A model generated the notes under the pieces. The model had not been told where the DNA came from. It saw only the letters and a program-made list of their open reading frames with translations, and did not search any database. Shown in pieces: positions 1 through 64,000 of a stretch of 64,000 bases of DNA; the first letter of the stretch is position 1; every line of letters begins with the position of its first letter. The position numbers and the translations under genes are program-made. Origin of the DNA: Ipomoea triloba (Eukaryota; Streptophyta; Magnoliopsida; Solanales; Convolvulaceae); assembly GCF_003576645.1 (NCBI RefSeq), contig NC_044924.1, positions 27,726,556 to 27,790,555 of the forward strand, given 5' to 3'.

Positions 1-76
<76 letters not shown>
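1..76. repeat. (TA)n microsatellite
   Basis: Uninterrupted TA dinucleotide run at the window edge; its true length to the left is unknown. Confidence 0.95.
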
Positions 77-79
<3 letters not shown>

Positions 80-80
80 T

Positions 81-329
81 GTTGCAAATATCCCTGCCTA
101 GGCGCTAGGCGTCCCTAGGCCGAGGCGAATTGCTCCCTAGGCGACTGCTTAGCGCTTAACTTGGCCGACTGGGCCGAGTTGGCGGCTGACTTGGCCGAAT
201 TAGGCCGAGTTAATTTGCTCAACTCGACAGAGTTAGCAGAGTTAACTCTGGCGAGTCGGTCTTATTAATTTTTTATTATATTTATATATGTTGAAATTTA
301 TTTATTTATATAAATAAGAGAAGTAAGAA

Positions 330-360
<31 letters not shown>

Positions 361-473
361 GACATACACTCACACATGCATTATTTTTTTTTTTTTTTGT
401 AGGTCGCCGCCTAGACCGCTTAGGCGCTAGAGGCAAGTCTACTGCCCGACTAGTGCCTAGCCTCTACTGCAAC
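81..473. mobile_element. GC-rich TAGGCG-type repeat element
   Basis: A 390-bp block whose two ends are rich in CCTAGGCG, GCTAGGCG and GGCCGA motifs around an AT-rich core with a short TA run (about 330-357). The ends are imperfect inverted repeats: GTTGCA followed by GCCTAGGC-type sequence on the left, and the reverse complement ending in TGCAAC on the right. It lies between TA-rich flanks. A related element is at 62630-63050. It looks like a small non-autonomous DNA transposon; the superfamily is not clear to me. Confidence 0.5.
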
Positions 474-479
474 CATATA

Positions 480-770
480 TATATCTTTGGAAAAAAAATT
501 AAAGTGAAGTATTGTAGGGGAAAGACAATGCCCAATACAAGATTGCATTAAGTGTAAAAGATATAGCTACTATTGGCATAATAGACTTTCCTTAAATTTT
601 TATTTAGTTAACTCGCATATAGTAAAATAGAGAACGAAATAAGTAATTAAAAGGTTAATTGAAATGTAACGTCAAACCGTTTTTAAGTGCCACCGGACAA
701 ATTAAAAAGTGAATTGAAACGTAACGTCAAACCGTTTAATTTCTAATTGCCACCGAACAAAAAATAAAGC
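480..770 (+). repeat. unit A upstream flank, paralogous to 4130-4350
   Basis: This stretch, including the block around AAAGATATAGCT and CATAATAGACTTTCCTTAAA, matches 4130-4300 with small changes. It is the far-upstream part of the duplicated RING-gene unit, which shows that whole loci and not only promoters were copied. The 660-760 stretch also contains a short internal duplication around AACGTCAAACCGTTT. Confidence 0.7.
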
Positions 771-1419
771 AAGCAACACTACTTCATCTCACTATTGACT
801 TCTTAAATATAGCGCACCTTGCTCAAACTTCATTGTTCACCAGAGCACAAACGAAATTGAGCTAGTGAACTTAGAGGAGAGACAACCTTGTTGCTATTAT
901 TTGTTTAAATGGTGTTTTTGTGAGTTCTCATTTTCATTTGAGATTGAAATTTTTCTAATTTTTCTTGCTATAATTTATTCCATTGATGTTTAATTGTTCT
1001 TCATTTTGCTTGATGTGAGATTCTAGGAATACTCTTTCGGCCATTGATTCCTTGTAGTCTTTTTCCTGCCTAATTTTCATTTTCCTATTTGTTTCTTTAA
1101 TGTTTTTAGTTGGTCTAGTAATTAATTTGATTTTGATTTATCCATTTCCCATTTTCTATAATATAATCTTTGCTTTTCATCTTATTTTTAATTTTCTTTG
1201 CAGCTATTTTGAATTTTTTATTCTTTTAGATCTTATTATATCTAAGATATTTCATGTGAGATTTTTTTGCTTGGTTTTTGTTGTTCTCTATCCGTTGCTT
1301 TGATGCCTGTAGTTGGACTCAGAAGTATAGAATTGCTTGCTGAGTTTGCTGTGTCGAGAATTTTGTTGCAGATGATTACTTCTTTTTGGTTTAATTTACA
1401 CTTACACTGAAATACATGG
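770..1419 (+). promoter_or_regulatory. unit A promoter, leader and non-coding micro-exon
   Basis: First of about seven copies of a promoter/leader segment. It holds an AT-rich TATA-like site (TTAAATATAG near 804), the leader motif GAGCTAGTGAACTTAGA, then a T-rich region that looks like a 5'-UTR intron. A short exon-like block, 1372-1419, is bounded by TTGTTGCAG and GGTATAC. The same blocks recur in units B-G. Transcription is inferred from the conserved order of TATA, leader, intron and micro-exon; nothing shows it directly. Confidence 0.5.
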
Positions 1420-1838
1420 GTATACTGGTTGTCTTTCTCTTTGTATTTCTTTTAAAATTTTGTGAGTGTGTGCTCTATTAGAAGTGGATCTTATATTAAA
1501 CTTTTTTCTTGTCTTAATCTATAGTGAGTGTATATCTTTGGGGTTTCTTTGTTCATTGGCTAAAATGAAATTTTTTTAGTTTCTTTTCGTAAGTGTAAGG
1601 ATATGATTTTGTTATGATCTTTTTGTTTATCTTAGTGTATGGAGAATACCTTTCGGACTTTGATTCATTCTCTAGCTGTTTCAATTTTTTATGTAAGATT
1701 TTTTTTTTAGCTTAGCTTAGTTTTTGAGAGTGTATGTATACCTTAGGGAATTCTTTGTTGTTGAGATTATTATTATTTTTTCTTTTTGTAACATTAAAAA
1801 TTTGATTTTGGTATAACCTCTCATTCACTATATATTTC

Positions 1839-2461
1839 TTGACAAATGCAGCTAAAGAATTATTTGTGAACAAAATGGTTAACCCAAGACCAAGAGGTGA
1901 TGGAGAAAGGCAAGGGCAAGAGGAAGATGGTGTCTTCAACAGACACTTCCAAGGAATTGTTGGAAGAATTGAATCACTCCGAAAAACAATGGCTGAGATA
2001 ATGGAGTCTAAAGCAAAAAAGACCTGCAGCTCTTCTGCTGCTCCTGGAAGTGATGATAACATTATCTATGATGTTCAACCTCTGCGGAGCATTGTGCCCC
2101 AGAATGAGAAAGATGTGGTGATAATAATGAACCTTAAGCTGCACAAGCAGCGGCTTGAGAGAGAGTTGCAAGGGTATATATGCTTCGATTCGATTCCTCA
2201 CAGATTATATTTTTCATGTAATTAATTACATGGCTGTTTATGCAGGCCTACTTAATTAATTGCATGCATTCTTTTTTATAAGAGCTGAGGACATTTGGTG
2301 GTTTATATTAGCTTATAAAAGTGAATTTATTTTCAGGCTCTTCAGCAACATGAGGAGTGGGAGAAGACAAAGCTTCTCCACGAGGCTGAGGCACTGAGGA
2401 GGGAAAGAGCACAAACAATCAAACAATTGATATTAACACGACTTATGTGTTTTATGTTTTG
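1839..2461 (+). pseudogene. RF298/RF4-type E3 ligase fragment lacking the RING (unit A)
   Basis: Coding remnant preceded by a T-rich intron and an acceptor (AAATGCAG, about 1844-1851). Translation from the ATG at 1875 starts MVNPRPRGDGERQG and ends near KLHKQRLERELQG at about 2171, followed by a donor-like GTATAT. After an acceptor (TTTTCAG, about 2336) an exon reads ALQQHEEWEKTKLLHEAE. This matches ALWQQEEREKTKLLQKAE of the unit C gene, so the origin is shared. The predicted junction puts exon 2 out of frame. After 'GGGAAAGAGCA' the sequence jumps to what in unit C is 3' UTR (CAAACAATCAAACAATTGATATT), so the whole RING-coding part, about 0.5 kb, is deleted. Family name comes from the unit C RING. 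It cannot be a working ligase. Confidence 0.6.
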
Positions 2462-2464
2462 ATC

Positions 2465-4130
2465 TTTATTTTTAAATTTGAATGAAAATAGTTGTTTCCA
2501 CAATATAATGTACAAACAAATAGAACACAAAAGGAACCCTAAACCCTAAAATAGAATGGATGAGTGATATGGAAGCCAAGTGATCATTTCCATTATGCCT
2601 TTTTAAACAAAAAAAAAATGTTTAGATGATAAAGGTTAAACACATCAGTCATGTTAAAATGCCATAATCATGAGAAAAGTGGTTGAAAATTGTTGGTGGC
2701 ATTGAACTGACTATTTTTTTCTTTCTTCTTTTGGTAATATTTTATTCAATTACTAAGAAGGCATGTAACAAAAGTATTGCTCTATGGATAGATAATTAGT
2801 ACAAAGTAATTTCCTTTTAAATAAGAATTAAGTTTTAAGGTGCATTTACTAATGAATACAATTGTAATAAATAATTAAATTACCACATTGGATTTTGATC
2901 GAATTATGATTATGGAGTGTTGATGTGGATAGGGATGGCAAAGGGAATAAGGATGTGAAAAATTTAGGGGAACGGGAATGTATGTAATTTCCCGTCATGG
3001 ACGGAAAGGGGACGGGGATACCTCTCTCGGCCCCACCCCATCTCTAAATAATTATTATAATTAAACAATTGATATTGACCAGATTTAAGTGCTTTATGCT
3101 TTCATCTTTATTTTTAAATTTGAATGAAAAATAGTTGTTCCACAATGTCCAAACAAATAGAAAACAATAGGCCAGAATCCTATTTCATTCTTAGTGCTTC
3201 ATTATTGCATTCTCCAAACCGTTTGTTTGGGTAGATTTCCCATAGAAGAGTTATTAATTTGTGCTTGAGAAACAAATTACTCAATTCATATAGTTGGTGT
3301 TGCAAGAATAATGATATCCTTGTATAAGGATACCTTCTCACATAATTTCATCCACACAAATTAAAATTACATTTCATCAGAACTCAAGTCTTATCCAGCT
3401 TTTCCAATTCCTTGCTTAGTCAATGTTGTGAGTTCTCTTTTACACTTATGAGATCATTTCCAGCTTGCTTTTCATTGTTTTCTATGCCTACTTGCTTTCT
3501 TGTTTTTAGTTGGACTTTTAGTATGAATTTTCTAGGTGATTCAGTTTGGAGATTTCAGTAAAAGAGTCTCTTCTTTTTTGTTCTTCACTTGCACTTAAAT
3601 GTATAGGTATATATGGTACGGTGTTTGTTTCTCTCTCTTTTGTGTGTGTGAATTGTATATATGTAACATTTTAAATTTAGAAAATAGAATGTAACATTGC
3701 ACGTTTTTAATTATTATTTTAATTTTTTTTATCAAACTAATATTACTTAGATTATTTCATTATTTAACGTCAATAAGAGTATGTGTCAAACAAACCTCAT
3801 TTAATTTGTTCAATTTGTGTTTGGTTCAATTAACAAAAATTAATCCACATTATTTATAATTTAATTTTTATAGTAAATAATCTTTGTATATATATACATA
3901 CATATATGGTCTTTCTTCTAATAATTGATGCCTATTTTCATTGGTATATGTCCAAATTAAATTCATTTGAATATATTAATTAGTTTCCTATTAATTCTTA
4001 AAATTATGAATAGCAAATTGACTATATTAGCATGTGAAGTTACATCATTCATGATGAAATATTTGGCTTTAATCTTTGTGTTTATTTTTCTTGTCAAAAG
4101 TAATTCTCTAACAATTATACATCCTATTTC
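2465..4130. other. non-coding stretch between units A and B
   Basis: No gene. Positions 3060-3170 repeat the unit A 3' UTR (2422-2525: ACAATTGATATT then TTTATTTTTAAATTTGAATG). Positions 3380-3660 resemble leader/intron DNA of the RING units. Positions 3890-4040 are a flank that recurs at about 13660-13790 and 21385-21480, upstream of later units. The rest is AT-rich with no recognisable signal. Confidence 0.6.
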
Positions 4131-4685
4131 TCTGTATAAATCTTTGAAAAAAAAAAATTAAGGTGAAATATTGTAGGGAAAAGACAGCCCGATATGAGAT
4201 TGTATTTAGTACGTGTAAAAGATATAGCTTCTATTCACATAATAGACTTTCCTTAAAATTTTATTTAGTTACTCTCAAATATAGTAAAATAGAAGCTCAA
4301 ATAAGTAAAAAAGTGAAAACGCCAAATCATTTCAGAGTGCCATTGAATAAAAATATCAAGCAAGCACGATTGACTTCCCATATAGCCTTGCTCTACTTTC
4401 TTATATCACGCAAGCACCACTTCATTGCACAAATGCAATTGAGAGAGTGAACTCAGAGGGGAGACAACTTTGTTGCTATTATTTGTTTAAACGTTGTTTT
4501 TGTGAGTTTTCTTTTCATTTCTGATTGAACGTTTTCGAGTTCTTGCTCTAATTTATTCCATTGATGTTTAATTGTTCTTTGTTTTGCTTGGTGTGCCATT
4601 CTAGGAATACCCTTCAGGCATTTGATTCCGTTGTTTCAAATTATTTTTGTTCATTTCTTAAATTCTGATTTTATATAAGATTTTT
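4130..4685 (+). promoter_or_regulatory. unit B promoter and leader, cut by a Mutator-like element
   Basis: Paralogue of the unit A upstream region. It contains GCAAGCACCACTTCATT and AGAGAGTGAACTCAGAGGGG leader motifs and the start of the 5'-UTR intron. The copy stops at 4685, where AAGATTTTT (4677-4685) is the target duplication of the element inserted at 4686; the leader intron resumes at 10422. Confidence 0.6.
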
Positions 4686-4995
4686 GAGTGATTTTCATTT
4701 TTGGTCCTATTGTTATTATGGCATTGCCAATTTTAGTCCACCAAATTAATTTTGCCACATTTTAGCCAGTGTTTTTATGTCATTGCCACTTTTGATCCGC
4801 CGTTACTATTTCCGTGAGTTTGCCGTCAAAGAGAGAGGTATTGTTGTCCTTTCTTGATTTGGTCTTCTACTTAACCCTTACTGCTGATTTCCTTACGCAT
4901 TTTCATCCTGATGGAGACCTAAATCTCATCTTCCTTCTTCTTCCTATCATTATCAGCTGCAAGTTCTCTTCTCGCCCATGAAGATTTGAGATCCA

Positions 4996-5570
4996 ATGGA
5001 AAGGTACAAAGGAGACAGCTCTAATTCTTCGAGGTCTTCGACTAGAATGAGGCAGTGCTACGTTTATCGGGAATGGATTTCAATTCAACAATGCGAATGC
5101 GGACAAGAAATGGGTTTGAAGACATCATGGACAAATGAGAATCCAGGGCGGAGATATTGGGAATGTTCAAGATGTAAGGTTTGTATTTTTTATAAATTTT
5201 TTGAATGAGTTAATTTGCAATCGTTTTTTTTTCAGCTTGCACTGTATGGCCGAGAATAATTGTAGTATATTTTTTTTTTTTGTCAATTTCGCAATTTTCA
5301 GGCTGATTCACGTGGGTTTGTGAGGTGGTATGATCCCCCGATGTGCCCTAGGTCAAAGAGGATAATACCCGAGTTATTGAAGACACTTAACAAAACTGAA
5401 GAAGAAAATGTAATGTTATGGAAGAAGTGAAGGATAAACATTGGAGTAGAAAATGTACATCCATGATGGTTGATGTAGTTGTTATTGTACTGGTAATTAG
5501 TTTTTTTGTTGTAGGGAGCAATGAGAGTACTGGTAATTGGCAAGAATGTGCCTATGCTCCCATAAGGTGA
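4996..5570 (+). pseudogene. GRF-type zinc-finger protein, frameshifted, inside the Mutator-like element
   Basis: Exon 1 (4996-5178, 61 aa) holds CECG at residues 33-36, then TSWTNENPGRRYWECSRCK. Intron 5179-5301 has a GTTTGT donor and TTTTCAG acceptor. Exon 2 from 5302 reads ADSRGFVRWYDPPMCPRSKR. The order C-x-C, T-S, N-P-G-R-R-Y/F, C, then F-x-W-x-DPP-MCPRS is that of the plant GRF zinc-finger family, thought to bind single-stranded nucleic acid. In the spliced frame the protein stops at 5430 (103 aa). One frame over, from 5418 to 5570, runs EVKDKHWSRKCTS, then VVVIVLVISFF, a likely C-terminal membrane segment seen in many small plant GRF proteins. A frameshift near 5410 therefore probably cut off the tail. 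An alternative is splicing at GTAATG (5410) to TTGTAG (5515). Its place just inside the element end suggests gene capture. Confidence 0.65.
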
Positions 5571-6419
5571 AAACACTGTGTTTATTTGGTTAGAAATGGT
5601 TATGTTGAATGCAAGTTGTAGTCTTATGTTGTGAACAATTATGTTAATGTGCCAATGCAAGTTGTAGTCTTATGTTGGAAATGGTTGTATGTAATGTGCC
5701 TATAACAAATGTCTTGCCAACCAAAACTAGAACCAAACAAAATTGGAAATCAAAACTGAAACCGGTTGGGCAGTAACATAGTAAATGTCATGACAAACAT
5801 AACAAATCCCCTGCCTACCAAATAAAACCCCAGTACTGGTTGGTGTGAAGTATTTAAAGTTTTCAAACATGTTATACCCTAATTCCTCAACTGTTTCCCT
5901 TAAAGTAATTATGCCGCACAAGTCAATATCCAAATTATAACAGTTAGTTGCCCCTCCAACATATCCTATTTCATTCCTTTTAAGTCAACCACCATGCCAT
6001 AACTTCAAAGTAAAGGTATCTGTTTAAATTCATACATAAACACAACAAAGACAACCACTTTAAATGCATACAGAACTCATAATAAATACATACAACAAGC
6101 CTTAATTTTCTAATCTAATCTAACAAATTTTAATATATTCTAACAGAGAATAAAGTAATATGTATGGGTAACGAAATATGTGGTCCACACAGTCTAGGAA
6201 AAGGGAAATTTTTTGAGAGCATAAAGTTAAACATCTACTAGCATGTGGTCCCCAGAACATGTATTTATATTCCCAGAATTTCAAAAGCAAAGTGGGCACC
6301 ACACAACTCATGCATGTTCAACAATCAGTAGACAAACAAGGACAATGACACATATATAAATGACCCACCCAGCCCCAACACTTTTTCACTCTATAAACAC
6401 ACAAAACTCAGAACACATT
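5571..6419. other. internal Mutator-like element DNA, no gene seen
   Basis: AT-rich sequence between the GRF gene and the tandem array. It contains a short repeat of GCAAGTTGTAGTCTTATGTTG (about 5610-5675), probably from the 3' UTR of the captured gene. The open frames here lack codon bias and family motifs. Confidence 0.5.
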
Positions 6420-9400
6420 CATACTAAAATAAAAAAATTCGACATTTACCTAGGTTTGATGCGTCAGCTTCTATATCCGATTCCATCGTCGTTCCTCCCT
6501 CCGTGCGAGCTGGTAGTTTCGAATTTGATAGAATTTGGTCTCCAATTTATTCGCTATTGGTCAGATTTTGGTGCGGTTTTGATCGTATTCGATGAGGGTT
6601 AGGGGATTAGGTTTTACAGCTGAGGACCAGATCGTTTACAGCTAGGATTTTGGTGCGATTTACTTTTTTTATTTATTTTCCTTAGTCAATTAGAAGACCA
6701 GATCATACTAAAATAATAAAAAAAATCGACATTTACCTAGGTTTGATGCGTCAGCTTCTATATCCGATTCCATCGTCGTTCCTCCCTCCGTGCATGTTGG
6801 TAGTTTCGAATTTAATAGAATTTGGTGTACAATTTCTTCGCTCTTGGTCGGATTTTGGTGCGATTTTGGTGCGATTTTGATCGTATTCGATGAGGGTTAG
6901 GGGATTAGGTTTTACGGTTGAGGACCAGATCGTTTATGACTAGGATTTTGGTGCGATTTACTTTTTTTATTTATTTTCCTTAGTCAATTAGAAGACCAGA
7001 TCGTACTACAATAAAAAAAAAATCGACATTTACCTAGGTTTGATGCGTCAGCTTCTATATCCGATTCCATCGTCGTTCCTCCCTCCGTGTGTGCTGGTAG
7101 TTTCGAATTTAATAGAATTTGGTCTCCAATTTCTTCGCTCTTAGCGGATTTTTGTGCAATTTTGGTGCGATTTTGGTGGGATTTTGATCGTATTCGATGA
7201 GGGTTAGGGGATTAGGTTTGACGGCTGAGGACCAAATCGTTTACGGCTGGGATTTTGGTGCGATTTACTTTTTTTTTATTTTCCTTAGTCAATTAGAAGA
7301 CCAGATCGTACTAAAATATAAGAAATTCGACATTTAACTTAATTTGGTGCGTCAGCTTCTATATCCGATTCCATCGTCGTTCCTCCCTCCGTGCGTGCTG
7401 GTAGTTTCGAATTTGATATTATTTGGTCTCCAATTTCATCGCTCTTGGTCTGATTTTTGTGCGATTTTGATCGTATTCGATGAGGGTTAGGGGATTAGGT
7501 TTAACGGCTGAGGACCAGATCGTTTACGGCTGGGATTTTGGTGCGATTTACTTTTTTATTTATTTATTTTCCTTAGTCAATTAGAAGACCAGATCGTACT
7601 AAAATATAAAAAATTCGATCTTTACCTAGGTTTGATGCGTCAGCTTCTATATCCAATTCCATTGTCGTTCCTCCCTCCGTGCGTGCTGGTAGTTTCGAAT
7701 TTGATAGAATTTGGTCTCAAATTTCTTCGCTCTTGGTCGGATTTTGGTGCGATTTTTCTCAAATTTCTTCGCTCTTGGTCGGATTTTGGTGCGATTTTGA
7801 TCGTATTTCTTCGCTCTTGGTCGGATTTTGGTGCGATTTTGATCGTATTCGATGAGGGTTAGGGGATTAGGTTTTACGGCTGAGGACCAGATCGTTTACG
7901 GCTAGGATTTTGGTGCGATTTACTTTTTTTAATTTATTTTCCTTAGTCAATTAGAAGACCAGATCGTACTAAAATAAACAAAAAATCGACATTTACCAAG
8001 GTTTGATGCGTCAGCTTCTATATCCGATTCCATCGTCGTTCCTCCCTCCGTGCGTGCTGGTAGTTTCGAATTTAATAGAATTTGGTCTCTAATTTCTTCG
8101 CTCTTGGTCGGATTTTTGTGCGATTTTGGTGGAATTTTGATCGTATTCGATGAGGATTAGGGGATTAGGGTTTACGGCTGGGATTTTGGTGCGATTTACT
8201 TTTTTATTTATTTATTTTCCTTAGTCAATTAGAAGACCAGATCGTACTAAAATATAAAAAATTCGATATTTACCTAGGTTTGATGCGTTAGCTTCTATAT
8301 CCAATTCCATTATCGTTCCTCCCTCCGTGCGTGCTGGTAGTTTCGAATTTGATAGAATTTGTTCTCAAATTTCTTCGCTCTTGGTCGGATTTTGGTGCGA
8401 TTTTTCTCAAATTTCTTCGCTCTTGGTCGGATTTTGGTGCGATTTTGATCGTATTTCTTCGCTCTTGGTCGGATTTTGGTGCGATTTTGATCGTATTCGA
8501 TGAGGGTTAGGGGATTAGGTTTTACGGCTGAGGACCAGATCGTTTACGGCTGGTATTTTGGTGCGATTTATGTTTTTTTTATTTATTTTCCTTAGTCAAT
8601 TAGAAGACCAGATCGTACTAAAATATTAAAAATTCGACATTTACCTAAGTTTGATGCGTCAGCTTCTATATCCGATTCTATCGTCGTTTCTCCCTCCGTG
8701 CGTGCTGGTAGTTTCGAATTTAATAGAATTTGGTCTCCAATTTCTTCGCTCTTGGTCGGATTTTGGTGCAATTTTGGTGCGATTTTGATCGTATTCGATG
8801 AGGGTTAGGGGATTAGGTTTTACGGCTGAGGACCAGATCATTTACAGCTGGGATTTTGGTGCGATTTAGTTTATTTTTTTTTCCTTAGTCAATTAGAAGA
8901 CCAGATCGTACTAAAATATAAAAAATTCGACATTTACCTAGGTTTGATGCGTCAGCTTCTACATCCGATTCCATCGTCGTTCCTCCCTCCGTGCGTGCTG
9001 GTACTTTCGAATTTGATAGAATTTGGTCTCCAATTTCTTCGCTTTTGGTCTGATTTTGGTGCAATTTTGGTGCGATTTTGATCGTATTCGATGAGGGTTA
9101 GGGGATTAGGTTTTATGGCGGAGGACCAGATTGTTTACGGCTGGGATTTTGGTGCAATTTACTTTTTTTTTTATATTTATTTTCCTTAGTCAATTAAAAG
9201 ACCAGATCGTACTAAAATATTAAAAATTCGACATTTACCTAGGTTTGATGCGTCAGCTTCTATATCCGATTCCATCGTCATTCCTCCCTCCGTGTGATAC
9301 GGCACTCAAGCCAAGACCCTAACTCCACCACAAAAGCTAGCTCATGAGTGGAGGTTTGGCCCCAACTTAAGTACCACTCCACAATCTCTTGTAGAGCCGA

Positions 9401-10190
9401 TGTGGGATCGTATCATTGCCCACCCCTTGAGAAGCCGACGTCCGCGGCGGCTTACTCTAGATAGCCCTTTTCTAGGTCGCCCCCTCCGCTAAGCCGGCAC
9501 CGGATGAGTGGATGGCTTCAGCCCTCTTCCAGGTAGCCCTTTCCCACCACACTCCGGCCTCTCAATGAAAAGCACCAATGATACGGCACTCAAGCCAAGA
9601 CCCTAACTCCACCACAAAAGCTAGCTCATGAGTGGAGGTTTGGCCCCAACTTAAGTACCACTCCACAATCTCTTGTAGAGCCGATGTGGGATCGTATCAT
9701 TGCCCACCCCTTGAGAAGCCGACGTCCGCGGCGGCTTACTCTAGATAGCCCTTTTCTAGGTCGCCCCCTCCGCTAAGCCGGCACCGGATGAGTGGATGGC
9801 TTCAGCCCTCTTCCAGGTAGCCCTTTCCCACCACACTCCGGCCTCTCAATGAAAAGCACCAATGATACGGCACTCAAGCCAAGACCCTAACTCCACCACA
9901 AAAGCTAGCTCATGAGTGGAGGTTTGGCCCCAACTTAAGTACCACTCCACAATCTCTTGTGGAGCCGATGTGGGATCGTATCACTGTGCGTGCATGTAGT
10001 TTCGAATTTGATAGAATTTGGTCTCCAATTTCTTCGCTCTTGGTCGAATTTTGGTGCGATTTTGATCGTATTCGATGAGGGTTAGGGGATTAGGTTTTAC
10101 AGCTGAGGACTAGACCGTTTACGGTTGGGATTTTGGTTCGATTTACTTTTTTTAATTATTTTCCTTAGTCAATTAGAAGACCAGATCGTT
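6420..10190. repeat. subterminal tandem repeat, about ten units of 277-371 bp
   Basis: Each unit carries CATTTACCTAGGTTTGATG, CGTCGTTCCTCCCTCCGTGC, GGATTTTGGTGCGATTTTGA, GATGAGGGTTAGGGGATTAGG and AATTAGAAGACCAGATCGTA. Units start near 6441, 6728, 7025, 7329, 7617, 7988, 8265, 8636, 8929 and 9230; the tenth is split by the TRIM insertion at 9295. Two units (7617, 8265) are 371 bp because the block TTCTTCGCTCTTGGTCGG plus GGTGCGATTTT is repeated inside them. The unit end (GACCAGATCGT) resembles the sequence next to the right inverted end (GACCAGATTATG), so the array probably grew from subterminal DNA. The open frames here (for example 6360-6602 and 7632-7862) merely follow the repeat. Confidence 0.9.
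9295..9983 (-). mobile_element. tandem TRIM-like LTR element (three LTRs, two interiors)
   Basis: Three nearly identical 121-bp LTRs (9295-9415, 9579-9699, 9863-9983) alternate with two identical 163-bp interiors. LTRs run TGATACGG to CGTATCA. The insertion sits in a tandem-repeat unit with a 5-bp duplication CCGTG (9290-9294) / CTGTG (9984-9988), one mismatch. Read on the minus strand, the purine tract AAGGGGTGGGCAA precedes an LTR, as a polypurine tract should, so I place it on minus. No coding capacity. The LTR contains the GATGTGGGATCGTA motif common in plant TRIMs. The LTR-interior-LTR-interior-LTR structure suggests unequal recombination. LTR3 differs at one site (TTGTGGAGCC instead of TTGTAGAGCC). 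Confidence 0.8.
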
Positions 10191-10421
10191 TTTGGGATGG
10201 AAAAAAAAAAGAAAAAAAGAAGAAGAAGACCAGATTATGAAAGGACAACAATACCCCTCTCTTTGACGGCAAACTCGCAGAAATAGTAACGGCGGACCAT
10301 AAGTGGCAATGACGTGACATAAAAATACTGGCTAAAATGTGACATAAATTAATGTGGTGGACTAAAATTGATAATGCCATAATAACAATAGGACCAAAAA
10401 TGGAAATCACTCAAGATTTTT

Positions 10422-11215
10422 CTATAACATTTTTTTGAGACTAATTTTCATTTTCCTCTATTTGTTGCTTTGATGATTTTAGTTGGTCTAGTAATTTGAT
10501 TTTGATTTATCCCTTTCCCATTTTCTATAATTTGTATGTTTTTCATCTTAAATTTACTTACTGATTGTTTTCACAATTTTGTTGCAAAGGACTATTTTTG
10601 TTCCGTCCCAAAGGTATGTTGGTTTTCTCCTTGTGTTTTTTTTTTTTTAAATTCTGTAAATTCTTGATCTATTAGAATTTAATCTTATGTCACACCTCTT
10701 TCTTTGTTTATCCTTGGAAATGAGATTTTTTTAAATAGGAGTGAAGATATGATTTTTCTAGTATTTCTGTTTCTATATTTTTTTTTTTGTTTTTTCGTAC
10801 TGAATTTGCTTGCTGATTCATACTAGTAATTTTGTTGCAGAGGGGGGAGGACGTACTACTTCTTTTTGGTCTACATTGTAATAAAATTCAAAGGTATACT
10901 GATTTTCTCTCTACTTATCTTTTAAAATTTCCTGAACTATTTATGCTCTATTAAAATTGGATCTGACGTTATTACACTTGTTTTTTTATTTCATGAACTT
11001 CTGGTCTATTAAAATTTGATATATCTTATGTTACACCTCTTTCTTTGTTCATCCATGGAAATGAGAATTTTTATTTTTATTTATTTATTTAGGGTAAGAG
11101 CAAACATCTAATTTTTCTAATCTTTATGTTTATGTGTATGTTACAATTTAATTTGGTGTTGTATTGAGATCGAGTTGCAGCTAATGAGCTAAAGAGTAGT
11201 TTCAATTCCCAGGCA
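10422..11215 (+). other. unit B 5'-UTR intron, right part
   Basis: T-rich intron-like DNA continuing unit B after the Mutator-like insertion. Two micro-exon-like blocks are visible: about 10586-10613 (preceded by GTTGCAAAG, so the AG acceptor is damaged) and about 10842-10895 (preceded by TTGTTGCAG, ending AAAGGTATAC). The block with TTTGTTCATCC, GGAAATGAGA occurs twice (about 10700 and 11045), so the intron is itself partly duplicated. Confidence 0.45.
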
Positions 11216-11294
11216 GCAAAAATGGTTAACCCAAACGCAGGAGGAGGCGGGCGAAGGCAACAACAATGGTGATGACGAGAAGGGCAAGAGGAAG

Positions 11295-11477
11295 ATGGTG
11301 TGCCTTATGTGCTTGAGTGTGGAAAAAACAGTAGCTTTCCTCCCTTGTGCTCATCTGGCTCTATGCCAAGACTGTAATGTGGTTCATCAAAGACTAGGAA
11401 TGAATGACTGTCCTACTTGTCGAACCCCAATCAAGAGGCGGATCACTGTCCGTTTTCCTCCTCCCCTTACAAAATGA
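11295..11477 (+). CDS. RING-HC finger, RF298/RF4-type E3 ligase C-terminal piece (unit B)
   Basis: Sixty residues that are almost nothing but a complete C3HC4 RING: C3, C6, C18, H20, C24, C27, C39, C42, with FLPCAH and DCPTCRTPIKRR. The spacing and text fit the C-terminal RING of plant RF298/RF4/MIP1-type E3 ubiquitin ligases, which are normally several hundred residues long. An upstream ATG at 11222 (MVNPNAGGGGRRQQQW, shared with the start of unit A) is in another frame and stops at 11270, so a frameshift separates it from the RING. Start chosen at 11295 as the first ATG in frame. Without a substrate-binding part it is either a RING-only peptide or, more likely, a pseudogene. All zinc ligands being intact is worth noting. 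Confidence 0.5.
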   Translation: MVCLMCLSVEKTVAFLPCAHLALCQDCNVVHQRLGMNDCPTCRTPIKRRITVRFPPPLTK

Positions 11478-11697
11478 AATTCTTTATGTTCATTACCAAT
11501 TTATATATTAATTAATAATTATTCTCCATATAAATAGAGACAACTACATTACAAATAACAGCTATATAAAACTTGACCTAGTAAGATTAAGTTTAAATTT
11601 TTGATGGGAGCATGTGCCCCTTACTTTCTTTATGGCAGTCTGTGTGCTTTATATGTATGTGTTATATAGTTGTTTGGATGTTCATAGCAAAGTTTAT

Positions 11698-11986
11698 GGC
11701 CCTGTTTGGTAAATGGTTGTTGGCTGATTGGGTTGGCTGTTTGGGTTAGAAGGTATGATTTGTTAATAACATTAGCCGATTGTAAAAAGTTGTTTGATAG
11801 ATTAGCTGTTAGCTAATAGCTTTTTAGTATAATTTTTTTTCTCAAAAAGCTAATTGAAAAGGCTGCTTTGAGTAGCCTTTTGAATTTTAGTATTTTAGAG
11901 TTAGAAAAAGCTTATTAACCAAACAACTAATAGTGATCAAATAAGCCAAAATTCGCTAATAGGCTGATTATTTACCAAACAGGGCC
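11698..11986. mobile_element. MITE with GGCCCTGTTTGGTAAAT ends
   Basis: A 289-bp element with about 17-bp inverted ends: GGCCCTGTTTGGTAAAT left and TTTACCAAACAGGGCC right. The interior is AT-rich with a further GCTGATT/AATCAGC match. No clear target duplication beyond a possible TAT. This type of end is common in plant hAT- or PIF-like MITEs; the superfamily is not settled. Confidence 0.75.
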
Positions 11987-14165
11987 TATATGTCCATGTT
12001 TTGTTATGTTGCCAGATTTTCGAGTGCTGACTCGAAGACTTGGGCTTATTAGAGGCTCTTGCACCTGCATTTATGCATTTATTATTTCGAATATTTCATT
12101 ATTTAGGTTTGGGTTTTTCATTATTTAGGTTTGGGTCTTGGTTGGTTTGATCCTTCTATTTTACTTGTTTTCATTCTTTAGGCTTAATCCTTCTATTTTC
12201 AATCATTATTCCATAGACCATGGTCCATACATTTGTGTGAACTATAAATACAAAGTAGATGATGATATTTAGTTAGTCGAGATCATATCGACTGCATTCA
12301 CTATTTGATTTATAATTATAATTTGATAATCACAACCACCCTTGACGTATATATTTTATAAATTTGCATCACTCCACTAAGTGTGAATAAAAACTATTTT
12401 TCATCTTAATAAAAAAATAAAAATATATATAATAAATAAACAAATTAAAGTTTTGAATTCATGATAAATATTACTGTAATATAATATAAATATTAGAGAC
12501 GAAATTTGCAACGTCAATTATAGCTTAGGGACAAGAAGGGAACACAACCTGATAGAAAATGAACGAAATTTACAACATGAGTTATAGTTTAGGGACAAAA
12601 AGTGAACACGTCCAACAAGTAGGGATAAATCTTACAATTATCATATAATTTAGGGACAAAAAAAAATTTCCTTTAAATTTTCATTATTCTTGCAATTTCA
12701 CAATTCACCTATGCTCACATCAAAGTTAGTGTACATTTTAAAATTTTGCATCACTTCACTCGCATTGGCCCCACTTTGAAGATAGTGTACATTTTATAAT
12801 TTTGCATCACTTCACCCACCTTGAAGTTAGTGTACATTTTAAAATTTTGCATCCGCTCCACCGAGTGTGAATACAATTTTAATAATTAGAGAATATATTA
12901 TTAAAATTTTTATTCGTTATTCTTGTAATTTCACTACTCACCCTGGTCCCACCATTGAGAATGTGTATATTTTAAAATCTTACATGGCTTACGTAATTAC
13001 ATTTAGTGTGAACACAAACTATTTCATCTTGATAAAAAATTCAAATAATATAAAATACATAATAAAATTAAATATAATATAAATTTTATTCGTCATTCCT
13101 GTATTTCACAACGCACTCGGGCCCCACCTCAAAATGAATATAAATTTTGAAATTAATTTAAAACTAAATTTGCATCCGCTCAACCGAGTGTGAATAAAAA
13201 CTTAATAATTAAAGACTATATTATTTAAATTTTTATTCGTTATTCTTGTAATTTCACAACTCACTTTGGTCCCACCATTGAGAAAGTGTATATTTTAAAA
13301 TTTTACATGACTTCCATTTAGTATGAGCACAAATAATTATTTTCATCTTGATAAAAAATTCAAATAATATTATAAAAATAAACAAATTAAAGTTGAGAAT
13401 CCATTATAAAAATTAATATAATATAAATGAATCTTTATCAAAATTTTAAATAATTTCATTCATTCAATAATAAAATCAATAGTTAAAATATCCGGACCAA
13501 ATTTAATAATGGATGGTGTGTGTATTTATGTATATATATATACACTTAATTCGAATACGCGACATTTACAAATTTTAAAATTTATCTCAATTCACCACTT
13601 ACTATCGCCCAAAAAATTATTATACCTATGCAAGTTGGATTTACTAAATATATGTGATTTGGATTATAAAATTGTTGTATATTTTCTTTGGTATACCCTA
13701 ATTAAATTTATTTGAGTATATTAATTAGTTGCCTTTTAATTCGTAAAATTACAAGGAGTAAATTGATTATATTAATTCTTATTGAGACATAAATTTAATA
13801 TAACATTGAGTAATAGTAATAGCATGCATATTTAATTTATTTATTATGTGAAACTGTATTATTTTTTTATCGTTTATTTTTCTTTGTCAAAGCTAAGTCT
13901 CATAAAATCATAAAATTATGGAGGGAAAATTTAGGAGGGAATAAAGCATTTTCCTAATAATATAAATAACAACACAAACAAGTGATAATCTCATGATGTT
14001 TCTTTAATGGCAAAAACAAATATTTATTCTTGAATACTTGAATTATGAGAAAAGTGATTGAAAGTGTATAAACCAGGTTGAGTAGTGCTAGTCTAGGTTG
14101 CATGGGAGAGGAAAATAAGGACAAGAATCCTAATATATAAAACACGTGAAAAAAGTACAAATATA
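11987..14165. repeat. degenerate AT-rich repeats, no gene
   Basis: No coding signal. Between 12700 and 13330 a 60-70-bp block recurs in decayed form: TTAGTGTACATTTTAAAATTTTGCATC and variants near 12725, 12783, 12828, 12965 and 13285, with CACTCGGGCCCCACC or GGTCCCACCATTGAGAA in between. Positions 12480-12670 repeat AGGGACAAAAAGTGAACAC-type sequence. Positions 13660-13790 match the flank upstream of other RING units. Origin unknown. Confidence 0.5.
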
Positions 14166-14475
14166 AAAAGAATCGCACTGAGATAGTCTCACGGATCTTA
14201 ATATGTGAGCAGGACCAGCCTTGGGCATGTCCGCCTAGGGCCAATGCACAGGCCCCCAATTTTGGGGCCCAATATTTATTTTTTAAATTTTACGGAGTAT
14301 ATATATACTATATAGTAGAAACAACTGGACTACTGGAGGGCGGAGGGCGGAGGGCGGAGGCACGTGCTGCGGCAATTTAGCACTAATCCCTAGACGACTT
14401 AGACTCTAGTTCCTATTTTCCTAAAATTGTACAGAGTAATTCCTTATTCCCTTTTGGCTTTTTACTCATTCCTAG

Positions 14476-15032
14476 AAAATATTATTTTTAGTCCCTCAAC
14501 TATAATATATGTATCAATTTTGGTCTTTGACTATTAAAAATTTCAAATTAGGTACATGACTATTTAATTTGTATCACATTTTGTCCTTAACTATTAATAT
14601 TTTCAAATTAGGTGCATGACTATTCATTTTGTATCACATTTGGTCCCGCCGTTAAATTTTCCGGCTAAATTTCCGGCGAAGTCATCAGTGACCGACTAGT
14701 TTATGTAATTTTTATTTTAAAAATTATTTTAATACTCCATAACTTTTAAATAAAAAAACTTAAAAATAAAAAATAATAATAATAAAATAGAAAACGTCAG
14801 CCACACCCCGATGACTTGGCTGGAAAATTTAACGACAGGACCAAATGTGATACAAAATGAATAGTCATGCATCTAATTTGAAAATGTTAATAGTCAAGGA
14901 CCAAAAGTGATACAAATTGAATAGTCATGAACCTAATTTAAAATTTTTAATAGTCAAGAATCAAAATTGATACATGTATTATAGTTGAGGGATACATGTA
15001 TTATAATTGAGGGACTGAAAATGATATTTTCT
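14476..15032. mobile_element. fold-back, Mutator-like MITE nested in the hAT element
   Basis: About 200 bp of the left half reappears inverted on the right: GAAAATATTATTTTTAGTCC at the left end and its reverse complement with two changes at the right. Repeats of 'dry' text such as TTTGTATCACATTTGGTCC occur in each arm. The arms meet around a short GC-richer core (14640-14830). Long arms favour a Mutator-like MITE; a target duplication is not clear. Confidence 0.65.
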
Positions 15033-15807
15033 CTAATCCCTATTTCCCTAATTCTTTAATTTTTCTTGCAGTCTAATTCTTTTTCTTGCAACTTGCAAGC
15101 GGCAGTATACCGTATACGCACTTACGCACATTCTGAATTCATTATTGGATTTTGCCCTTATATCCCTCAAGTTTTTCATTACCTCATTATTGGATTTTGC
15201 CCTTATATCCCTCAAGTTTTTCATTAGGTAATTATTAATCAAGCCTTTACATATTATTTGATTATTGATTTATTTCACAATTATAATTTATTGGCATGAC
15301 TTGAATAATATATTTAAGAATTTGGCAGTATACATATTCTTTATTGATAGAGGTTCTAAATAAATTATTTTTTCCGGTTTTAAAAAAAAAAAAATTTCTT
15401 AGAATTTTATAATTATATTTTAAAAAAAAATTTATCTGGATCTAAAAACGTAAAAAGAAAAGAGAAAGTGAACAATTGACTCAATCTCAAAAAGGGGCTC
15501 TTGAAAAAATCATTACTAAAGAATATCAAACAGATGGCAAAAAGATGATGCCAAGGTGATTGTGACTTGTGAGACTGAAAAATTTTAAATGATAGGGTGC
15601 ACAACTAAAATTTATTTCATATAAAAGATCAATTGAAGATGAGATTTTGAAAGAAGTTGCTTTCAAAAGTTTGGTAAATGATTTTGTGTCTAAATGTGCA
15701 CGGCTCATGTCACTTTTTAAGTAAAATTTTAAAAGTATTTTTATACAATAATTCTATTTTGTAATTTTGACCCAACTTTTTGAACAACTATTATTTGTGG
15801 GGTAACA

Positions 15808-15955
15808 TTTGTGTGAAACCGTCTCACGAGTCTCAATCCGTGAGAAGGGTCGAATATTTTATTAATGGGTAGGATCTTTGATCGATCTTATTAATCAAAG
15901 ATCCGATCCGTCTCAGAATTGAGACCCGTGAGACAATCTCATACAAATTTTTGTA
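15808..15955. mobile_element. palindromic MITE with GTCTCACG arms
   Basis: Arms TGTGTGAAACCGTCTCACGAG and CCCGTGAGACAATCTCATACA are inverted repeats, and the centre GATCTTTGATCGATCTTATTAATCAAAGATC is itself palindromic. This is a common short fold-back repeat in plant genomes. Confidence 0.7.
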
Positions 15956-16744
15956 TTATTTTTGTGTATAGAAAATACTTGAAAAGGGGCCTAATTAAGA
16001 TATCGTAGAGGACCCCAATTTTTATTGGAACGGCCCTGTATGTGAGACTGGTCAAATATTAGATGGTTACCACTTTTTACTTATTGTAGAAATCATAATA
16101 CTTAATATAGAAAATTTAATACGAATTTGAAATAAATAAATTGTTACTAATGATAAATATTGTAATACTTATAACTAAAATTGTGATACTTACAAAGTGC
16201 ATGTAATTCTAATGTAAATATTGAAATCCATAAATGTGGAATTTTACTTATGAAAACATTACAGTACTTAATGTAGAAAATGTAATACCAATTAGAAATT
16301 AAAAATATATCATCACTCATAATATATATTGTAATACTAATATGTGAAATTAAGTGTGATACTATTTAGGGCAAAATTGATTGTTACTAATGATAAATAT
16401 TGTAATAATACTTATAACTGAAATTATAATACTTACACACCTAGTTGTCTATGTCTCAATCGTCTTGTCCATGAGACGATTTTACACAAGTTTTGCCATA
16501 TAAAAAATATAAGTGTGTATTTATAAAATAAAAATAATAATAATATCTTGATTTATGGATAAATATTAATTGCTTGTCATATTCTTATTTCGAAAAAGGT
16601 ATTTTAAAATTTTCTGAAATAGAGAAACTGTTTTGAAACATTTTATGAAATTTTCATAAATTTGTGGAAGAATATATTTTTACATTTTTGACGTAAGAGC
16701 TTACGTCATGGAGTTGCTACGGAAGCGCTTACGTTATGGAATTG

Positions 16745-18390
16745 CTACGTAAGCGCTGGCGTCATCGGTGAATTTCTCTCCTATATAAAGCTGACTAAAC
16801 TTCGATCAGTCTTCACCGCAATGAGTACACAGTCTCAAAATGGAGAAATCTTGTTCTAGTTATTTGCTCAATTAGTGTCTTATAAGTTCTCCTTTTCATC
16901 TAAGGTTAATTGAACTTTTGCTTTTTCTTCATTTATATCATTGATGTTTGATTGATCGTCTGTGTTTAACCTCTCCATGAGATTGAGATATATCAAAAAC
17001 ATCTTTCTAGACTCTGATTTAATTTATTCTTGGGTTGTTTGGTTTTTATTTCAGATAACTACTCATTTTTTAATCTACCCTTAGACACATAGGTGTGATG
17101 GTTATTATTTTTTTTTAAAAAAAATTGTGAAAGGAATAGAACCAATCTCATGATTAACTTCTTTCATGTCTAATGTATATTGAGTATATATGTCTTAGAT
17201 TTTTTTTTTTTAAAGAATTATCTCTTGAGATTTTTTGTTCATCGATTGAAATGAGAGTACTGTTTTTTTTTTTTTTTTTTAAATCGATGTGCCCTGTAAT
17301 CTTTTGATTCCTTGTGTGGTTGTTTCAAATTTTTATTTTATTTTCTTAAATCTTATTACACCTAAGTTTTTTTAAAGCTAGATTTTCTATGGGATCTTCA
17401 ATCTAACATTGTAGAATTAGATTTTATGTTTCACATTTTTCATGTTTAATGTATGTCTTCTTCTTCTTTTTTTTTCTTTTGAGGAATTATATGTATGAGA
17501 TTCTTTGTCCATCTGCTCAATTGAGAGTATTTTTTTAAAGATCAATTTGATTTTGCTATAATCTTTCTGCTTATCTACTACTTGGCTTCTCTCTTTCCAA
17601 ATTTTGATTCCATGTGTCGTTGTTTCGAATTTGTTGCTTTTATTTAAAAAAAAAAAAATTGGTTATATGCAAGATTTTTTGAAAAGCTAAATTTGTTGTG
17701 GGATTGCAGATTCGACATAACATTGTAGAATATGATCTTATGCTCCACCTCTTTCATGTCTAATGTATATTGACTATATAGTATATATGTTTGAGATTTT
17801 TTTTTATTTAACTTTATGTCTTTGATTTATTTGTTTATAAGGACCTGATTTTGCTATAATCTTTCCGTGTATGTATTACTTTGTTTCCGTGTATGTATAT
17901 TGACACCTTTTTAGACTTTAATTAATTCCTTCTAGTTGTTTTACATTTTTGGCCTTTTATTTTTTATTTTAGATCTATTAAATGTAAAGATTTTTTTTAG
18001 CTTCATTTTCATTGTGCTTTTTATTTTCAGATTTTTAGTCTTAAATTTGCTTGCTAATTTGTTAATTGAATTTTGTTGCAGATGACTACTTCTTTTTGGT
18101 GCTGCACTACTTGCATTGACATGTTAAGGTATGATGATATTCTCTCTTTGTTCTTTTTAGAATTTTGTGAATTATTCTCTATTAGAATTTGTTTCTTATG
18201 TTGCACTTCTTTCTTGTCTTAATGCATAGCAAGTAAATATATATGTTTGGGATTTCTCTGTTCATCACTTGAAATGAGAGTTTTTTTTTTTTCTTAGAGT
18301 AAATATCTGATATGATTTTGCTGTAATATTTTTTTTCTTCATTTTTTGTGTATCTTACAATTTGTTTTTGCATTGACAATTGCAGCTAAA
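16745..18390 (+). promoter_or_regulatory. unit C promoter, leader intron and micro-exon
   Basis: Just upstream, 16690-16765 holds an imperfect triple repeat of the motif ACGTAAGCGCTTACGTCAT, a candidate cis-element with TGACG/ACGTCA cores. A clean TATA box, CTATATAAAG, lies at 16782-16791, followed by a leader with CTCAAAATGGAGAAATCTTG and the T-rich intron. A micro-exon-like block 18082-18128 is bounded by TTGTTGCAG and GGTATGATG. The intron repeats itself about every 0.3-0.5 kb (TTTCATGTCTAATGTATATTGA recurs near 17162 and 17750). Confidence 0.5.
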
Positions 18391-18392
18391 CA

Positions 18393-18545
18393 ATGTTTGG
18401 TGCCAAGGATATACCAGCTCTATCTTCCTCAATGATGAAGAGTTATGAGTTATTAGACGAAAAACTCCATAATGCATTGAATGAGCTTAGGTATTTGAAT
18501 AAAAAATATGACCCCTTGTTTAATGCGAACAAGAAAATTAATTGA
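18393..18545 (+). CDS. 50-residue N-terminal piece of the unit C gene, uncertain
   Basis: Directly after an acceptor (ATTGCAG at about 18378-18384) an ATG opens a 50-codon frame: MFGAKDIPALSSSMMKSYELLDEKLHNALNELRYLNKKYD. It is helical and charged, as expected for a coiled-coil part. It ends 57 bp before the next frame at 18603. It may be the first exon of the unit C RING gene (a donor-like AG/GTATTT lies at 18489-18496) or a remnant. I recognise no domain. Confidence 0.3.
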   Translation: MFGAKDIPALSSSMMKSYELLDEKLHNALNELRYLNKKYDPLFNANKKIN

Positions 18546-18602
18546 AAAATATGTTCCATCTCAACTAAAAATTTATTTAGGTTTTATATTATTATATGCT
18601 CA

Positions 18603-19289
18603 ATGTTCAACAAAGCCGACTGTGAAATCTCACAACTAGTTGTGAGGGATGATCTTATGGCAGTTGAGCTTGAGAAGCTTCTAATTCCCACAATACAATC
18701 AAGAAGATCCTCTGCTGTTCCTGTGTCACTAATGCAGCGTAAGCAACAGCTGCAGAAAGAGGTGCAGGGTTGGATTGATTGGACTAATGTGAAGGTATAT
18801 ATGCTTTGATACTATGTTATTATCTGATCTCAGCTCTGTACAATTTTATGCCTAGCCTACTTGCATTATATTCTTTTTGCCTGAATTATATATAAGAGGA
18901 AATTTCAGGCTCTTTGGCAACAAGAAGAGAGGGAGAAGACAAAGCTTCTCCAGAAGGCGGAGTCTATTTGGAGGGAGAGGCAACAAAGGAAGCAGAAGAC
19001 AAAAATGGAGGAGGAAAAGTTGATAGCAAAGGCAGAAGAGAACAGCAGGGTGAAATTGGCAGCTGTGGGGGAAAGTTCAAGCCAGCAGGGAGGCATAAAA
19101 CGCGAATGGGAATGCGTTATGTGCTTGACTGAGCCAAAATCAGTAGTTTTCCTCCCTTGTGCCCATAAGGCTCTTTGCACAAACTGCAATGTGCTTCATG
19201 AAAGGCAAGGAATGAAGGACTGTCCCGTTTACAGAACGCCAATCATGAAGCGGATCCAAGCCTGCTTTGTTCCTCCAAAAGCACACTAG
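18603..19289 (+). CDS. RF298/RF4-type RING protein with an altered RING (unit C)
   Basis: Two exons: 18603-18794 (64 codons, ending TNVK before GTATAT) and 18909-19289 (after TTTCAG), 190 aa in all. Residues 42-115 are a charged, Q/E/K-rich coiled coil (QRKQQLQKEVQ, EEREKTKLLQKAE, QQRKQKTKMEEEK). The RING follows: C133, C136, FLPCAH with C148 and H150, C154, C157, C169. The eighth ligand, expected at residue 172 in CPxCR, is tyrosine (CPVYR). Such E3 ligases transfer ubiquitin through an E2 bound by the RING; loss of a ligand should weaken or abolish this. The usual family length is several hundred residues, so the N-terminal part is missing or lies in unseen exons. Best preserved of the local copies, but doubtful as a working ligase. 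Family call from the RING text; well supported. Confidence 0.65.
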
Positions 19290-19557
19290 ACCAGACAGCA
19301 GGCCGGAAAGGGGAGCTGGTTATCACCAAACAGACAATCAAAATCTTACCAGTCATCTTGCATGCTTATGTGTTCTATGTAGTGGTTGCCGGGAAAGGAG
19401 CTAAAAGACAAAGCAAAATGGTGAAAGATGATTGATTGCCGTCATCAACAAACAATCAAACAATTGATATTAACCCAGACTTATGTGTTTTATATCAATT
19501 ATATATATGTAATCTTTGAAATTTTATCAAATAAGTTATCGGAGTGGATAATAGTGG

Positions 19558-19676
19558 CTAAAGACCTTGTGGTCTAGTGGCACCCCCACGGAGGGGTGGG
19601 TTCAAGCCTCAGTGGGGTTGATATTGACTCTTTGTGCTTCATTTACTTGAAAAATTAACTGTTGTACTAAAAAAAG
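19558..19676 (+). mobile_element. tRNA-derived SINE
   Basis: Contains a Pol III A box (TGGTCTAGTGGC, 19570-19581) and B box (GGTTCAAGCCTC, 19599-19610) 17 bp apart, then a tRNA-unrelated part rich in TTGT and an A-run at the end (TACTAAAAAAAGG). This is the normal layout of plant SINEs. Limits are approximate. Confidence 0.65.
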
Positions 19677-20120
19677 GTCCATTCGAATCTATTAATCGAC
19701 AAAAATATTCAATTAAACTCCAATCTAACATGTTTAGGGGGTTACAATTGACGTGACTAACACTTGTGTTTCTAATGTTGACATGGATACCAAGTACAAT
19801 TATTTTTTTACATGATTTTATTTATTAATTAAAACTACCAATTATCGAAGAGACCACTAGTGGCTACGTTGACTCAAAAAAATTATACTGCATGTGCATC
19901 ATAAAAAAATGTTCATTTTTAATATAATAAAAATACATTATTTGTATATATACTAAAGATTTATTATTTAGTAGTATACTAATAATATACCTTCAGTACA
20001 TATTCATATAATGTACCTTCAAAAAATAATTTTCTTTTTTTTTAAATTCAAAAAATAATTTTTTAATATTATAAAAAAATGTACATTTAATATATAAAAA
20101 ATATATTTTATGTCAAGTAC

Positions 20121-21198
20121 ATTGTATAATGATTGTCCATTCACTAGCAATTGTGATAGTTCCAAAAAGATAATGGACATGATTGCCTAAGATAATAACC
20201 ACAACCATCTAAAAAGAATTATATTGAATTGTTTCTAATGATTGTATAATGATTGTCCATTCACTAGCAATTGTGATAGTTCCAAAAAGATAATAGACAT
20301 GGTTGCCTAAGATAATAACCACAACCATCTAAAAAGAATTATATTGAATTGTTTCTAATGATTGTATAATGATTGTCCATTCACTAGCAATTGTGATAGT
20401 TCCAAAAAGATAATAGACATGGTTGCCTAAGATAATAACCACAACCATCTAAAAAGAATTATATTGAATTGTTTCTAATGATTGTATAATGATTGTCCAT
20501 TCACTAGCAATTGTGATAGTTCCAAAAAGATAATAGACATGGTTGCCTAAGATAATAACCACAACCATCTAAAAAGAATTATATTGAATTGTTTCTAATG
20601 ATTGTATAATGATTGTCCATTCACTAGCAATTGTGATAGTTCCAAAAAGATAATAGACATGGTTGCCTAAGATAATAACCACAACCATCTAAAAAGAATT
20701 ATATTGAATTGTTTCTAATGGTTGTATAATGATTGTCCATTCACTAGCAATTGTGATAGTTCCAAAAAGATAATGGACATGGTTGTCTAAGATAATAACC
20801 ACAACCATCTAAAAAGAATTATATTGAATTGTTTCTAATGATTGTATAATGATTGTCCATTCACTAGCAATTGTGATAGTTCCAAAAAGATAATGGACAT
20901 AGTTGTCTAAGATAATAACCACAACCACCTAAAAAGAATTATATTGAATTGTTTCTAATGATTGTATAATGATTGTCCATTCAGTAGCAATTGTGATAGT
21001 TCCAAAAAGATAATGGACATGATTGCCTAAGATAATAACCACAACCATCTAAAAAGAATTATATTGAATTGTTTCTAATGATTGTATAATGATTGTCCAT
21101 TCACTAGCAATTGTGATAGTTCCAAAAAGATAATGGACATGATTGCCTAAGATAATAACCACAACCATCTAAAAAGAATTATATTGAATTGTTTCTAA
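20121..21198. repeat. minisatellite, 9 x 120 bp
   Basis: Nine head-to-tail units of exactly 120 bp, starting ATTGTATAATGATTGTCC and ending AATTGTTTCTAATG, differing at only a few positions. Each unit holds an imperfect inverted pair TGTCCATT / AATGGACA about 40 bp apart. In units 2-5 the second arm reads AATAGACA; units 1 and 6-9 have AATGGACA; units 6 and 7 also share TTGTCTAAG. These shared variants show that blocks of units, not single units, were copied. No coding frame. Confidence 0.95.
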
Positions 21199-21668
21199 AC
21201 AGCTATAAAATATTATTTTGAAGTAATTTTTATAGAGTTATTAGTTGTAACCTACACTTAGTTTTTTTTTTTTTTAATAATTTATTATGTGAATGCTTAT
21301 AATGTTAGGTGAATGCTTATTACAATGTGTTGAATGAATTTTTTAAACATACCATGTAAAATAAAATGAATGATGCATATTTAATTTTCTTTGGTATGTC
21401 CAAATTAAATTCATTGAATATATAAATTACTTGCCTATTAATTCTTAAAATTAAAAATAGCAATCTGATTATTATATTAATTATTATTTAAGTTAATTAC
21501 CTAATGAAATAAACAAACCAAACAGGTGAAAATGGAAAAAGATAAAAATGTTAGCAACCATGTTATAATTACACAAGGAGAAATTAGACTTTTAGTCATT
21601 TAATTATTTTAATTATTTTAGATGTTAGAATATGATTCCTCTATTATAAGATGAATATGTTTCGATTG
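21199..21668. other. AT-rich spacer, flank of unit D
   Basis: No gene. Positions 21385-21480 match the flank seen before units B and C (TTGGTATGTCCAAATTAAATTCATT). Confidence 0.5.
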
Positions 21669-22239
21669 TTATGCCATGGACCTGGGTGTCCAAAACGGCG
21701 TCGTTTTGCTTTAAAATGACGCCGTCAGAATTAAAAGAAAAAAATTGCTTCTTTCTTTGACGTTTGTCTTTAGAATTCGTTCCTTAATTTTTATTCATAA
21801 TTTTTGAACTTTATATTCACAATTTTAGATCTCAATAAACAAAATTACAGAATTCAATATTTACAATTGTAAAACTCTATATTCACAATTACAGAACTCT
21901 ATATTCACAATTTCATAACTCTATATTTACAATTAAAGAACTATATATTCACAATTACTAAACTTTATATTCAACAGTATAACACAATTTTGAATCTATA
22001 TTCACAATTTTTGAACTTTATATTCATAAATTTTGAACTTTATATTCATAAATTTTGAACTTTATATTCACAAATTTTTAACTCTGTATTAACAATTTTT
22101 GAACTCTATATTTACAAAATAAAAAAAATAAAAAAAATCATTGGCTGAGAAAACGGTGCCACTAACGGCACCATTATTCCAGACGCACGTTTTGGACATG
22201 AGTCTAGCTTACAAGGTGGACCCGGGTCCATAGCATAAT
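21669..22239. mobile_element. TIR element with TTATGCYATGGACCYGGGT ends
   Basis: The left end reads TTATGCCATGGACCTGGGTGTCCAAAACG; the right end, reversed, reads TTATGCTATGGACCCGGGT, and further in ATGTCCAAAACG. Inside, 21780-22120 is a decayed minisatellite of 'AACTTTATATTCACAATTT' units of about 19-22 bp. No frame. Shorter CCATGGTCCA-type pieces at 12215 and 31285 may be relatives. Confidence 0.55.
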
Positions 22240-22649
22240 TTGCTAATACGTTTGGTCCCTTAATTATCTTCTTTGTTATAGGTATCGCCATTTTACTTAT
22301 GGACCAAATAGATCTCCATTTAAATCAACTTTAAGAAGGAAAATTTTGATAAGTATGCATAACATATTTTTCACCTTTATCCATCATTATATCATTTGAC
22401 CAATCGTACGTATTGAAACAAAATTTATTATCCCCCGGTTCAAATCAAGATTTACTTAGGGTCCACATATATATGTTCACTTTATAATTAAGAGGTCATA
22501 TCTATAATGATAGAGATAATTAAGGGATAAAATGTTTTTATTTTATAATTAAAGGGCCAAATTTTAACATATAAATAATTAAGGGACATAAGTGTAATTT
22601 TCTATTTGCACAAATATTCATGTTGAAAAGTTAAAAAAATGAAAAAATG

Positions 22650-23134
22650 AAAACTCCAAAACAATTGAGTGACAGCTAGTAAAAATGTCACGCAAGCACC
22701 ACGCGATGTCCTGATCGACGGCATTATATAACCTCTATTGAACGTCAATGTTAAAGTAGAGAAACATATGCAAAAGAGCTAGTGAACTTAAATTCTTGCC
22801 AATCTACTGTGCAATCTCAAAAACAGAGATAATCTTGCTACGATTTTTTGCTAAAATAGTATTTTGTAGGTTTTCATTTTCGTCCAATATTCAACCTTTT
22901 TGCTAGATTTACTTTGATTTATCCCATTGATGTTTGATTATTATTTATTTCTCTTGGTGATCTATTTGTATGAGTATCTTCTGGATTTTGATTCATTGTC
23001 CGATTATTTTAAAATTTTTGCTTTTTGTATTTATATCTAACTATATATAATAATTTTTTTGTGAATTTTTTTTCTACATTTTGTTGCAGATCGAAGACTA
23101 CTTTTTGATTTTGCACTTAGATTGAAACACATAG
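22650..23134 (+). promoter_or_regulatory. unit D promoter, leader and micro-exon, no coding part
   Basis: TATA box ATTATATAACC (22724-22734), leader TCAATGTTAAAG ... GAGCTAGTGAACTTAAATTC, then CAATCTCAAAAACAGAGATAATC and a T-rich intron. Micro-exon block 23090-23134 lies between TTGTTGCAG and GGTATGG. No RING or coiled-coil coding sequence follows before unit E. Confidence 0.55.
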
Positions 23135-23814
23135 GTATGGTGGTTTTCTTTGTGTTTCTTAAATAATTTTTCTAAATTTTTAATTTCTTCTACCCAACTT
23201 GGATCTTATGTTTCACCCCTTTCTTGTCTAAATGTATAGTGAATGTATGTGCTTTGAATTTCTTGGTCATCAGTTGAAATAAAATTGTTTCTTTTTGAAA
23301 AAGAAAATATTTGATTTTGTTAAAAATTTTATGTGGGTGTTTGGTTTATGGGTTTTAAACTCTCCCAATAGATTTAAATCCAATTACGTTATTTGTTTAA
23401 CTTTTTTTTTTCACTTTAAATTGAAATTCAAATCATGAAGGAATGAAAAAAGTCATTCTGGTATAAAATCTCACTTTTTTTTTCTTGAAAGGAAAAAATC
23501 AAATTTTTTGTCACTCCACTATTTTCCTTATGCAGATTAGCTCCTCCATCAATTTTGAAATACCTTCATATCTCAATCTATATTCCTTGTTAGTATCAAT
23601 TGCAATGCTAATTATTTCATACGATTTTCACCATGCTTCAAACCTTACAACGGTAGAGATAATTAAATATTAAAATATTTTTATTTTATAATTAATGGAA
23701 CAAATTCAACATATAAAATAATTAAAGAACCTAAAGTATAATTTTCTCTTCGCACAAATGTTCATGTTGAAAATAGAAAATAGAAATATGAAAAACTGAA
23801 GAAAAAATGTGAAA

Positions 23815-24290
23815 ATTCCAAAACAATTGAGTGACACCGAGTAAAAATGCCACGCAAGCTGCACGCAATGTCCTGTCCGCCCTTATATAACCTTTGTTGA
23901 ATATCAATGTTAAAGCAAAAACACATATGCAAAATAGCGAGTGAACTTAAATTCTTGGCAATCTACTATGCAATCTCAAAAACAAAGACAATCTTGTTAC
24001 GATTTTTTGCTAAAACAAAGTTTTGTAGATTCCCATTTTCGTCCAATATTCAACTTTTGCTAGATTTTGCTTTGATTTATCCATTGATGTTTGATTATTC
24101 TTTATTTCTCTTGGTGATCTATTTGTAGGAGTACCTTCTGGATTTTGATTCCTTGGCGGGTTATTTTAAAAATTCTTGCTTTTTTTGTTTTTAGATCTGA
24201 CTATATATAAGAATTTTTTTGTGAACATTTTTTCTATTTTTTGTTGCAGAAGACTACTTTTTGGTTATGCACTTGCATTGAAACACAAAG
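23815..24290 (+). promoter_or_regulatory. unit E promoter, leader and micro-exon, no coding part
   Basis: Close copy of unit D: TGCCACGCAAGCTGCACG, TATA box CTTATATAACC (23881-23891), leader GCGAGTGAACTTAAATTC, intron, and a 41-nt micro-exon 24250-24290 between TTGTTGCAG and GTATGG. Upstream, 23640-23760 also repeats the flank of unit D (22490-22640). Confidence 0.55.
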
Positions 24291-24659
24291 GTATGGTGGT
24301 TTTCTTTGTGTTTCTTGTATAATTTTTAAATTTTTGTCCTACCCAAATTGGATCTAATGTCAGTTGTATCCTTTTTTTGTCTAAATGCATTGTGAGTTTA
24401 TGTGCTTTGAATTTCTTGGTCATCGTTCAAAATAAAATTGTTTCTTTTTGTAAGAGAAAAGATCCAATTTTCTTTTAAACTAAATTTGATTTGGTTATAA
24501 ATTTTCTGTGGTGTTTGGTTTATGGGTTTTGAATTCCCCTAATAGATTTAAATCCAATTACTTTGTTTGTTTTAGTATTTTTTTCACTGTGAATTGATAT
24601 TCAAATCATGATGGAATGAAAAAAGTTATTATCGTAAAATCTTACATTTGTTTATTGAA

Positions 24660-25010
24660 AGGAAAAAAAAAACTTTTGGTCCCTCCACTATTTTCCTTAT
24701 GCAATTTATTCCCTCGGACAATTTTTAAACAATCTGTCCCTCAATTATTGTTCTTAGTGTCACCAATTTAACCCCTCAGTTAAATACCCTGTGTTTAAAC
24801 TTTCTTTAGTTTCAAGATCTTTCTTGGATCTTTTTTGGGGGAACTTCACACACAACTCTGAATTTACTTTCATATCTCTATGTATATTCTTCGTTAGTAT
24901 CAATTGCAATGCTAGTTATTTCATATGATTTTCACCACGCTTCAAACCCTACAATGGTAGAGATAATTAAAGGTCAAAATGTGTGTATTTTATAATTAAG
25001 GGACCAAATT
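24660..25010. repeat. 3' flank repeat of the unit D/E/G type
   Basis: The stretch with TTGGTCCCTCCACTATTTTCC, ACTTCACACACAACT and TCATATGATTTTCACCACG matches about 26640-26930 and, shortened, 23495-23645. It is intergenic DNA of the duplicated units, with no gene. Confidence 0.6.
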
Positions 25011-25124
25011 CACCATATAAAATAACTAAGGAACCTAAAGTGTAATTTTCTCTTAGCACACAAATGTTCATGTTGAAAGTAGAAAATAAAAATGTGAAAA
25101 ACTGGAAAAAAAATGTTAAAATCC

Positions 25125-25503
25125 CAAAACAATTGAGTGACAACGAGTAAAAATGTCACGCAAGCTGCACGCAATGTCCTGTCCGCCCTTATATAACCTT
25201 TGTTGAACATCAATGTTAAAGCAAAAACACATATGCAAAATAGCGAGTGAACTTAAATTCTTGGCAATCTACTGTGCAATCTCAAAAACAAAGACAATCT
25301 TGCTACGATTTTTTGCTAAAACAACGTTTTGTAGGTTCCCATTTTCGTCCAATATTCAACTGTTGCTAGATTTTTCTTTGATTTATCCCATTGATGATTG
25401 ATTATTCTTTATTCTTTAAAATTCTTGCCTTTTGTGAACTTTTTTTCTATTTTTTGATGCAGAAGACTACTTTTTGGTTATGCACTTGCATTGAAACAAA
25501 AAG
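25125..25503 (+). promoter_or_regulatory. unit F promoter, leader and micro-exon, shortened intron
   Basis: Nearly identical to unit E through the leader (TATA box CTTATATAACC at 25189-25199). About 90 bp of the intron is missing, so the micro-exon (25463-25503, after GATGCAG) lies closer. The following GT is GTGAAAATC rather than GTATGGTGG, and the copy breaks off there. Confidence 0.55.
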
Positions 25504-25894
25504 GTGAAAATCATATTAAATTAATAAGGCAACTAATACTAATGATTCATATGGGTTGCCTATGAATGGAAATGGGGAACTGTGTACATTTTTTTTTAAA
25601 TTAAGGAATACCTTAAAATGAATGAAAGTTTAACAAATAGTCAAATATGGGATTGATAACGTTTAGAATAGATGATAGACAAAATTTCATAAATTTAACA
25701 ATGATGAATAAATTGTATAAGGTACAATAATTGAGAAACTAAGTGTAATAATAAGGATTATAAAAAAAAAAGGTGTAATAATAAGGGAAAAAATTGAAAA
25801 AGAAATAAAATTCCTCCTTGCTTTCAAGTCTCACACATACATTATACATATGGGTGAATTTATTTATTTATATAAGTTTCAAACTAGTGTACAC

Positions 25895-26291
25895 TACAAT
25901 TGAGTGACAACAAGTAAAAATGTCACGCAAGCCGCACGCCATGTCAAGAGCGAGTGAACTTAAATTCTTTGCAATCTAAAAATTAAAACAGAGATAATCT
26001 TGCTACGATTTTTTACTAAAACAGTGTTTTGTAGGTTCCCATTTTCATCTAATATAACTTTTTTGCTAGATTTTTTTTTTTTAAATTTATCCCATTGATG
26101 TTTGATTATTATCTATTTCTCTTGGTGATCTGTTTGCAGAAAAATCTTATGGATTTTGATTCCTTATTTTAAAAGTCTTGCTTTTGTATTTAGATTCGAC
26201 TATATATAAGAATTTTTTTGTGAACTTTTTTTTTCTACTTTTTGTTGCAGAAGACTACTTTTTGGTTCTGCACTTGGATTAAAACACAAAG
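25895..26291 (+). promoter_or_regulatory. unit G leader and micro-exon, TATA region deleted
   Basis: GTCACGCAAGCCGCACGCCATGTC runs straight into AAGAGCGAGTGAACTTAAATTC, so the TATA box and about 70 bp found in units D-F are gone. Intron and micro-exon (26251-26291, TTGTTGCAG to GTATGG) are kept. Confidence 0.5.
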
Positions 26292-26639
26292 GTATGGTGG
26301 TTTTCTTTGTGTTTCTTATACATGGTATAATTTTTCAAAATTTTTGTTCTGCCCAAATTGGATCTTATGTTGCACCCCTTTCTTTTCTAAATGTATAGTG
26401 AATGTATGTGTTTTGGATTTCTTGGTCATCGGTTGAAATAAAATTGTTTCTTTTTGTAAGAGAAAAGATATGATTTTGTTAAAATTTTTCTATGGGTGTT
26501 TGGTTTATGGGTTTTGAACTCTCCTAATAGATTTATATCCAATTACCTCGTTTGTTTTACTATTTTTTTTCACTTTGAATTGAGATTCAAATCATGAAGC
26601 AATGCAAAAAGTTATTCTCCTATAAAATCTCACTTTTGT

Positions 26640-27590
26640 TTCTTGAAAGGAAAAAATCAAACTTTTGGTCCCTCCAGTATTTTCCCTATGCAATTTAGTT
26701 CCTCAGTTAATTTTTAAACAATTAGAACCTCAATATTTTTAAGTGTTACCAATTTAGCCCTCAATTAATTACGTTGTCTTTAAACTTTCTTTAGTTTCAT
26801 GATATTTCTTGGATCTTTTTTAGGGAACTTCACACACAACTTTGAATTAGCTATACCTATTCCTCGATCGTTAGTATCAATTGCAATGCTAACTATTTCA
26901 TATGATTTTCACCACACTTTAAACCCTAAGCGAGGGTGTTGAGTTGAATGAGAGATCATCAGACAAGTCCGATGGGAAAGGTGGTAAGAGGAGAGGTGGA
27001 GTTGTTTCCGTTTCTTCAGATGCGAAAGGTGGTCGTGCGTCTCTAAGTCCCCGGACGGGGCAGTATTGTACGCTATGTTGCCGGCTTCTATGGTCCAGAC
27101 ATTTCTTTCCAATGCTGCTGCTGCTTCTATGGTCCAGACATTTAAGTTATGTGTTTTACATATAGTGAGTTTTGATGTGGGATCGATATAGTCTTTTTAA
27201 AATTACAATTTTTTGGTTGATAAATTCTTATGTTTTTTCTAATAATCTTATTTCAATCTATACATATTAATCTTGGTTTATTAATAACTCAATTTTTATT
27301 TATTTATGTGTAGAATGGTCAAGTTTAAATGTTTGAGATCATCAAGACATTTTATTTTAAACAGTTTTTATTTGAATTATGTTGTATTTCTTACAAGACA
27401 ATGAGGTCTTTTTTTTATATATATTTTTTAATTTGACGAGTAACATTTGTTGAATGAATTATTTTATTCCAGATAATAATTAAATTAAAACATTTTATTA
27501 TGAAGAGATTTTGAAATAAATAATTTTATATTCTGTGCATTTGATTAGTATTATTTGAAAAAAAAAATTATAACTAAGTAACCGTCACTT
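26640..27590. other. unit G downstream flank, no certain gene
   Basis: Positions 26640-26930 repeat 24660-24950. Positions 26940-27170 are GC-richer, with a 20-bp direct repeat of CTTCTATGGTCCAGACATTT (about 27085 and 27124) and a 73-codon frame from 26944 (GKGGKRRGGVVSVSSDAKG...) that I cannot assign. The rest is AT-rich and empty. Confidence 0.4.
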
Positions 27591-28276
27591 ATAAAAATAT
27601 TAAGATTGACAATAGTGACACTATTTCAACTTATTTTAGTAACACAAATTTCGCCACTAATTTTCAATATTTTAGTGACAAATATGCTGCTACTATTTTT
27701 AACGATATCAGTGACGAAGATGATGGCTACAACAAACTGAATTGTTGTACGACTTTAGTTAATATTAATGATTGTTTTAGAGTTCATTTCTTTTGTCACA
27801 AATAAATACAACATTTGTTACCATGATTTTTTTCACAACAAAGTAATTATTTGTTACCACTTTTTAGGTCGTCACTGATAATCATTTTTTGCGTCAAGAA
27901 CAATTCTCACAAATAAGTACAACTATTGTGACTAAAGTGTTGTCACAATATTTTCAACAAAAAGTGGTGTCACAATAAAATAATTAATTGCAACGATTTT
28001 AGTCGTCACTAGATCAATTTTTGTAATAACATATTTGGTCACAAAATTTACATTTATTTTGACCACTATTATTATCACTCAAATACTACTTTAGTGCATG
28101 TAAACATTGTCACAAAAGTTTGAGTAATTGTGACAACTTTCCAAAAGTTGTCACTTCTACAATAGTGAGACAACAGGTGACAATTTCAAAAATTGGTCAC
28201 TAATTTCAATAGTGACCAAAATTGATAATTTTGGTGACAACTTCTGTTGTCGCTAAATGTGAAATTTCTTGTAGTG
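27590..28276 (-). mobile_element. CACTA-type transposon end (non-autonomous)
   Basis: The right edge, reversed, starts CACTACAAGAAATTTCAC, the terminal motif of plant CACTA (En/Spm) elements. The adjoining 650 bp repeats TTGTGACA/AGTGACAAC-like motifs in both orientations, typical of CACTA subterminal DNA. The left terminus and target duplication are not recognisable. Confidence 0.6.
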
Positions 28277-28556
28277 TGTCTTTTTCTCATGCAAAATTAT
28301 TTTTTTGTGGGCTCCATTATTTATTTATAAGAAATAGGGAAAAACATATTGCAGGTGCGCGTTGCGTGCACCTGTTGTTCCTAGCTGGCGCGTAAATAGC
28401 AATTTTTTTTTTTACTTCTTTGATATGAGTTTTTTTATTTTTATTTTTTGCCTTTTTTATTTTATTTTTTCTCTTTACTCCTATGATTACGTGAAGTTCG
28501 TATACATAACCATCTTGGCAGGTTACCCATTTCTCCACCCTAGCTTAGCTTCTTGG

Positions 28557-29233
28557 TAGGCCCGGCCCTAGCCATGTCTGGTCAGGCGATCGCACAGGGC
28601 CCCCAATTTTAAAAAATATATATATTTTTTATATATAGTTCATTATTTTTATACTTATGATAAATATTTTTTTTTAAAATCTATATATTGGTCTTAATTG
28701 TAAGTGAAAATAAAATTTTAGAAGTAATTGACATCAAAATTTGGGTGAATAAATTTGTATTTAAATATGCACGGAAATGCCACTAATTTTAAATTAAACT
28801 TTGAAATATATATTTTTTCTTTGTTGAATTTTATGCATTATATTTAGACAAAAAAATTTATTACTTTTTCACTTTTGTCATAGAATACAATAACTTGAAG
28901 TCTATATAGATTTGGACTCAATTACCTTGTAGAGATTTTTTAGATCTTCTAGACTTCTAACTTTATATTTCGTAAGTCTTTTTGGATTATGTTTCTCACT
29001 TTTATTAATAGATATTTCTTTGTATCATTATAGTGAAATCTAAATGTTAAAAAATCTATCATCCCCTATGTTCTTGCCTTTCTATTATTATCTTTGTGTT
29101 TTTCGTTTTTACTCTATTATATTTAGATTGCAATTTTACTCTATTATATTTAATTAGACTACATCTCGAAACAAAAATAAGAAGGTTCAAATTAAACTAT
29201 TAGAAAGGGTCCCTATTTTTAATGGAACAGCCC
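28557..29233. mobile_element. hAT-type remnant with GGCCCGGCCCTAG end
   Basis: Left end TAGGCCCGGCCCTAG with CACAGGGCCCCCAATTTTAAAA; right end GGTCCCTATTTTTAATGGAACAGCCCCC. Both resemble the ends of the hAT element at 14210-16038 (GGCCCCCAATTTT and CCCCAATTTTTATTGGAACGGCCC). AT-rich, no frame. No clean target duplication found. Confidence 0.5.
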
Positions 29234-29259
29234 CCTTTTTTTTTTTGCAAATGAACAAC

Positions 29260-30467
29260 TTAGATTTCATTATCCAAAGTAAGAACATCATACAAGAAAG
29301 AAGGGGGCAAGCTTGCCCAAATGATGCAATCAGCAATGAATACGGCTTCTCGAGCTAGTAGGTGAGCTGTCGTATTCGCGGACCGCTTAACAAACATAAA
29401 GCTAATACACTGAAAATCATTAGCTAGTTTACGAATATCCTCTAAGACTAAATCAAAAGATGATATCAACTTTGGATTGTTTAGTCCTTGAATAACAAGA
29501 AGAGCATCTGTTTCAATCTGGACTCTGTCAACATTCATAACCTTTATCCATTTCAAAGCTTCCCTAATTCTGATAGCTTCTGCTTCTGATGTGAACCTGG
29601 TTGGCCCGATCTCCTCTTCATCGAATTACAAAGAAATTCATATAACAATTTATTAGGTTGGGTGAATTTGATTCGAAGGTTTAATTTAGGCTAGATAATG
29701 AGTTGTTTTTAGATTTTGATGTATAGCGGTTTGCCACGTCCGGTTGTAGAACTATAATGACGCCACAAGGATGATAATTTCCTTGATAAGTCAGGTTTGC
29801 CATGATCCACGCGTCACGGCCGAACTCATTCTGAGTTCCAGAAAACACTCAGTTTTCTATCTCAAAAATTCTATATTGTATATTCCATTTGGCCTGCAAT
29901 GGCCTTAAATAACTATTAACAAGCAGATTACAACCACATGATTGAGATAATTATTTAGAATATGATAAAATAATCCTAACTAACAAACTCAGATAAACAT
30001 TAAATTTAATATAATTCTAACAAACTAAATCTAAAATAATTATAAAATAATCATCCTAATTAATTAATAAAACTAATTTTAAAATATTCCAACAGCCAAT
30101 TATTCGTTCCTATGCCCACAATAGCTTCCCTTGGCTGGAATATACCACTCCACTTTTGCTCCTTTGCTGCCAGAAAGTTGCCGTCCTCATTGCAGAGTAT
30201 GAAGCCCAGACCAGTAGAGTTTAGGCCTTTATTAATAGCTGCATCCACATTCAACTTAACCCAACCAGGGGGAGGTTTCCTCCAACAAGAAAGGTCATTT
30301 TGAGACGAAGGTGTGATTATGGATTCATGAATTCTTGTCCACGCCTCCAAGTAGCTGCGAGCTCCATCCACCACAGCCCCTGCATCTTGGTGCAGTGATA
30401 TGAATATTACTGCCATTTCGTTGCCATCTTGATGAGTTTTGGAAATGATCATGGTGTTAATTAGCAT
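29260..30467 (-). pseudogene. RNase H-like (RVT_3) gene of LINE type, interrupted
   Basis: Two minus-strand parts. The 5' part (30060-30467) has PPPGWVKLNVDAAIN, GLGFILCNEDGNFLAA and GIFQPREA; the Asp in NVDA is the first RNase H catalytic residue. The 3' part (about 29260-29620) has SEAEAIRIREALKWIK, VQIETDALLVIQGL with the third acidic residue, and FVKRSANTTAHLLAR. Joined, they give the RNase H-like domain found in plant non-LTR elements and related genes. About 500 bp of AT-rich DNA with no recognisable ends separates the parts, and the two overlap slightly (REAIVGIG against EAEAIRIREAL). They could thus be two copies. Either way the gene is broken. Confidence 0.7.
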
Positions 30468-30469
30468 CT

Positions 30470-32185
30470 GTAAAGTGGCACTCGGTCTTCAGGGCTCAAT
30501 GATCAAAATGCATATGGAATTAATTTATTTTTACAATGAGGAAGACAAAATATGTGACACACATACTATACTACTAGTAGTATAGGACCATTTATTTTAG
30601 CTGTGTTATTTGAGTTTGTATAAAATTAATCCTAACAAATTGATTTCAAAAAAAATCTTAACAAATTAAGATAAATATAAATAATCTTAATAAACTAAAT
30701 AATTCTAATCTAATTATCCTAATTAACTAAAAACACTGCCAAAGACATTGTGATCAAACGGCATAATTGTGGCTCTCTCAAATGAATAGATACTACATTA
30801 TAACAAAGTCAATAGTAATAAAAAAAATTAATTAACAACACTAATTCTAAAATATTCCAACTCTCAAAACTTTGATGTCCGAATCCGCAACGTTACACGG
30901 AGATTATCACTTTTGGTACATGTAAAAGGCGTCAGTTACACTTGTTGTTCTTGTTTCTCATATATTGCAATCACTAGGTCTGAGGCCTTATAGATTTGGT
31001 GGGTGACCATTCTTACTATTTTTATAGGTATATTTGACATCTAATATAATTCATATGATTTTGTGTTAATTGTAAGTTAAGTATGTGCTTATTTGATTCT
31101 TTGGTGTCATTATGGTGATTTGGATCCATTAATTATATTGTAAAATCATGTAAATTGAAGTTCAATTGAATATATTTTAAGTCATATTGTCACAAAGGTG
31201 TGTACGGGGAGTTGTGAGAGATTAAGAAAGTGGGTAAAAAAAGTGTTAGAAGTACCATGGCATGACCAATGCATTGTGGACCATGGTCCACAGTATAATT
31301 TGCGATAATTATAATTATAATTGGTAATATTGCATTATCTACCATATATATAGTAATGTAATAGCATAACATTTTCCAATTCAGAAATAGGTGCAATATT
31401 TCGGGTATTGGGTACTCGAGAGTCACCGCCCACATATTTTAAGACAAACAAAGTTACTACTGATTGTTGATGCATATGGGTGAGTTTCATTGGAGGGAAT
31501 TTCACGTGTATTTATATTTTAGTGATGAGAACAAAAATACTTCACATTTAGTAATTAGCTTTGTATATATAGAGAAGCGATTTTCTTTCAATTGCAACTC
31601 TATTAATCTCATTTCTTAGCAGTGGCACTCAAACATTATTTTTAGTTGTTATATTACTCCGTATTTGATTACAAACTGATGTGATAGCAGTCTAGCAACT
31701 ATAGTGTTACATTAGTTTTATTTATCTGATTACATATTGATTCTACACTCATGCATCATTTTATTTATTTTATTACAGAGTGTTTAACGAGTAAACTTAT
31801 TACATATTATTTGGTTTTAGTAATAATATAATTAATAAAAAAAATTAAGTCAATTAAATATGTGTATATAATAAGAAGAAGAAATCATACCCTATATATC
31901 TATATAACTGCAAATCAATTAATATATAATTATATATGTACGTTAGGCAATTAAGAATTATTATAATTATATAATTAGGAAAATCGGATGTATGTATATA
32001 GTTAATATTTAGATATCTATAAGGAAATTATTATACTTTCCTTTGGAATTAGTCTTTTCCACATATAAATACAACTCATTTATCCCTAACCTCCCCCATC
32101 ATTTCTTTCTCCACATCAGTAAGGATTCTCTATATCCTGTATCTTCCCCATCATTTTTGTTTTGCATCAGTAGGTTGGCGAACCA
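30470..32185. other. AT-rich intergenic DNA
   Basis: No gene or complete element recognised. A small palindrome, TGTGGACCATGGTCCACAG, lies at about 31276-31294. Reading frames here are short and without codon bias. Confidence 0.5.
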
Positions 32186-32189
32186 GAGC

Positions 32190-32600
32190 CGCCTTGCTGA
32201 AATGGATTCTATTTTCGTTGCCTCATCAATGAAATGATCAAAAGCTTCCAAATTTCATCAGCAATAATAGAAGACAATGCAGAGTGCTTAGTCTCATCTC
32301 TTTGCGTTCTTTCTGTATGAATTTTCTACCTTTTTCTAACTATATTCCCCTGTATTTCAATATTTTTTTGCAGTTTATATCGCTTGGTATGAGCTCAAAG
32401 ATACTTAAGGAGGCTTTGCTTCAACAAAAGGCAAATGAGGAGGAAGAGGCTCGGTAACAGAACCCTAATGGTTTAGTTTATGGAAGAGCGTAGAGATGCG
32501 ATCGAGGATGATGATGACGGTGATTTTGATCATTTTGTAAGGTTTTATTTAACTCATAGTCAGTATGTTGACTTCGAAGTTTGTATATGCTATTCAAGTT
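32190..32600 (+). pseudogene. bystin (ENP1)-like gene relic
   Basis: Broken plus-strand pieces in one order: LAEMDSIFVASSMK, stop, SKASKFHQQ, two stops (32200-32260); then after an acceptor-like TTTTTTGCAG the piece FISLGMSSKILKEALLQQK with EEEEAR, stop, QNPNGLVYG (32376-32475); then EERRDAIEDDDDGDFDHF (32483-32535) and SQYVDFE. The series of a VASS/SKxxKxHQ motif, 'GMSSKILKEALLQQK', an acidic run and 'SQ(Y/F)' fits the N-terminal half of bystin, a 40S ribosome assembly factor. At least three stops and a frame change make it dead. The identification rests on memory of the family and needs a search. Confidence 0.45.
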
Positions 32601-33376
32601 TCTATGTTTTTCTTATACAAAGCTATAATTGTAAATTTATATTAGGCAATTATATTAATATAATTAATTATTAAGGCAGGTATAATTTATTTTGTACTGT
32701 AGACATATTATTTTTAATAATTTCGATTTAATAATATTATATCTTATTTATTATATATTATTAGTACAAAATAAATCATGCATGCCTTAATAATTAATTA
32801 TTAATATTATTACCTAATAATTATTTATTGTAATTCTCTTCACCTTTTTCAGTGTAATATTATTGACACAAAATAAATTATACTTTAATATATAATTATT
32901 TTTTCATTTAATTTCTTAATATTTATTAATGGTAATTATTCTGGTAATTTTAACTTTTTTTGTGTAATTATTATGGTAATTTTTTGGTAATATATTTCAA
33001 AATTGTGGTAGTTTCATTAATTATTATGCTAATTTAAGGTAATATATTTTAATATTAGAAGAGAAAAAAATATTATAATTGATATAGTTAATGAAATTAT
33101 TATGGTAATTGCCACAATATTTTATAATTATAATTAATATAATTAACTTCATTGAGAAATATAATATTTCTTCCGTGGCAATATTTTTGACAACTTCATT
33201 ATATTATAATCAATAAAATATGAAATATAATTAAGGAAATGATATTATAAAATTAACAAAATATGTGTTCATAAATATTTAGAAACTTATTTAAATACAT
33301 ACATATGCACTACATTAATCATACAAAATTTAAATGCTAATTTTTTAATTTCTAAATGTAAAATTTTAATTATAAA
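32600..33376. other. extremely AT-rich DNA
   Basis: Dominated by TAATTATT, TATTGGTAATTTT and similar words; GC is very low. No gene, no clear element. Confidence 0.6.
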
Positions 33377-34461
33377 TCTATACTATCTATACTATATATA
33401 AAAGTAAAATCCACTTATTTCATTCTCCCGCCCAAACTTTTGTAATCAATTAATTAAATATTTTATTGGTCAAATAATTAATAATGCTTATTTTGTAAGA
33501 AAATGTAAAATGAAAATTAACTAATATCTATTAATTGATAATATTGTTTCTATATTCACGTATCAATCAATACTATTAATAAAAGTAAAATCCTCCCCTT
33601 CAACTTTCCCGCACAAACTAATATTATTAATTAATTGGTAAAAAAATTAATAAAAGTTTAATCGGTTACAAAATTTTATTTCTCAAATTCTGAGAATAAT
33701 TAAACCATTATAATTGTGAGAAAATAATAGAAACAAATTCTGCATAATTTTATAAGAAAAATAATTTATTAATTATTACTCCGTATTTACACCAATAATA
33801 ATTTGAATACTCATCTATACTACTATTAATAAAAATAAAACCATCCTTTGTGAAATTCCTGCCCAAACAATAGTAAAGATAAAATGGAAAAGAAAAACTA
33901 ATATTACTAATTGATTGAAAATATAAAAAGATATTAATTTATATTTATGTACTATATATAAAAGTAAAAAATTAATTACACTTTCCTTTTGAAATTTTTA
34001 AATTATTTAAACTTTTAAAAAATTAATTAAACATGGGTTACGTTGTTAGATTTTTTATTACATATCGATCTTTTAAAGATAATTGTAGACAAATAAGTCA
34101 TATATTATTCAATTAATTGATTAATACTTTTTCACTAATCTTTTTTTTTTGAGTACTACTGATTCTGTTACAATATAATATCTGTTCATAGCTACTTTCT
34201 CAACCTACTGAAGCCCAAAGAGTCAACAGTTGCCTCCCATCATCTTTATTTTTATTATCTAAATATATAATAAAAAAAATATATCCGTGCATCGCACGGA
34301 TAATTGGACAATTATTTGCTCTAATTTAAGCAAGGAAAATATTATAAAACATAATCGATCCAACCAATTTTTTAAAATATTATAACAATTATATATCGAT
34401 CTAAATTTTTTAAAATATTATAACAAACCCATTTCGTGCAACGCACGTGCGAAAATACTAG
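33377..34461 (+). mobile_element. nested non-autonomous Helitrons
   Basis: Four related 5'-end texts (TCTATACTATATATAAAAGTAAAAT... and variants near 33377, 33570, 33816 and 33948), each followed by a 'CCCGCCCAAAC'-like word or its decay. Two 3'-end hairpins with the words CCGTGCATCGCACGG (34286-34300) and TCGTGCAACGCACG (34434-34447). The last is followed by CTAG at 34458-34461 and then T. A TC start, a GC-rich 3' hairpin and a CTRR end before T are the Helitron signature. No Rep/helicase coding. Confidence 0.7.
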
Positions 34462-34529
34462 TTATACTTAAAAGAATTATTGGATGTGTGTTATTAAGTT
34501 TATAATTCATTTATTATGATAAAAAATAT

Positions 34530-34860
34530 ATATATCACTTAACTAGTTTGGTTGGCGTGAGGCAACCAACAATGGCCGGCGAAAGGCGACCAACTATGGC
34601 CACCTTCCAGGCGGAATTCGACCAGTTGGCCACCTTCCGCCGTGGTATGGCGACCGGCGACGGTTCTATCGTCTCCAGTAGCCGGAATTTCGCCTTAAAA
34701 AGGTGCAGGTCATTTACCAGTTTTTGAGTTTTTTTGTCCAATTTAATATGTTAAAGGATCTAATTACACTTTTTAAATGTTTAGGTGTCTAATTGACTTT
34801 TCACATAATTTTTAGGGGCTTATTTAACACTTTTCCCAATAATTAATAAGAAAATGAAAA
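34530..34860. other. GC-richer patch, probable repeat fragment
   Basis: Contains GGCGACCGGCGACGGTTC and the 'lack of interruption' text CTAATTACACTTTTTAAATG / CTAATTGACTTTTCACAT, typical of plant repeat ends. The minus-strand frame here (34535-34741) has no family motif and is not called. Confidence 0.35.
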
Positions 34861-34969
34861 TTTGGACCCGGTAGTCAATTCAGTTAATCAATTATACACA
34901 ATTAAACATCATTACATTCATTTCCCGAATTTGTCAGCATTTTTGTAAGATTAGTCTACGGAATAACAA

Positions 34970-35240
34970 AAATATTAATTTTGAATAAATTAAATGCTCA
35001 TATATGATATATCTAAATTTTTCAAGACATTAAAAAATTGAAAATCTCTTCTCTATAATACTTAAAAAATTAATTTTGCAATTTAAAGAGTGTATCTTGG
35101 TGAGTATTTAGAGAAGAATGTTGCAAAAATTACACAAATAAGTTTAAAAAGTCAAGTTTTAAACGTTTAATAAAAAAATTAATGTTTTTATCACATCAAA
35201 ATTAATGATTCTATCACCAGATATATAAAATAAAACAAAT
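34970..35240. repeat. FHA gene upstream block, copy 1
   Basis: About 270 bp ending about 140 bp before the FHA start codon recur at 41690-41990 (GAATAAATTAAATGCTCATATATG, GTGTATCTTGGTGAGTATTTAGAGAAGAATGTTGCAAA, ATCACATCAAAATTAATG). Here the AT-run of the second copy is absent. The FHA gene therefore shares proximal upstream DNA with a gene-less copy. Confidence 0.85.
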
Positions 35241-35376
35241 TGTGTCAATACCTTATTCAATTTTCCAAGAAAACAGTTGAGGAGCCGTTGTTCAAACCCA
35301 TAGGAATTTGAAAATTCAAATCAGTCCGGCGAACAACGAACACTGAGCTGGAAACGACGGGGAAGTAGAAGGGCCG

Positions 35377-36993
35377 ATGCTGAAGCTAACTATGGAGAAG
35401 GGGCCGCTAGCCGGCCAAGCCGTTGAATTGAAACCCGGAATTTCCGTTCGGGTCGGCCGGGTTGTACGGGGAAACAATCTCACCATTCAAGATTCCGGCA
35501 TCTCCTCCAAACACCTCACCATCGAATTCAACTCCTCCGACGGCGGGAAATGGTTCATCCGCGACCTCGGATCCTCAAACGGCACCTTTCTCAACGACGG
35601 CAAGCTCGATCCGTCCTGCCCCGCTTGCCTCTCCGACTGTGACGTCATCAAAATCGGCGAGCTAACTTCTATCAAGGTTCAGATAGGAGATGCCGCCCGC
35701 GCTCGTACTAGGTCAAGGCGAAACGCCGGTAGGAAAGCGGCAACTGACGCCGCAATAAGCGATGCGGCGGCGGAGAATTGCGAATTAGGGTTAGTGAGTG
35801 AAGATGACAACCGCGCATCTTCTAGGCCAAGGCGAAACCCTAGGAGGAAAGCGGCCACAGACACCACAACAAGCGATGACGGAAATGCGGCAGTGAAATG
35901 TGAATTAGGGTTAGTGAGTGAAGATGCCAACCGCGCATCTTCTAGGCCAAGGCGAAACCCTAGGAGTAAAGCAGCCACAGACACCGCAACAGCCGACGAC
36001 GGCGATGCGGCTGAGAAATGTGAATTAGGGCGAGTGGATGAAGAATTGGGGAATAATAACAAGGGGAAGACGGGGAGGCCTCCTCGTCCTCGTACTCGGA
36101 CTCAGGCTCAGAGGGACAGTGAAAGCGTCAAGGCCGAACTTCAACCTGAGGGTACTGGATTGGAAAATGCAGGCATTAGTATGACAAGGAGCTCGAGCAA
36201 GGCAGAGAATTTCGATGGTGGGGCTTCTCAGGTTGAAACTGATGACATTGAGATAGTAGAGAATTCGAGTGCCATTGAAACAGTGGCACAATTTGCAGAT
36301 GAAAATGGTGATCAAAGAAGGACTAGGAATGCCCGGGGGAGAGGAAGAGGAAGAGGAAACAGGGAACTAAGAAACCTTGTTCCAATTGAGCAGCCTCTGA
36401 CGAAGCCAAAAAGGGTCACCAGAAGCAAAAAACAGATCAATTTACAGGCAGAGAGTGTTACCACGGAAGAAGAGGAGGGAGCAGCAAAAATGTCAATATC
36501 TAAGGAGCACGCACAATGTAAAGTTGAGGCAATTCGGAGCATGGAGGAGGAACGGCAAGTGGAAGGATATAATGCAGTGGAGGAGCTGGTGAATCTCAGA
36601 GAAGAAGGTAACAACGGTGTATTAAATACCTCTGGTGCAAACAAGGACAAAAATGGTGTTTTGGAGCGAGCTAAATGTCAAGATGAATCAATTCAGCATA
36701 TGGAGGAGGATGGGCAAGTAGAAGGGAATCATACAGTGGAGGAGCAGCTAACTTTTGAGGAAGAAGCCTGCCAAGGTTTACCCAATGTGTCCGGTGGAAA
36801 CATGGGCAAACCTGATGTTGAAGAAGTGAACTTGGAAATTTTGACTCTAGGAGAGTGGCTCGATTATTTGGAGATTTATGTCCCAAAACAAATAATTGAT
36901 GTCACAGAGGAGATGATATTGGAAATGAGAAAAAAGGCCGAGAAATTGCAAGAATTTATGCTGCATCAGAAGAACGCCAAGGAGAACACGTAG
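35377..36993 (+). CDS. FHA domain-containing nuclear protein, 538 aa
   Basis: Intact intronless frame. Residues 1-105 form an FHA domain, a phosphothreonine-binding module: G27-R28, S43-S44-K-H46 and S66-S67-N68-G69-T70 are the binding-site residues. Residues 109-224 contain three imperfect copies of a 37-40-residue repeat (RASSRPRRNPRRKAATD then CELGLVSED), basic then acidic. KTGRPPRPRTR near 231 is AT-hook-like and RGRGRGRG lies near 328. Two further acidic repeats follow (EEERQVEGYNAVEELV and EEDGQVEGNHTVEEQL). The C-terminus (LGEWLDYLEIYVPKQIID) is a small conserved-looking segment. It resembles small plant FHA proteins of the Arabidopsis At4g14490 kind, whose role is unknown. Chromatin or DNA-damage signalling is only an inference from domain and charge. 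A poly(A)-like AATAAT-poor 3' region follows. The ATG chosen gives the full FHA. Confidence 0.9.
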   Translation: MLKLTMEKGPLAGQAVELKPGISVRVGRVVRGNNLTIQDSGISSKHLTIEFNSSDGGKWFIRDLGSSNGTFLNDGKLDPSCPACLSDCDVIKIGELTSIKVQIGDAARARTRSRRNAGRKAATDAAISDAAAENCELGLVSEDDNRASSRPRRNPRRKAATDTTTSDDGNAAVKCELGLVSEDANRASSRPRRNPRSKAATDTATADDGDAAEKCELGRVDEELGNNNKGKTGRPPRPRTRTQAQRDSESVKAELQPEGTGLENAGISMTRSSSKAENFDGGASQVETDDIEIVENSSAIETVAQFADENGDQRRTRNARGRGRGRGNRELRNLVPIEQPLTKPKRVTRSKKQINLQAESVTTEEEEGAAKMSISKEHAQCKVEAIRSMEEERQVEGYNAVEELVNLREEGNNGVLNTSGANKDKNGVLERAKCQDESIQHMEEDGQVEGNHTVEEQLTFEEEACQGLPNVSGGNMGKPDVEEVNLEILTLGEWLDYLEIYVPKQIIDVTEEMILEMRKKAEKLQEFMLHQKNAKENT

Positions 36994-37330
36994 CAGTTAT
37001 GGAGTAGACTGCATATCACGGTGGTTGGTAAATGCGTTTTAAATTTAACATGGACATATTAGATCTTAATTCAAATGTGTCATGCTCATAGGATTATCTT
37101 CTTATAATCCTTTGATTCACTTTACGCCCAGTGTTTGTTCTCCTATTTGTACTTGGTAACAAAAACTTTTGTATTTTAACCATTGTCCTATATACATTGT
37201 CTTTCTCTCAAAATGCTCTAAGCTTAAATTGTTACCAAAAAAAAAAAAAAGAAGAAAAAAAGAAGAAAACAGTTGAGAATTCACAAATGGTGTGGATAGC
37301 TTATTCAATTTCCCAAAAACACATCTGAAC
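36994..37330. other. 3' region of the FHA gene
   Basis: No second gene. It carries a purine run (AAAAAAAAAAAAAGAAGAAAAAAAGAAG, about 37240-37267) that may mark a retroposed 3' end or a microsatellite. Confidence 0.5.
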
Positions 37331-37560
37331 ATGACAATTGGTATGGGCCACATTCTCCCTGTGCTAAGCAAGGACTCAGGAGATCTTTTTCAAGAACACA
37401 CAGAGAAAGTGAAGTGTCTAAGGGGCATTTTGCAGTTTATTTTGGGGAAGGGAAGAGAAGGAATTTGTCATTCCAGTTTGATAAGGACCCTTCACTGAAT
37501 TTGGATTCGATCATCCAATGGGTGGACTCACAATACCTTGTATGGAGGATACCTTCTAAC
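37331..37560 (+). pseudogene. SAUR: SAUR pseudogene (95-aa class)
   Basis: Begins MTIGMGHIL like the intact SAUR at 48306 (MAIGMRHIF). It shifts frame at once, continues as KQ-SRRSFSR-like text, then SKGHFAVYFGEGKRRN in another frame, and ends with [14 protein letters not shown], which is the '[15 protein letters not shown]' DNA read out of frame. Part of the middle, from LKDPSFQ to EEEF, is deleted. It lies about 6 kb outside the main SAUR cluster. Dead, but good evidence that the cluster once reached here. Confidence 0.85.
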
Positions 37561-38469
37561 AGCAAAAATGTTAAGTACATAGAAACAGAGAAGGAGAAGT
37601 GCGTTTCTTTCCATCCATAAAGGCAATTTCATCAACCATAAATTAGAGGTGTCAGAGCAGCATCAGAGTTACGTTACTTGTGCTTAGCAACAATCATCTT
37701 CACCTTCTAATTTGCTGCAATCATCACACACCAATCCCCGTCGCAGGACGTCCCCATTGCAAGCTGCCCGCCCTTTGCTTACTGTTGTAGCCTGTAGGTC
37801 ATCCCTCACTAGTTGTTCATTGGCCATTTGCCGCTCGCCAAATCTAATAAGGTATTAATTTGTGATTTTGTTTGTATAAATCTACCTTTTGTGAATTTAT
37901 ATCAATTATTTTTAATTTTCAATGTTTCTGGTTCTAGAATTATATATGCTACTACATGAATGTGTTTGTTTGGTAGTCTTTTGTAGCAATTGCATTCAAG
38001 GTGTTTGTCATCTTGTTTTTGAGCTGAAGTTTAAATGTGTTTTGAATAGTGTGTGTTTGCTACTAATGATGAGATGTACTAGCATTTCAGAGGCTGAAAT
38101 TGTAGTTGGGTAAAGGTTTCCACTATCCAGACTATAGAATTGTGAAATCTGCTTATGCATTGATTTAATATTTTTATTGCTTCAGGCCACGTACAAGAAT
38201 ATGCAGAACTTTTAGATTGCTGCTGTTGTACCTAGATTACTCTGTTTTTACATACTTCAGTTAAGCTGTTTTAGTCCTTTTTAGTTTCATTCATTCGTGA
38301 AGTTGAGAGTTGGTATTTATCCATGGAATACTCACATTTATGTGATCATAAGCAGCTGAATTGGCTCACATTTATGATATGTGCTCTTAGAGTAATGATG
38401 ACTTTGGAGCTACTGCCTACATATAACTGAATTTCAGTGCTTAATGTAATTTTTGATTAAACCTTGCAG

Positions 38470-38688
38470 CAACAGTGTAGCTGTGAGCGGCATGGAAGCT
38501 GAGAAAGTTTTGATGGATTACTACATTCCTGATTACATACTTTTGCCCAGAATAGAAGTAACTGTGAATCATGACTTACCTGCTTGACCTGTCAAAGTGC
38601 TTATCAATTTTAAAAGTGGTGGCCAGCTTGGGGGTGAACTTCTGTTGACATATCGCACTCTTCTCAACCAAAATCAGGTCCATTTATT

Positions 38689-38726
<38 letters not shown>

Positions 38727-39524
38727 TGACTCTTGTTTTCTCTTAAATGTGTCAAAAATTCAGGAATTAGTTTATTGACTATTAAAAACCTTGACAATTC
38801 ATGAAAGCTTTAGCAAACTAATTTTTGTTCAGGGTTATGACTTGCAAGAAGGACTCCCGACAAGGTCCGACACCAGGTTTATTCCAACTTGGAAAAGCAT
38901 AAGCAAAATGGAGATAGCTAGTCTTTGGAAATTGATAAAAGACTGAGAATCATTGTGAGTCAAGTCAGTAGTTTGTTGGTCCTTATGACTTGTTCTGTTC
39001 TATGTATCTTATATTGACTTGGTAAAATAGGTTGCAGGCGGGGATGAAACCACTAGCTAGCTTCTTGGAGTGGTTTCAGATCTTAAAATAGCTTGTTTAT
39101 ACTTCACAGTGGAAAAAATCTTGGTACAGACTGCAGTTCTCTGTGAAAGCCTTCTTGGATCAAGTAAGGAATGCAAAAGAGATGAGAGTTGACAGGTAAA
39201 ATGTTTTATTCTCTAGAGGAACAAATAGACAATTGTCGCACATTATTGACCGTTCAAATTGGTTTTGGGGGATAATAGCGAAATGTTTTAGCTAAGATAG
39301 TAAAATTTTGTCTCACCAGACTTACCCATATATTCTTTTGTGGTTCAATTCAAACTGAAATTTCATGAGTTGAAATTACATAATTGTCTTCTTGTTTCAG
39401 CTGGCATATTCTTATGTGAATGAGGGCTCCTATTGAAGGTTCTTGTGACCCTATTGCGCCTCTTGAGCTGCCACATTCAATGCATGTGTTTAAGGGGGCG
39501 TCTCAAGCAGATGCATTAAATGAG
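38470..39524 (+). pseudogene. diacylglycerol kinase pseudogene with retained introns
   Basis: Four exon remnants with splice sites in place: 38470-38677 ([36 protein letters not shown]), 38833-38954 (DLQEG-like start, KHKQNGD, RLRII), 39031-39195 (VAGGDETTS, LLGVVSDLK, then FLDQVRNAKEMRVD in a shifted frame) and 39401-39524 (WHILM, stop, MRAPIEGSCDPIAPLELPHSMH). This is the DAGK catalytic domain of plant diacylglycerol kinases, which make phosphatidic acid. The nucleotide-binding GGDGT is GGDET here, the GTGNN segment is deleted, and stops occur after HDLPA and in exon 4. Retained introns show it arose by DNA duplication, not by retroposition. No continuation was recognised beyond 39524. Confidence 0.7.
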
Positions 39525-41220
39525 GTAACAAGTTTATTATATCCTCTTAGAGCTTACTTCTCATGGCACTAATTTGAATTGCTGTAAATATAAATTTTGA
39601 GGTAAGTGCAAATAAAATGTTTTTAATTGTACTTAATTACAGCTGCTATGATCTTTTCTCCTAGAGTAGACTCAAATATAGCACTTCTAAATGATAATGG
39701 CTCAGTATGCAGAAAGAGATGGTTAACTCAATATCAGCTTAATATGTCATTTTTAAAGATCTTGGCTGTGTAGTTTTAGAAATAAATGAAACTAATGTAT
39801 TTAAGTTTCACTATGATAGTTAAAGCTTATATTAATGTATTTGTTTTCTTAACACCATTAACATTGCTAAAAGGAACAACGCAAATTAATTTCTTAGTGT
39901 TGTAGGTCCTTGCTTCTATTCTAGGATGGAAAGACATAATTACTAGGGGATTGTAGAGGGGATGAAGCTAGATAGGGGATACATCTCTCCATATTTCATT
40001 ACAAACCAGAAGAACAGAAATGTGTAAGTTTTCATGGTTGGTATACTATTGCAATTATTATTTACATGCAAAACATAATTCTTCATAAATACTTGCTTAC
40101 AACTCTATTGTGAAAATCTCAAGCATAAATGCTATTGTCAAAATCTTGGAGTTGGCTTTGAAGGTACTGTTCTTTTCTCAAATTCTTGATAATGATATAT
40201 ATAGGCTTAGTGTAAGTTGCCTTGGAGATTTATGCCTTACTCCATAGAAAAATGGTATAGAGAGCTATGGTTCAGATTTTGACACTTATAAAACTTACTA
40301 GTTTTTCTTATGCAAAAATAGGTGCCCAATATTTATATTTTATATTAAAATTTTAAATTTATTTAGATTTATATATTTGAATTATTATAAATAATAATAA
40401 TATTGTAAAATATTTTTATAAATTTTATATTTATATTTTAGGAAATAACTAGCATACAACTCCAATATATAATGTGTATATTATTATTATTATTATTAAA
40501 GAAGATAAGAAAATTATAATGTGTATATATATTATTATTATTGAAGAAAATAAGAAAATATATGGTGGATGCATGTGGATGGTAACAATAGTGGAAAAAT
40601 TAATGAAGTTATAACGGTAGGGATATGTTTGTCCAAAATATTGTAAAATACAACTTTTATAGCATAACGTATAAAAAAGCTTAACGGAAAAAACGGACAT
40701 AAATGAAGGGTATAACCTAATTCATTCACACTTATTATGTTTTTAGATTAAGATTTATTTTATGAATTGCTTTTGCTTTTGTTAACTTCTTTTTTATATA
40801 TTAATTGATTGTAAACTACATTTTGTAATGTAGGTATCAGATTCATCAATCTTTACCGGGGAGTGGAAAGAAATATTCATCTTAAATAAAGCTGGAAATC
40901 TCTTGCATAAGAGCATCACGTTGAATGAAATACAATGTTGCGTTATATTTTTCATATAACACATACTTTTTAGTTATAAATGGAATTTAATTAATATGTA
41001 GACTATTGTGTTTGAATATTGTTAAATGTTACTCGTATTATTTGACAAGTATTATTTACAATTGATTTTTTTAATATGTAGAATTGATTTTCTTTTAATA
41101 TGTAAACTTCCTTGAATATTGATAAACATTAGTATTTGGAAATACAAGTTACATTTGATTTTCTTCTAAATTAAATGTGTATTTATTTGTGTTTGCAACG
41201 CACATATGAAAGTAGAGGTT
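39525..41220. other. AT-rich DNA without a gene
   Basis: No further kinase exon could be recognised; a short text at 39920-39970 after CTATTCTAG might be a decayed exon. Positions 40380-40560 hold (TTA)n-like runs. Minus-strand frames at 40449-40729 are low-complexity. Confidence 0.45.
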
Positions 41221-41224
41221 TACA

Positions 41225-41690
41225 ACAAAAGTAATTTAATGGCAATTACAAATTTTAGTAGCAATCACTATTAGATGAGAAAATACAAAAAGGAAATAAA
41301 AATATATTTTAGTGACACTTATAAAACTGCCACTAATAATACTAAAATTAAAAAGTATTCTTTTATTAACGACACTTAATAACCGTTGCAAAAATTTAAA
41401 GTAAATATTAAATAAATATTTAAAATCGGCGCTAAAGTTGTAAATATTAAATAAATATTAGCGGTGGTTTTAACCTTCGCTAAAATTTAAAGTAAATATT
41501 AAAGAAATATTAGGGGCGGTTTTAAAACCGTCTCTTAATGCATTCAAAACCGCCGCGAAATAAGTTTCCCATTAATTCTCGCGGTTGTAGAAAACTGCCG
41601 CTAAATCCTTCGCGACACACTATTTAGTCACGGTTAATAACCGTCGGGAAACACAATAGTGGCGGTTACAACCGCCGCTAAACATGAAAA
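41225..41690. mobile_element. repeat with TTTTAGCGGCGGTT motifs (CACTA-like subterminal DNA)
   Basis: Many copies of GGCGGTT / AACCGCC in both orientations (GGCGGTTTTAAAACCG, GCGGTTACAACCGCCGC), spaced by AAATATTAAATAAATATT. Such motif arrays are typical of the subterminal regions of plant CACTA elements. No CACTA terminus was found at the edges. Confidence 0.4.
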
Positions 41691-41873
41691 TATTAACTGA
41701 ATAAATTAAATGCTCATATATTTAACTTTTCAAGAATTTTTAAAAAAATTGAAACTCTCCTCTATAATAATTTAAAAATTAATTTTACAATTTAACTGAG
41801 TGTATCTTGGTGAGTATTTAGAGAAGAATGTTGCAAAATTTACACAATAATTTTTAAAAGTTAAGTTTTAAAC

Positions 41874-41934
<61 letters not shown>

Positions 41935-41990
41935 CAATGTTTCTATCACATCAAAATTAATGATTCTATCACCAAATATGTAAAATAAAA
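41690..41990. repeat. FHA gene upstream block, copy 2 (no gene)
   Basis: Duplicate of 34970-35240, interrupted by a (TA)n run at 41877-41932. The block is followed not by the FHA gene but by unrelated AT-rich sequence. Confidence 0.85.
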
Positions 41991-42542
41991 CATAGGGCAT
42001 AACATTTTTTTTTTGGTTTCATATGATTGATATTATTTCCAAATGAGTCTTTTGCATGACAAGTTCCTAATGTATGTTTGAATGTTGTTATATTTGTTCC
42101 TTCACAATATCTCAATGATATACAACAGAATTTCATTATAAATTCAGTTTATTTAGCAAAATAAAATCAACTAAAATAATTGTGTTGGTTACTTTAGTTA
42201 TATGTTATGTTATATCTTATTTGCAATATTCTTTTCACACTCAGATAGATGAACAAAATTAACAAAGCACAACAACCTTGAGATATTGGAAGATACCAAA
42301 CTGTTTTAAGGTAAAAATATTTTCAATATAAATATTTATTTATCTCTCAACTTTTTCTTTGCAAGGAGAAATCCAAATTACTTTACAAATTTCTACCACT
42401 TAAATTGTTTTATTTTCTACCATCTTTATGATGATAAGTAAAAAATATATATAAATTAACAAATTCATTTTTAGATAAATTAAAAGTAATTACTTCTGTT
42501 TTTATTTTTTTTAATCATTATGTTAATGCCATTGCTAAACAA

Positions 42543-42874
42543 GTGGTACTGGCAGAAAATAGCAAGACTCTGGATCTGAGTGTACTAATGTTAGAAGAGA
42601 TGATTATGGCATTCAAAACATTTAGCAATGTCTCCGATGATGACAATGACTGTGACCAGGAGATCATCTACAGAGGCACCAACCGCACCATGAGGATGAA
42701 TCGGAAGAGTAAGAGGAAGGACAAAAAAAAAAACAGATATAGCTTATAATAGCAGCATCAGCTTTATGAGGTATTCCTAAATTTAATCTCGTCTCAAGCT
42801 AAATGGCAAAGAACATTAATCAGCTAGATAAGCGGGTAGCTGAATTGAAGCATCATCTTAAACTGCAACATTGA
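42543..42874 (+). other. possible small gene fragment, unassigned
   Basis: A 68-codon frame at 42543-42749 (VLMLEEMIMAFKTFSN, VSDDDNDCDQEIIYRG, then basic MRMNRKSKRKDKKK) has an even codon use, GC above its surroundings and an acidic-then-basic layout. At 42803-42874 a 23-codon frame MAKNINQLDKRVAELKHHLK looks like a coiled coil. Together they may be two exons of a gene relic. I do not recognise a family. Confidence 0.25.
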
Positions 42875-42902
42875 GGCTTTATTTTATTAGTGCCATTTTC
42901 TG

Positions 42903-42907
<5 letters not shown>

Positions 42908-42943
<36 letters not shown>
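42908..42943. repeat. (AT)n microsatellite
   Basis: Eighteen or so AT dinucleotides; a second long (TA)n run is at 41877-41932. Confidence 0.95.
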
Positions 42944-42950
<7 letters not shown>

Positions 42951-43731
42951 TAATAAAGACAAGAAATTCCAAAGGTTTTGACTTTGTCAACAATGTCACT
43001 ACACTTTAATCAACATGTTTCCACACTTTTTGACTAGTTTGTATATATGTCACAGTGCTAATGGAGGATACACAAATATTTGGATGTAAATGTATTTTAT
43101 GTAAATATTTATTTAATTTTGAACAATTTCTTCACTAGAAATTGAATTTCAAATCTTTTGTAAAATCTTTCCTAAGTTTAAAATTATTTATGTCAATCAA
43201 AAAAAAATACTGACGCTACTCCCCGACACCGTACCGGTGCTATTTGAAGAATTGATTTTAATTTAGTGGTGGTGGTGTATGAGATGATATCCTCACATCA
43301 AATATCGTCTTTTAAGGAGTGGATCAAAATGGTGCCAATGCAAGTAGAGAGTTAACTAAACAGAGAAAATGTTGAGTGGTTGGAAACTAGTTCTAACAAT
43401 TTGGTTGAGCAATGTGATAAGAACAATTAAATAATAACAGGTAATGAAAAATAGAAGTAATAAAGAAAACGGTTTGGACTAAGCCAACCCTTGCATAGTT
43501 GCTATGAGTGCCTTAAGGTTAGGGATCATGCAAAGGCAGGCTTAGCAAGGATAAGGAAAATGCAACAAAGATGTTAATTAATTAATGTCATTTCCATGGC
43601 CATTGGACTACCAATTAGCAATGAATCTCACTCCCATGACAATCCAGATATACATGTCTTGGATTTCTGTACATGATGTATCGAGCTAGAGCTAAGTTCC
43701 TTGTCTACAAAAATGATATCACATTATTAAC
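42944..43731. other. SAUR-cluster left flank, no gene
   Basis: AT-rich DNA without frames. The last 100 bp (43650-43735: GATTTCTGTACATGATGTATCGAGCTA... GTTCCTTGTCTACAAAAATGAT) match the DNA beyond the stop codon of the minus-strand SAURs (46915-46990). Confidence 0.6.
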
Positions 43732-43734
43732 ATC

Positions 43735-45070
43735 AGCAAGCTACCAATTCTTGATTTCTCAGCCCTTCTTGGTGCTGTGAAGTTTACAGACAGTATTGAC
43801 ACCATTGATGTCTATGGCCTCTCATTTTTGAAGTTTATTCACATAGTGGTCTCCAACTTCACTGACCTTTATTCAAAATTTGTGTGGCCAGGCCAGGGTG
43901 AAAGTTCCATGTTAGCCATCAAAAAGTCTCTCCAATATTTCTCATCTCTAGGTGACTTTTCTCTTCAGCATCGATTGCTTCTTCCATTTTGTGCTCAGTT
44001 ACGAGAACATCAATACTTTGCAAATATGACAAATGGTCTTCCTCTGATGCATTTGTGAAGTAATCATCTGCTAATTCACAAGTTTAGAGTTTCCTGAGTG
44101 TCATGAATCATCCGATCCACTATTTCTTCTGCTAACCTCAAGAAGGCTAAGCCTTTAGCGTGCGCATCACTGCACATTTTTTCCACTACATCTTTTAGTT
44201 TCGAAGCTCAATTTTTTATTTTTTATTTTTTCGGATTGCCCTTTTGGAAGGTTGAATACTTGATAGAATATGCTCAACTCAATTCTTTAATAACTGATGT
44301 TCAAACTAGTTTCTAAGAAACTTGTGATGAAAACTTCATGACCATTGTTCTGAGCACTATCTCTTTGTCTAAAAAGCTGTAGATTTCTTGAACTTAAAGT
44401 CTGCTCATCTGTAAGCAGTTCATCATTCAATTCTTCAATAACTGATGTTCAAATTGCCTTTAAATAACAGTGCATTATGAACCAATCTCCCACTGAATAC
44501 AACCTGCCTAAGTTCATCATCAAGCAGAACAAGATAATATTTTCAATCACTACTTCCCAACAAAGAAGTGGCCTGGCCTCATCAGACTTCTCGTCCTTCA
44601 TTAATTTTACCCAAAATATCCACAGATGATATCTCTCCTTTATGCATCTCAAATTACAAGTTTCAAGGCTACTAACCTCATCACTTAAGTCTGCCTTTGT
44701 CACTTCAAAATCTTCAGTAAACTTCACTAGCTCATCATTTGGGAAGTGAACATCTACGATGCAACATCCTTTGTAGCATGTGACAGCCATGGAGAGGCAT
44801 CTTAGCAAGCATTGAATTGATTAATGAAATGTAACGTACCAGGACTGCATCAAATGGTCGTGTAATAGGCCCATTGCTTGGAAGTCCAAATTTTCTTCTG
44901 ACAACCTTTACAGTTGACAACAACAGCTTCTGGTCAGCCATGTGGATAGCAAAATGGCCCTTGTTATCTGCATCATCATATAGTCTTGGAAGTGAACCCC
45001 TCTTTCCTCAGATTGAAACAACTTTATGTCATCTCTTTCTCAGCTTGATGAGCTTCTTGTTATTGATCAC
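43735..45070 (-). pseudogene. SAUR: SAUR pseudogene (144-aa class) split by inserted DNA
   Basis: The 5' part (45070 down to about 44815) reads ISNKKLIKL, LYDDADNKGHFAIHMADQK, then FGLPSNGPITRPFDAVLVRY. The start codon ATG has become GTG (45068-45070 reads CAC on plus), a stop lies after LRKR, and about 20 residues are lost after DQK. The 3' tail (43735-43785) is the DNA for the last residues (LH..EG.RNQEL), out of frame. Between them lie about 1.0 kb of foreign DNA, including an exocyst-like fragment. It would pair head-to-head with the intact SAUR at 45788. Confidence 0.75.
43895..44200 (-). pseudogene. EXO84-like (exocyst) gene fragment within the SAUR pseudogene
   Basis: Minus-strand texts in two frames: KLKDVVEKMCSDAHAKGL then AFLRLAEEIVDRMIHD (about 44195-44100), followed one frame over by ELADDYFTNASEEDHLSYL and QSIDVLVTEHKMEEAIDAEEKSH (about 44065-43925). 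The series LKD-V-x(2)-C, then AFLR(I/L)-(S/A)EE, then ID-V-L-(V/L)-(T/A)EHK(M/V)EEA-(I/L)-x-AEEK resembles the N-terminal part of plant EXO84C, a vesicle-tethering exocyst subunit. Stops and frame changes make it non-functional. The neighbouring minus-strand frame 44449-44808 (119 aa) is open but matches nothing I know. Family call from memory, moderate. Confidence 0.45.
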
Positions 45071-45787
45071 GCTATTAAGTTAGGAAATATAATAGAAGAG
45101 AAACCTTAGATGTTAACTGGATTGAATTGAAGGGGCCTGATGATAAAAATGCTTATACAGAAGTTATTTATTTATAGTACTTAAAGAGGCTACGACAAGC
45201 ATTAAGTTCTTGCATAAATCAGAGAAGGCAAAACCATGTTCAACCGATTCGTATGGGGCCTTGTAGGTTCAATTACAAATATATGGGATCTGGAGTGTAG
45301 CCATATGTAGAGACATGCAAATAAGGAATCACATGGTTATGTTTCCCAATCATCACATTGATTCAAACAATGAGTTAGCTACTTTCTAAGCAAATACCAT
45401 TAACACACTTCTATCATTCTTCATCTCTCAATTGGTGGTATTCATGGAATGATAGAAGTAATTGAGCTTACCCATCTGTTCAATTTCAATGAAGCATGTA
45501 GGGAATGATGTTCAGAGACAGGTCTTTATCTACAAACTGGTTGGTAGAAATTCATTGTGATTTTTGAAGACAAAACCATGTGGTAATGTGTCTTATCATG
45601 CTAGCTGGCTGAGTGGCTTCCCTCCCATCCGAAATTCTCTTAGCCACTCAATCCCACCTCCCAAAGGGTCTATATAATCACAATTGAGTTGGTATTCACA
45701 CCACTCAATATTAGTTTCTTCCTTCACAATTGTTTCGATAGCCTCTTTGCTTCACAGTGCCTCTACTTTCAAAAGAAATATTCTAAC
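45071..45787 (+). promoter_or_regulatory. bidirectional SAUR promoter, pair 1
   Basis: 717 bp between the start of the minus pseudogene and the plus SAUR. Towards the plus gene: AGCCACTCAATCCCACCTCCCAAAGGG (about 45643-45669) directly before TCTATATAATC, the TATA box (45669-45678). The same block precedes the plus SAURs at 48306 and 50580. GTTGGTATTCACACCACTCAA follows at the likely transcript start. On the minus side the TATA-like CTATTTAAAGT of the intact minus genes is replaced by TTATTTATAGTACTTAAAGAGG. Confidence 0.6.
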
Positions 45788-46078
45788 ATGGCAATTAGTA
45801 TGGCACGCATTCTCCATGCTAAGCAAGGCCTCAGAAGGTCTTCTTCAAGAACAAACAGAGAAAGTGAGGTTCCAAAGGGGCACCTTGCAGTTTATGTTGG
45901 CGAGAGCGAAAAAAAGCGCTTTGTTATTCCAATATCATACTTGGCTGCCCCTTCATTCCAAGAATTACTTAGTCAAGCTGAGGAAGAATTCGGATTCGAT
46001 CATCCAATGGGCGGACTTACAATACCTTGTCCGGAGGAAACCTTCCTTGACATCATTTGTAGTTCAAGTAGATCTTGA
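45788..46078 (+). CDS. SAUR: SAUR small auxin-up RNA protein, 96 aa
   Basis: Intronless. MAISMARIL, then the basic-serine stretch [14 protein letters not shown] (residues 12-25), then the SAUR core: [13 protein letters not shown] (28-40), RFVIPISYL (44-52), [25 protein letters not shown] (57-81). SAURs of this class inhibit PP2C.D phosphatases, thereby raise plasma-membrane proton pump activity, and promote cell expansion; the transcript is induced by auxin and short-lived. Start at 45788 chosen by identity with the starts of the two sister genes; the longer frame from 45689 covers only leader DNA. It has APSFQ where the sisters have DPSFQ and an extra residue near the end (CSSSRS). Plus partner of a head-to-head pair whose minus member is dead. 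Confidence 0.95.
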
Positions 46079-46998
46079 GAGTCTACAAACAGCCTAGTTT
46101 AGTCAAGAAAAATTTTGCTTAGGAAATATTCTTGTACAGTTTTCCACAATTTTCAGCTGTCCAATGATCAGCTCAGAATCTGTAAATTTCACTGATTATA
46201 CATACAGAGGGCTATTGTTCACTAAATGTCTATATCTACCCCTTAGCATATGGATGCATACTCTAAATGTCTTTGTAGCTTTGAACATGGTTAATTAAAA
46301 TCACCACTATAACTAATAGGGTTAAGATATAATCAATGACTACATGGAAAAGCTTTATTGATTCTTGTCTGCTTAATTTCTTCCTCAATCCATCATGTCT
46401 ATAATGTTCATCAATTTAAAGAGCTTCACCAAAATGGAGGGTGAAATCCTAATGTTCTTCCCTTTATACTTTGGATTTAAATGTGAATTTCAAGTTCTTG
46501 TAAAAACAACTACAAAAATTCATCTCTAAAATCAGCATTAATCAGAGTCTTACATTGAACAACTTGAACAAGATTATCCCCTTCAATTGTTAAAGTGTTG
46601 TATTCTCAAACAAGAACAAATTTAGGCACTCTGCACTTGTGTATTAATGAAGTATGAGAGTATTACAGTGTGAATGATGGACCAAATATCATAGTTAAGA
46701 GGCTAAAAGTGCATTTTACCTTTGGATTGAGGGAGGGGTTAATGATTCATGAGTGATGTAGAAGCTAGAATTGGGAGTGTGTTTCGAATGGTTTTTGTCA
46801 TTTATGATGAATATGTCATTACAGAAAAGTAACAACTTCTAAGAGCAAAAATGTTAAGTACATAGATTAAATGCATGACAGTTGGAGAAGATGACTGAAT
46901 GTATTAGATATCAAGTCTTTGAATTTCTGTACATTTCACATGATGTGTTGAGCTACAACTGAGTTCCTTGTCTACAAAAATGATTGATATTTATTATA
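46079..46998. other. spacer between SAUR pairs, no gene
   Basis: 3' UTR of the plus SAUR (TTAGTTTAGTCAAGAAAAATTTTGC, then TTCTTGTACAGTTT), unassigned AT-rich DNA, then the minus SAUR 3' flank (from 46890). Positions 46850-46870 repeat GAGCAAAAATGTTAAGTACATAGA, also found after the SAUR relic at 37560. Confidence 0.55.
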
Positions 46999-47433
46999 TC
47001 AGCAAACTAGCAATTCTTGATTTCTCAGCCCTTCTCTGTGCAGTGAAGCTGATGAACACCGGTATGAAGTAAGTGAGATTAGCAATGCATTCTCAAGTTC
47101 TCTGGATAAACCTCGGCTAAGAAGTGAAATGATGTAGTCCAAGAAGGCTGCATCACATGGTAGTGTAATAGGCCCGTCGCTTGCAAGTCCAAATTCTTCT
47201 TCAGACATACTTAAGAGTTGCCTAATGATCTCATTCTCGAGATATGATAGAGGGACAACAAACCGCTTCTGATCAGCAGTGTAGATAGTGAAATGGCCCT
47301 TGTTAACCGCAGAAGAAGTACTGCAGCTATCTGCATCATCATATAGACTTGGAAATGAAATCCTCTTTCTTCGGATGGCAGCAAATTTCTGCCATCTTTT
47401 GGCCAGCTTGATGAGCTTCTTGGAACTGATCAT
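46999..47433 (-). CDS. SAUR: SAUR protein, 144 aa class
   Basis: Intronless. MISSKKLIKLAKRWQKFAAIRRKRISF (basic N-terminus), an acidic/Ser linker (LYDDADSCSTSSAVN, 30-44), then the SAUR core: KGHFTIYTADQKRFVVPLSYL (45-65), IIRQLLSMSEEEFGLASDGPITLPCDAAFLDYI (69-101). The C-terminal tail LLSRGLSRELENALL plus SYRCSSASLH is typical of the SAUR61-68-like subclass. Same predicted role as other SAURs (PP2C.D inhibition and acid growth), inferred from family. Its promoter faces the plus SAUR at 48306. TATA-like CTATTTAAAGT (minus reading ACTTTAAATAG) lies at 47551-47561. Confidence 0.95.
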   Translation of the reverse strand: MISSKKLIKLAKRWQKFAAIRRKRISFPSLYDDADSCSTSSAVNKGHFTIYTADQKRFVVPLSYLENEIIRQLLSMSEEEFGLASDGPITLPCDAAFLDYIISLLSRGLSRELENALLISLTSYRCSSASLHREGLRNQELLVC

Positions 47434-48305
47434 GGTATTAACTTAGAAAATATAGAGAGATTGAATGGAAGGGAATAAGATGTGTAGAAAGCTTGGATAT
47501 TGGCTGACAAAGTTGTAGTGTTTGATGATCTGAAAATTCACATGGAAGCGACCTATTTAAAGTACTTAAGACTAAGGCTAGGAAATCAGAGAAGGCAAAG
47601 CCATGTTTCACCCAACTGTATGGGGCCATTTAGCTTCAATCAGAAGGATATGAAGTGTGGCTATATCCAATCTTCACATGCTTATGTTTCCCAAACAAAT
47701 TGATTAAGCTATTTTCCAAGTGAATACCTTTAACTTACTGCTCTGTGAGCTTTCCCCATCTATTCAATTTCATTGAAGCATATGGTGAATGATATTCAAA
47801 CGTGGTCTCTATCTGGAAGACAAAACCATGTGGAGATGTTGTCTAATCGTTCTAGCTGGCCTGTAATCCAAATTTCTCATAGCCACTCAATCCACATCAA
47901 TCAAATAAATTGATTAAGCTATTTATAGGCAAATACCATTAATTTAGTGCTGTGTATATTGATCTCTCATTTGGTAGGTTTTCTTGGAATGACAAAGGTA
48001 GTTGAGCTTTCCCAGTCTGTTCAAATTTATTGAAGCATATGTTGAGTGATGTCCAAAGGTAGTAGAAATTTGGAAGACAAAACCATGTGGTGATGTTGTC
48101 TAATCGTTCTAGCTGGCAGGCTGGCTGGCCTCTGATCCAAATTTCTCATAGCCACTCAATCCACCTCCTAAAGGATCTATATATATAAATGCATTTGTGT
48201 TGATGTTCACCCCACTCAACTTCTTCCTTGTTTCTGCCTTCACAAATTGTACCTATACTGAAAAAAAGATTCAGAAATCCTACTTTTCAAAAAACACATT
48301 TGAAC
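47434..48305. promoter_or_regulatory. bidirectional SAUR promoter, pair 2
   Basis: 872 bp between divergent SAUR starts. Plus side: AGCCACTCAATCCACCTCCTAAAGGATC then TATATATATAAATG (about 48149-48190). Minus side: TATA-like block near 47556. In the middle a segment of about 110 bp is duplicated with changes (AGTTGAGCTTTCCC, AACCATGTGGAGATGTTGTCTAATCG at about 47735-47895 and 48000-48155), which makes this promoter longer than the other two. The block 47905-48015 recurs at 55618-55730 upstream of the last minus SAUR. Confidence 0.6.
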
Positions 48306-48593
48306 ATGGCAATTGGTATGAGGCATATTTTCCGTGCTAAGCAAGGCCTCAAGAGATCTTCTTCAAGAACAAACAGAGAATTTGAAGTACCTAAGGGGCA
48401 CTTTGCAGTATATGTTGGGGAGAATGAAAAGAGGCGTTTTGTTATTCCAGTTTCATACTTGAAGGACCCTTCATTCCAACACTTGCTTAGTCAAGCTGAG
48501 GAAGAATTCGGATTTGATCATCCAGCGGGTGGACTCACAATACCTTGTATGGAGGATACCTTCCTTGACGTCATCTCTAGTCTGAGATCTTAA
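48306..48593 (+). CDS. SAUR: SAUR protein, 95 aa class
   Basis: [20 protein letters not shown], then [13 protein letters not shown] (28-40), [49 protein letters not shown]. Complete SAUR core, no intron. Start fixed by alignment to the paralogues; the in-frame ATG at 48228 would only add leader sequence. It is the closest relative of the pseudogene at 37331 (shared MAIGM/MTIGM start). The 3' UTR has GTATAGATTTTTG, a weak match to the ATAGAT part of the DST instability element described for SAUR transcripts. Confidence 0.95.
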
Positions 48594-48939
48594 GAGACTA
48601 CATACAACTTAGTTTAGTGAAGAAAAATTTTGCAAAGAAGAGTTTTCCTGTACATTTCATTTGTATAGATTTTTGTTTGCAATTTTGCAGCAACTTTGGA
48701 AATATCAGAAAACCTCTCTAATTTTTACCAAATCCTATTCCAAATTTTTGTGTTGAATATACTTTGAGTAAAACTAGCACTAAAATATCTCTTCATGGCA
48801 TATTCTACATACTAAAAGTTAAGACAATACAAAATTTTGGAAGTTCAGAATAATGGATTAATTTTGGGTATGATGTGCTGATCTATATGTAGTCTGTATT
48901 ATTGGAAAATAAAATAAAATGAAGCTACAAGTAAAATTT

Positions 48940-48995
48940 AGTGTCCCTTGCTAACTGCAGAGGATTTACCACAACTATTCACAGTCCTTGTGTCT
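48940..48995 (-). pseudogene. SAUR: SAUR relic (144-aa class, central piece)
   Basis: Read on minus: TVNSCGKSSAVSKGH then a stop, matching DSCSTSSAVNKGH of the intact genes. Only about 15 codons remain recognisable. Confidence 0.5.
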
Positions 48996-49508
48996 TAAAA
49001 TGAAAGCTACAAGTTCCACGTTAACCATCAAACAAAGGTGCCAGATTAGTATATAGGGCATAAGAAATGAAAGAAAATGAGATTAGTATATAGCTCAGTA
49101 ATTCTCTAATGGAACTATTGCAGCAGATGGTCAGAACTGTTTAAAATTGAGATAAGAAGACCATATTGCTTTCTCATCATATGCTTCAAATTACATCTGC
49201 CTTCTTGTTATTCTTGGTAGTTGGTGGAGCGATGATAGGCCTGAAATGGAAGTGCCTTATTTCACAAATTCAATTAGGCAATTATATAGTTTAATGCTTT
49301 TGAATAAAATTAATGCAAATAAGCACTTGTCACAGGTATAACAGTATAAAGATTGAGAATATGAAAGCAATGAATATATTTGAATTTTCTACGAAGAATA
49401 CTGAACATATTGGATATCAAGTATTGCTGTATTGGATTTATGTACATTTCACATCATGTATTGAGCTACAACTAATATCCTCATTTACAAAATTTATTGC
49501 AATTAATA

Positions 49509-49943
49509 TCAGCAAACTACCAATTCCTGATTTCTCCACCCTTCTTGGTGTAGCGGAGCTGATGAACACCGATGTGAAGTAACTGAGACGAGCAGTGCAC
49601 TCTCAAGTTCTCTAGATAAACCTCGGCTAAGAAGTGAAATGATGTATTCCATGAAGACTGCATCACATGGTAGTGTAATAGGCCCATCGCTTGGAAGTCC
49701 AAATTCTTCTTCAGACATACTTAAGAGTTGTCTAATGATCTCATTCTCGAGATATGATAGAGGGAAAACAAACCGCTTCTGATCAGCAGTGTAGATAGTG
49801 AAATGGCCCGTGTTAACCGCAGAAGAAATGCTGCAGCTATCTGCATCATCATATAGACTTGGAAATGAAATCCTCTTTCTTTGGATGGCAGCAAATTTTT
49901 GCCATCTTTTGGCGAGCTTGATGAGCTTCTTGGAACTGATCAT
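49509..49943 (-). CDS. SAUR: SAUR protein, 144 aa class
   Basis: Paralogue of 46999-47433 with about a dozen replacements. The basic start has AIQRKR for AIRRKR, the core has NTGHFTIYTADQKRFVFPLSYL (V to F within the beta core) and the end is WRNQELVVC. Intronless, core complete. Head-to-head with the plus SAUR at 50580. High similarity of coding and flanks to the 47-kb pair indicates a recent pairwise duplication. Confidence 0.95.
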   Translation of the reverse strand: MISSKKLIKLAKRWQKFAAIQRKRISFPSLYDDADSCSISSAVNTGHFTIYTADQKRFVFPLSYLENEIIRQLLSMSEEEFGLPSDGPITLPCDAVFMEYIISLLSRGLSRELESALLVSVTSHRCSSAPLHQEGWRNQELVVC

Positions 49944-50579
49944 GGTATTAACTTAGAAAATATAGAGAGATTGAATGGAAGAGAATAAGATGTGTAGAAA
50001 GCTTAAATCTTTGCTGGACTATGAATTGCAGTGTTTGATGATCAAAATGAATTTAAAGTGCTGAGGAGGCTAAGACAGTCTTTAAGCTCTCTTGAGGAGG
50101 CAAAACCACATGATTGACACTGAGGAACCACATGGTTATGCTGTATGGGGCCTTTTAGCTTCAACCACAAATATATGGGATCTAGAGTGTGGCCATACAT
50201 ACATGAGGAATCACATGGTTATGCTTCCCAAATGGCCAAATTCCATCTACTTCCTTCTCTGATCTCTATCTTCATCTCTCATTTGGCTAGCTTTCTCTGT
50301 CTGTTCAATTTCATTGAAGCATGTGGGGAGTGATGTTCAAAGGCAGGATGACAAAAATGTGTGGTAATGTCTCTTATCTTGCTAGCTGGCTGCCCACCCA
50401 TCCAAATTTCTCTTAGCCACTCAATCCACCTCCCAAACGATCTATATAAACACATAGAATTGGCATTCACCCCACTCAAATATTTCCTACAAAATACCTT
50501 GGTTTCCGCATTCTAAAATTGTTTCTATAGCATCTTTGATGAACACTGCCTTTGCTTTAAGAAGAAGAAACATTCCAGA
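49944..50579. promoter_or_regulatory. bidirectional SAUR promoter, pair 3
   Basis: 636 bp, the shortest of the three. Plus side: AGCCACTCAATCCACCTCCCAAACGATC then TATATAAACAC (50414-50452). Minus side: a degraded AATTTAAAGTGCT near 50050. The internal segment contains GGCCTTTTAGCTTCAACCACAAATATATGGGATCT, also present near 45255-45300 and in altered form at 47620-47660. Confidence 0.6.
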
Positions 50580-50867
50580 ATGGCGATTAGTATGACTCGC
50601 ATTATTCGTGCTAAGCAGGGCCTTAGAAGGTCTTCTTCAAGAACAAACAGAGAAAGTGAGGTTCCTAAGGGGCACTTTGCAGTTTATGTTGGTGAGAGCG
50701 AGAAGAAGCGTTTTGTCATTCCAGTTTCATACTTGAAGGACCCTTCTTTCCAAGACTTGCTATGCCAAGCTGAAGACGAATTCGGATTTGATCATCCAAT
50801 GGGTGGACTCACTATACCTTGCTTGGAGGATACCTTTCTTGACATCATCTCTAATTTGAGATCTTGA
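50580..50867 (+). CDS. SAUR: SAUR protein, 95 aa class
   Basis: [33 protein letters not shown] (28-40), [50 protein letters not shown]. Complete, intronless. Cys in DLLCQAED replaces the Ser of its sisters. Leader and TATA block as in the other plus SAURs; partner of the minus SAUR at 49943. Confidence 0.95.
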
Positions 50868-51229
50868 GAGACTACACAACTTAGTTTAGTGATACAAAAT
50901 TTTGCATAGAAGAGAATTCTTGTACAGTTTATTTGTATACATTTTTATCTGCTGAAAATTTCAGAAAGTCTGTCAAATTTTGATACAAATCCTACATTCC
51001 TATTCCAACTTGTGCACTGAATATACTTTTGAGTATGAGTAAAACTAGCAGTAAATTATCTCTTTTGTCTTATGGAGGTAAGACACTATTTTATATATAA
51101 AATTTATTGGATATATATTTCAAGATCTTCCCTTTCTTCAAGGAAATTCAAGACATGTTGTATACACTGAAGTTAAGATAAAAGAAAACTTTGCAAGTTC
51201 AGATAAAGGAGTAATAATCTTGAGAAGAG

Positions 51230-51730
51230 TCAATATTTTAGCCAATGAGTGAAATCCTAATGTCCCTTGCTTACTGCGGAAGCTATATCACAACTATTAG
51301 CGTAGTCCTCTGGATGGCAGATTGTAGGTAAGGACGCAGATCGTAGGCAAGGACGCAGAGTGTAAGAGTTTCATCCTCTCGTGGAGGTGGCTCCTGGTCC
51401 TCCCTTCTAATGGGCCACTGAATCATCGTGATTTAACCCTCCATAATCTTATCGGTTGGAGTGTGGGCCCTGGAGATGGATTTCACCTTTTGTGGAATTG
51501 TGGGTAAGATAATCATCTTTGAAGCTTGGATTGATTTACTGCAAAACTATGATAAAGGAAAAGATATTAAACCTGAGGGTGTTGGTTTGCAGGATAAAAG
51601 TTTATTTGGAAGTTGAAGCAAATCTTTACATTTATACCCCAATTTTCTCACTGATTTTAAAAGCCATACCCAAGTTCCAGGGCTGCACAGCATCTGCACA
51701 GCGTCTGCACAACTGGTTTGCCTGAAAACA
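51230..51730. repeat. duplicated block with SAUR relic, copy 1
   Basis: 51250-51320 on minus reads DYANSCDIASAVSKGH followed by a stop, a SAUR (144-aa class) relic. 51290-51440 is GC-richer DNA of unknown origin (a 12-bp repeat of AAGGACGCAGA). 51515-51725 contains CTTTGAAGCTTGGATTGATTTACT and CCAAGTTCCAGGGCTGCACAGCATCTGCACAGCGTCTGC. The same order occurs at 63060-63660. Confidence 0.75.
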
Positions 51731-53440
51731 ACATAGATGATCCTAACAAAAATTGAAACTAATGCCAACCTTTACATGTCAACTTTGTGCATAATAAGAA
51801 TATAATGGAGAAAAGGGTTCCTTAGACTCCATTGTCACCATTAGTGATGACAATCCTAAGAACCCCATTAACATCAAGAAAAGGATTCTTAAACCCCATT
51901 GTCACGATTAGGGATGACAATCCTAACATTGACAGTGATATTACTGATATCTTAATTAAATTTCTAGCTCTTTTTCTTTTGTTTTTTAAATATTTTCTCC
52001 TTTAATGTCTTCTTAAATATCATTTTTTCTTGTGCCTTGTAGGGTTATTGTTTGAAATCATTCTTATTCCAACTTGTTGCACTGAATATACTTTATAGTA
52101 AAATATCTCTTTTATCTTATGGAGGTAAGACACTAAGTTATATATCAAATTTATTGGATAGATATATTTCTAGATCTTCCCTTTCTTCAATGAAATTAAA
52201 GTCATGTTGTATACACTATAGTTTATACATAAGAAAATTTTGCATGTTGTGAATAAAGGAATAATCTTGAGAACAGTCAATATTTCAGCCGTGTTATGAA
52301 AGTAAATGAATTACAAGCAACAACACCAAGAAGAGATTAAGTATAAGTAACAAAAACAAGAACATTGCAAGAGAGAATGGAGATGGAGAGAAGGAAGGTT
52401 TCTCATTAAGCTCATCAATGATTACATATTCTTCATTAAGAAGAACTGAAGAAGTACATATTAGAATGTAATATATATATGAGCCTATATATAGGAAGTA
52501 AGCCTATATATCTTGAAGGTGACTTTTGAAATTAGGAGACTTAGTCCTAATATTGGAGCTTATCATGGATTTTTGCTTGTGTGGGATAATAGCTTTGTCC
52601 CATTTATATTTCTGGTAAATCATTGTGCTTGATTTTTTGTGCTTGTGATGCATTTTGGACATACTACTATTGATTGTAAATATTTAATAGTGGTGAATTG
52701 ATAAGTGTTTTGGGAAGAACTAGTTATTTGTTGTGGAATTATTATGAATTCAAGTGTTGTTATGAAGGTTTCGAGATGTATGTATGGTTAGGCTTTGTAT
52801 TGTTACAGGTTTTCACGTAACGATATGGCCGGGTCATGTCCTAAAAATGGGGCGTGATAAAATCATTCCTTGGTTATTTTTATTTCCTGTAGCTTGGCCA
52901 AATGCCTTCCACTTCACAAGCACGTCAAAGATCTTATCTTGCTGGGGTGGCCCTGAGGCTCATCTCCTGATCTGATAGTCGACGAGAGAATCTTATCTAG
53001 AGAGATTATTAAGAGTGCGGTTATGGCTGAGACAAATATTATGCCTTTCGGCTTCATTATTTTGGAGTTAGAAAATTCCTAAAGGTATCTAGTACATACT
53101 TATTGGTACTAAATGCTGATTCAGATGCAACTGTAAGGGTGTGTTTGATTCGCACATGAAAATAGGAACCAAATACTTGTTATGGTAATGAGTTTGGTGA
53201 AAAATATTCTGCATATGTTTGGTAGTAGGGTGGAATAAGAATGATTACTAATATTGATGTTTGGTTATGTATGATCCTATAATGAGTGTAAAAGTTTGAA
53301 AAATAAAAAACCAAAAAATCAAGACAATTAACCATAATATAATGACATCCAAAGCACCAATATCAACAAAAAATTAAAACAAAAATCTAAAAGTACTAAT
53401 CCAAACTTAAAAATAAAATTACTAATAAGATTAAATGATA
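51731..53440. other. repeat-derived DNA without a gene
   Basis: 51820-51930 holds a direct repeat of CCCATTGTCACNATTAG(T/G)GATGACAATCCTAA. 51060-51180 is repeated at 52100-52250 (ATCTCTTTTRTCTTATGGAGGTAAGACACTA). 52280-52560 looks like the end of a retroelement (TTAGGAGACTTAGTCCTAATATTGG). No coding signal. Confidence 0.45.
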
Positions 53441-53444
53441 CCCG

Positions 53445-54113
53445 TTTTTAATTAGTGAATGAAGTTTTTAATTGGAGGGATAATAAATTCTATAATTATA
53501 TTTAAAAAAAGTTGTCAACCAAACACTAATTATGATTTTGATTTTCATTTATGGTAGGAAACCATGAACTAAATACTAAGAGTCTAAGATAGGTAAGGAA
53601 ATTTGGCTTTGGGTCAAGGAAACACGAAACAAGGAACACCTAAGGCTTGGTCAGACTGCATCAACACATCCGTTGTAGTCTAGTTGGTTAGGATACTCGG
53701 CTCTCACCCGAGAGACCCGGGTTCGATTCCCGGCAACGGAATTGTTTTCACTGTTATCCTCCTCAGTTTTGCCACTTGACCCTCTTCCCAAATTTTTTAT
53801 TAAGTCTATTCGACATTGAAACCAAACTGCCATTTTAGAGAACCTGAAATGTTGAAGTTCTATGGAGTTTATACAGAATAACAACTTATCTTTTCATTAA
53901 TATCATCTGTATTTACATGCAATATATTAGATGTTAAGGAGAAAATATTAATCATTTCAATTCTTCAGACTACTTATCAGCTATTCTAGACAGGCAATGA
54001 TGAAACAGAACCAAGTATTATTAATATTATGTATTCATCATTAAAGTCAGCTATGTAAAAAGAAAATTTGAATATGGGAGTGGGGATTGGGGAACTCATC
54101 AAGCATTCTAAGA
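53445..54113. repeat. inverted duplication, arm 1 (contains the tRNA gene)
   Basis: About 670 bp found in reverse orientation at 55750-57420. It spans the tRNA-Glu gene and AT-rich flanks. It still has the uninterrupted target site AAATTTTTTATTAAGTC (53793-53809) that in arm 2 is occupied by a Mutator-like element. Confidence 0.9.
53669..53741 (+). tRNA. trnE-CUC: tRNA-Glu (anticodon CTC)
   Basis: 73 nt with all arms. Acceptor TCCGTTG pairs with CAACGGA; D arm TAGTCTAGTTGGTTAGGATA; anticodon stem CTCGG/CCGAG around CTCTCAC, anticodon CTC (reads GAG, Glu); T arm CCGGG TTCGATT CCCGG; discriminator A. The internal A box (TAGTCTAGTTGG) and B box (GGTTCGATTCC) are intact. Nuclear type; a normal Pol III T-run follows less clearly (GGAATTGTTTTC). 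Confidence 0.95.
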
Positions 54114-54199
54114 TATAATGTACAGTATTCAGAGTTCATGAAATTTCAAAGCTATGAATTGAGTTACAGTTGAATTCTACAAATATACTGTAATGTCAG

Positions 54200-54563
54200 T
54201 AAATTAGCTAGCCCTTCCTGATTTCTCCCCCCTAGCTTCTCAGTGCAGTGAAGCTGAGGTGCTCCGGTATGAAGCAACTGAGACGCTAAAAGCGTAGTGA
54301 TATGATGTAGTCCAACAGTAGTGCATCACATGGTCCATCACTCGGAAGTCCAAACTCTTCTTCAGACATTTCTAGGAGTTTCCTAATGATTTCGTTGTCG
54401 AGATAAGCCAGGGGAACAACAAACTGCTTTTAGTCAACAGTGTATATTACGAAATTGTCTTTGATAACTGCAGGGGATTTGCTGCAGCTATTAGCTTCAT
54501 TGTTATGCCTTGCAAAAGAATTCCTCTTCCTTTGGGTGGCACCAAACTTCTGCCATTTCTTTA
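54200..54563 (-). pseudogene. SAUR: SAUR pseudogene fused to a plus SAUR 3' UTR
   Basis: Minus reading: KKWQKFGATQRKRNSFARH, NSCSKSPAVIKDNFVIYTVD, stop, KQFVVPLAYLDNEIIRKLLEMSEEEFGLPSDGP, then a deletion of the ITLP text and DALLLDYITT. It lacks the first about 12 residues. At 54563 the sequence passes into DNA that matches the 3' UTR of plus SAURs (TTTGAATAGATTTTTTTGTCTACATTT; compare 48650-48690). A deletion thus joined the body of a minus SAUR to the tail of a plus SAUR, removing the shared promoter between them. Confidence 0.8.
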
Positions 54564-54958
54564 CAGTTCATTTGAATAGATTTTTTTGTCTACATTTCTG
54601 CAGTAACTTTTAAAATATCAGAAAGTCAGTCCAATTTTCAACAAATCCCATATTTCTACTCCAACTTATAGCACTAAATATTGGCTGAGTAAAACTAGAA
54701 TTACAATATCTCTCCAAGGAAACTCAAGACATATATATTCTGCACACTAAAAGTTAACACAAAATAAAATTCAGAATAAAGAAATAATCTTGAGAGATAG
54801 GTATGTATTGCAGCAAACTGAAGATTCAGAAGAATATTATAGCAATGAATATATTTGAATTTTCTAAGAAGAATACTGAACATATTGGATATCAATTAAG
54901 TATTGCTGTACTGGTTTTTTGTACGTACATTTACAAAATTTATTGAGATTAATTAATA

Positions 54959-55393
54959 TCAGCAAACTAGCAATTCCTGATTTCTCCACCCTTCTTGGTG
55001 TAGTGGAGCTGATGAACACCGATGTGAAGTAATTGAGACTAGAAATGCATTCTCGAGTTCTCTGGATAAGCCTCGGCTAAGAAGTGAAATGATGTAGTCC
55101 ATGAAGACTGCATCACATGGCAGTGTAATAGGCCCATCGCTTGGAAGTCCAAATTCTTCTTCTGACATGTTTAAGAGTTGCCTAATAATCTCATTCTCGA
55201 GATAAGATAGAGGAACAACAAATCGCTTCTGATCAGCCGTGTAGATAGCGAAATGACCCTTGTTAACTGGAGTGGAAGTACTGCAGCTATCTGTATCATC
55301 ACTTTCTCTTGAAAAGGAAATCCTCTTTCTTCGAATGGCAGCAAATTTCTGCCATCGTTTTGCCAACTTGATGAGTTTCTTGGAACTGATCAT
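54959..55393 (-). CDS. SAUR: SAUR protein, 144 aa class
   Basis: Full-length paralogue: MISSKKLIKLAKRWQKFAAIRRKRISF, a more diverged linker (SRESDDTDSCSTSTPVN), core KGHFAIYTADQKRFVVPLSYL, LLNMSEEEFGLPSDGPITLPC, end WRNQELLVC. Intronless. TATA-like CCTATTTAAAGTGG at about 55487-55500. The plus partner expected head-to-head is missing; the inverted duplication arm begins at 55750 instead. Confidence 0.95.
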   Translation of the reverse strand: MISSKKLIKLAKRWQKFAAIRRKRISFSRESDDTDSCSTSTPVNKGHFAIYTADQKRFVVPLSYLENEIIRQLLNMSEEEFGLPSDGPITLPCDAVFMDYIISLLSRGLSRELENAFLVSITSHRCSSAPLHQEGWRNQELLVC

Positions 55394-56070
55394 GGTGCTA
55401 ACTTAGGAAATAGAGAGATATTGAAGGGAAGAGAAGAAGATGTGCAGAAATTTGTAGTGTTTGATGATCAAAATTGGATGAGAAGCAACCTATTTAAAGT
55501 GGTTCAATTTCTTGAGGAAATCAGGTAAGGCAAAATCATGTTCCACCCAGCTGTATGGGGGGCCTTTAAGACATACAAATAGAGAAACACATGGTTATGT
55601 GTCCCAATCTTCACATCAATTCAAATAAATTGATTAAGCTATTTATAGGCAAATACCATTAATTTAGTGCTGTGTATATTGATCTCTCATTTGGTAGGTT
55701 TCCTTGAAATGACAAAGGTAGTTGAGCTTTCCCCATCTGTTGGAAGCAAAGGTAGAATGCTTGATGAGTTCCCCGATCCCCACTCCCATATTCAAATTTT
55801 CTTTTAACATAGCTGACTTTAATGATGAATACATAATATTAATAATACTTGGTTCTGTTTCATCATTGCCTGTCTAGAATAGCTGATAAGTAGTCTGAAG
55901 AATTGAAATGATTAATATTTTCTCCTTAACATCTAATATATTGCATGTAAATACAGATGATATTAATGAAAAGATAAGTTGTTATTCTGCATAAACTCCA
56001 TAGAACTTCAACATTTCAGGTTCTCTAAAATGGCAGTTTAGTTTCAATGTCGAATAGACTTGATAAAAAA

Positions 56071-57037
56071 GAGTTAATACCCAATTTAGTCCTGGACTAT
56101 AGTGGTTTTACTCAATTTAGTCCTAAGCGACTTTTTGTACTCAATTAAGTCCCAGACTTTGATGATTTTACCTAATTAGGTCCTCCGTTAACAATTCCGT
56201 TAGTTGATGGTTAAAAATAGGGTTAATATGGTAATTTATCCTCTATCCTCCCTTTTGGTTAAATTGTCATCTTCTTCCTCATTTCTCCCCTATCTTCTTT
56301 CTAACTGTAAATTTAAAAAAAAAAAAAAAAAACCTTAAACTAGCAAGAAAAATTGTGAAAAAGAATGGAGTCAAGGGCGTTTGAAGTCATGGAATAGCCT
56401 TTGATCATGGTGTTCCACAAATGGCCATTAGGTTCTTCGATCAGAGTGAAGAGAGAAAACGCATAGGAAGAGGCCAGGGAACGCATGCAAGGATATGAGT
56501 GGTCGAGTAGTTTCATGAGCCATGAATTCTGGTGGCAGAGACCACATGTGATAAACAAAGAGTGAATTTGCATGAGGCGGATCGATGAAGCTCCATTTTT
56601 TCTGTGTAGTCGTAAAGTGAGTTTTGAGGCCAGAAGTTCAGCGAGCTCATCAATGGTAGGCTATGTCCTCTTTCCCTTGACCACTTCCTTCTTCTACCAC
56701 CATTTTGAACTTTGCATCTCCTCCCCAATCTCCCTGTCATCAACTTTCCTACAACTTCCATCATCATAACCACAAGCCAAAACCCAAAAAATAAAATCCC
56801 ACCACAAAGATGCAAGGAGAAATGAGCCGAGGAAAAAGATGGCAATTTGACCAAAAGGGAGGATGGATGATAAATTACCATATTAACCCTACTTTTAACC
56901 ATCAACTAACGGAATTATTATGGAGGACTTAATTGGGTAAAATCATCAAAGTCTGGGACTTAATTGAGTACAAAAAGTCATTTAGGACTAAATTGAGTAA
57001 AACCACTATAGTCGGGGACTAAATTGGGTATTAACTC
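56071..57037. mobile_element. Mutator-like element carrying a PPR fragment (Pack-MULE type)
   Basis: Inverted ends of about 200 bp, both starting GAGTTAATACCCAATTTAGTCC. Flanks TGATAAAAAA (56061-56070) and TAATAAAAAA (57038-57047) form a 9-10-bp target duplication with one mismatch. Arm 1 of the inverted duplication keeps the empty site (reverse complement of 53793-53809), which confirms the insertion limits. The interior includes a poly(A)-like run (56315-56332) and a PPR gene fragment. Confidence 0.85.
56340..56600 (-). pseudogene. pentatricopeptide repeat (PPR) gene fragment in the Mutator-like element
   Basis: Minus frame IRLMQIHSLFITCGLCHQNS, then MKLLDHSYPCMRSLASSYAFSLFTLIEEPNGHLWNTMIKGYSMTSN. 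The series QIHS-x-F/I, GL...., K-L-L, YA-x-SLF, I-x-EPN-x-x-xWNTMI-x-GYS is the usual beginning of plant PLS-type PPR proteins, organelle RNA-editing factors of 500-800 aa. Only about 75 residues remain, followed by a stop, so it is a captured piece. No intron. Confidence 0.65.
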
Positions 57038-57094
57038 TAATAAAAAATTTGGGAAGGAGGTCAAGTGGGAAAACTGAGGATACATCGAAAAACA

Positions 57095-57167
57095 TTCCGT
57101 TGCCAAGAATCAAACCCAAGTCTCTCAGGTGAGAGCCAAGTATCCTAACCAACTAGACTACAACGGA
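57095..57167 (-). pseudogene. tRNA-Glu pseudogene in arm 2
   Basis: 73-nt counterpart of the tRNA at 53669. On minus the acceptor stem and CTC anticodon remain, but CCGGG/CCCGG of the T stem is TTGGG/CTTGG, the B box reads GGTTTGATTC, and CTCGG/CCGAG is CTTGG/CTGAG. All these are C-to-T changes, mostly in CpG or CCGG context. The changed stems are held by G-T pairs at best. Probably not transcribed well. Confidence 0.85.
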
Positions 57168-57420
57168 TGTGTTGATACAATCTGACTAACTCTTTGGTGT
57201 TCCTTTTTTCGTGTTTCTTTGACCCAAAGCCAAATTTCCTTGCATATATTTAGGGTCCGTTTGGTTCATTGGGTTTCCATACCATGAATGAGAATCAAAA
57301 TCATAGTTAGTGTTTGATTGACAACTTTTTAAAACACGACTATGGGATTTGATTACCCTTTCAACTAAAAACGTTATTTCTTAATTACATTTTATATTGT
57401 CTTAATTACAATTATGGGAA

Positions 57421-58499
57421 TTGCATTTAGAACTAAGGGTTCATCTGCAAACTTGGAAAATAATTTCCAAAAAATAGATTATTAGGTAGTGCTTTGTTAG
57501 GCTGGACAACTAATCTCTTTACTCTATTGTTTGGGTAAATTAAGAGCGGCTAAGCCTCGAATTATCTAGTTCTATGATAAGATGTGCATGCATCACTCGT
57601 AAGGAGACCCGCTAACCCTTTGAGTCTTTGACTCTACTTGCTTATTCTAGGGTTGTTGACTTGAATGGGCAAAAACCAAGTGGAGTGGACAAATTAAAGA
57701 TGGACCATTTTTAAAACTTGGATATGTTTAGGCAAAAGTCCTTTGGCAGAACTCCTTTGGGACTTACGTTTGTTGATAGAAATGTAAGTCCCAAAAGAGT
57801 TGCATGGTGATCTTAAGTTGCTGCAAATAGCTGGTTTTATGGTGATCTTAAGCTGAACCTGAAGCACATGTACACTTAAATAACGTCTCTTGCATTCCAT
57901 GTCATGCAATACTCTCACTCTTGGACACGATGTTGTTCAAAAAGTCACACTAGTCCCATGTGGTTAGGAAACAGTGCAACACATTCTAAGTCAGTGTAAT
58001 GGGTATTAATTCCAGTGTTGCCACCGCCATCGCCACCGCCGCACTAGAAAAAGCCTTCAATGATGAGGAGTCGACGAAACTCTTCAAGAACAACACATTC
58101 TACTTTACTGTACTTCTTCTACAAACCTTTAACAGGCGTCATTGAGAGTGAGCCTGAGGTCGTCCAAAAGTTATGCATAGCTTTATATTAAAGCCATGAA
58201 TGTCTGCTGCAAGGTTTAACACGGTTAAATGAGAGATGGGGGAGAAAACTTATGAAATTACATTTTTATCCTTAATTTTAACCATCAACTAACAAACAAG
58301 TTAACAGATGACTAAATCGGGCAAATATTACATATATAGTTGAGGACTTAATTGGATAAGAATGGTAGTCGAGGACTAAATTGATAATTACGGCATAGTC
58401 GATGGACCATTTTGGATATTAACCCATTAATAAAAGATGATAGACTAAAGAAAGTTTTTAAATATAGAAACATTATAAAAGATAAAAAAAAATACTTAC
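57421..58499. other. intergenic DNA, no certain gene
   Basis: 58010-58140 is GC-richer, with a plus reading SVATAIATAALEKAFNDEES that is open for about 30 codons but unassigned. 58240-58440 carries phrases (TTAACCATCAACTAACAAACAAG, GAGGACTAAATTG) of the same repeat family as the element at 56071, so it is probably one degraded end of a relative. Confidence 0.4.
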
Positions 58500-61400
58500 A
58501 TTATAAAGACTTGTATTATGGACACATCGAGCCAATTCATCGTCAACAAGTTTTTAATGTCTTCAAACATCACGAAACACTCCTCTAGGTCCAACCTAGG
58601 TGCCAGCTAGGTTGGGCATCCACTATGAAATTTTTATACCAAGGGCTTTAGACCCATTCCTCGTATCAATTTCTCAACAACCAAAGGTTACCCTTAGGTT
58701 AGCGGCCACGCACTACGTTATCTTTTGACCTTATAGTCAACAGAGATAACTCCCGTTGTGAGAAATTGTTTAATGGGATTATGTCTACGACTTATAAGTC
58801 TAGACTTACCATTCAACTCTGTACTCTACCAATTTTGGCTATCGCAAAGCCCACACATTGGAGGTACGATTTTTCCAACTTAGGAATATTCTAAAAACGA
58901 ATGGCATAGCCATTCAGCTTCTCGCGACACATGTGTCTAAGACTTTCAACATAGATTCCATCCTGGATCTAGCTATCACCAGAATTTCCACTTGACAGAC
59001 CACACAGGCTCACATCAACCCCATTCACGGACTTAGTGTCCTTTAGATATCTGGTTACCATGCTATACCCTTCAAGTACAGCTGGATATCACACGTAGTG
59101 TAGTCTAAAGTCATGAATATACCGAAGGCATTTCATAACTCTCACTATTGCCTTCTAGTGTATAGCACTAGGGTTACTCGTATAACTACAGAGTTTGTTA
59201 ACCACAAAGGCAACATCTGGCCCAGCACACCTCATCATTAGATACTACTAAACTACCAATAATCTGAGTGTATTCTACTAGAGAAATACAATCACTGTGA
59301 TTTTTTGATAGTTGTACGTTAGTATCTAACGTTGTCTAAGCCACTTGATTATCATCATTTTGCAAGGAATTAATCAGCACAATGAGATTGGTTTCACACG
59401 AGACCATCAAGTCCTCTCACGATTTTAATCCAAAGATTTAAATCCGCTAAACCCATAGCTTTCATGTCAAATCTCCAATTTAACATGATCCTTGGTATAT
59501 TTGATCATACGATCGTTTCTACCCACGATGAGTTTATCGTGTATAAACACATATAGTGATATCATGTCTATCATATACCATATGTAGACACACTTGTCAC
59601 TTTGTTTATACTAAACTCGTTGGTTATCATTGTATGATCAAAACATCACGTGCCAATTTTCAGGCTATTGTTTTGAAACAGACATACAAAGATTTCACCA
59701 ATCTATACACTTTCTTTCGTAGCGTGGAACCACCAAAACCCTTAGGTCGTTCCTTGTCTATAAAGAAAGTGGTTTTCCACATCCATTTGATGAAATTCTG
59801 AATCCCACACAGTGGTTATGGTAAGTATCATCCTTATGGATTTTTATTCTCATCACGAGAAAATATACATTGAAGTAGCAAAGGCACTCGCATCGCATGT
59901 AATTTTCAATTACAAGCCAAGCCTTATACTTCAATGAAATCATCCGGTTTTATCTTTCGACTAATGATCCATTAAGATCCAAAAGTTTTGCGACCCGGGG
60001 GAAGAACAACCAGTTCCAAAGTATGATTCTCTAAGATAGAATCTACGTACTTCACTTTATAGCCTCTTTATGGTATAAAACCAATTTGAAACTTACGAAC
60101 CAGCCAACCACTAGAAGGGGATTAATTCTCAAAATTAATATTGGACTTAATATGAAATTAGTTTCGTAACGTTTTAGAATTAATCCCTGAATAGTCTAGC
60201 CGGTCACGAGAGGTGACTTTGTCCAATCACGAGAGGTAAACTCATTTTACTTCCCGCGGACATCCGTAGAAATAACAATTTTTACATACATTCGAGGCTT
60301 TGTTTTCTAACAAACGTGTCAAAAAATCTGATCCATTTCCTAGTAAACAAGTTAGACTATGCGTATCGCATTCTAACAAGTACGTCAGAAAATCTGGACC
60401 ACAGAATTTTCCAATCCCAGCCAAATCCAGTTCATTTTCTACTTAACAAATTAGAACATGCTCACTGCATTCTAATATGTACGTCAGAAAATCTGGATTA
60501 CAGGATTTTCCAATCCTAACTCACTTGCTACGTCTAGCTTTGAGCTCGGGTTTTAGGTCCCTCATTAGACCTTCATAGAAATAAACATCTTCAAAGAACA
60601 ATGAATTTCTGAATTGTCATGTTCTTAAGTACGTCCGTAACATGGACTTTGAGTACAGAGAACAAAACCACATTTGGCAAGCCAACCCCCCCACACATTT
60701 CAAGTATTAATAGGATATAGCTCATATCTATCCACAACTCGTAAGGAGCCTCATCGAGTTACTTGTGGGAAACCTTTGTTAAAGGTTTTTGCTTGACCAA
60801 AATAATAATTGCCTCACCCCCACATTCTTGGGGTAGGCCCGAACATATCAATGTCTTGATATTCGTGTTCGGTAACATTATACGATTTAGGTGAATCCAC
60901 ATTGTACCCTCGAGTGCAATAACAACATAGAAATCACCCGAAGGTGTTTCTTGTTCACCACATCGATCAGATTTATACCGCATTAATTCCACAATTAATT
61001 TGGTTTTTCCAACTTTATTCTTATAAAGAGTAACATTCCGCTACAGCGGTCTTGAAAACAACAACCAATACACTTCTCACAAGGTGCAGGCAGTTCCAAA
61101 CTACCCCTCACGAGAGGTGAAAGGGGAAGCACCTTTCGCAAGATGCAATTAAGCCCCACGAGAAGTGCTCGAATCACCTATCTGGAAGAATAACAACCTT
61201 CCATATGCTTTCACTTCAAATGGTTGTGACTTGTGACAACCAAATTAAAGCCGACTAACGTTGAGCTTTTAATCCCTGGACATTAGTGCTGTAGAAAACT
61301 TTCATAGTGAATTCAATTAGCACTCTATAGTACCAATAATACACTTGTCCGCTGGTGTACGAAACGCCATCACATTTGTACGTTAGTGGTTCATAGAACC

Positions 61401-62255
61401 CACTTTCCTTGTACTAAATACACTCATAATTAAGCGATTAAGCTTCATAATAAATGTAAATAGGTGCTGCCACGTACCGACGTGTTAAATAATTAGCAAC
61501 ATATTGAGCCTTTCGTTAGTGCTACAACATTAGCACAGATTAACAACCCAACATTCCATCATTTGTCTCAAATTAAATTTCACACTAGGAAAATTTGGAA
61601 TTCTTGATCAAGTTAACTGTAACACAAATAACAAGATCAAATCAACCAAAATTTCAACTAGTTGAATCAAGCCATTATAATCGTATTAAGAATATTATTC
61701 AAAATATTCAATACAATAGAGCCGTGACGCTCACGATTATATAGTCATCACAATTTTTGACAAATTTAGCCTTGAAATCTAGAATCGGAGTTCTTTACAA
61801 GATTTCAACATGTAACACACTTGTTACATTTCGTTTAGGTCGTTCAACCATTTTGTATATCGTGATCCAATAATCTCAAAATTTATTCGAAAATCTGGCA
61901 TAACTAATTTATGGACGACATTCGAGAGCCTCTATGCTATACAAGTTAACTAGTCTTAAAAGGACCCTTGTATAGTTGTATATATAGTGGTGCAAAGTCA
62001 CTTTCCCAACCAATGTGAGACAAAAACTTATTTAAAGCTTTTCCACACCATAATTCCATCTCAAAGGGTCCTACTTTGATAACCCATTTCTCATTCACCC
62101 ATTATCCATTTTGAGCGTATAATATATCGATCTCTTCGTCTAACTACGAAGAACCCGAATTCACTTTAACTCAACCCAAATCGGAAGTAGACTCTACGTA
62201 TATTTATACCATAAAATGGCCACTTAAAATACCATTTATGTCATTTTTTCCAACA
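58500..62255 (-). mobile_element. degraded Ty1/copia retrotransposon
   Basis: Minus strand. Near 59000-59180 the reading SYTSNPSAIH, KAIVRVMKCLRYIHDFRLHY, YPAVLEGYS and YLKDTKSVNG is the copia RNase H end of pol. Near 59380-59530 RFDMKAMGLADLNLWIKIVRGLDGL is the reverse transcriptase end. The catalytic YVDD region is changed to LYTINSSW. Stops are frequent. Further left in the element (60180-61200) gag-like DNA holds repeats of TCACGAGAGGT and a 100-bp direct repeat (60380 and 60480: GTACGTCAGAAAATCTGGA). A likely 5' LTR begins at 62255 on minus with TGTTGGAAAAAATGAC. The 3' LTR end was not found. Dead. Confidence 0.75.
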
Positions 62256-62629
62256 TGAAGGATGTGGCAGCTCTACCTATGTTTGTAGACAAGAGTAGAA
62301 ACAAAAAACTAAAGCATAAATTTATAAAGTAACGTTTAAGAGTTTTGGAGTTATTCTTCTCCCCAAATGTCATTAGCCAGAGAATTCTCAATGCCTCCAC
62401 AACAAGCATGCAGTGGCTTTTATATATGCATGAAAGTAACGTTAAGAAATCTAAAAAATAGGAAGACTAATTTATTTGAATGTATGCATGGAAGTAACGT
62501 TAAAAATTCTAAAAAAAAAAGTAATAGGAAGACTAAGTTATTTGAGTAAGTCTTCATCTCCTTAATCATTCAAGAATTTCCTTCTTTTCTTGTTGCAAAA
62601 ATCACACCTAAACGTTGATTAATTGGCAC

Positions 62630-63050
62630 GGTACTAGGCGTCAGCCGACCGCGTAGTGTTTCACCATATCGGTGGTCTAGGCGGCCACATAGGCTTCCTA
62701 GGCGCTGACTAGGCCTCATAGGCACCAACTAGGTCGCCTAGGCACCGACTAAGCCACTTGCCGGCTGATTGCCTATTGTTCTCTTTTAATTTAAATGAGT
62801 TATTTCACTCAAAATGATATCGTTTTGAGTGAAATAATCCTAAATTGTTAAAACTCTAAATGTTTTTTAGGTTACAATTTAATATTTTAGTATTAATTAT
62901 TAAATTATTAAATAGTTTATAATTATAAGTCATGAAAAAATTAAAAAAAAAATGCATGAGTGCCTAGGCACCAATTAATCACTGCCTAGGCGTCCTATGC
63001 CTTAGGCACCCCCGAGCGCCTAGGAGTGTCTAACGATTTTTTCAACCATG
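62630..63050. mobile_element. GC-rich TAGGCG-type repeat element, second copy
   Basis: Like 81-473: ends full of CCTAGGCG, CTAGGCACC and GCCGACC motifs (62634-62780 and 62955-63025), an AT-rich core between them. The ends are loosely inverted (GTTGATTAATTGG left, CAATTTTTTC-AACC-like right, read in reverse). A 13-bp palindromic word TCACTCAAAATGATATCGTTTTGAGTGA lies at 62806-62833. Confidence 0.5.
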
Positions 63051-63059
63051 ATTTTCCGT

Positions 63060-63660
63060 CTCTGGTATTGCTTGCCTATAAACGTATCAGTAAGCTATGA
63101 TTGAAATCCAAGTGTCCCTTGCTTATTGTGGAGGCTATACCACAACTATCAGCATAGTCCCGGATGGCATATTATGGCAACGATGCAATCAACGCAGGAT
63201 CAAGCCCTAATACCCTCTGTGGGAGTTTTGTCCTCTCATTGGAGTGGTTCCTTGTAGGCACCAGACACTGATCCTCCTATTTAATGTCCACTGAGTCACC
63301 GTCATTTACTTCTCCACAATCTAGTCTGGACCAATAAATTTTGCCTTTTGTGGGCAAGATATTTATCTTTGAAGCTTGGATTGATTTACTACAAAAGTAA
63401 GATAAAAGGAAAAGATATTAAACATGATGATAAGAGTTTATTTGGAAGTTCAAGCACATCTTCACATTCATACTCCAATATTCTCACTGATTTTCAAACC
63501 ATATATCCAAGTTCCAGGGCTGCACAGCATCTGCACAGCGTCTGCACAACTGGTTTGCCTGGAAACAACATAGATGATCCTAACAAAACTTCAACTTTGC
63601 AAAATGTTGAAACTAATGGGGAACCTTTTCATGTAAACTTTGCGGATAATAAGAATTGAG
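63060..63660. repeat. duplicated block with SAUR relic, copy 2
   Basis: Matches 51230-51730 in order: SAUR relic (minus reading DYADSCGIASTISKGH at 63105-63155), GC-richer middle, then CTTTGAAGCTTGGATTGATTTACT and CCAAGTTCCAGGGCTGCACAGCATCTGCACAGCGTCTGC. The plus frame 63348-63659 (103 codons, FGSSSTSSHSYSNILTDFQ...) is open only here; copy 1 is broken, so I do not call it a gene, though it may be a captured exon. Confidence 0.7.
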
Positions 63661-63889
63661 AAAAGGGTTCCTTAAACTCCATTGTCAGCATTAGCGATGA
63701 TAATCCTAAGAATCCCATCAACATCAAGAACGGAGAAAAGGATCTACGGCTGAAGTTAAAAATTACATCTTGCATGGCACAAAAGATGGGAATCAACCTC
63801 AACCTGCAATAAAATAAAAAGATGAGGTACATTTGTTAATTGATTGATTAGTTTACAAGATGACCAACAATTTAATCATAATTATTATA

Positions 63890-64000
63890 TTTAGAAAGCT
63901 AATTTTAGAAGTTAGGAAGAATGCCCAAGATGAATAAAAGGAAAGACTACAGAACATATATATCAAGTATTGGATATCTGTACATTTCACATGATGTGTG
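63890..64000 (-). other. 3' flank of a further minus SAUR just outside the window
   Basis: GATATCAAGTATTGG and TCTGTACATTTCACATGATGTGT match the DNA beyond the stop codon of the minus SAURs at 46999 (46905-46950) and 49509 (49415-49460). In those genes the stop codon lies about 50-60 bp further on. Confidence 0.7.

What the first reader, a model, noticed from the sequence alone, without database searches (positions are those of the whole stretch)
770..26291. Promoter, leader and micro-exon cassette amplified about seven times, mostly without its gene
Units A-G repeat the same order: CACGCAAGC-type upstream word, TATA box, (G)AGYGAGTGAACTTAAATTC leader, T-rich intron, and a 41-48 nt exon between TTGTTGCAG and GTATGG. 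Only A-C keep any RING-gene coding sequence; D, E, F and G carry the front end alone. Retention of TATA and splice borders in gene-less copies could mean they are young, or that the transcripts themselves (non-coding leaders, possibly sources of small RNA) matter. I know no described family of this kind.
Basis: partly seen in the sequence, partly recalled or inferred. Interest (0 to 1): 0.75.

Follow-up and report, generated by a model that had tools for sequence, protein, structure and literature searches.

The report
Repeated gene front ends in Ipomoea
A wild relative of sweet potato carries rows of copied gene starts (promoter plus untranslated exons) of a ubiquitin-ligase gene; at two other places in its genome such a row sits before one intact gene, but here the gene behind the row has decayed to a scrap.

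Summary
Units A-G are 5' ends (promoter, exons 1 and 2, part of intron 2) of RF298-like RING E3 genes. A, B and C are three damaged genes; B is split by a 5.7-kb Mutator-like element. D-G are a tandem array of one 5' cassette, followed by a scrap of its coding body at 26936-27018. The exon-2 piece has 41 matches in the genome, D-G included. Two arrays on C4 end in intact genes of 673 and 663 codons. D-G and two other arrays group by position in the array, so a several-cassette array predates the copying of the locus. Leader exon and micro-exon diverge as much as introns; the TATA box stands out, a leader core and GGTATG only weakly. Best reading: 5' partial tandem duplication placing several candidate promoter/UTR sets before one gene, the window copy now a relic. 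Two-copy precedent: PEP1 of Arabis alpina (PMC3527215). Promoter use is untested.

The parts
560..2470 (+). Unit A: damaged RING-family gene with one 5' cassette (leader from about 845, exon 2 at 1372-1419, ATG at 1875 in exon 3); its coding match stops at 2414 and runs into 3'-end sequence, RING part missing
4221..4685 (+). Unit B, front part: promoter, exon 1, start of intron 1
   Evidence: 85% to A over 212 columns
4677..10421 (.). Mutator-like element (4686-10412, 5727 bp) with 9-bp target duplications AAGATTTTT (4677-4685, 10413-10421); splits gene B
   Evidence: terminal inverted repeats 89% identical over 193 columns
10422..11476 (+). Unit B, rest: exon 2 (10841-10893), a second exon-2-like stretch (about 10587-10613) and the RING coding exon; the first ATG is not in the RING frame
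16680..19289 (+). Unit C: RING gene with TATATAA at 16782 and exon 2 at 18082-18128; last RING cysteine replaced by tyrosine (CPVY)
   Evidence: I. batatas relative P0001 reads CPVC
22502..23560 (+). Cassette D (array position 1): TATA 22725, exon 2 23090-23134
23561..24951 (+). Cassette E (position 2) with upstream flank: TATA 23884, exon 1 about 23917-24028, exon 2 24250-24290
24952..25505 (+). Cassette F: partial, recent copy of E (3.9% different over 381 columns); TATA 25190, exon 2 25463-25503; intron 1 shortened, match ends 2 nt after exon 2
25896..26928 (+). Cassette G (last position): TATA deleted at 25945|25946; exon 2 26251-26291
26936..27018 (+). Scrap of the RING gene's coding body: three collinear pieces (26936-26980, 26977-26996, 26996-27018) matching L011 2105-2146, 2833-2852, 2957-2979
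   Evidence: E = 1e-10, 9e-6, 1e-4, in a search of 600 bases

Best explanation
The units are 5' ends of RF298-like RING E3 genes that multiplied in this Ipomoea. In one branch a stretch from just upstream of the promoter to inside intron 2 was duplicated in tandem. That left one coding body behind several copies of [TATA, exon 1, intron 1, exon 2]. The whole locus was then copied to several places, where some copies kept the gene and others lost it. D-G are such a copy with the gene reduced to a scrap; A-C are separate, damaged single-cassette genes. Shown: homology, order, gene behind the array at two loci, coding scrap in the window, grouping by position in three arrays. Inferred: unequal crossing-over as the mechanism, and the exon borders. 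Where a gene survives, each cassette may start transcripts that splice to exon 3, giving the same protein from several promoters; this use is untested and I give it about 0.2-0.3.
For: Order upstream-leader/intron 1-exon 2-intron 2-flank repeats head to tail in arrays on C4 (four), C9 (two, the window included) and C10. A more distant gene (L014, 43% protein identity) has a single cassette with the same parts in the same order, the likely ancestral layout. The last cassette of C4a is followed by an open 673-codon gene whose exon 3 opens with an acceptor and carries the ATG; C4b by a 663-codon gene, 648 of 659 aligned residues identical. Pfam: PIR2-like_helical and zf-C3HC4_3. Three collinear coding pieces lie after G. 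Tree clades: {D, C4c-1, C4d-1, C4a-1} 0.99; {E, F, C4c-2, C4d-2} 1.0; {G, C4c-4, C4d-4} 0.99. Mean difference 0.063 for the same position in different arrays (17 pairs) against 0.112 for different positions in one array (17 pairs).
Against: No transcript data. Leader exon and micro-exon show no constraint above introns as wholes. TATATAA is kept no better in the two arrays with an intact gene (16 of 17) than in the five where none was seen (15 of 15 with data; G, which lost it, has no aligned letters there). One of two candidate exon-1 donors is lost in several cassettes. The position order is clear only for the window, C4c and C4d, and C4c and C4d are close copies (1-3% different); most cassettes of C4a, C4b, C9b and C10 do not fall into a simple 1-2-3-last order. 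Same- and different-position distances overlap (up to 0.093 against down to 0.071). C4a and C4b could be two haplotypes misassembled as an inverted duplication.
Confidence: 0.82

Rival explanations
1. Same history, no use: the arrays are neutral debris of a 5' partial tandem duplication, with only the last cassette ever used by a gene. (This competes with the promoter-battery part, not with the structural history.)
For: Exons no more conserved than introns; GT/AG borders kept at the rate of random intron dinucleotides; decayed gene in C4d, scrap in the window, no coding match after C4c and C10.
Against: TATATAA kept in 31 of 32 rows with aligned data, 31 of 33 with G (0.4% of intron 7-mers do as well); no change on the tree in 7 columns, P 0.004 before correction for 12 tested stretches. 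Leader core kept in 16 of 23 rows (3.3% of intron 16-mers do as well). Rows are related, so none of these is a clean test.
Confidence: 0.6
2. The cassettes make functional non-coding or small RNAs independent of any RING gene.
For: TATATAA (15 of 15 with data), leader core (11 of 14) and GGTATG (15 of 15) are well kept in the five arrays where no intact gene was seen.
Against: Leader exon and micro-exon as wholes diverge like introns; G lost its TATA box and F ends just after exon 2; the arrays stand at the 5' end of a gene where it survives.
Confidence: 0.05
3. A transposable element captured the gene's front end and spreads it.
For: Copies on C4, C7, C9, C10, C14 and C16.
Against: Three arrays share order and position groups, as expected for block copying of a locus. 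Element ends at the cassette borders were not searched for, so this is only weakly tested.
Confidence: 0.07

Closest known systems
PEP1 locus of Arabis alpina (PMC3527215; abstract and passages seen)
   Different: Two copies, with a coding exon 1 and little homology upstream of the two copies; here several copies alike in their promoters, with exons 1-2 before the start codon, and use not shown
Clustered variable first exons (UGT1A, protocadherins; recalled)
   Same: Array of promoter plus first exon before one shared body
   Different: Those exons code and diversify the protein; here the start codon is in exon 3
Schistosoma japonicum gene family with similar promoter and signal sequence (PMC3434034; abstract seen)
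   Same: Core promoter and first part of a gene dispersed in many copies
   Different: There it carries a signal sequence and heads different genes; here it is UTR only and arrayed before its own gene
RF298/RF4 RING E3 genes of plants
   Same: PIR2-like helical domain and C-terminal C3HC4 RING; nr names RF298
   Different: Multiplied 5' ends; two searches of held papers for RF298 found none

Membership tests
RF298-like RING E3 gene family | PIR2-like helical domain plus C-terminal C3HC4 RING | tested here: met
   C4a gene: PF20235 E 1.6e-14, PF13920 E 3.8e-11; nr RF298 relatives up to 95% identity
RF298-like RING E3 gene family | Complete, in-frame RING in the window's genes | tested here: not met
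   A: no RING match; C: CPVY for the last cysteine; B: RING ligands all present by eye but out of frame with the first ATG
5' partial tandem duplication (PEP1 type) | Head-to-tail copies of promoter and first exons before one coding body | tested here: met
   C4a, C4b; window: body reduced to a scrap
5' partial tandem duplication (PEP1 type) | Several copies start transcripts that splice to the shared body | not testable with these tools
   No plant RNA data held
Mutator-like element in gene B | Long terminal inverted repeats and 9-bp target duplication (rule recalled) | tested here: met
   89% over 193 columns; AAGATTTTT on both sides
Mutator-like element in gene B | Transposase of that class | not tested
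   No search made inside the element

The most novel reading that the evidence does not exclude
A RING E3 gene acquired an ancestral battery of three or more TATA promoters with untranslated exons in tandem, and the battery, its TATA boxes above all, has been kept through repeated copying of the locus because multiple start sites tune the dose or timing of one unchanged protein.
Probability: 0.22. Interest if true: 0.6.

Novelty: new variant of a known kind. Interest (0 to 1): 0.4.

Why it matters
Two-copy 5' partial duplications can change expression of plant genes (PEP1). An array of several, with cassettes traceable by position across loci, some with an intact gene and some without, is a natural series for testing whether extra promoters add output, compete or decay, and which elements are kept.

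Tried and rejected
Rejected: D-G as gene-less inventions (coding scrap; arrays before genes). Rejected: 'young copies' as the general answer (only E/F). The C16 copy was left out of the cassette set: it has a 1582-base stretch 100% identical to C4c and the fetched locus has 4001 Ns, so it may be an assembly artefact. More distant copies on C7 (L024), C14 (L025), C9 (L020) and C4 (L015) and units A-C were left out of the divergence tables; L017, L018 and L021 were mapped and not taken further except L017, which was joined to L016. The seven arrays gave 44 aligned rows (listed); 3 were dropped for under 78% identity (C4a:464, C4d:15, C4b:3554), leaving 41. Rows are not all whole cassettes: interrupted cassettes give two rows, and some rows are fragments. 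The tree used the 35 of 44 rows with at least 330 aligned bases, C4b:3554 as outgroup; one search used the 34 without it. In one search, pairs sharing fewer than 250 columns were skipped, and positions had been assigned from the tree. The 41 matches include D-G, two on the suspect C16 and one place listed as two adjoining pieces. Papers: searches for RF298 found none; searches for tandem first-exon arrays gave 0, 19, 1 and 0 papers; a search on PIR2/MIP1/RING gave 73, 8 listed, none of whose titles concerns this plant family; one on I. triloba genomes gave 6, gene-family surveys of other families by title. I saw no multi-cassette plant case in the listings. Only two papers were opened: PMC3434034 (outline and abstract) and PMC3527215 (outline, abstract, passages).

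Full report
What the window is. The window lies at G000:C9:27726556-27790555. The lengths of C4 and C14 in that genome (36343649 and 23651743) are the contig lengths given for two proteins labelled Ipomoea triloba (P0021, P0024), so I take it to be I. triloba. The RING reading frame of unit C is 84% identical to an I. batatas protein named RF298.

Is the observation right? The seven units are homologous, with the corrections listed under the observation check: G has lost its TATA box, F is a shortened copy of E, A and B have no TATATAA at the matching place, the border words vary, and B's exon would be 53 nt. Unit B is one gene split by a 5727-bp element with terminal inverted repeats at 89% identity over 193 columns and the 9-bp duplication AAGATTTTT on both sides, typical of Mutator-like elements (the class rule is recalled, and no transposase was looked for).

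How many copies there are. The exon-2 piece of E (133 bases) gave 41 matches in the whole genome (42 first-look candidates, 40 scored), on C4, C7, C9, C10, C14 and C16, D-G included. I fetched 17 stretches around these and 3 more and mapped the modules in the first 17 and the window. Arrays of the same order stand on C4 (four: C4a 29.30-29.32 Mb, C4b 29.09-29.10, C4c 29.358-29.363, C4d 14.69-14.70), on C9 near 26.96 Mb (C9b), on C10, and in the window (D-G). A C16 copy is suspect.

What the cassette belongs to. In C4a the last cassette is followed by a coding body whose three exons splice to an open frame of 673 codons; its exon 3 begins after a TTGCAG acceptor and carries the ATG, so exons 1 and 2 are untranslated in this model. 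C4b gives 663 codons, with 648 of 659 aligned residues identical. The protein has a PIR2-like helical domain and a C3HC4 RING and nr relatives named RF298 at up to 95% identity. C4a also holds an internal, decayed coding piece between cassettes. C4d's coding region has stops and frame changes. No coding match was found after the last cassette in about 5 kb at C4c, 3 kb at C10 and 4 kb at C9b. After G in the window, three short pieces match the coding body in the right order. A more distant relative (L014, the row C4b:3554) has one cassette and one gene, which I take as the ancestral layout.

History. In a tree of 35 rows, D groups with the first cassettes of C4a, C4c and C4d (0.99), E and F with the second of C4c and C4d (1.0), G with the last of C4c and C4d (0.99). 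Same-position copies in different arrays differ by 0.063 on average (17 pairs), different positions in one array by 0.112 (17 pairs); the positions were assigned from the tree, so this restates it, and the two ranges overlap. C4c and C4d are themselves close copies, so this is chiefly a comparison of the window with one other lineage; cassettes of C4a, C4b, C9b and C10 mostly form other groups. Still, D, E and G each being closer to their counterparts in C4c/C4d (0.059-0.082) than to one another (0.115-0.122) means that an array of at least three cassettes is older than the copying of that locus. Within the window only the E/F pair is recent.

Is anything conserved? Mean pairwise difference over 41 rows: upstream 0.135, exon 1 0.104, intron 1 0.096, exon 2 0.126, intron 2 0.114-0.123, TATA 9 columns 0.037, donor-1 9 columns 0.050, donor-2 6 columns 0.020. 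TATATAA is whole in 31 of 32 rows with data, and G, without aligned letters there, has lost it; 0.4% of intron 7-mers are kept as well. AG (29 of 31) and donor-2 GT (31 of 31) are not unusual for intron dinucleotides (31% and 17% of windows do as well). Weaker signals on the other side: the 16-base leader core in 16 of 23 rows (3.3% of intron windows as good), GGTATG in 26 of 29 (9.5%); outside C4a/C4b 11 of 14 (1.8%) and 15 of 15 (1.3%). The upstream word CACGCAAGC is ordinary (16 of 32, 50%) (all). On the tree TATATAA has no change in 7 columns (P 0.004 against intron columns, 12 stretches tested); exon 1 and exon 2 are not clearly below introns (P 0.34 and 0.16). The two arrays with intact genes are not better kept than the others. 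This speaks against functional leader RNAs as wholes and is at best a hint for promoter function; rows are related and P values uncorrected.

How it most likely works. Shown: a head-to-tail 5' array before one RING gene at two loci, and the same array before a coding scrap in the window. Inferred: origin by unequal exchange between the upstream flank and intron 2, and the exon borders. Speculative: that several cassettes are used. PEP1 of Arabis alpina shows that such a layout can give two differentially expressed transcripts with shared downstream exons (PMC3527215, abstract and passages). For D-G themselves I expect no present role.

Verdict. A real feature, larger than reported, of a known kind (5' partial tandem duplication) in an unusual multi-copy form; the window copy is a relic.

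Noticed in passing
window 4686-10412: Mutator-like element with 89% terminal inverted repeats; inside are arrays of about 288-bp and 284-bp repeats and a stretch near 5038-5430 that I read by eye as a GRF-type zinc-finger fragment (recalled, not searched).
   Followed up: partly
window 20121-21198: Nine copies of a 120-bp tandem repeat at 98% matches between units C and D.
   Followed up: no
window 16691-16765: Promoter of unit C holds 2.7 copies of a 28-bp repeat with ACGTAAGCGCTTACGTCA, which resembles bZIP sites (recalled).
   Followed up: no
window 10587-10613 and 17055-17092: Further exon-2-like stretches inside introns of B and C, read by eye (the end of the first also matches): the micro-exon may be duplicated within single genes too.
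   Followed up: partly
window 3059-3112: A piece matching the 3' end of unit A (83%), perhaps the tail of another lost gene copy between A and B.
   Followed up: no
window 45689-55393: Cluster of small frames on both strands that look like SAUR auxin-response genes by eye (label recalled).
   Followed up: no
C4a, C4b, C9b, C10 (L010, L013, L019, L023): Seven rows lack about 59 bases between TATA box and leader (E 23895-23953) and fall into two groups of the tree.
   Followed up: partly
P0033 (I. trifida protein): Annotated protein whose first part is 98% identical to the C4a gene product over 18% of it and which carries PF14244 (a retroelement gag family, recalled), seemingly a fusion.
   Followed up: no
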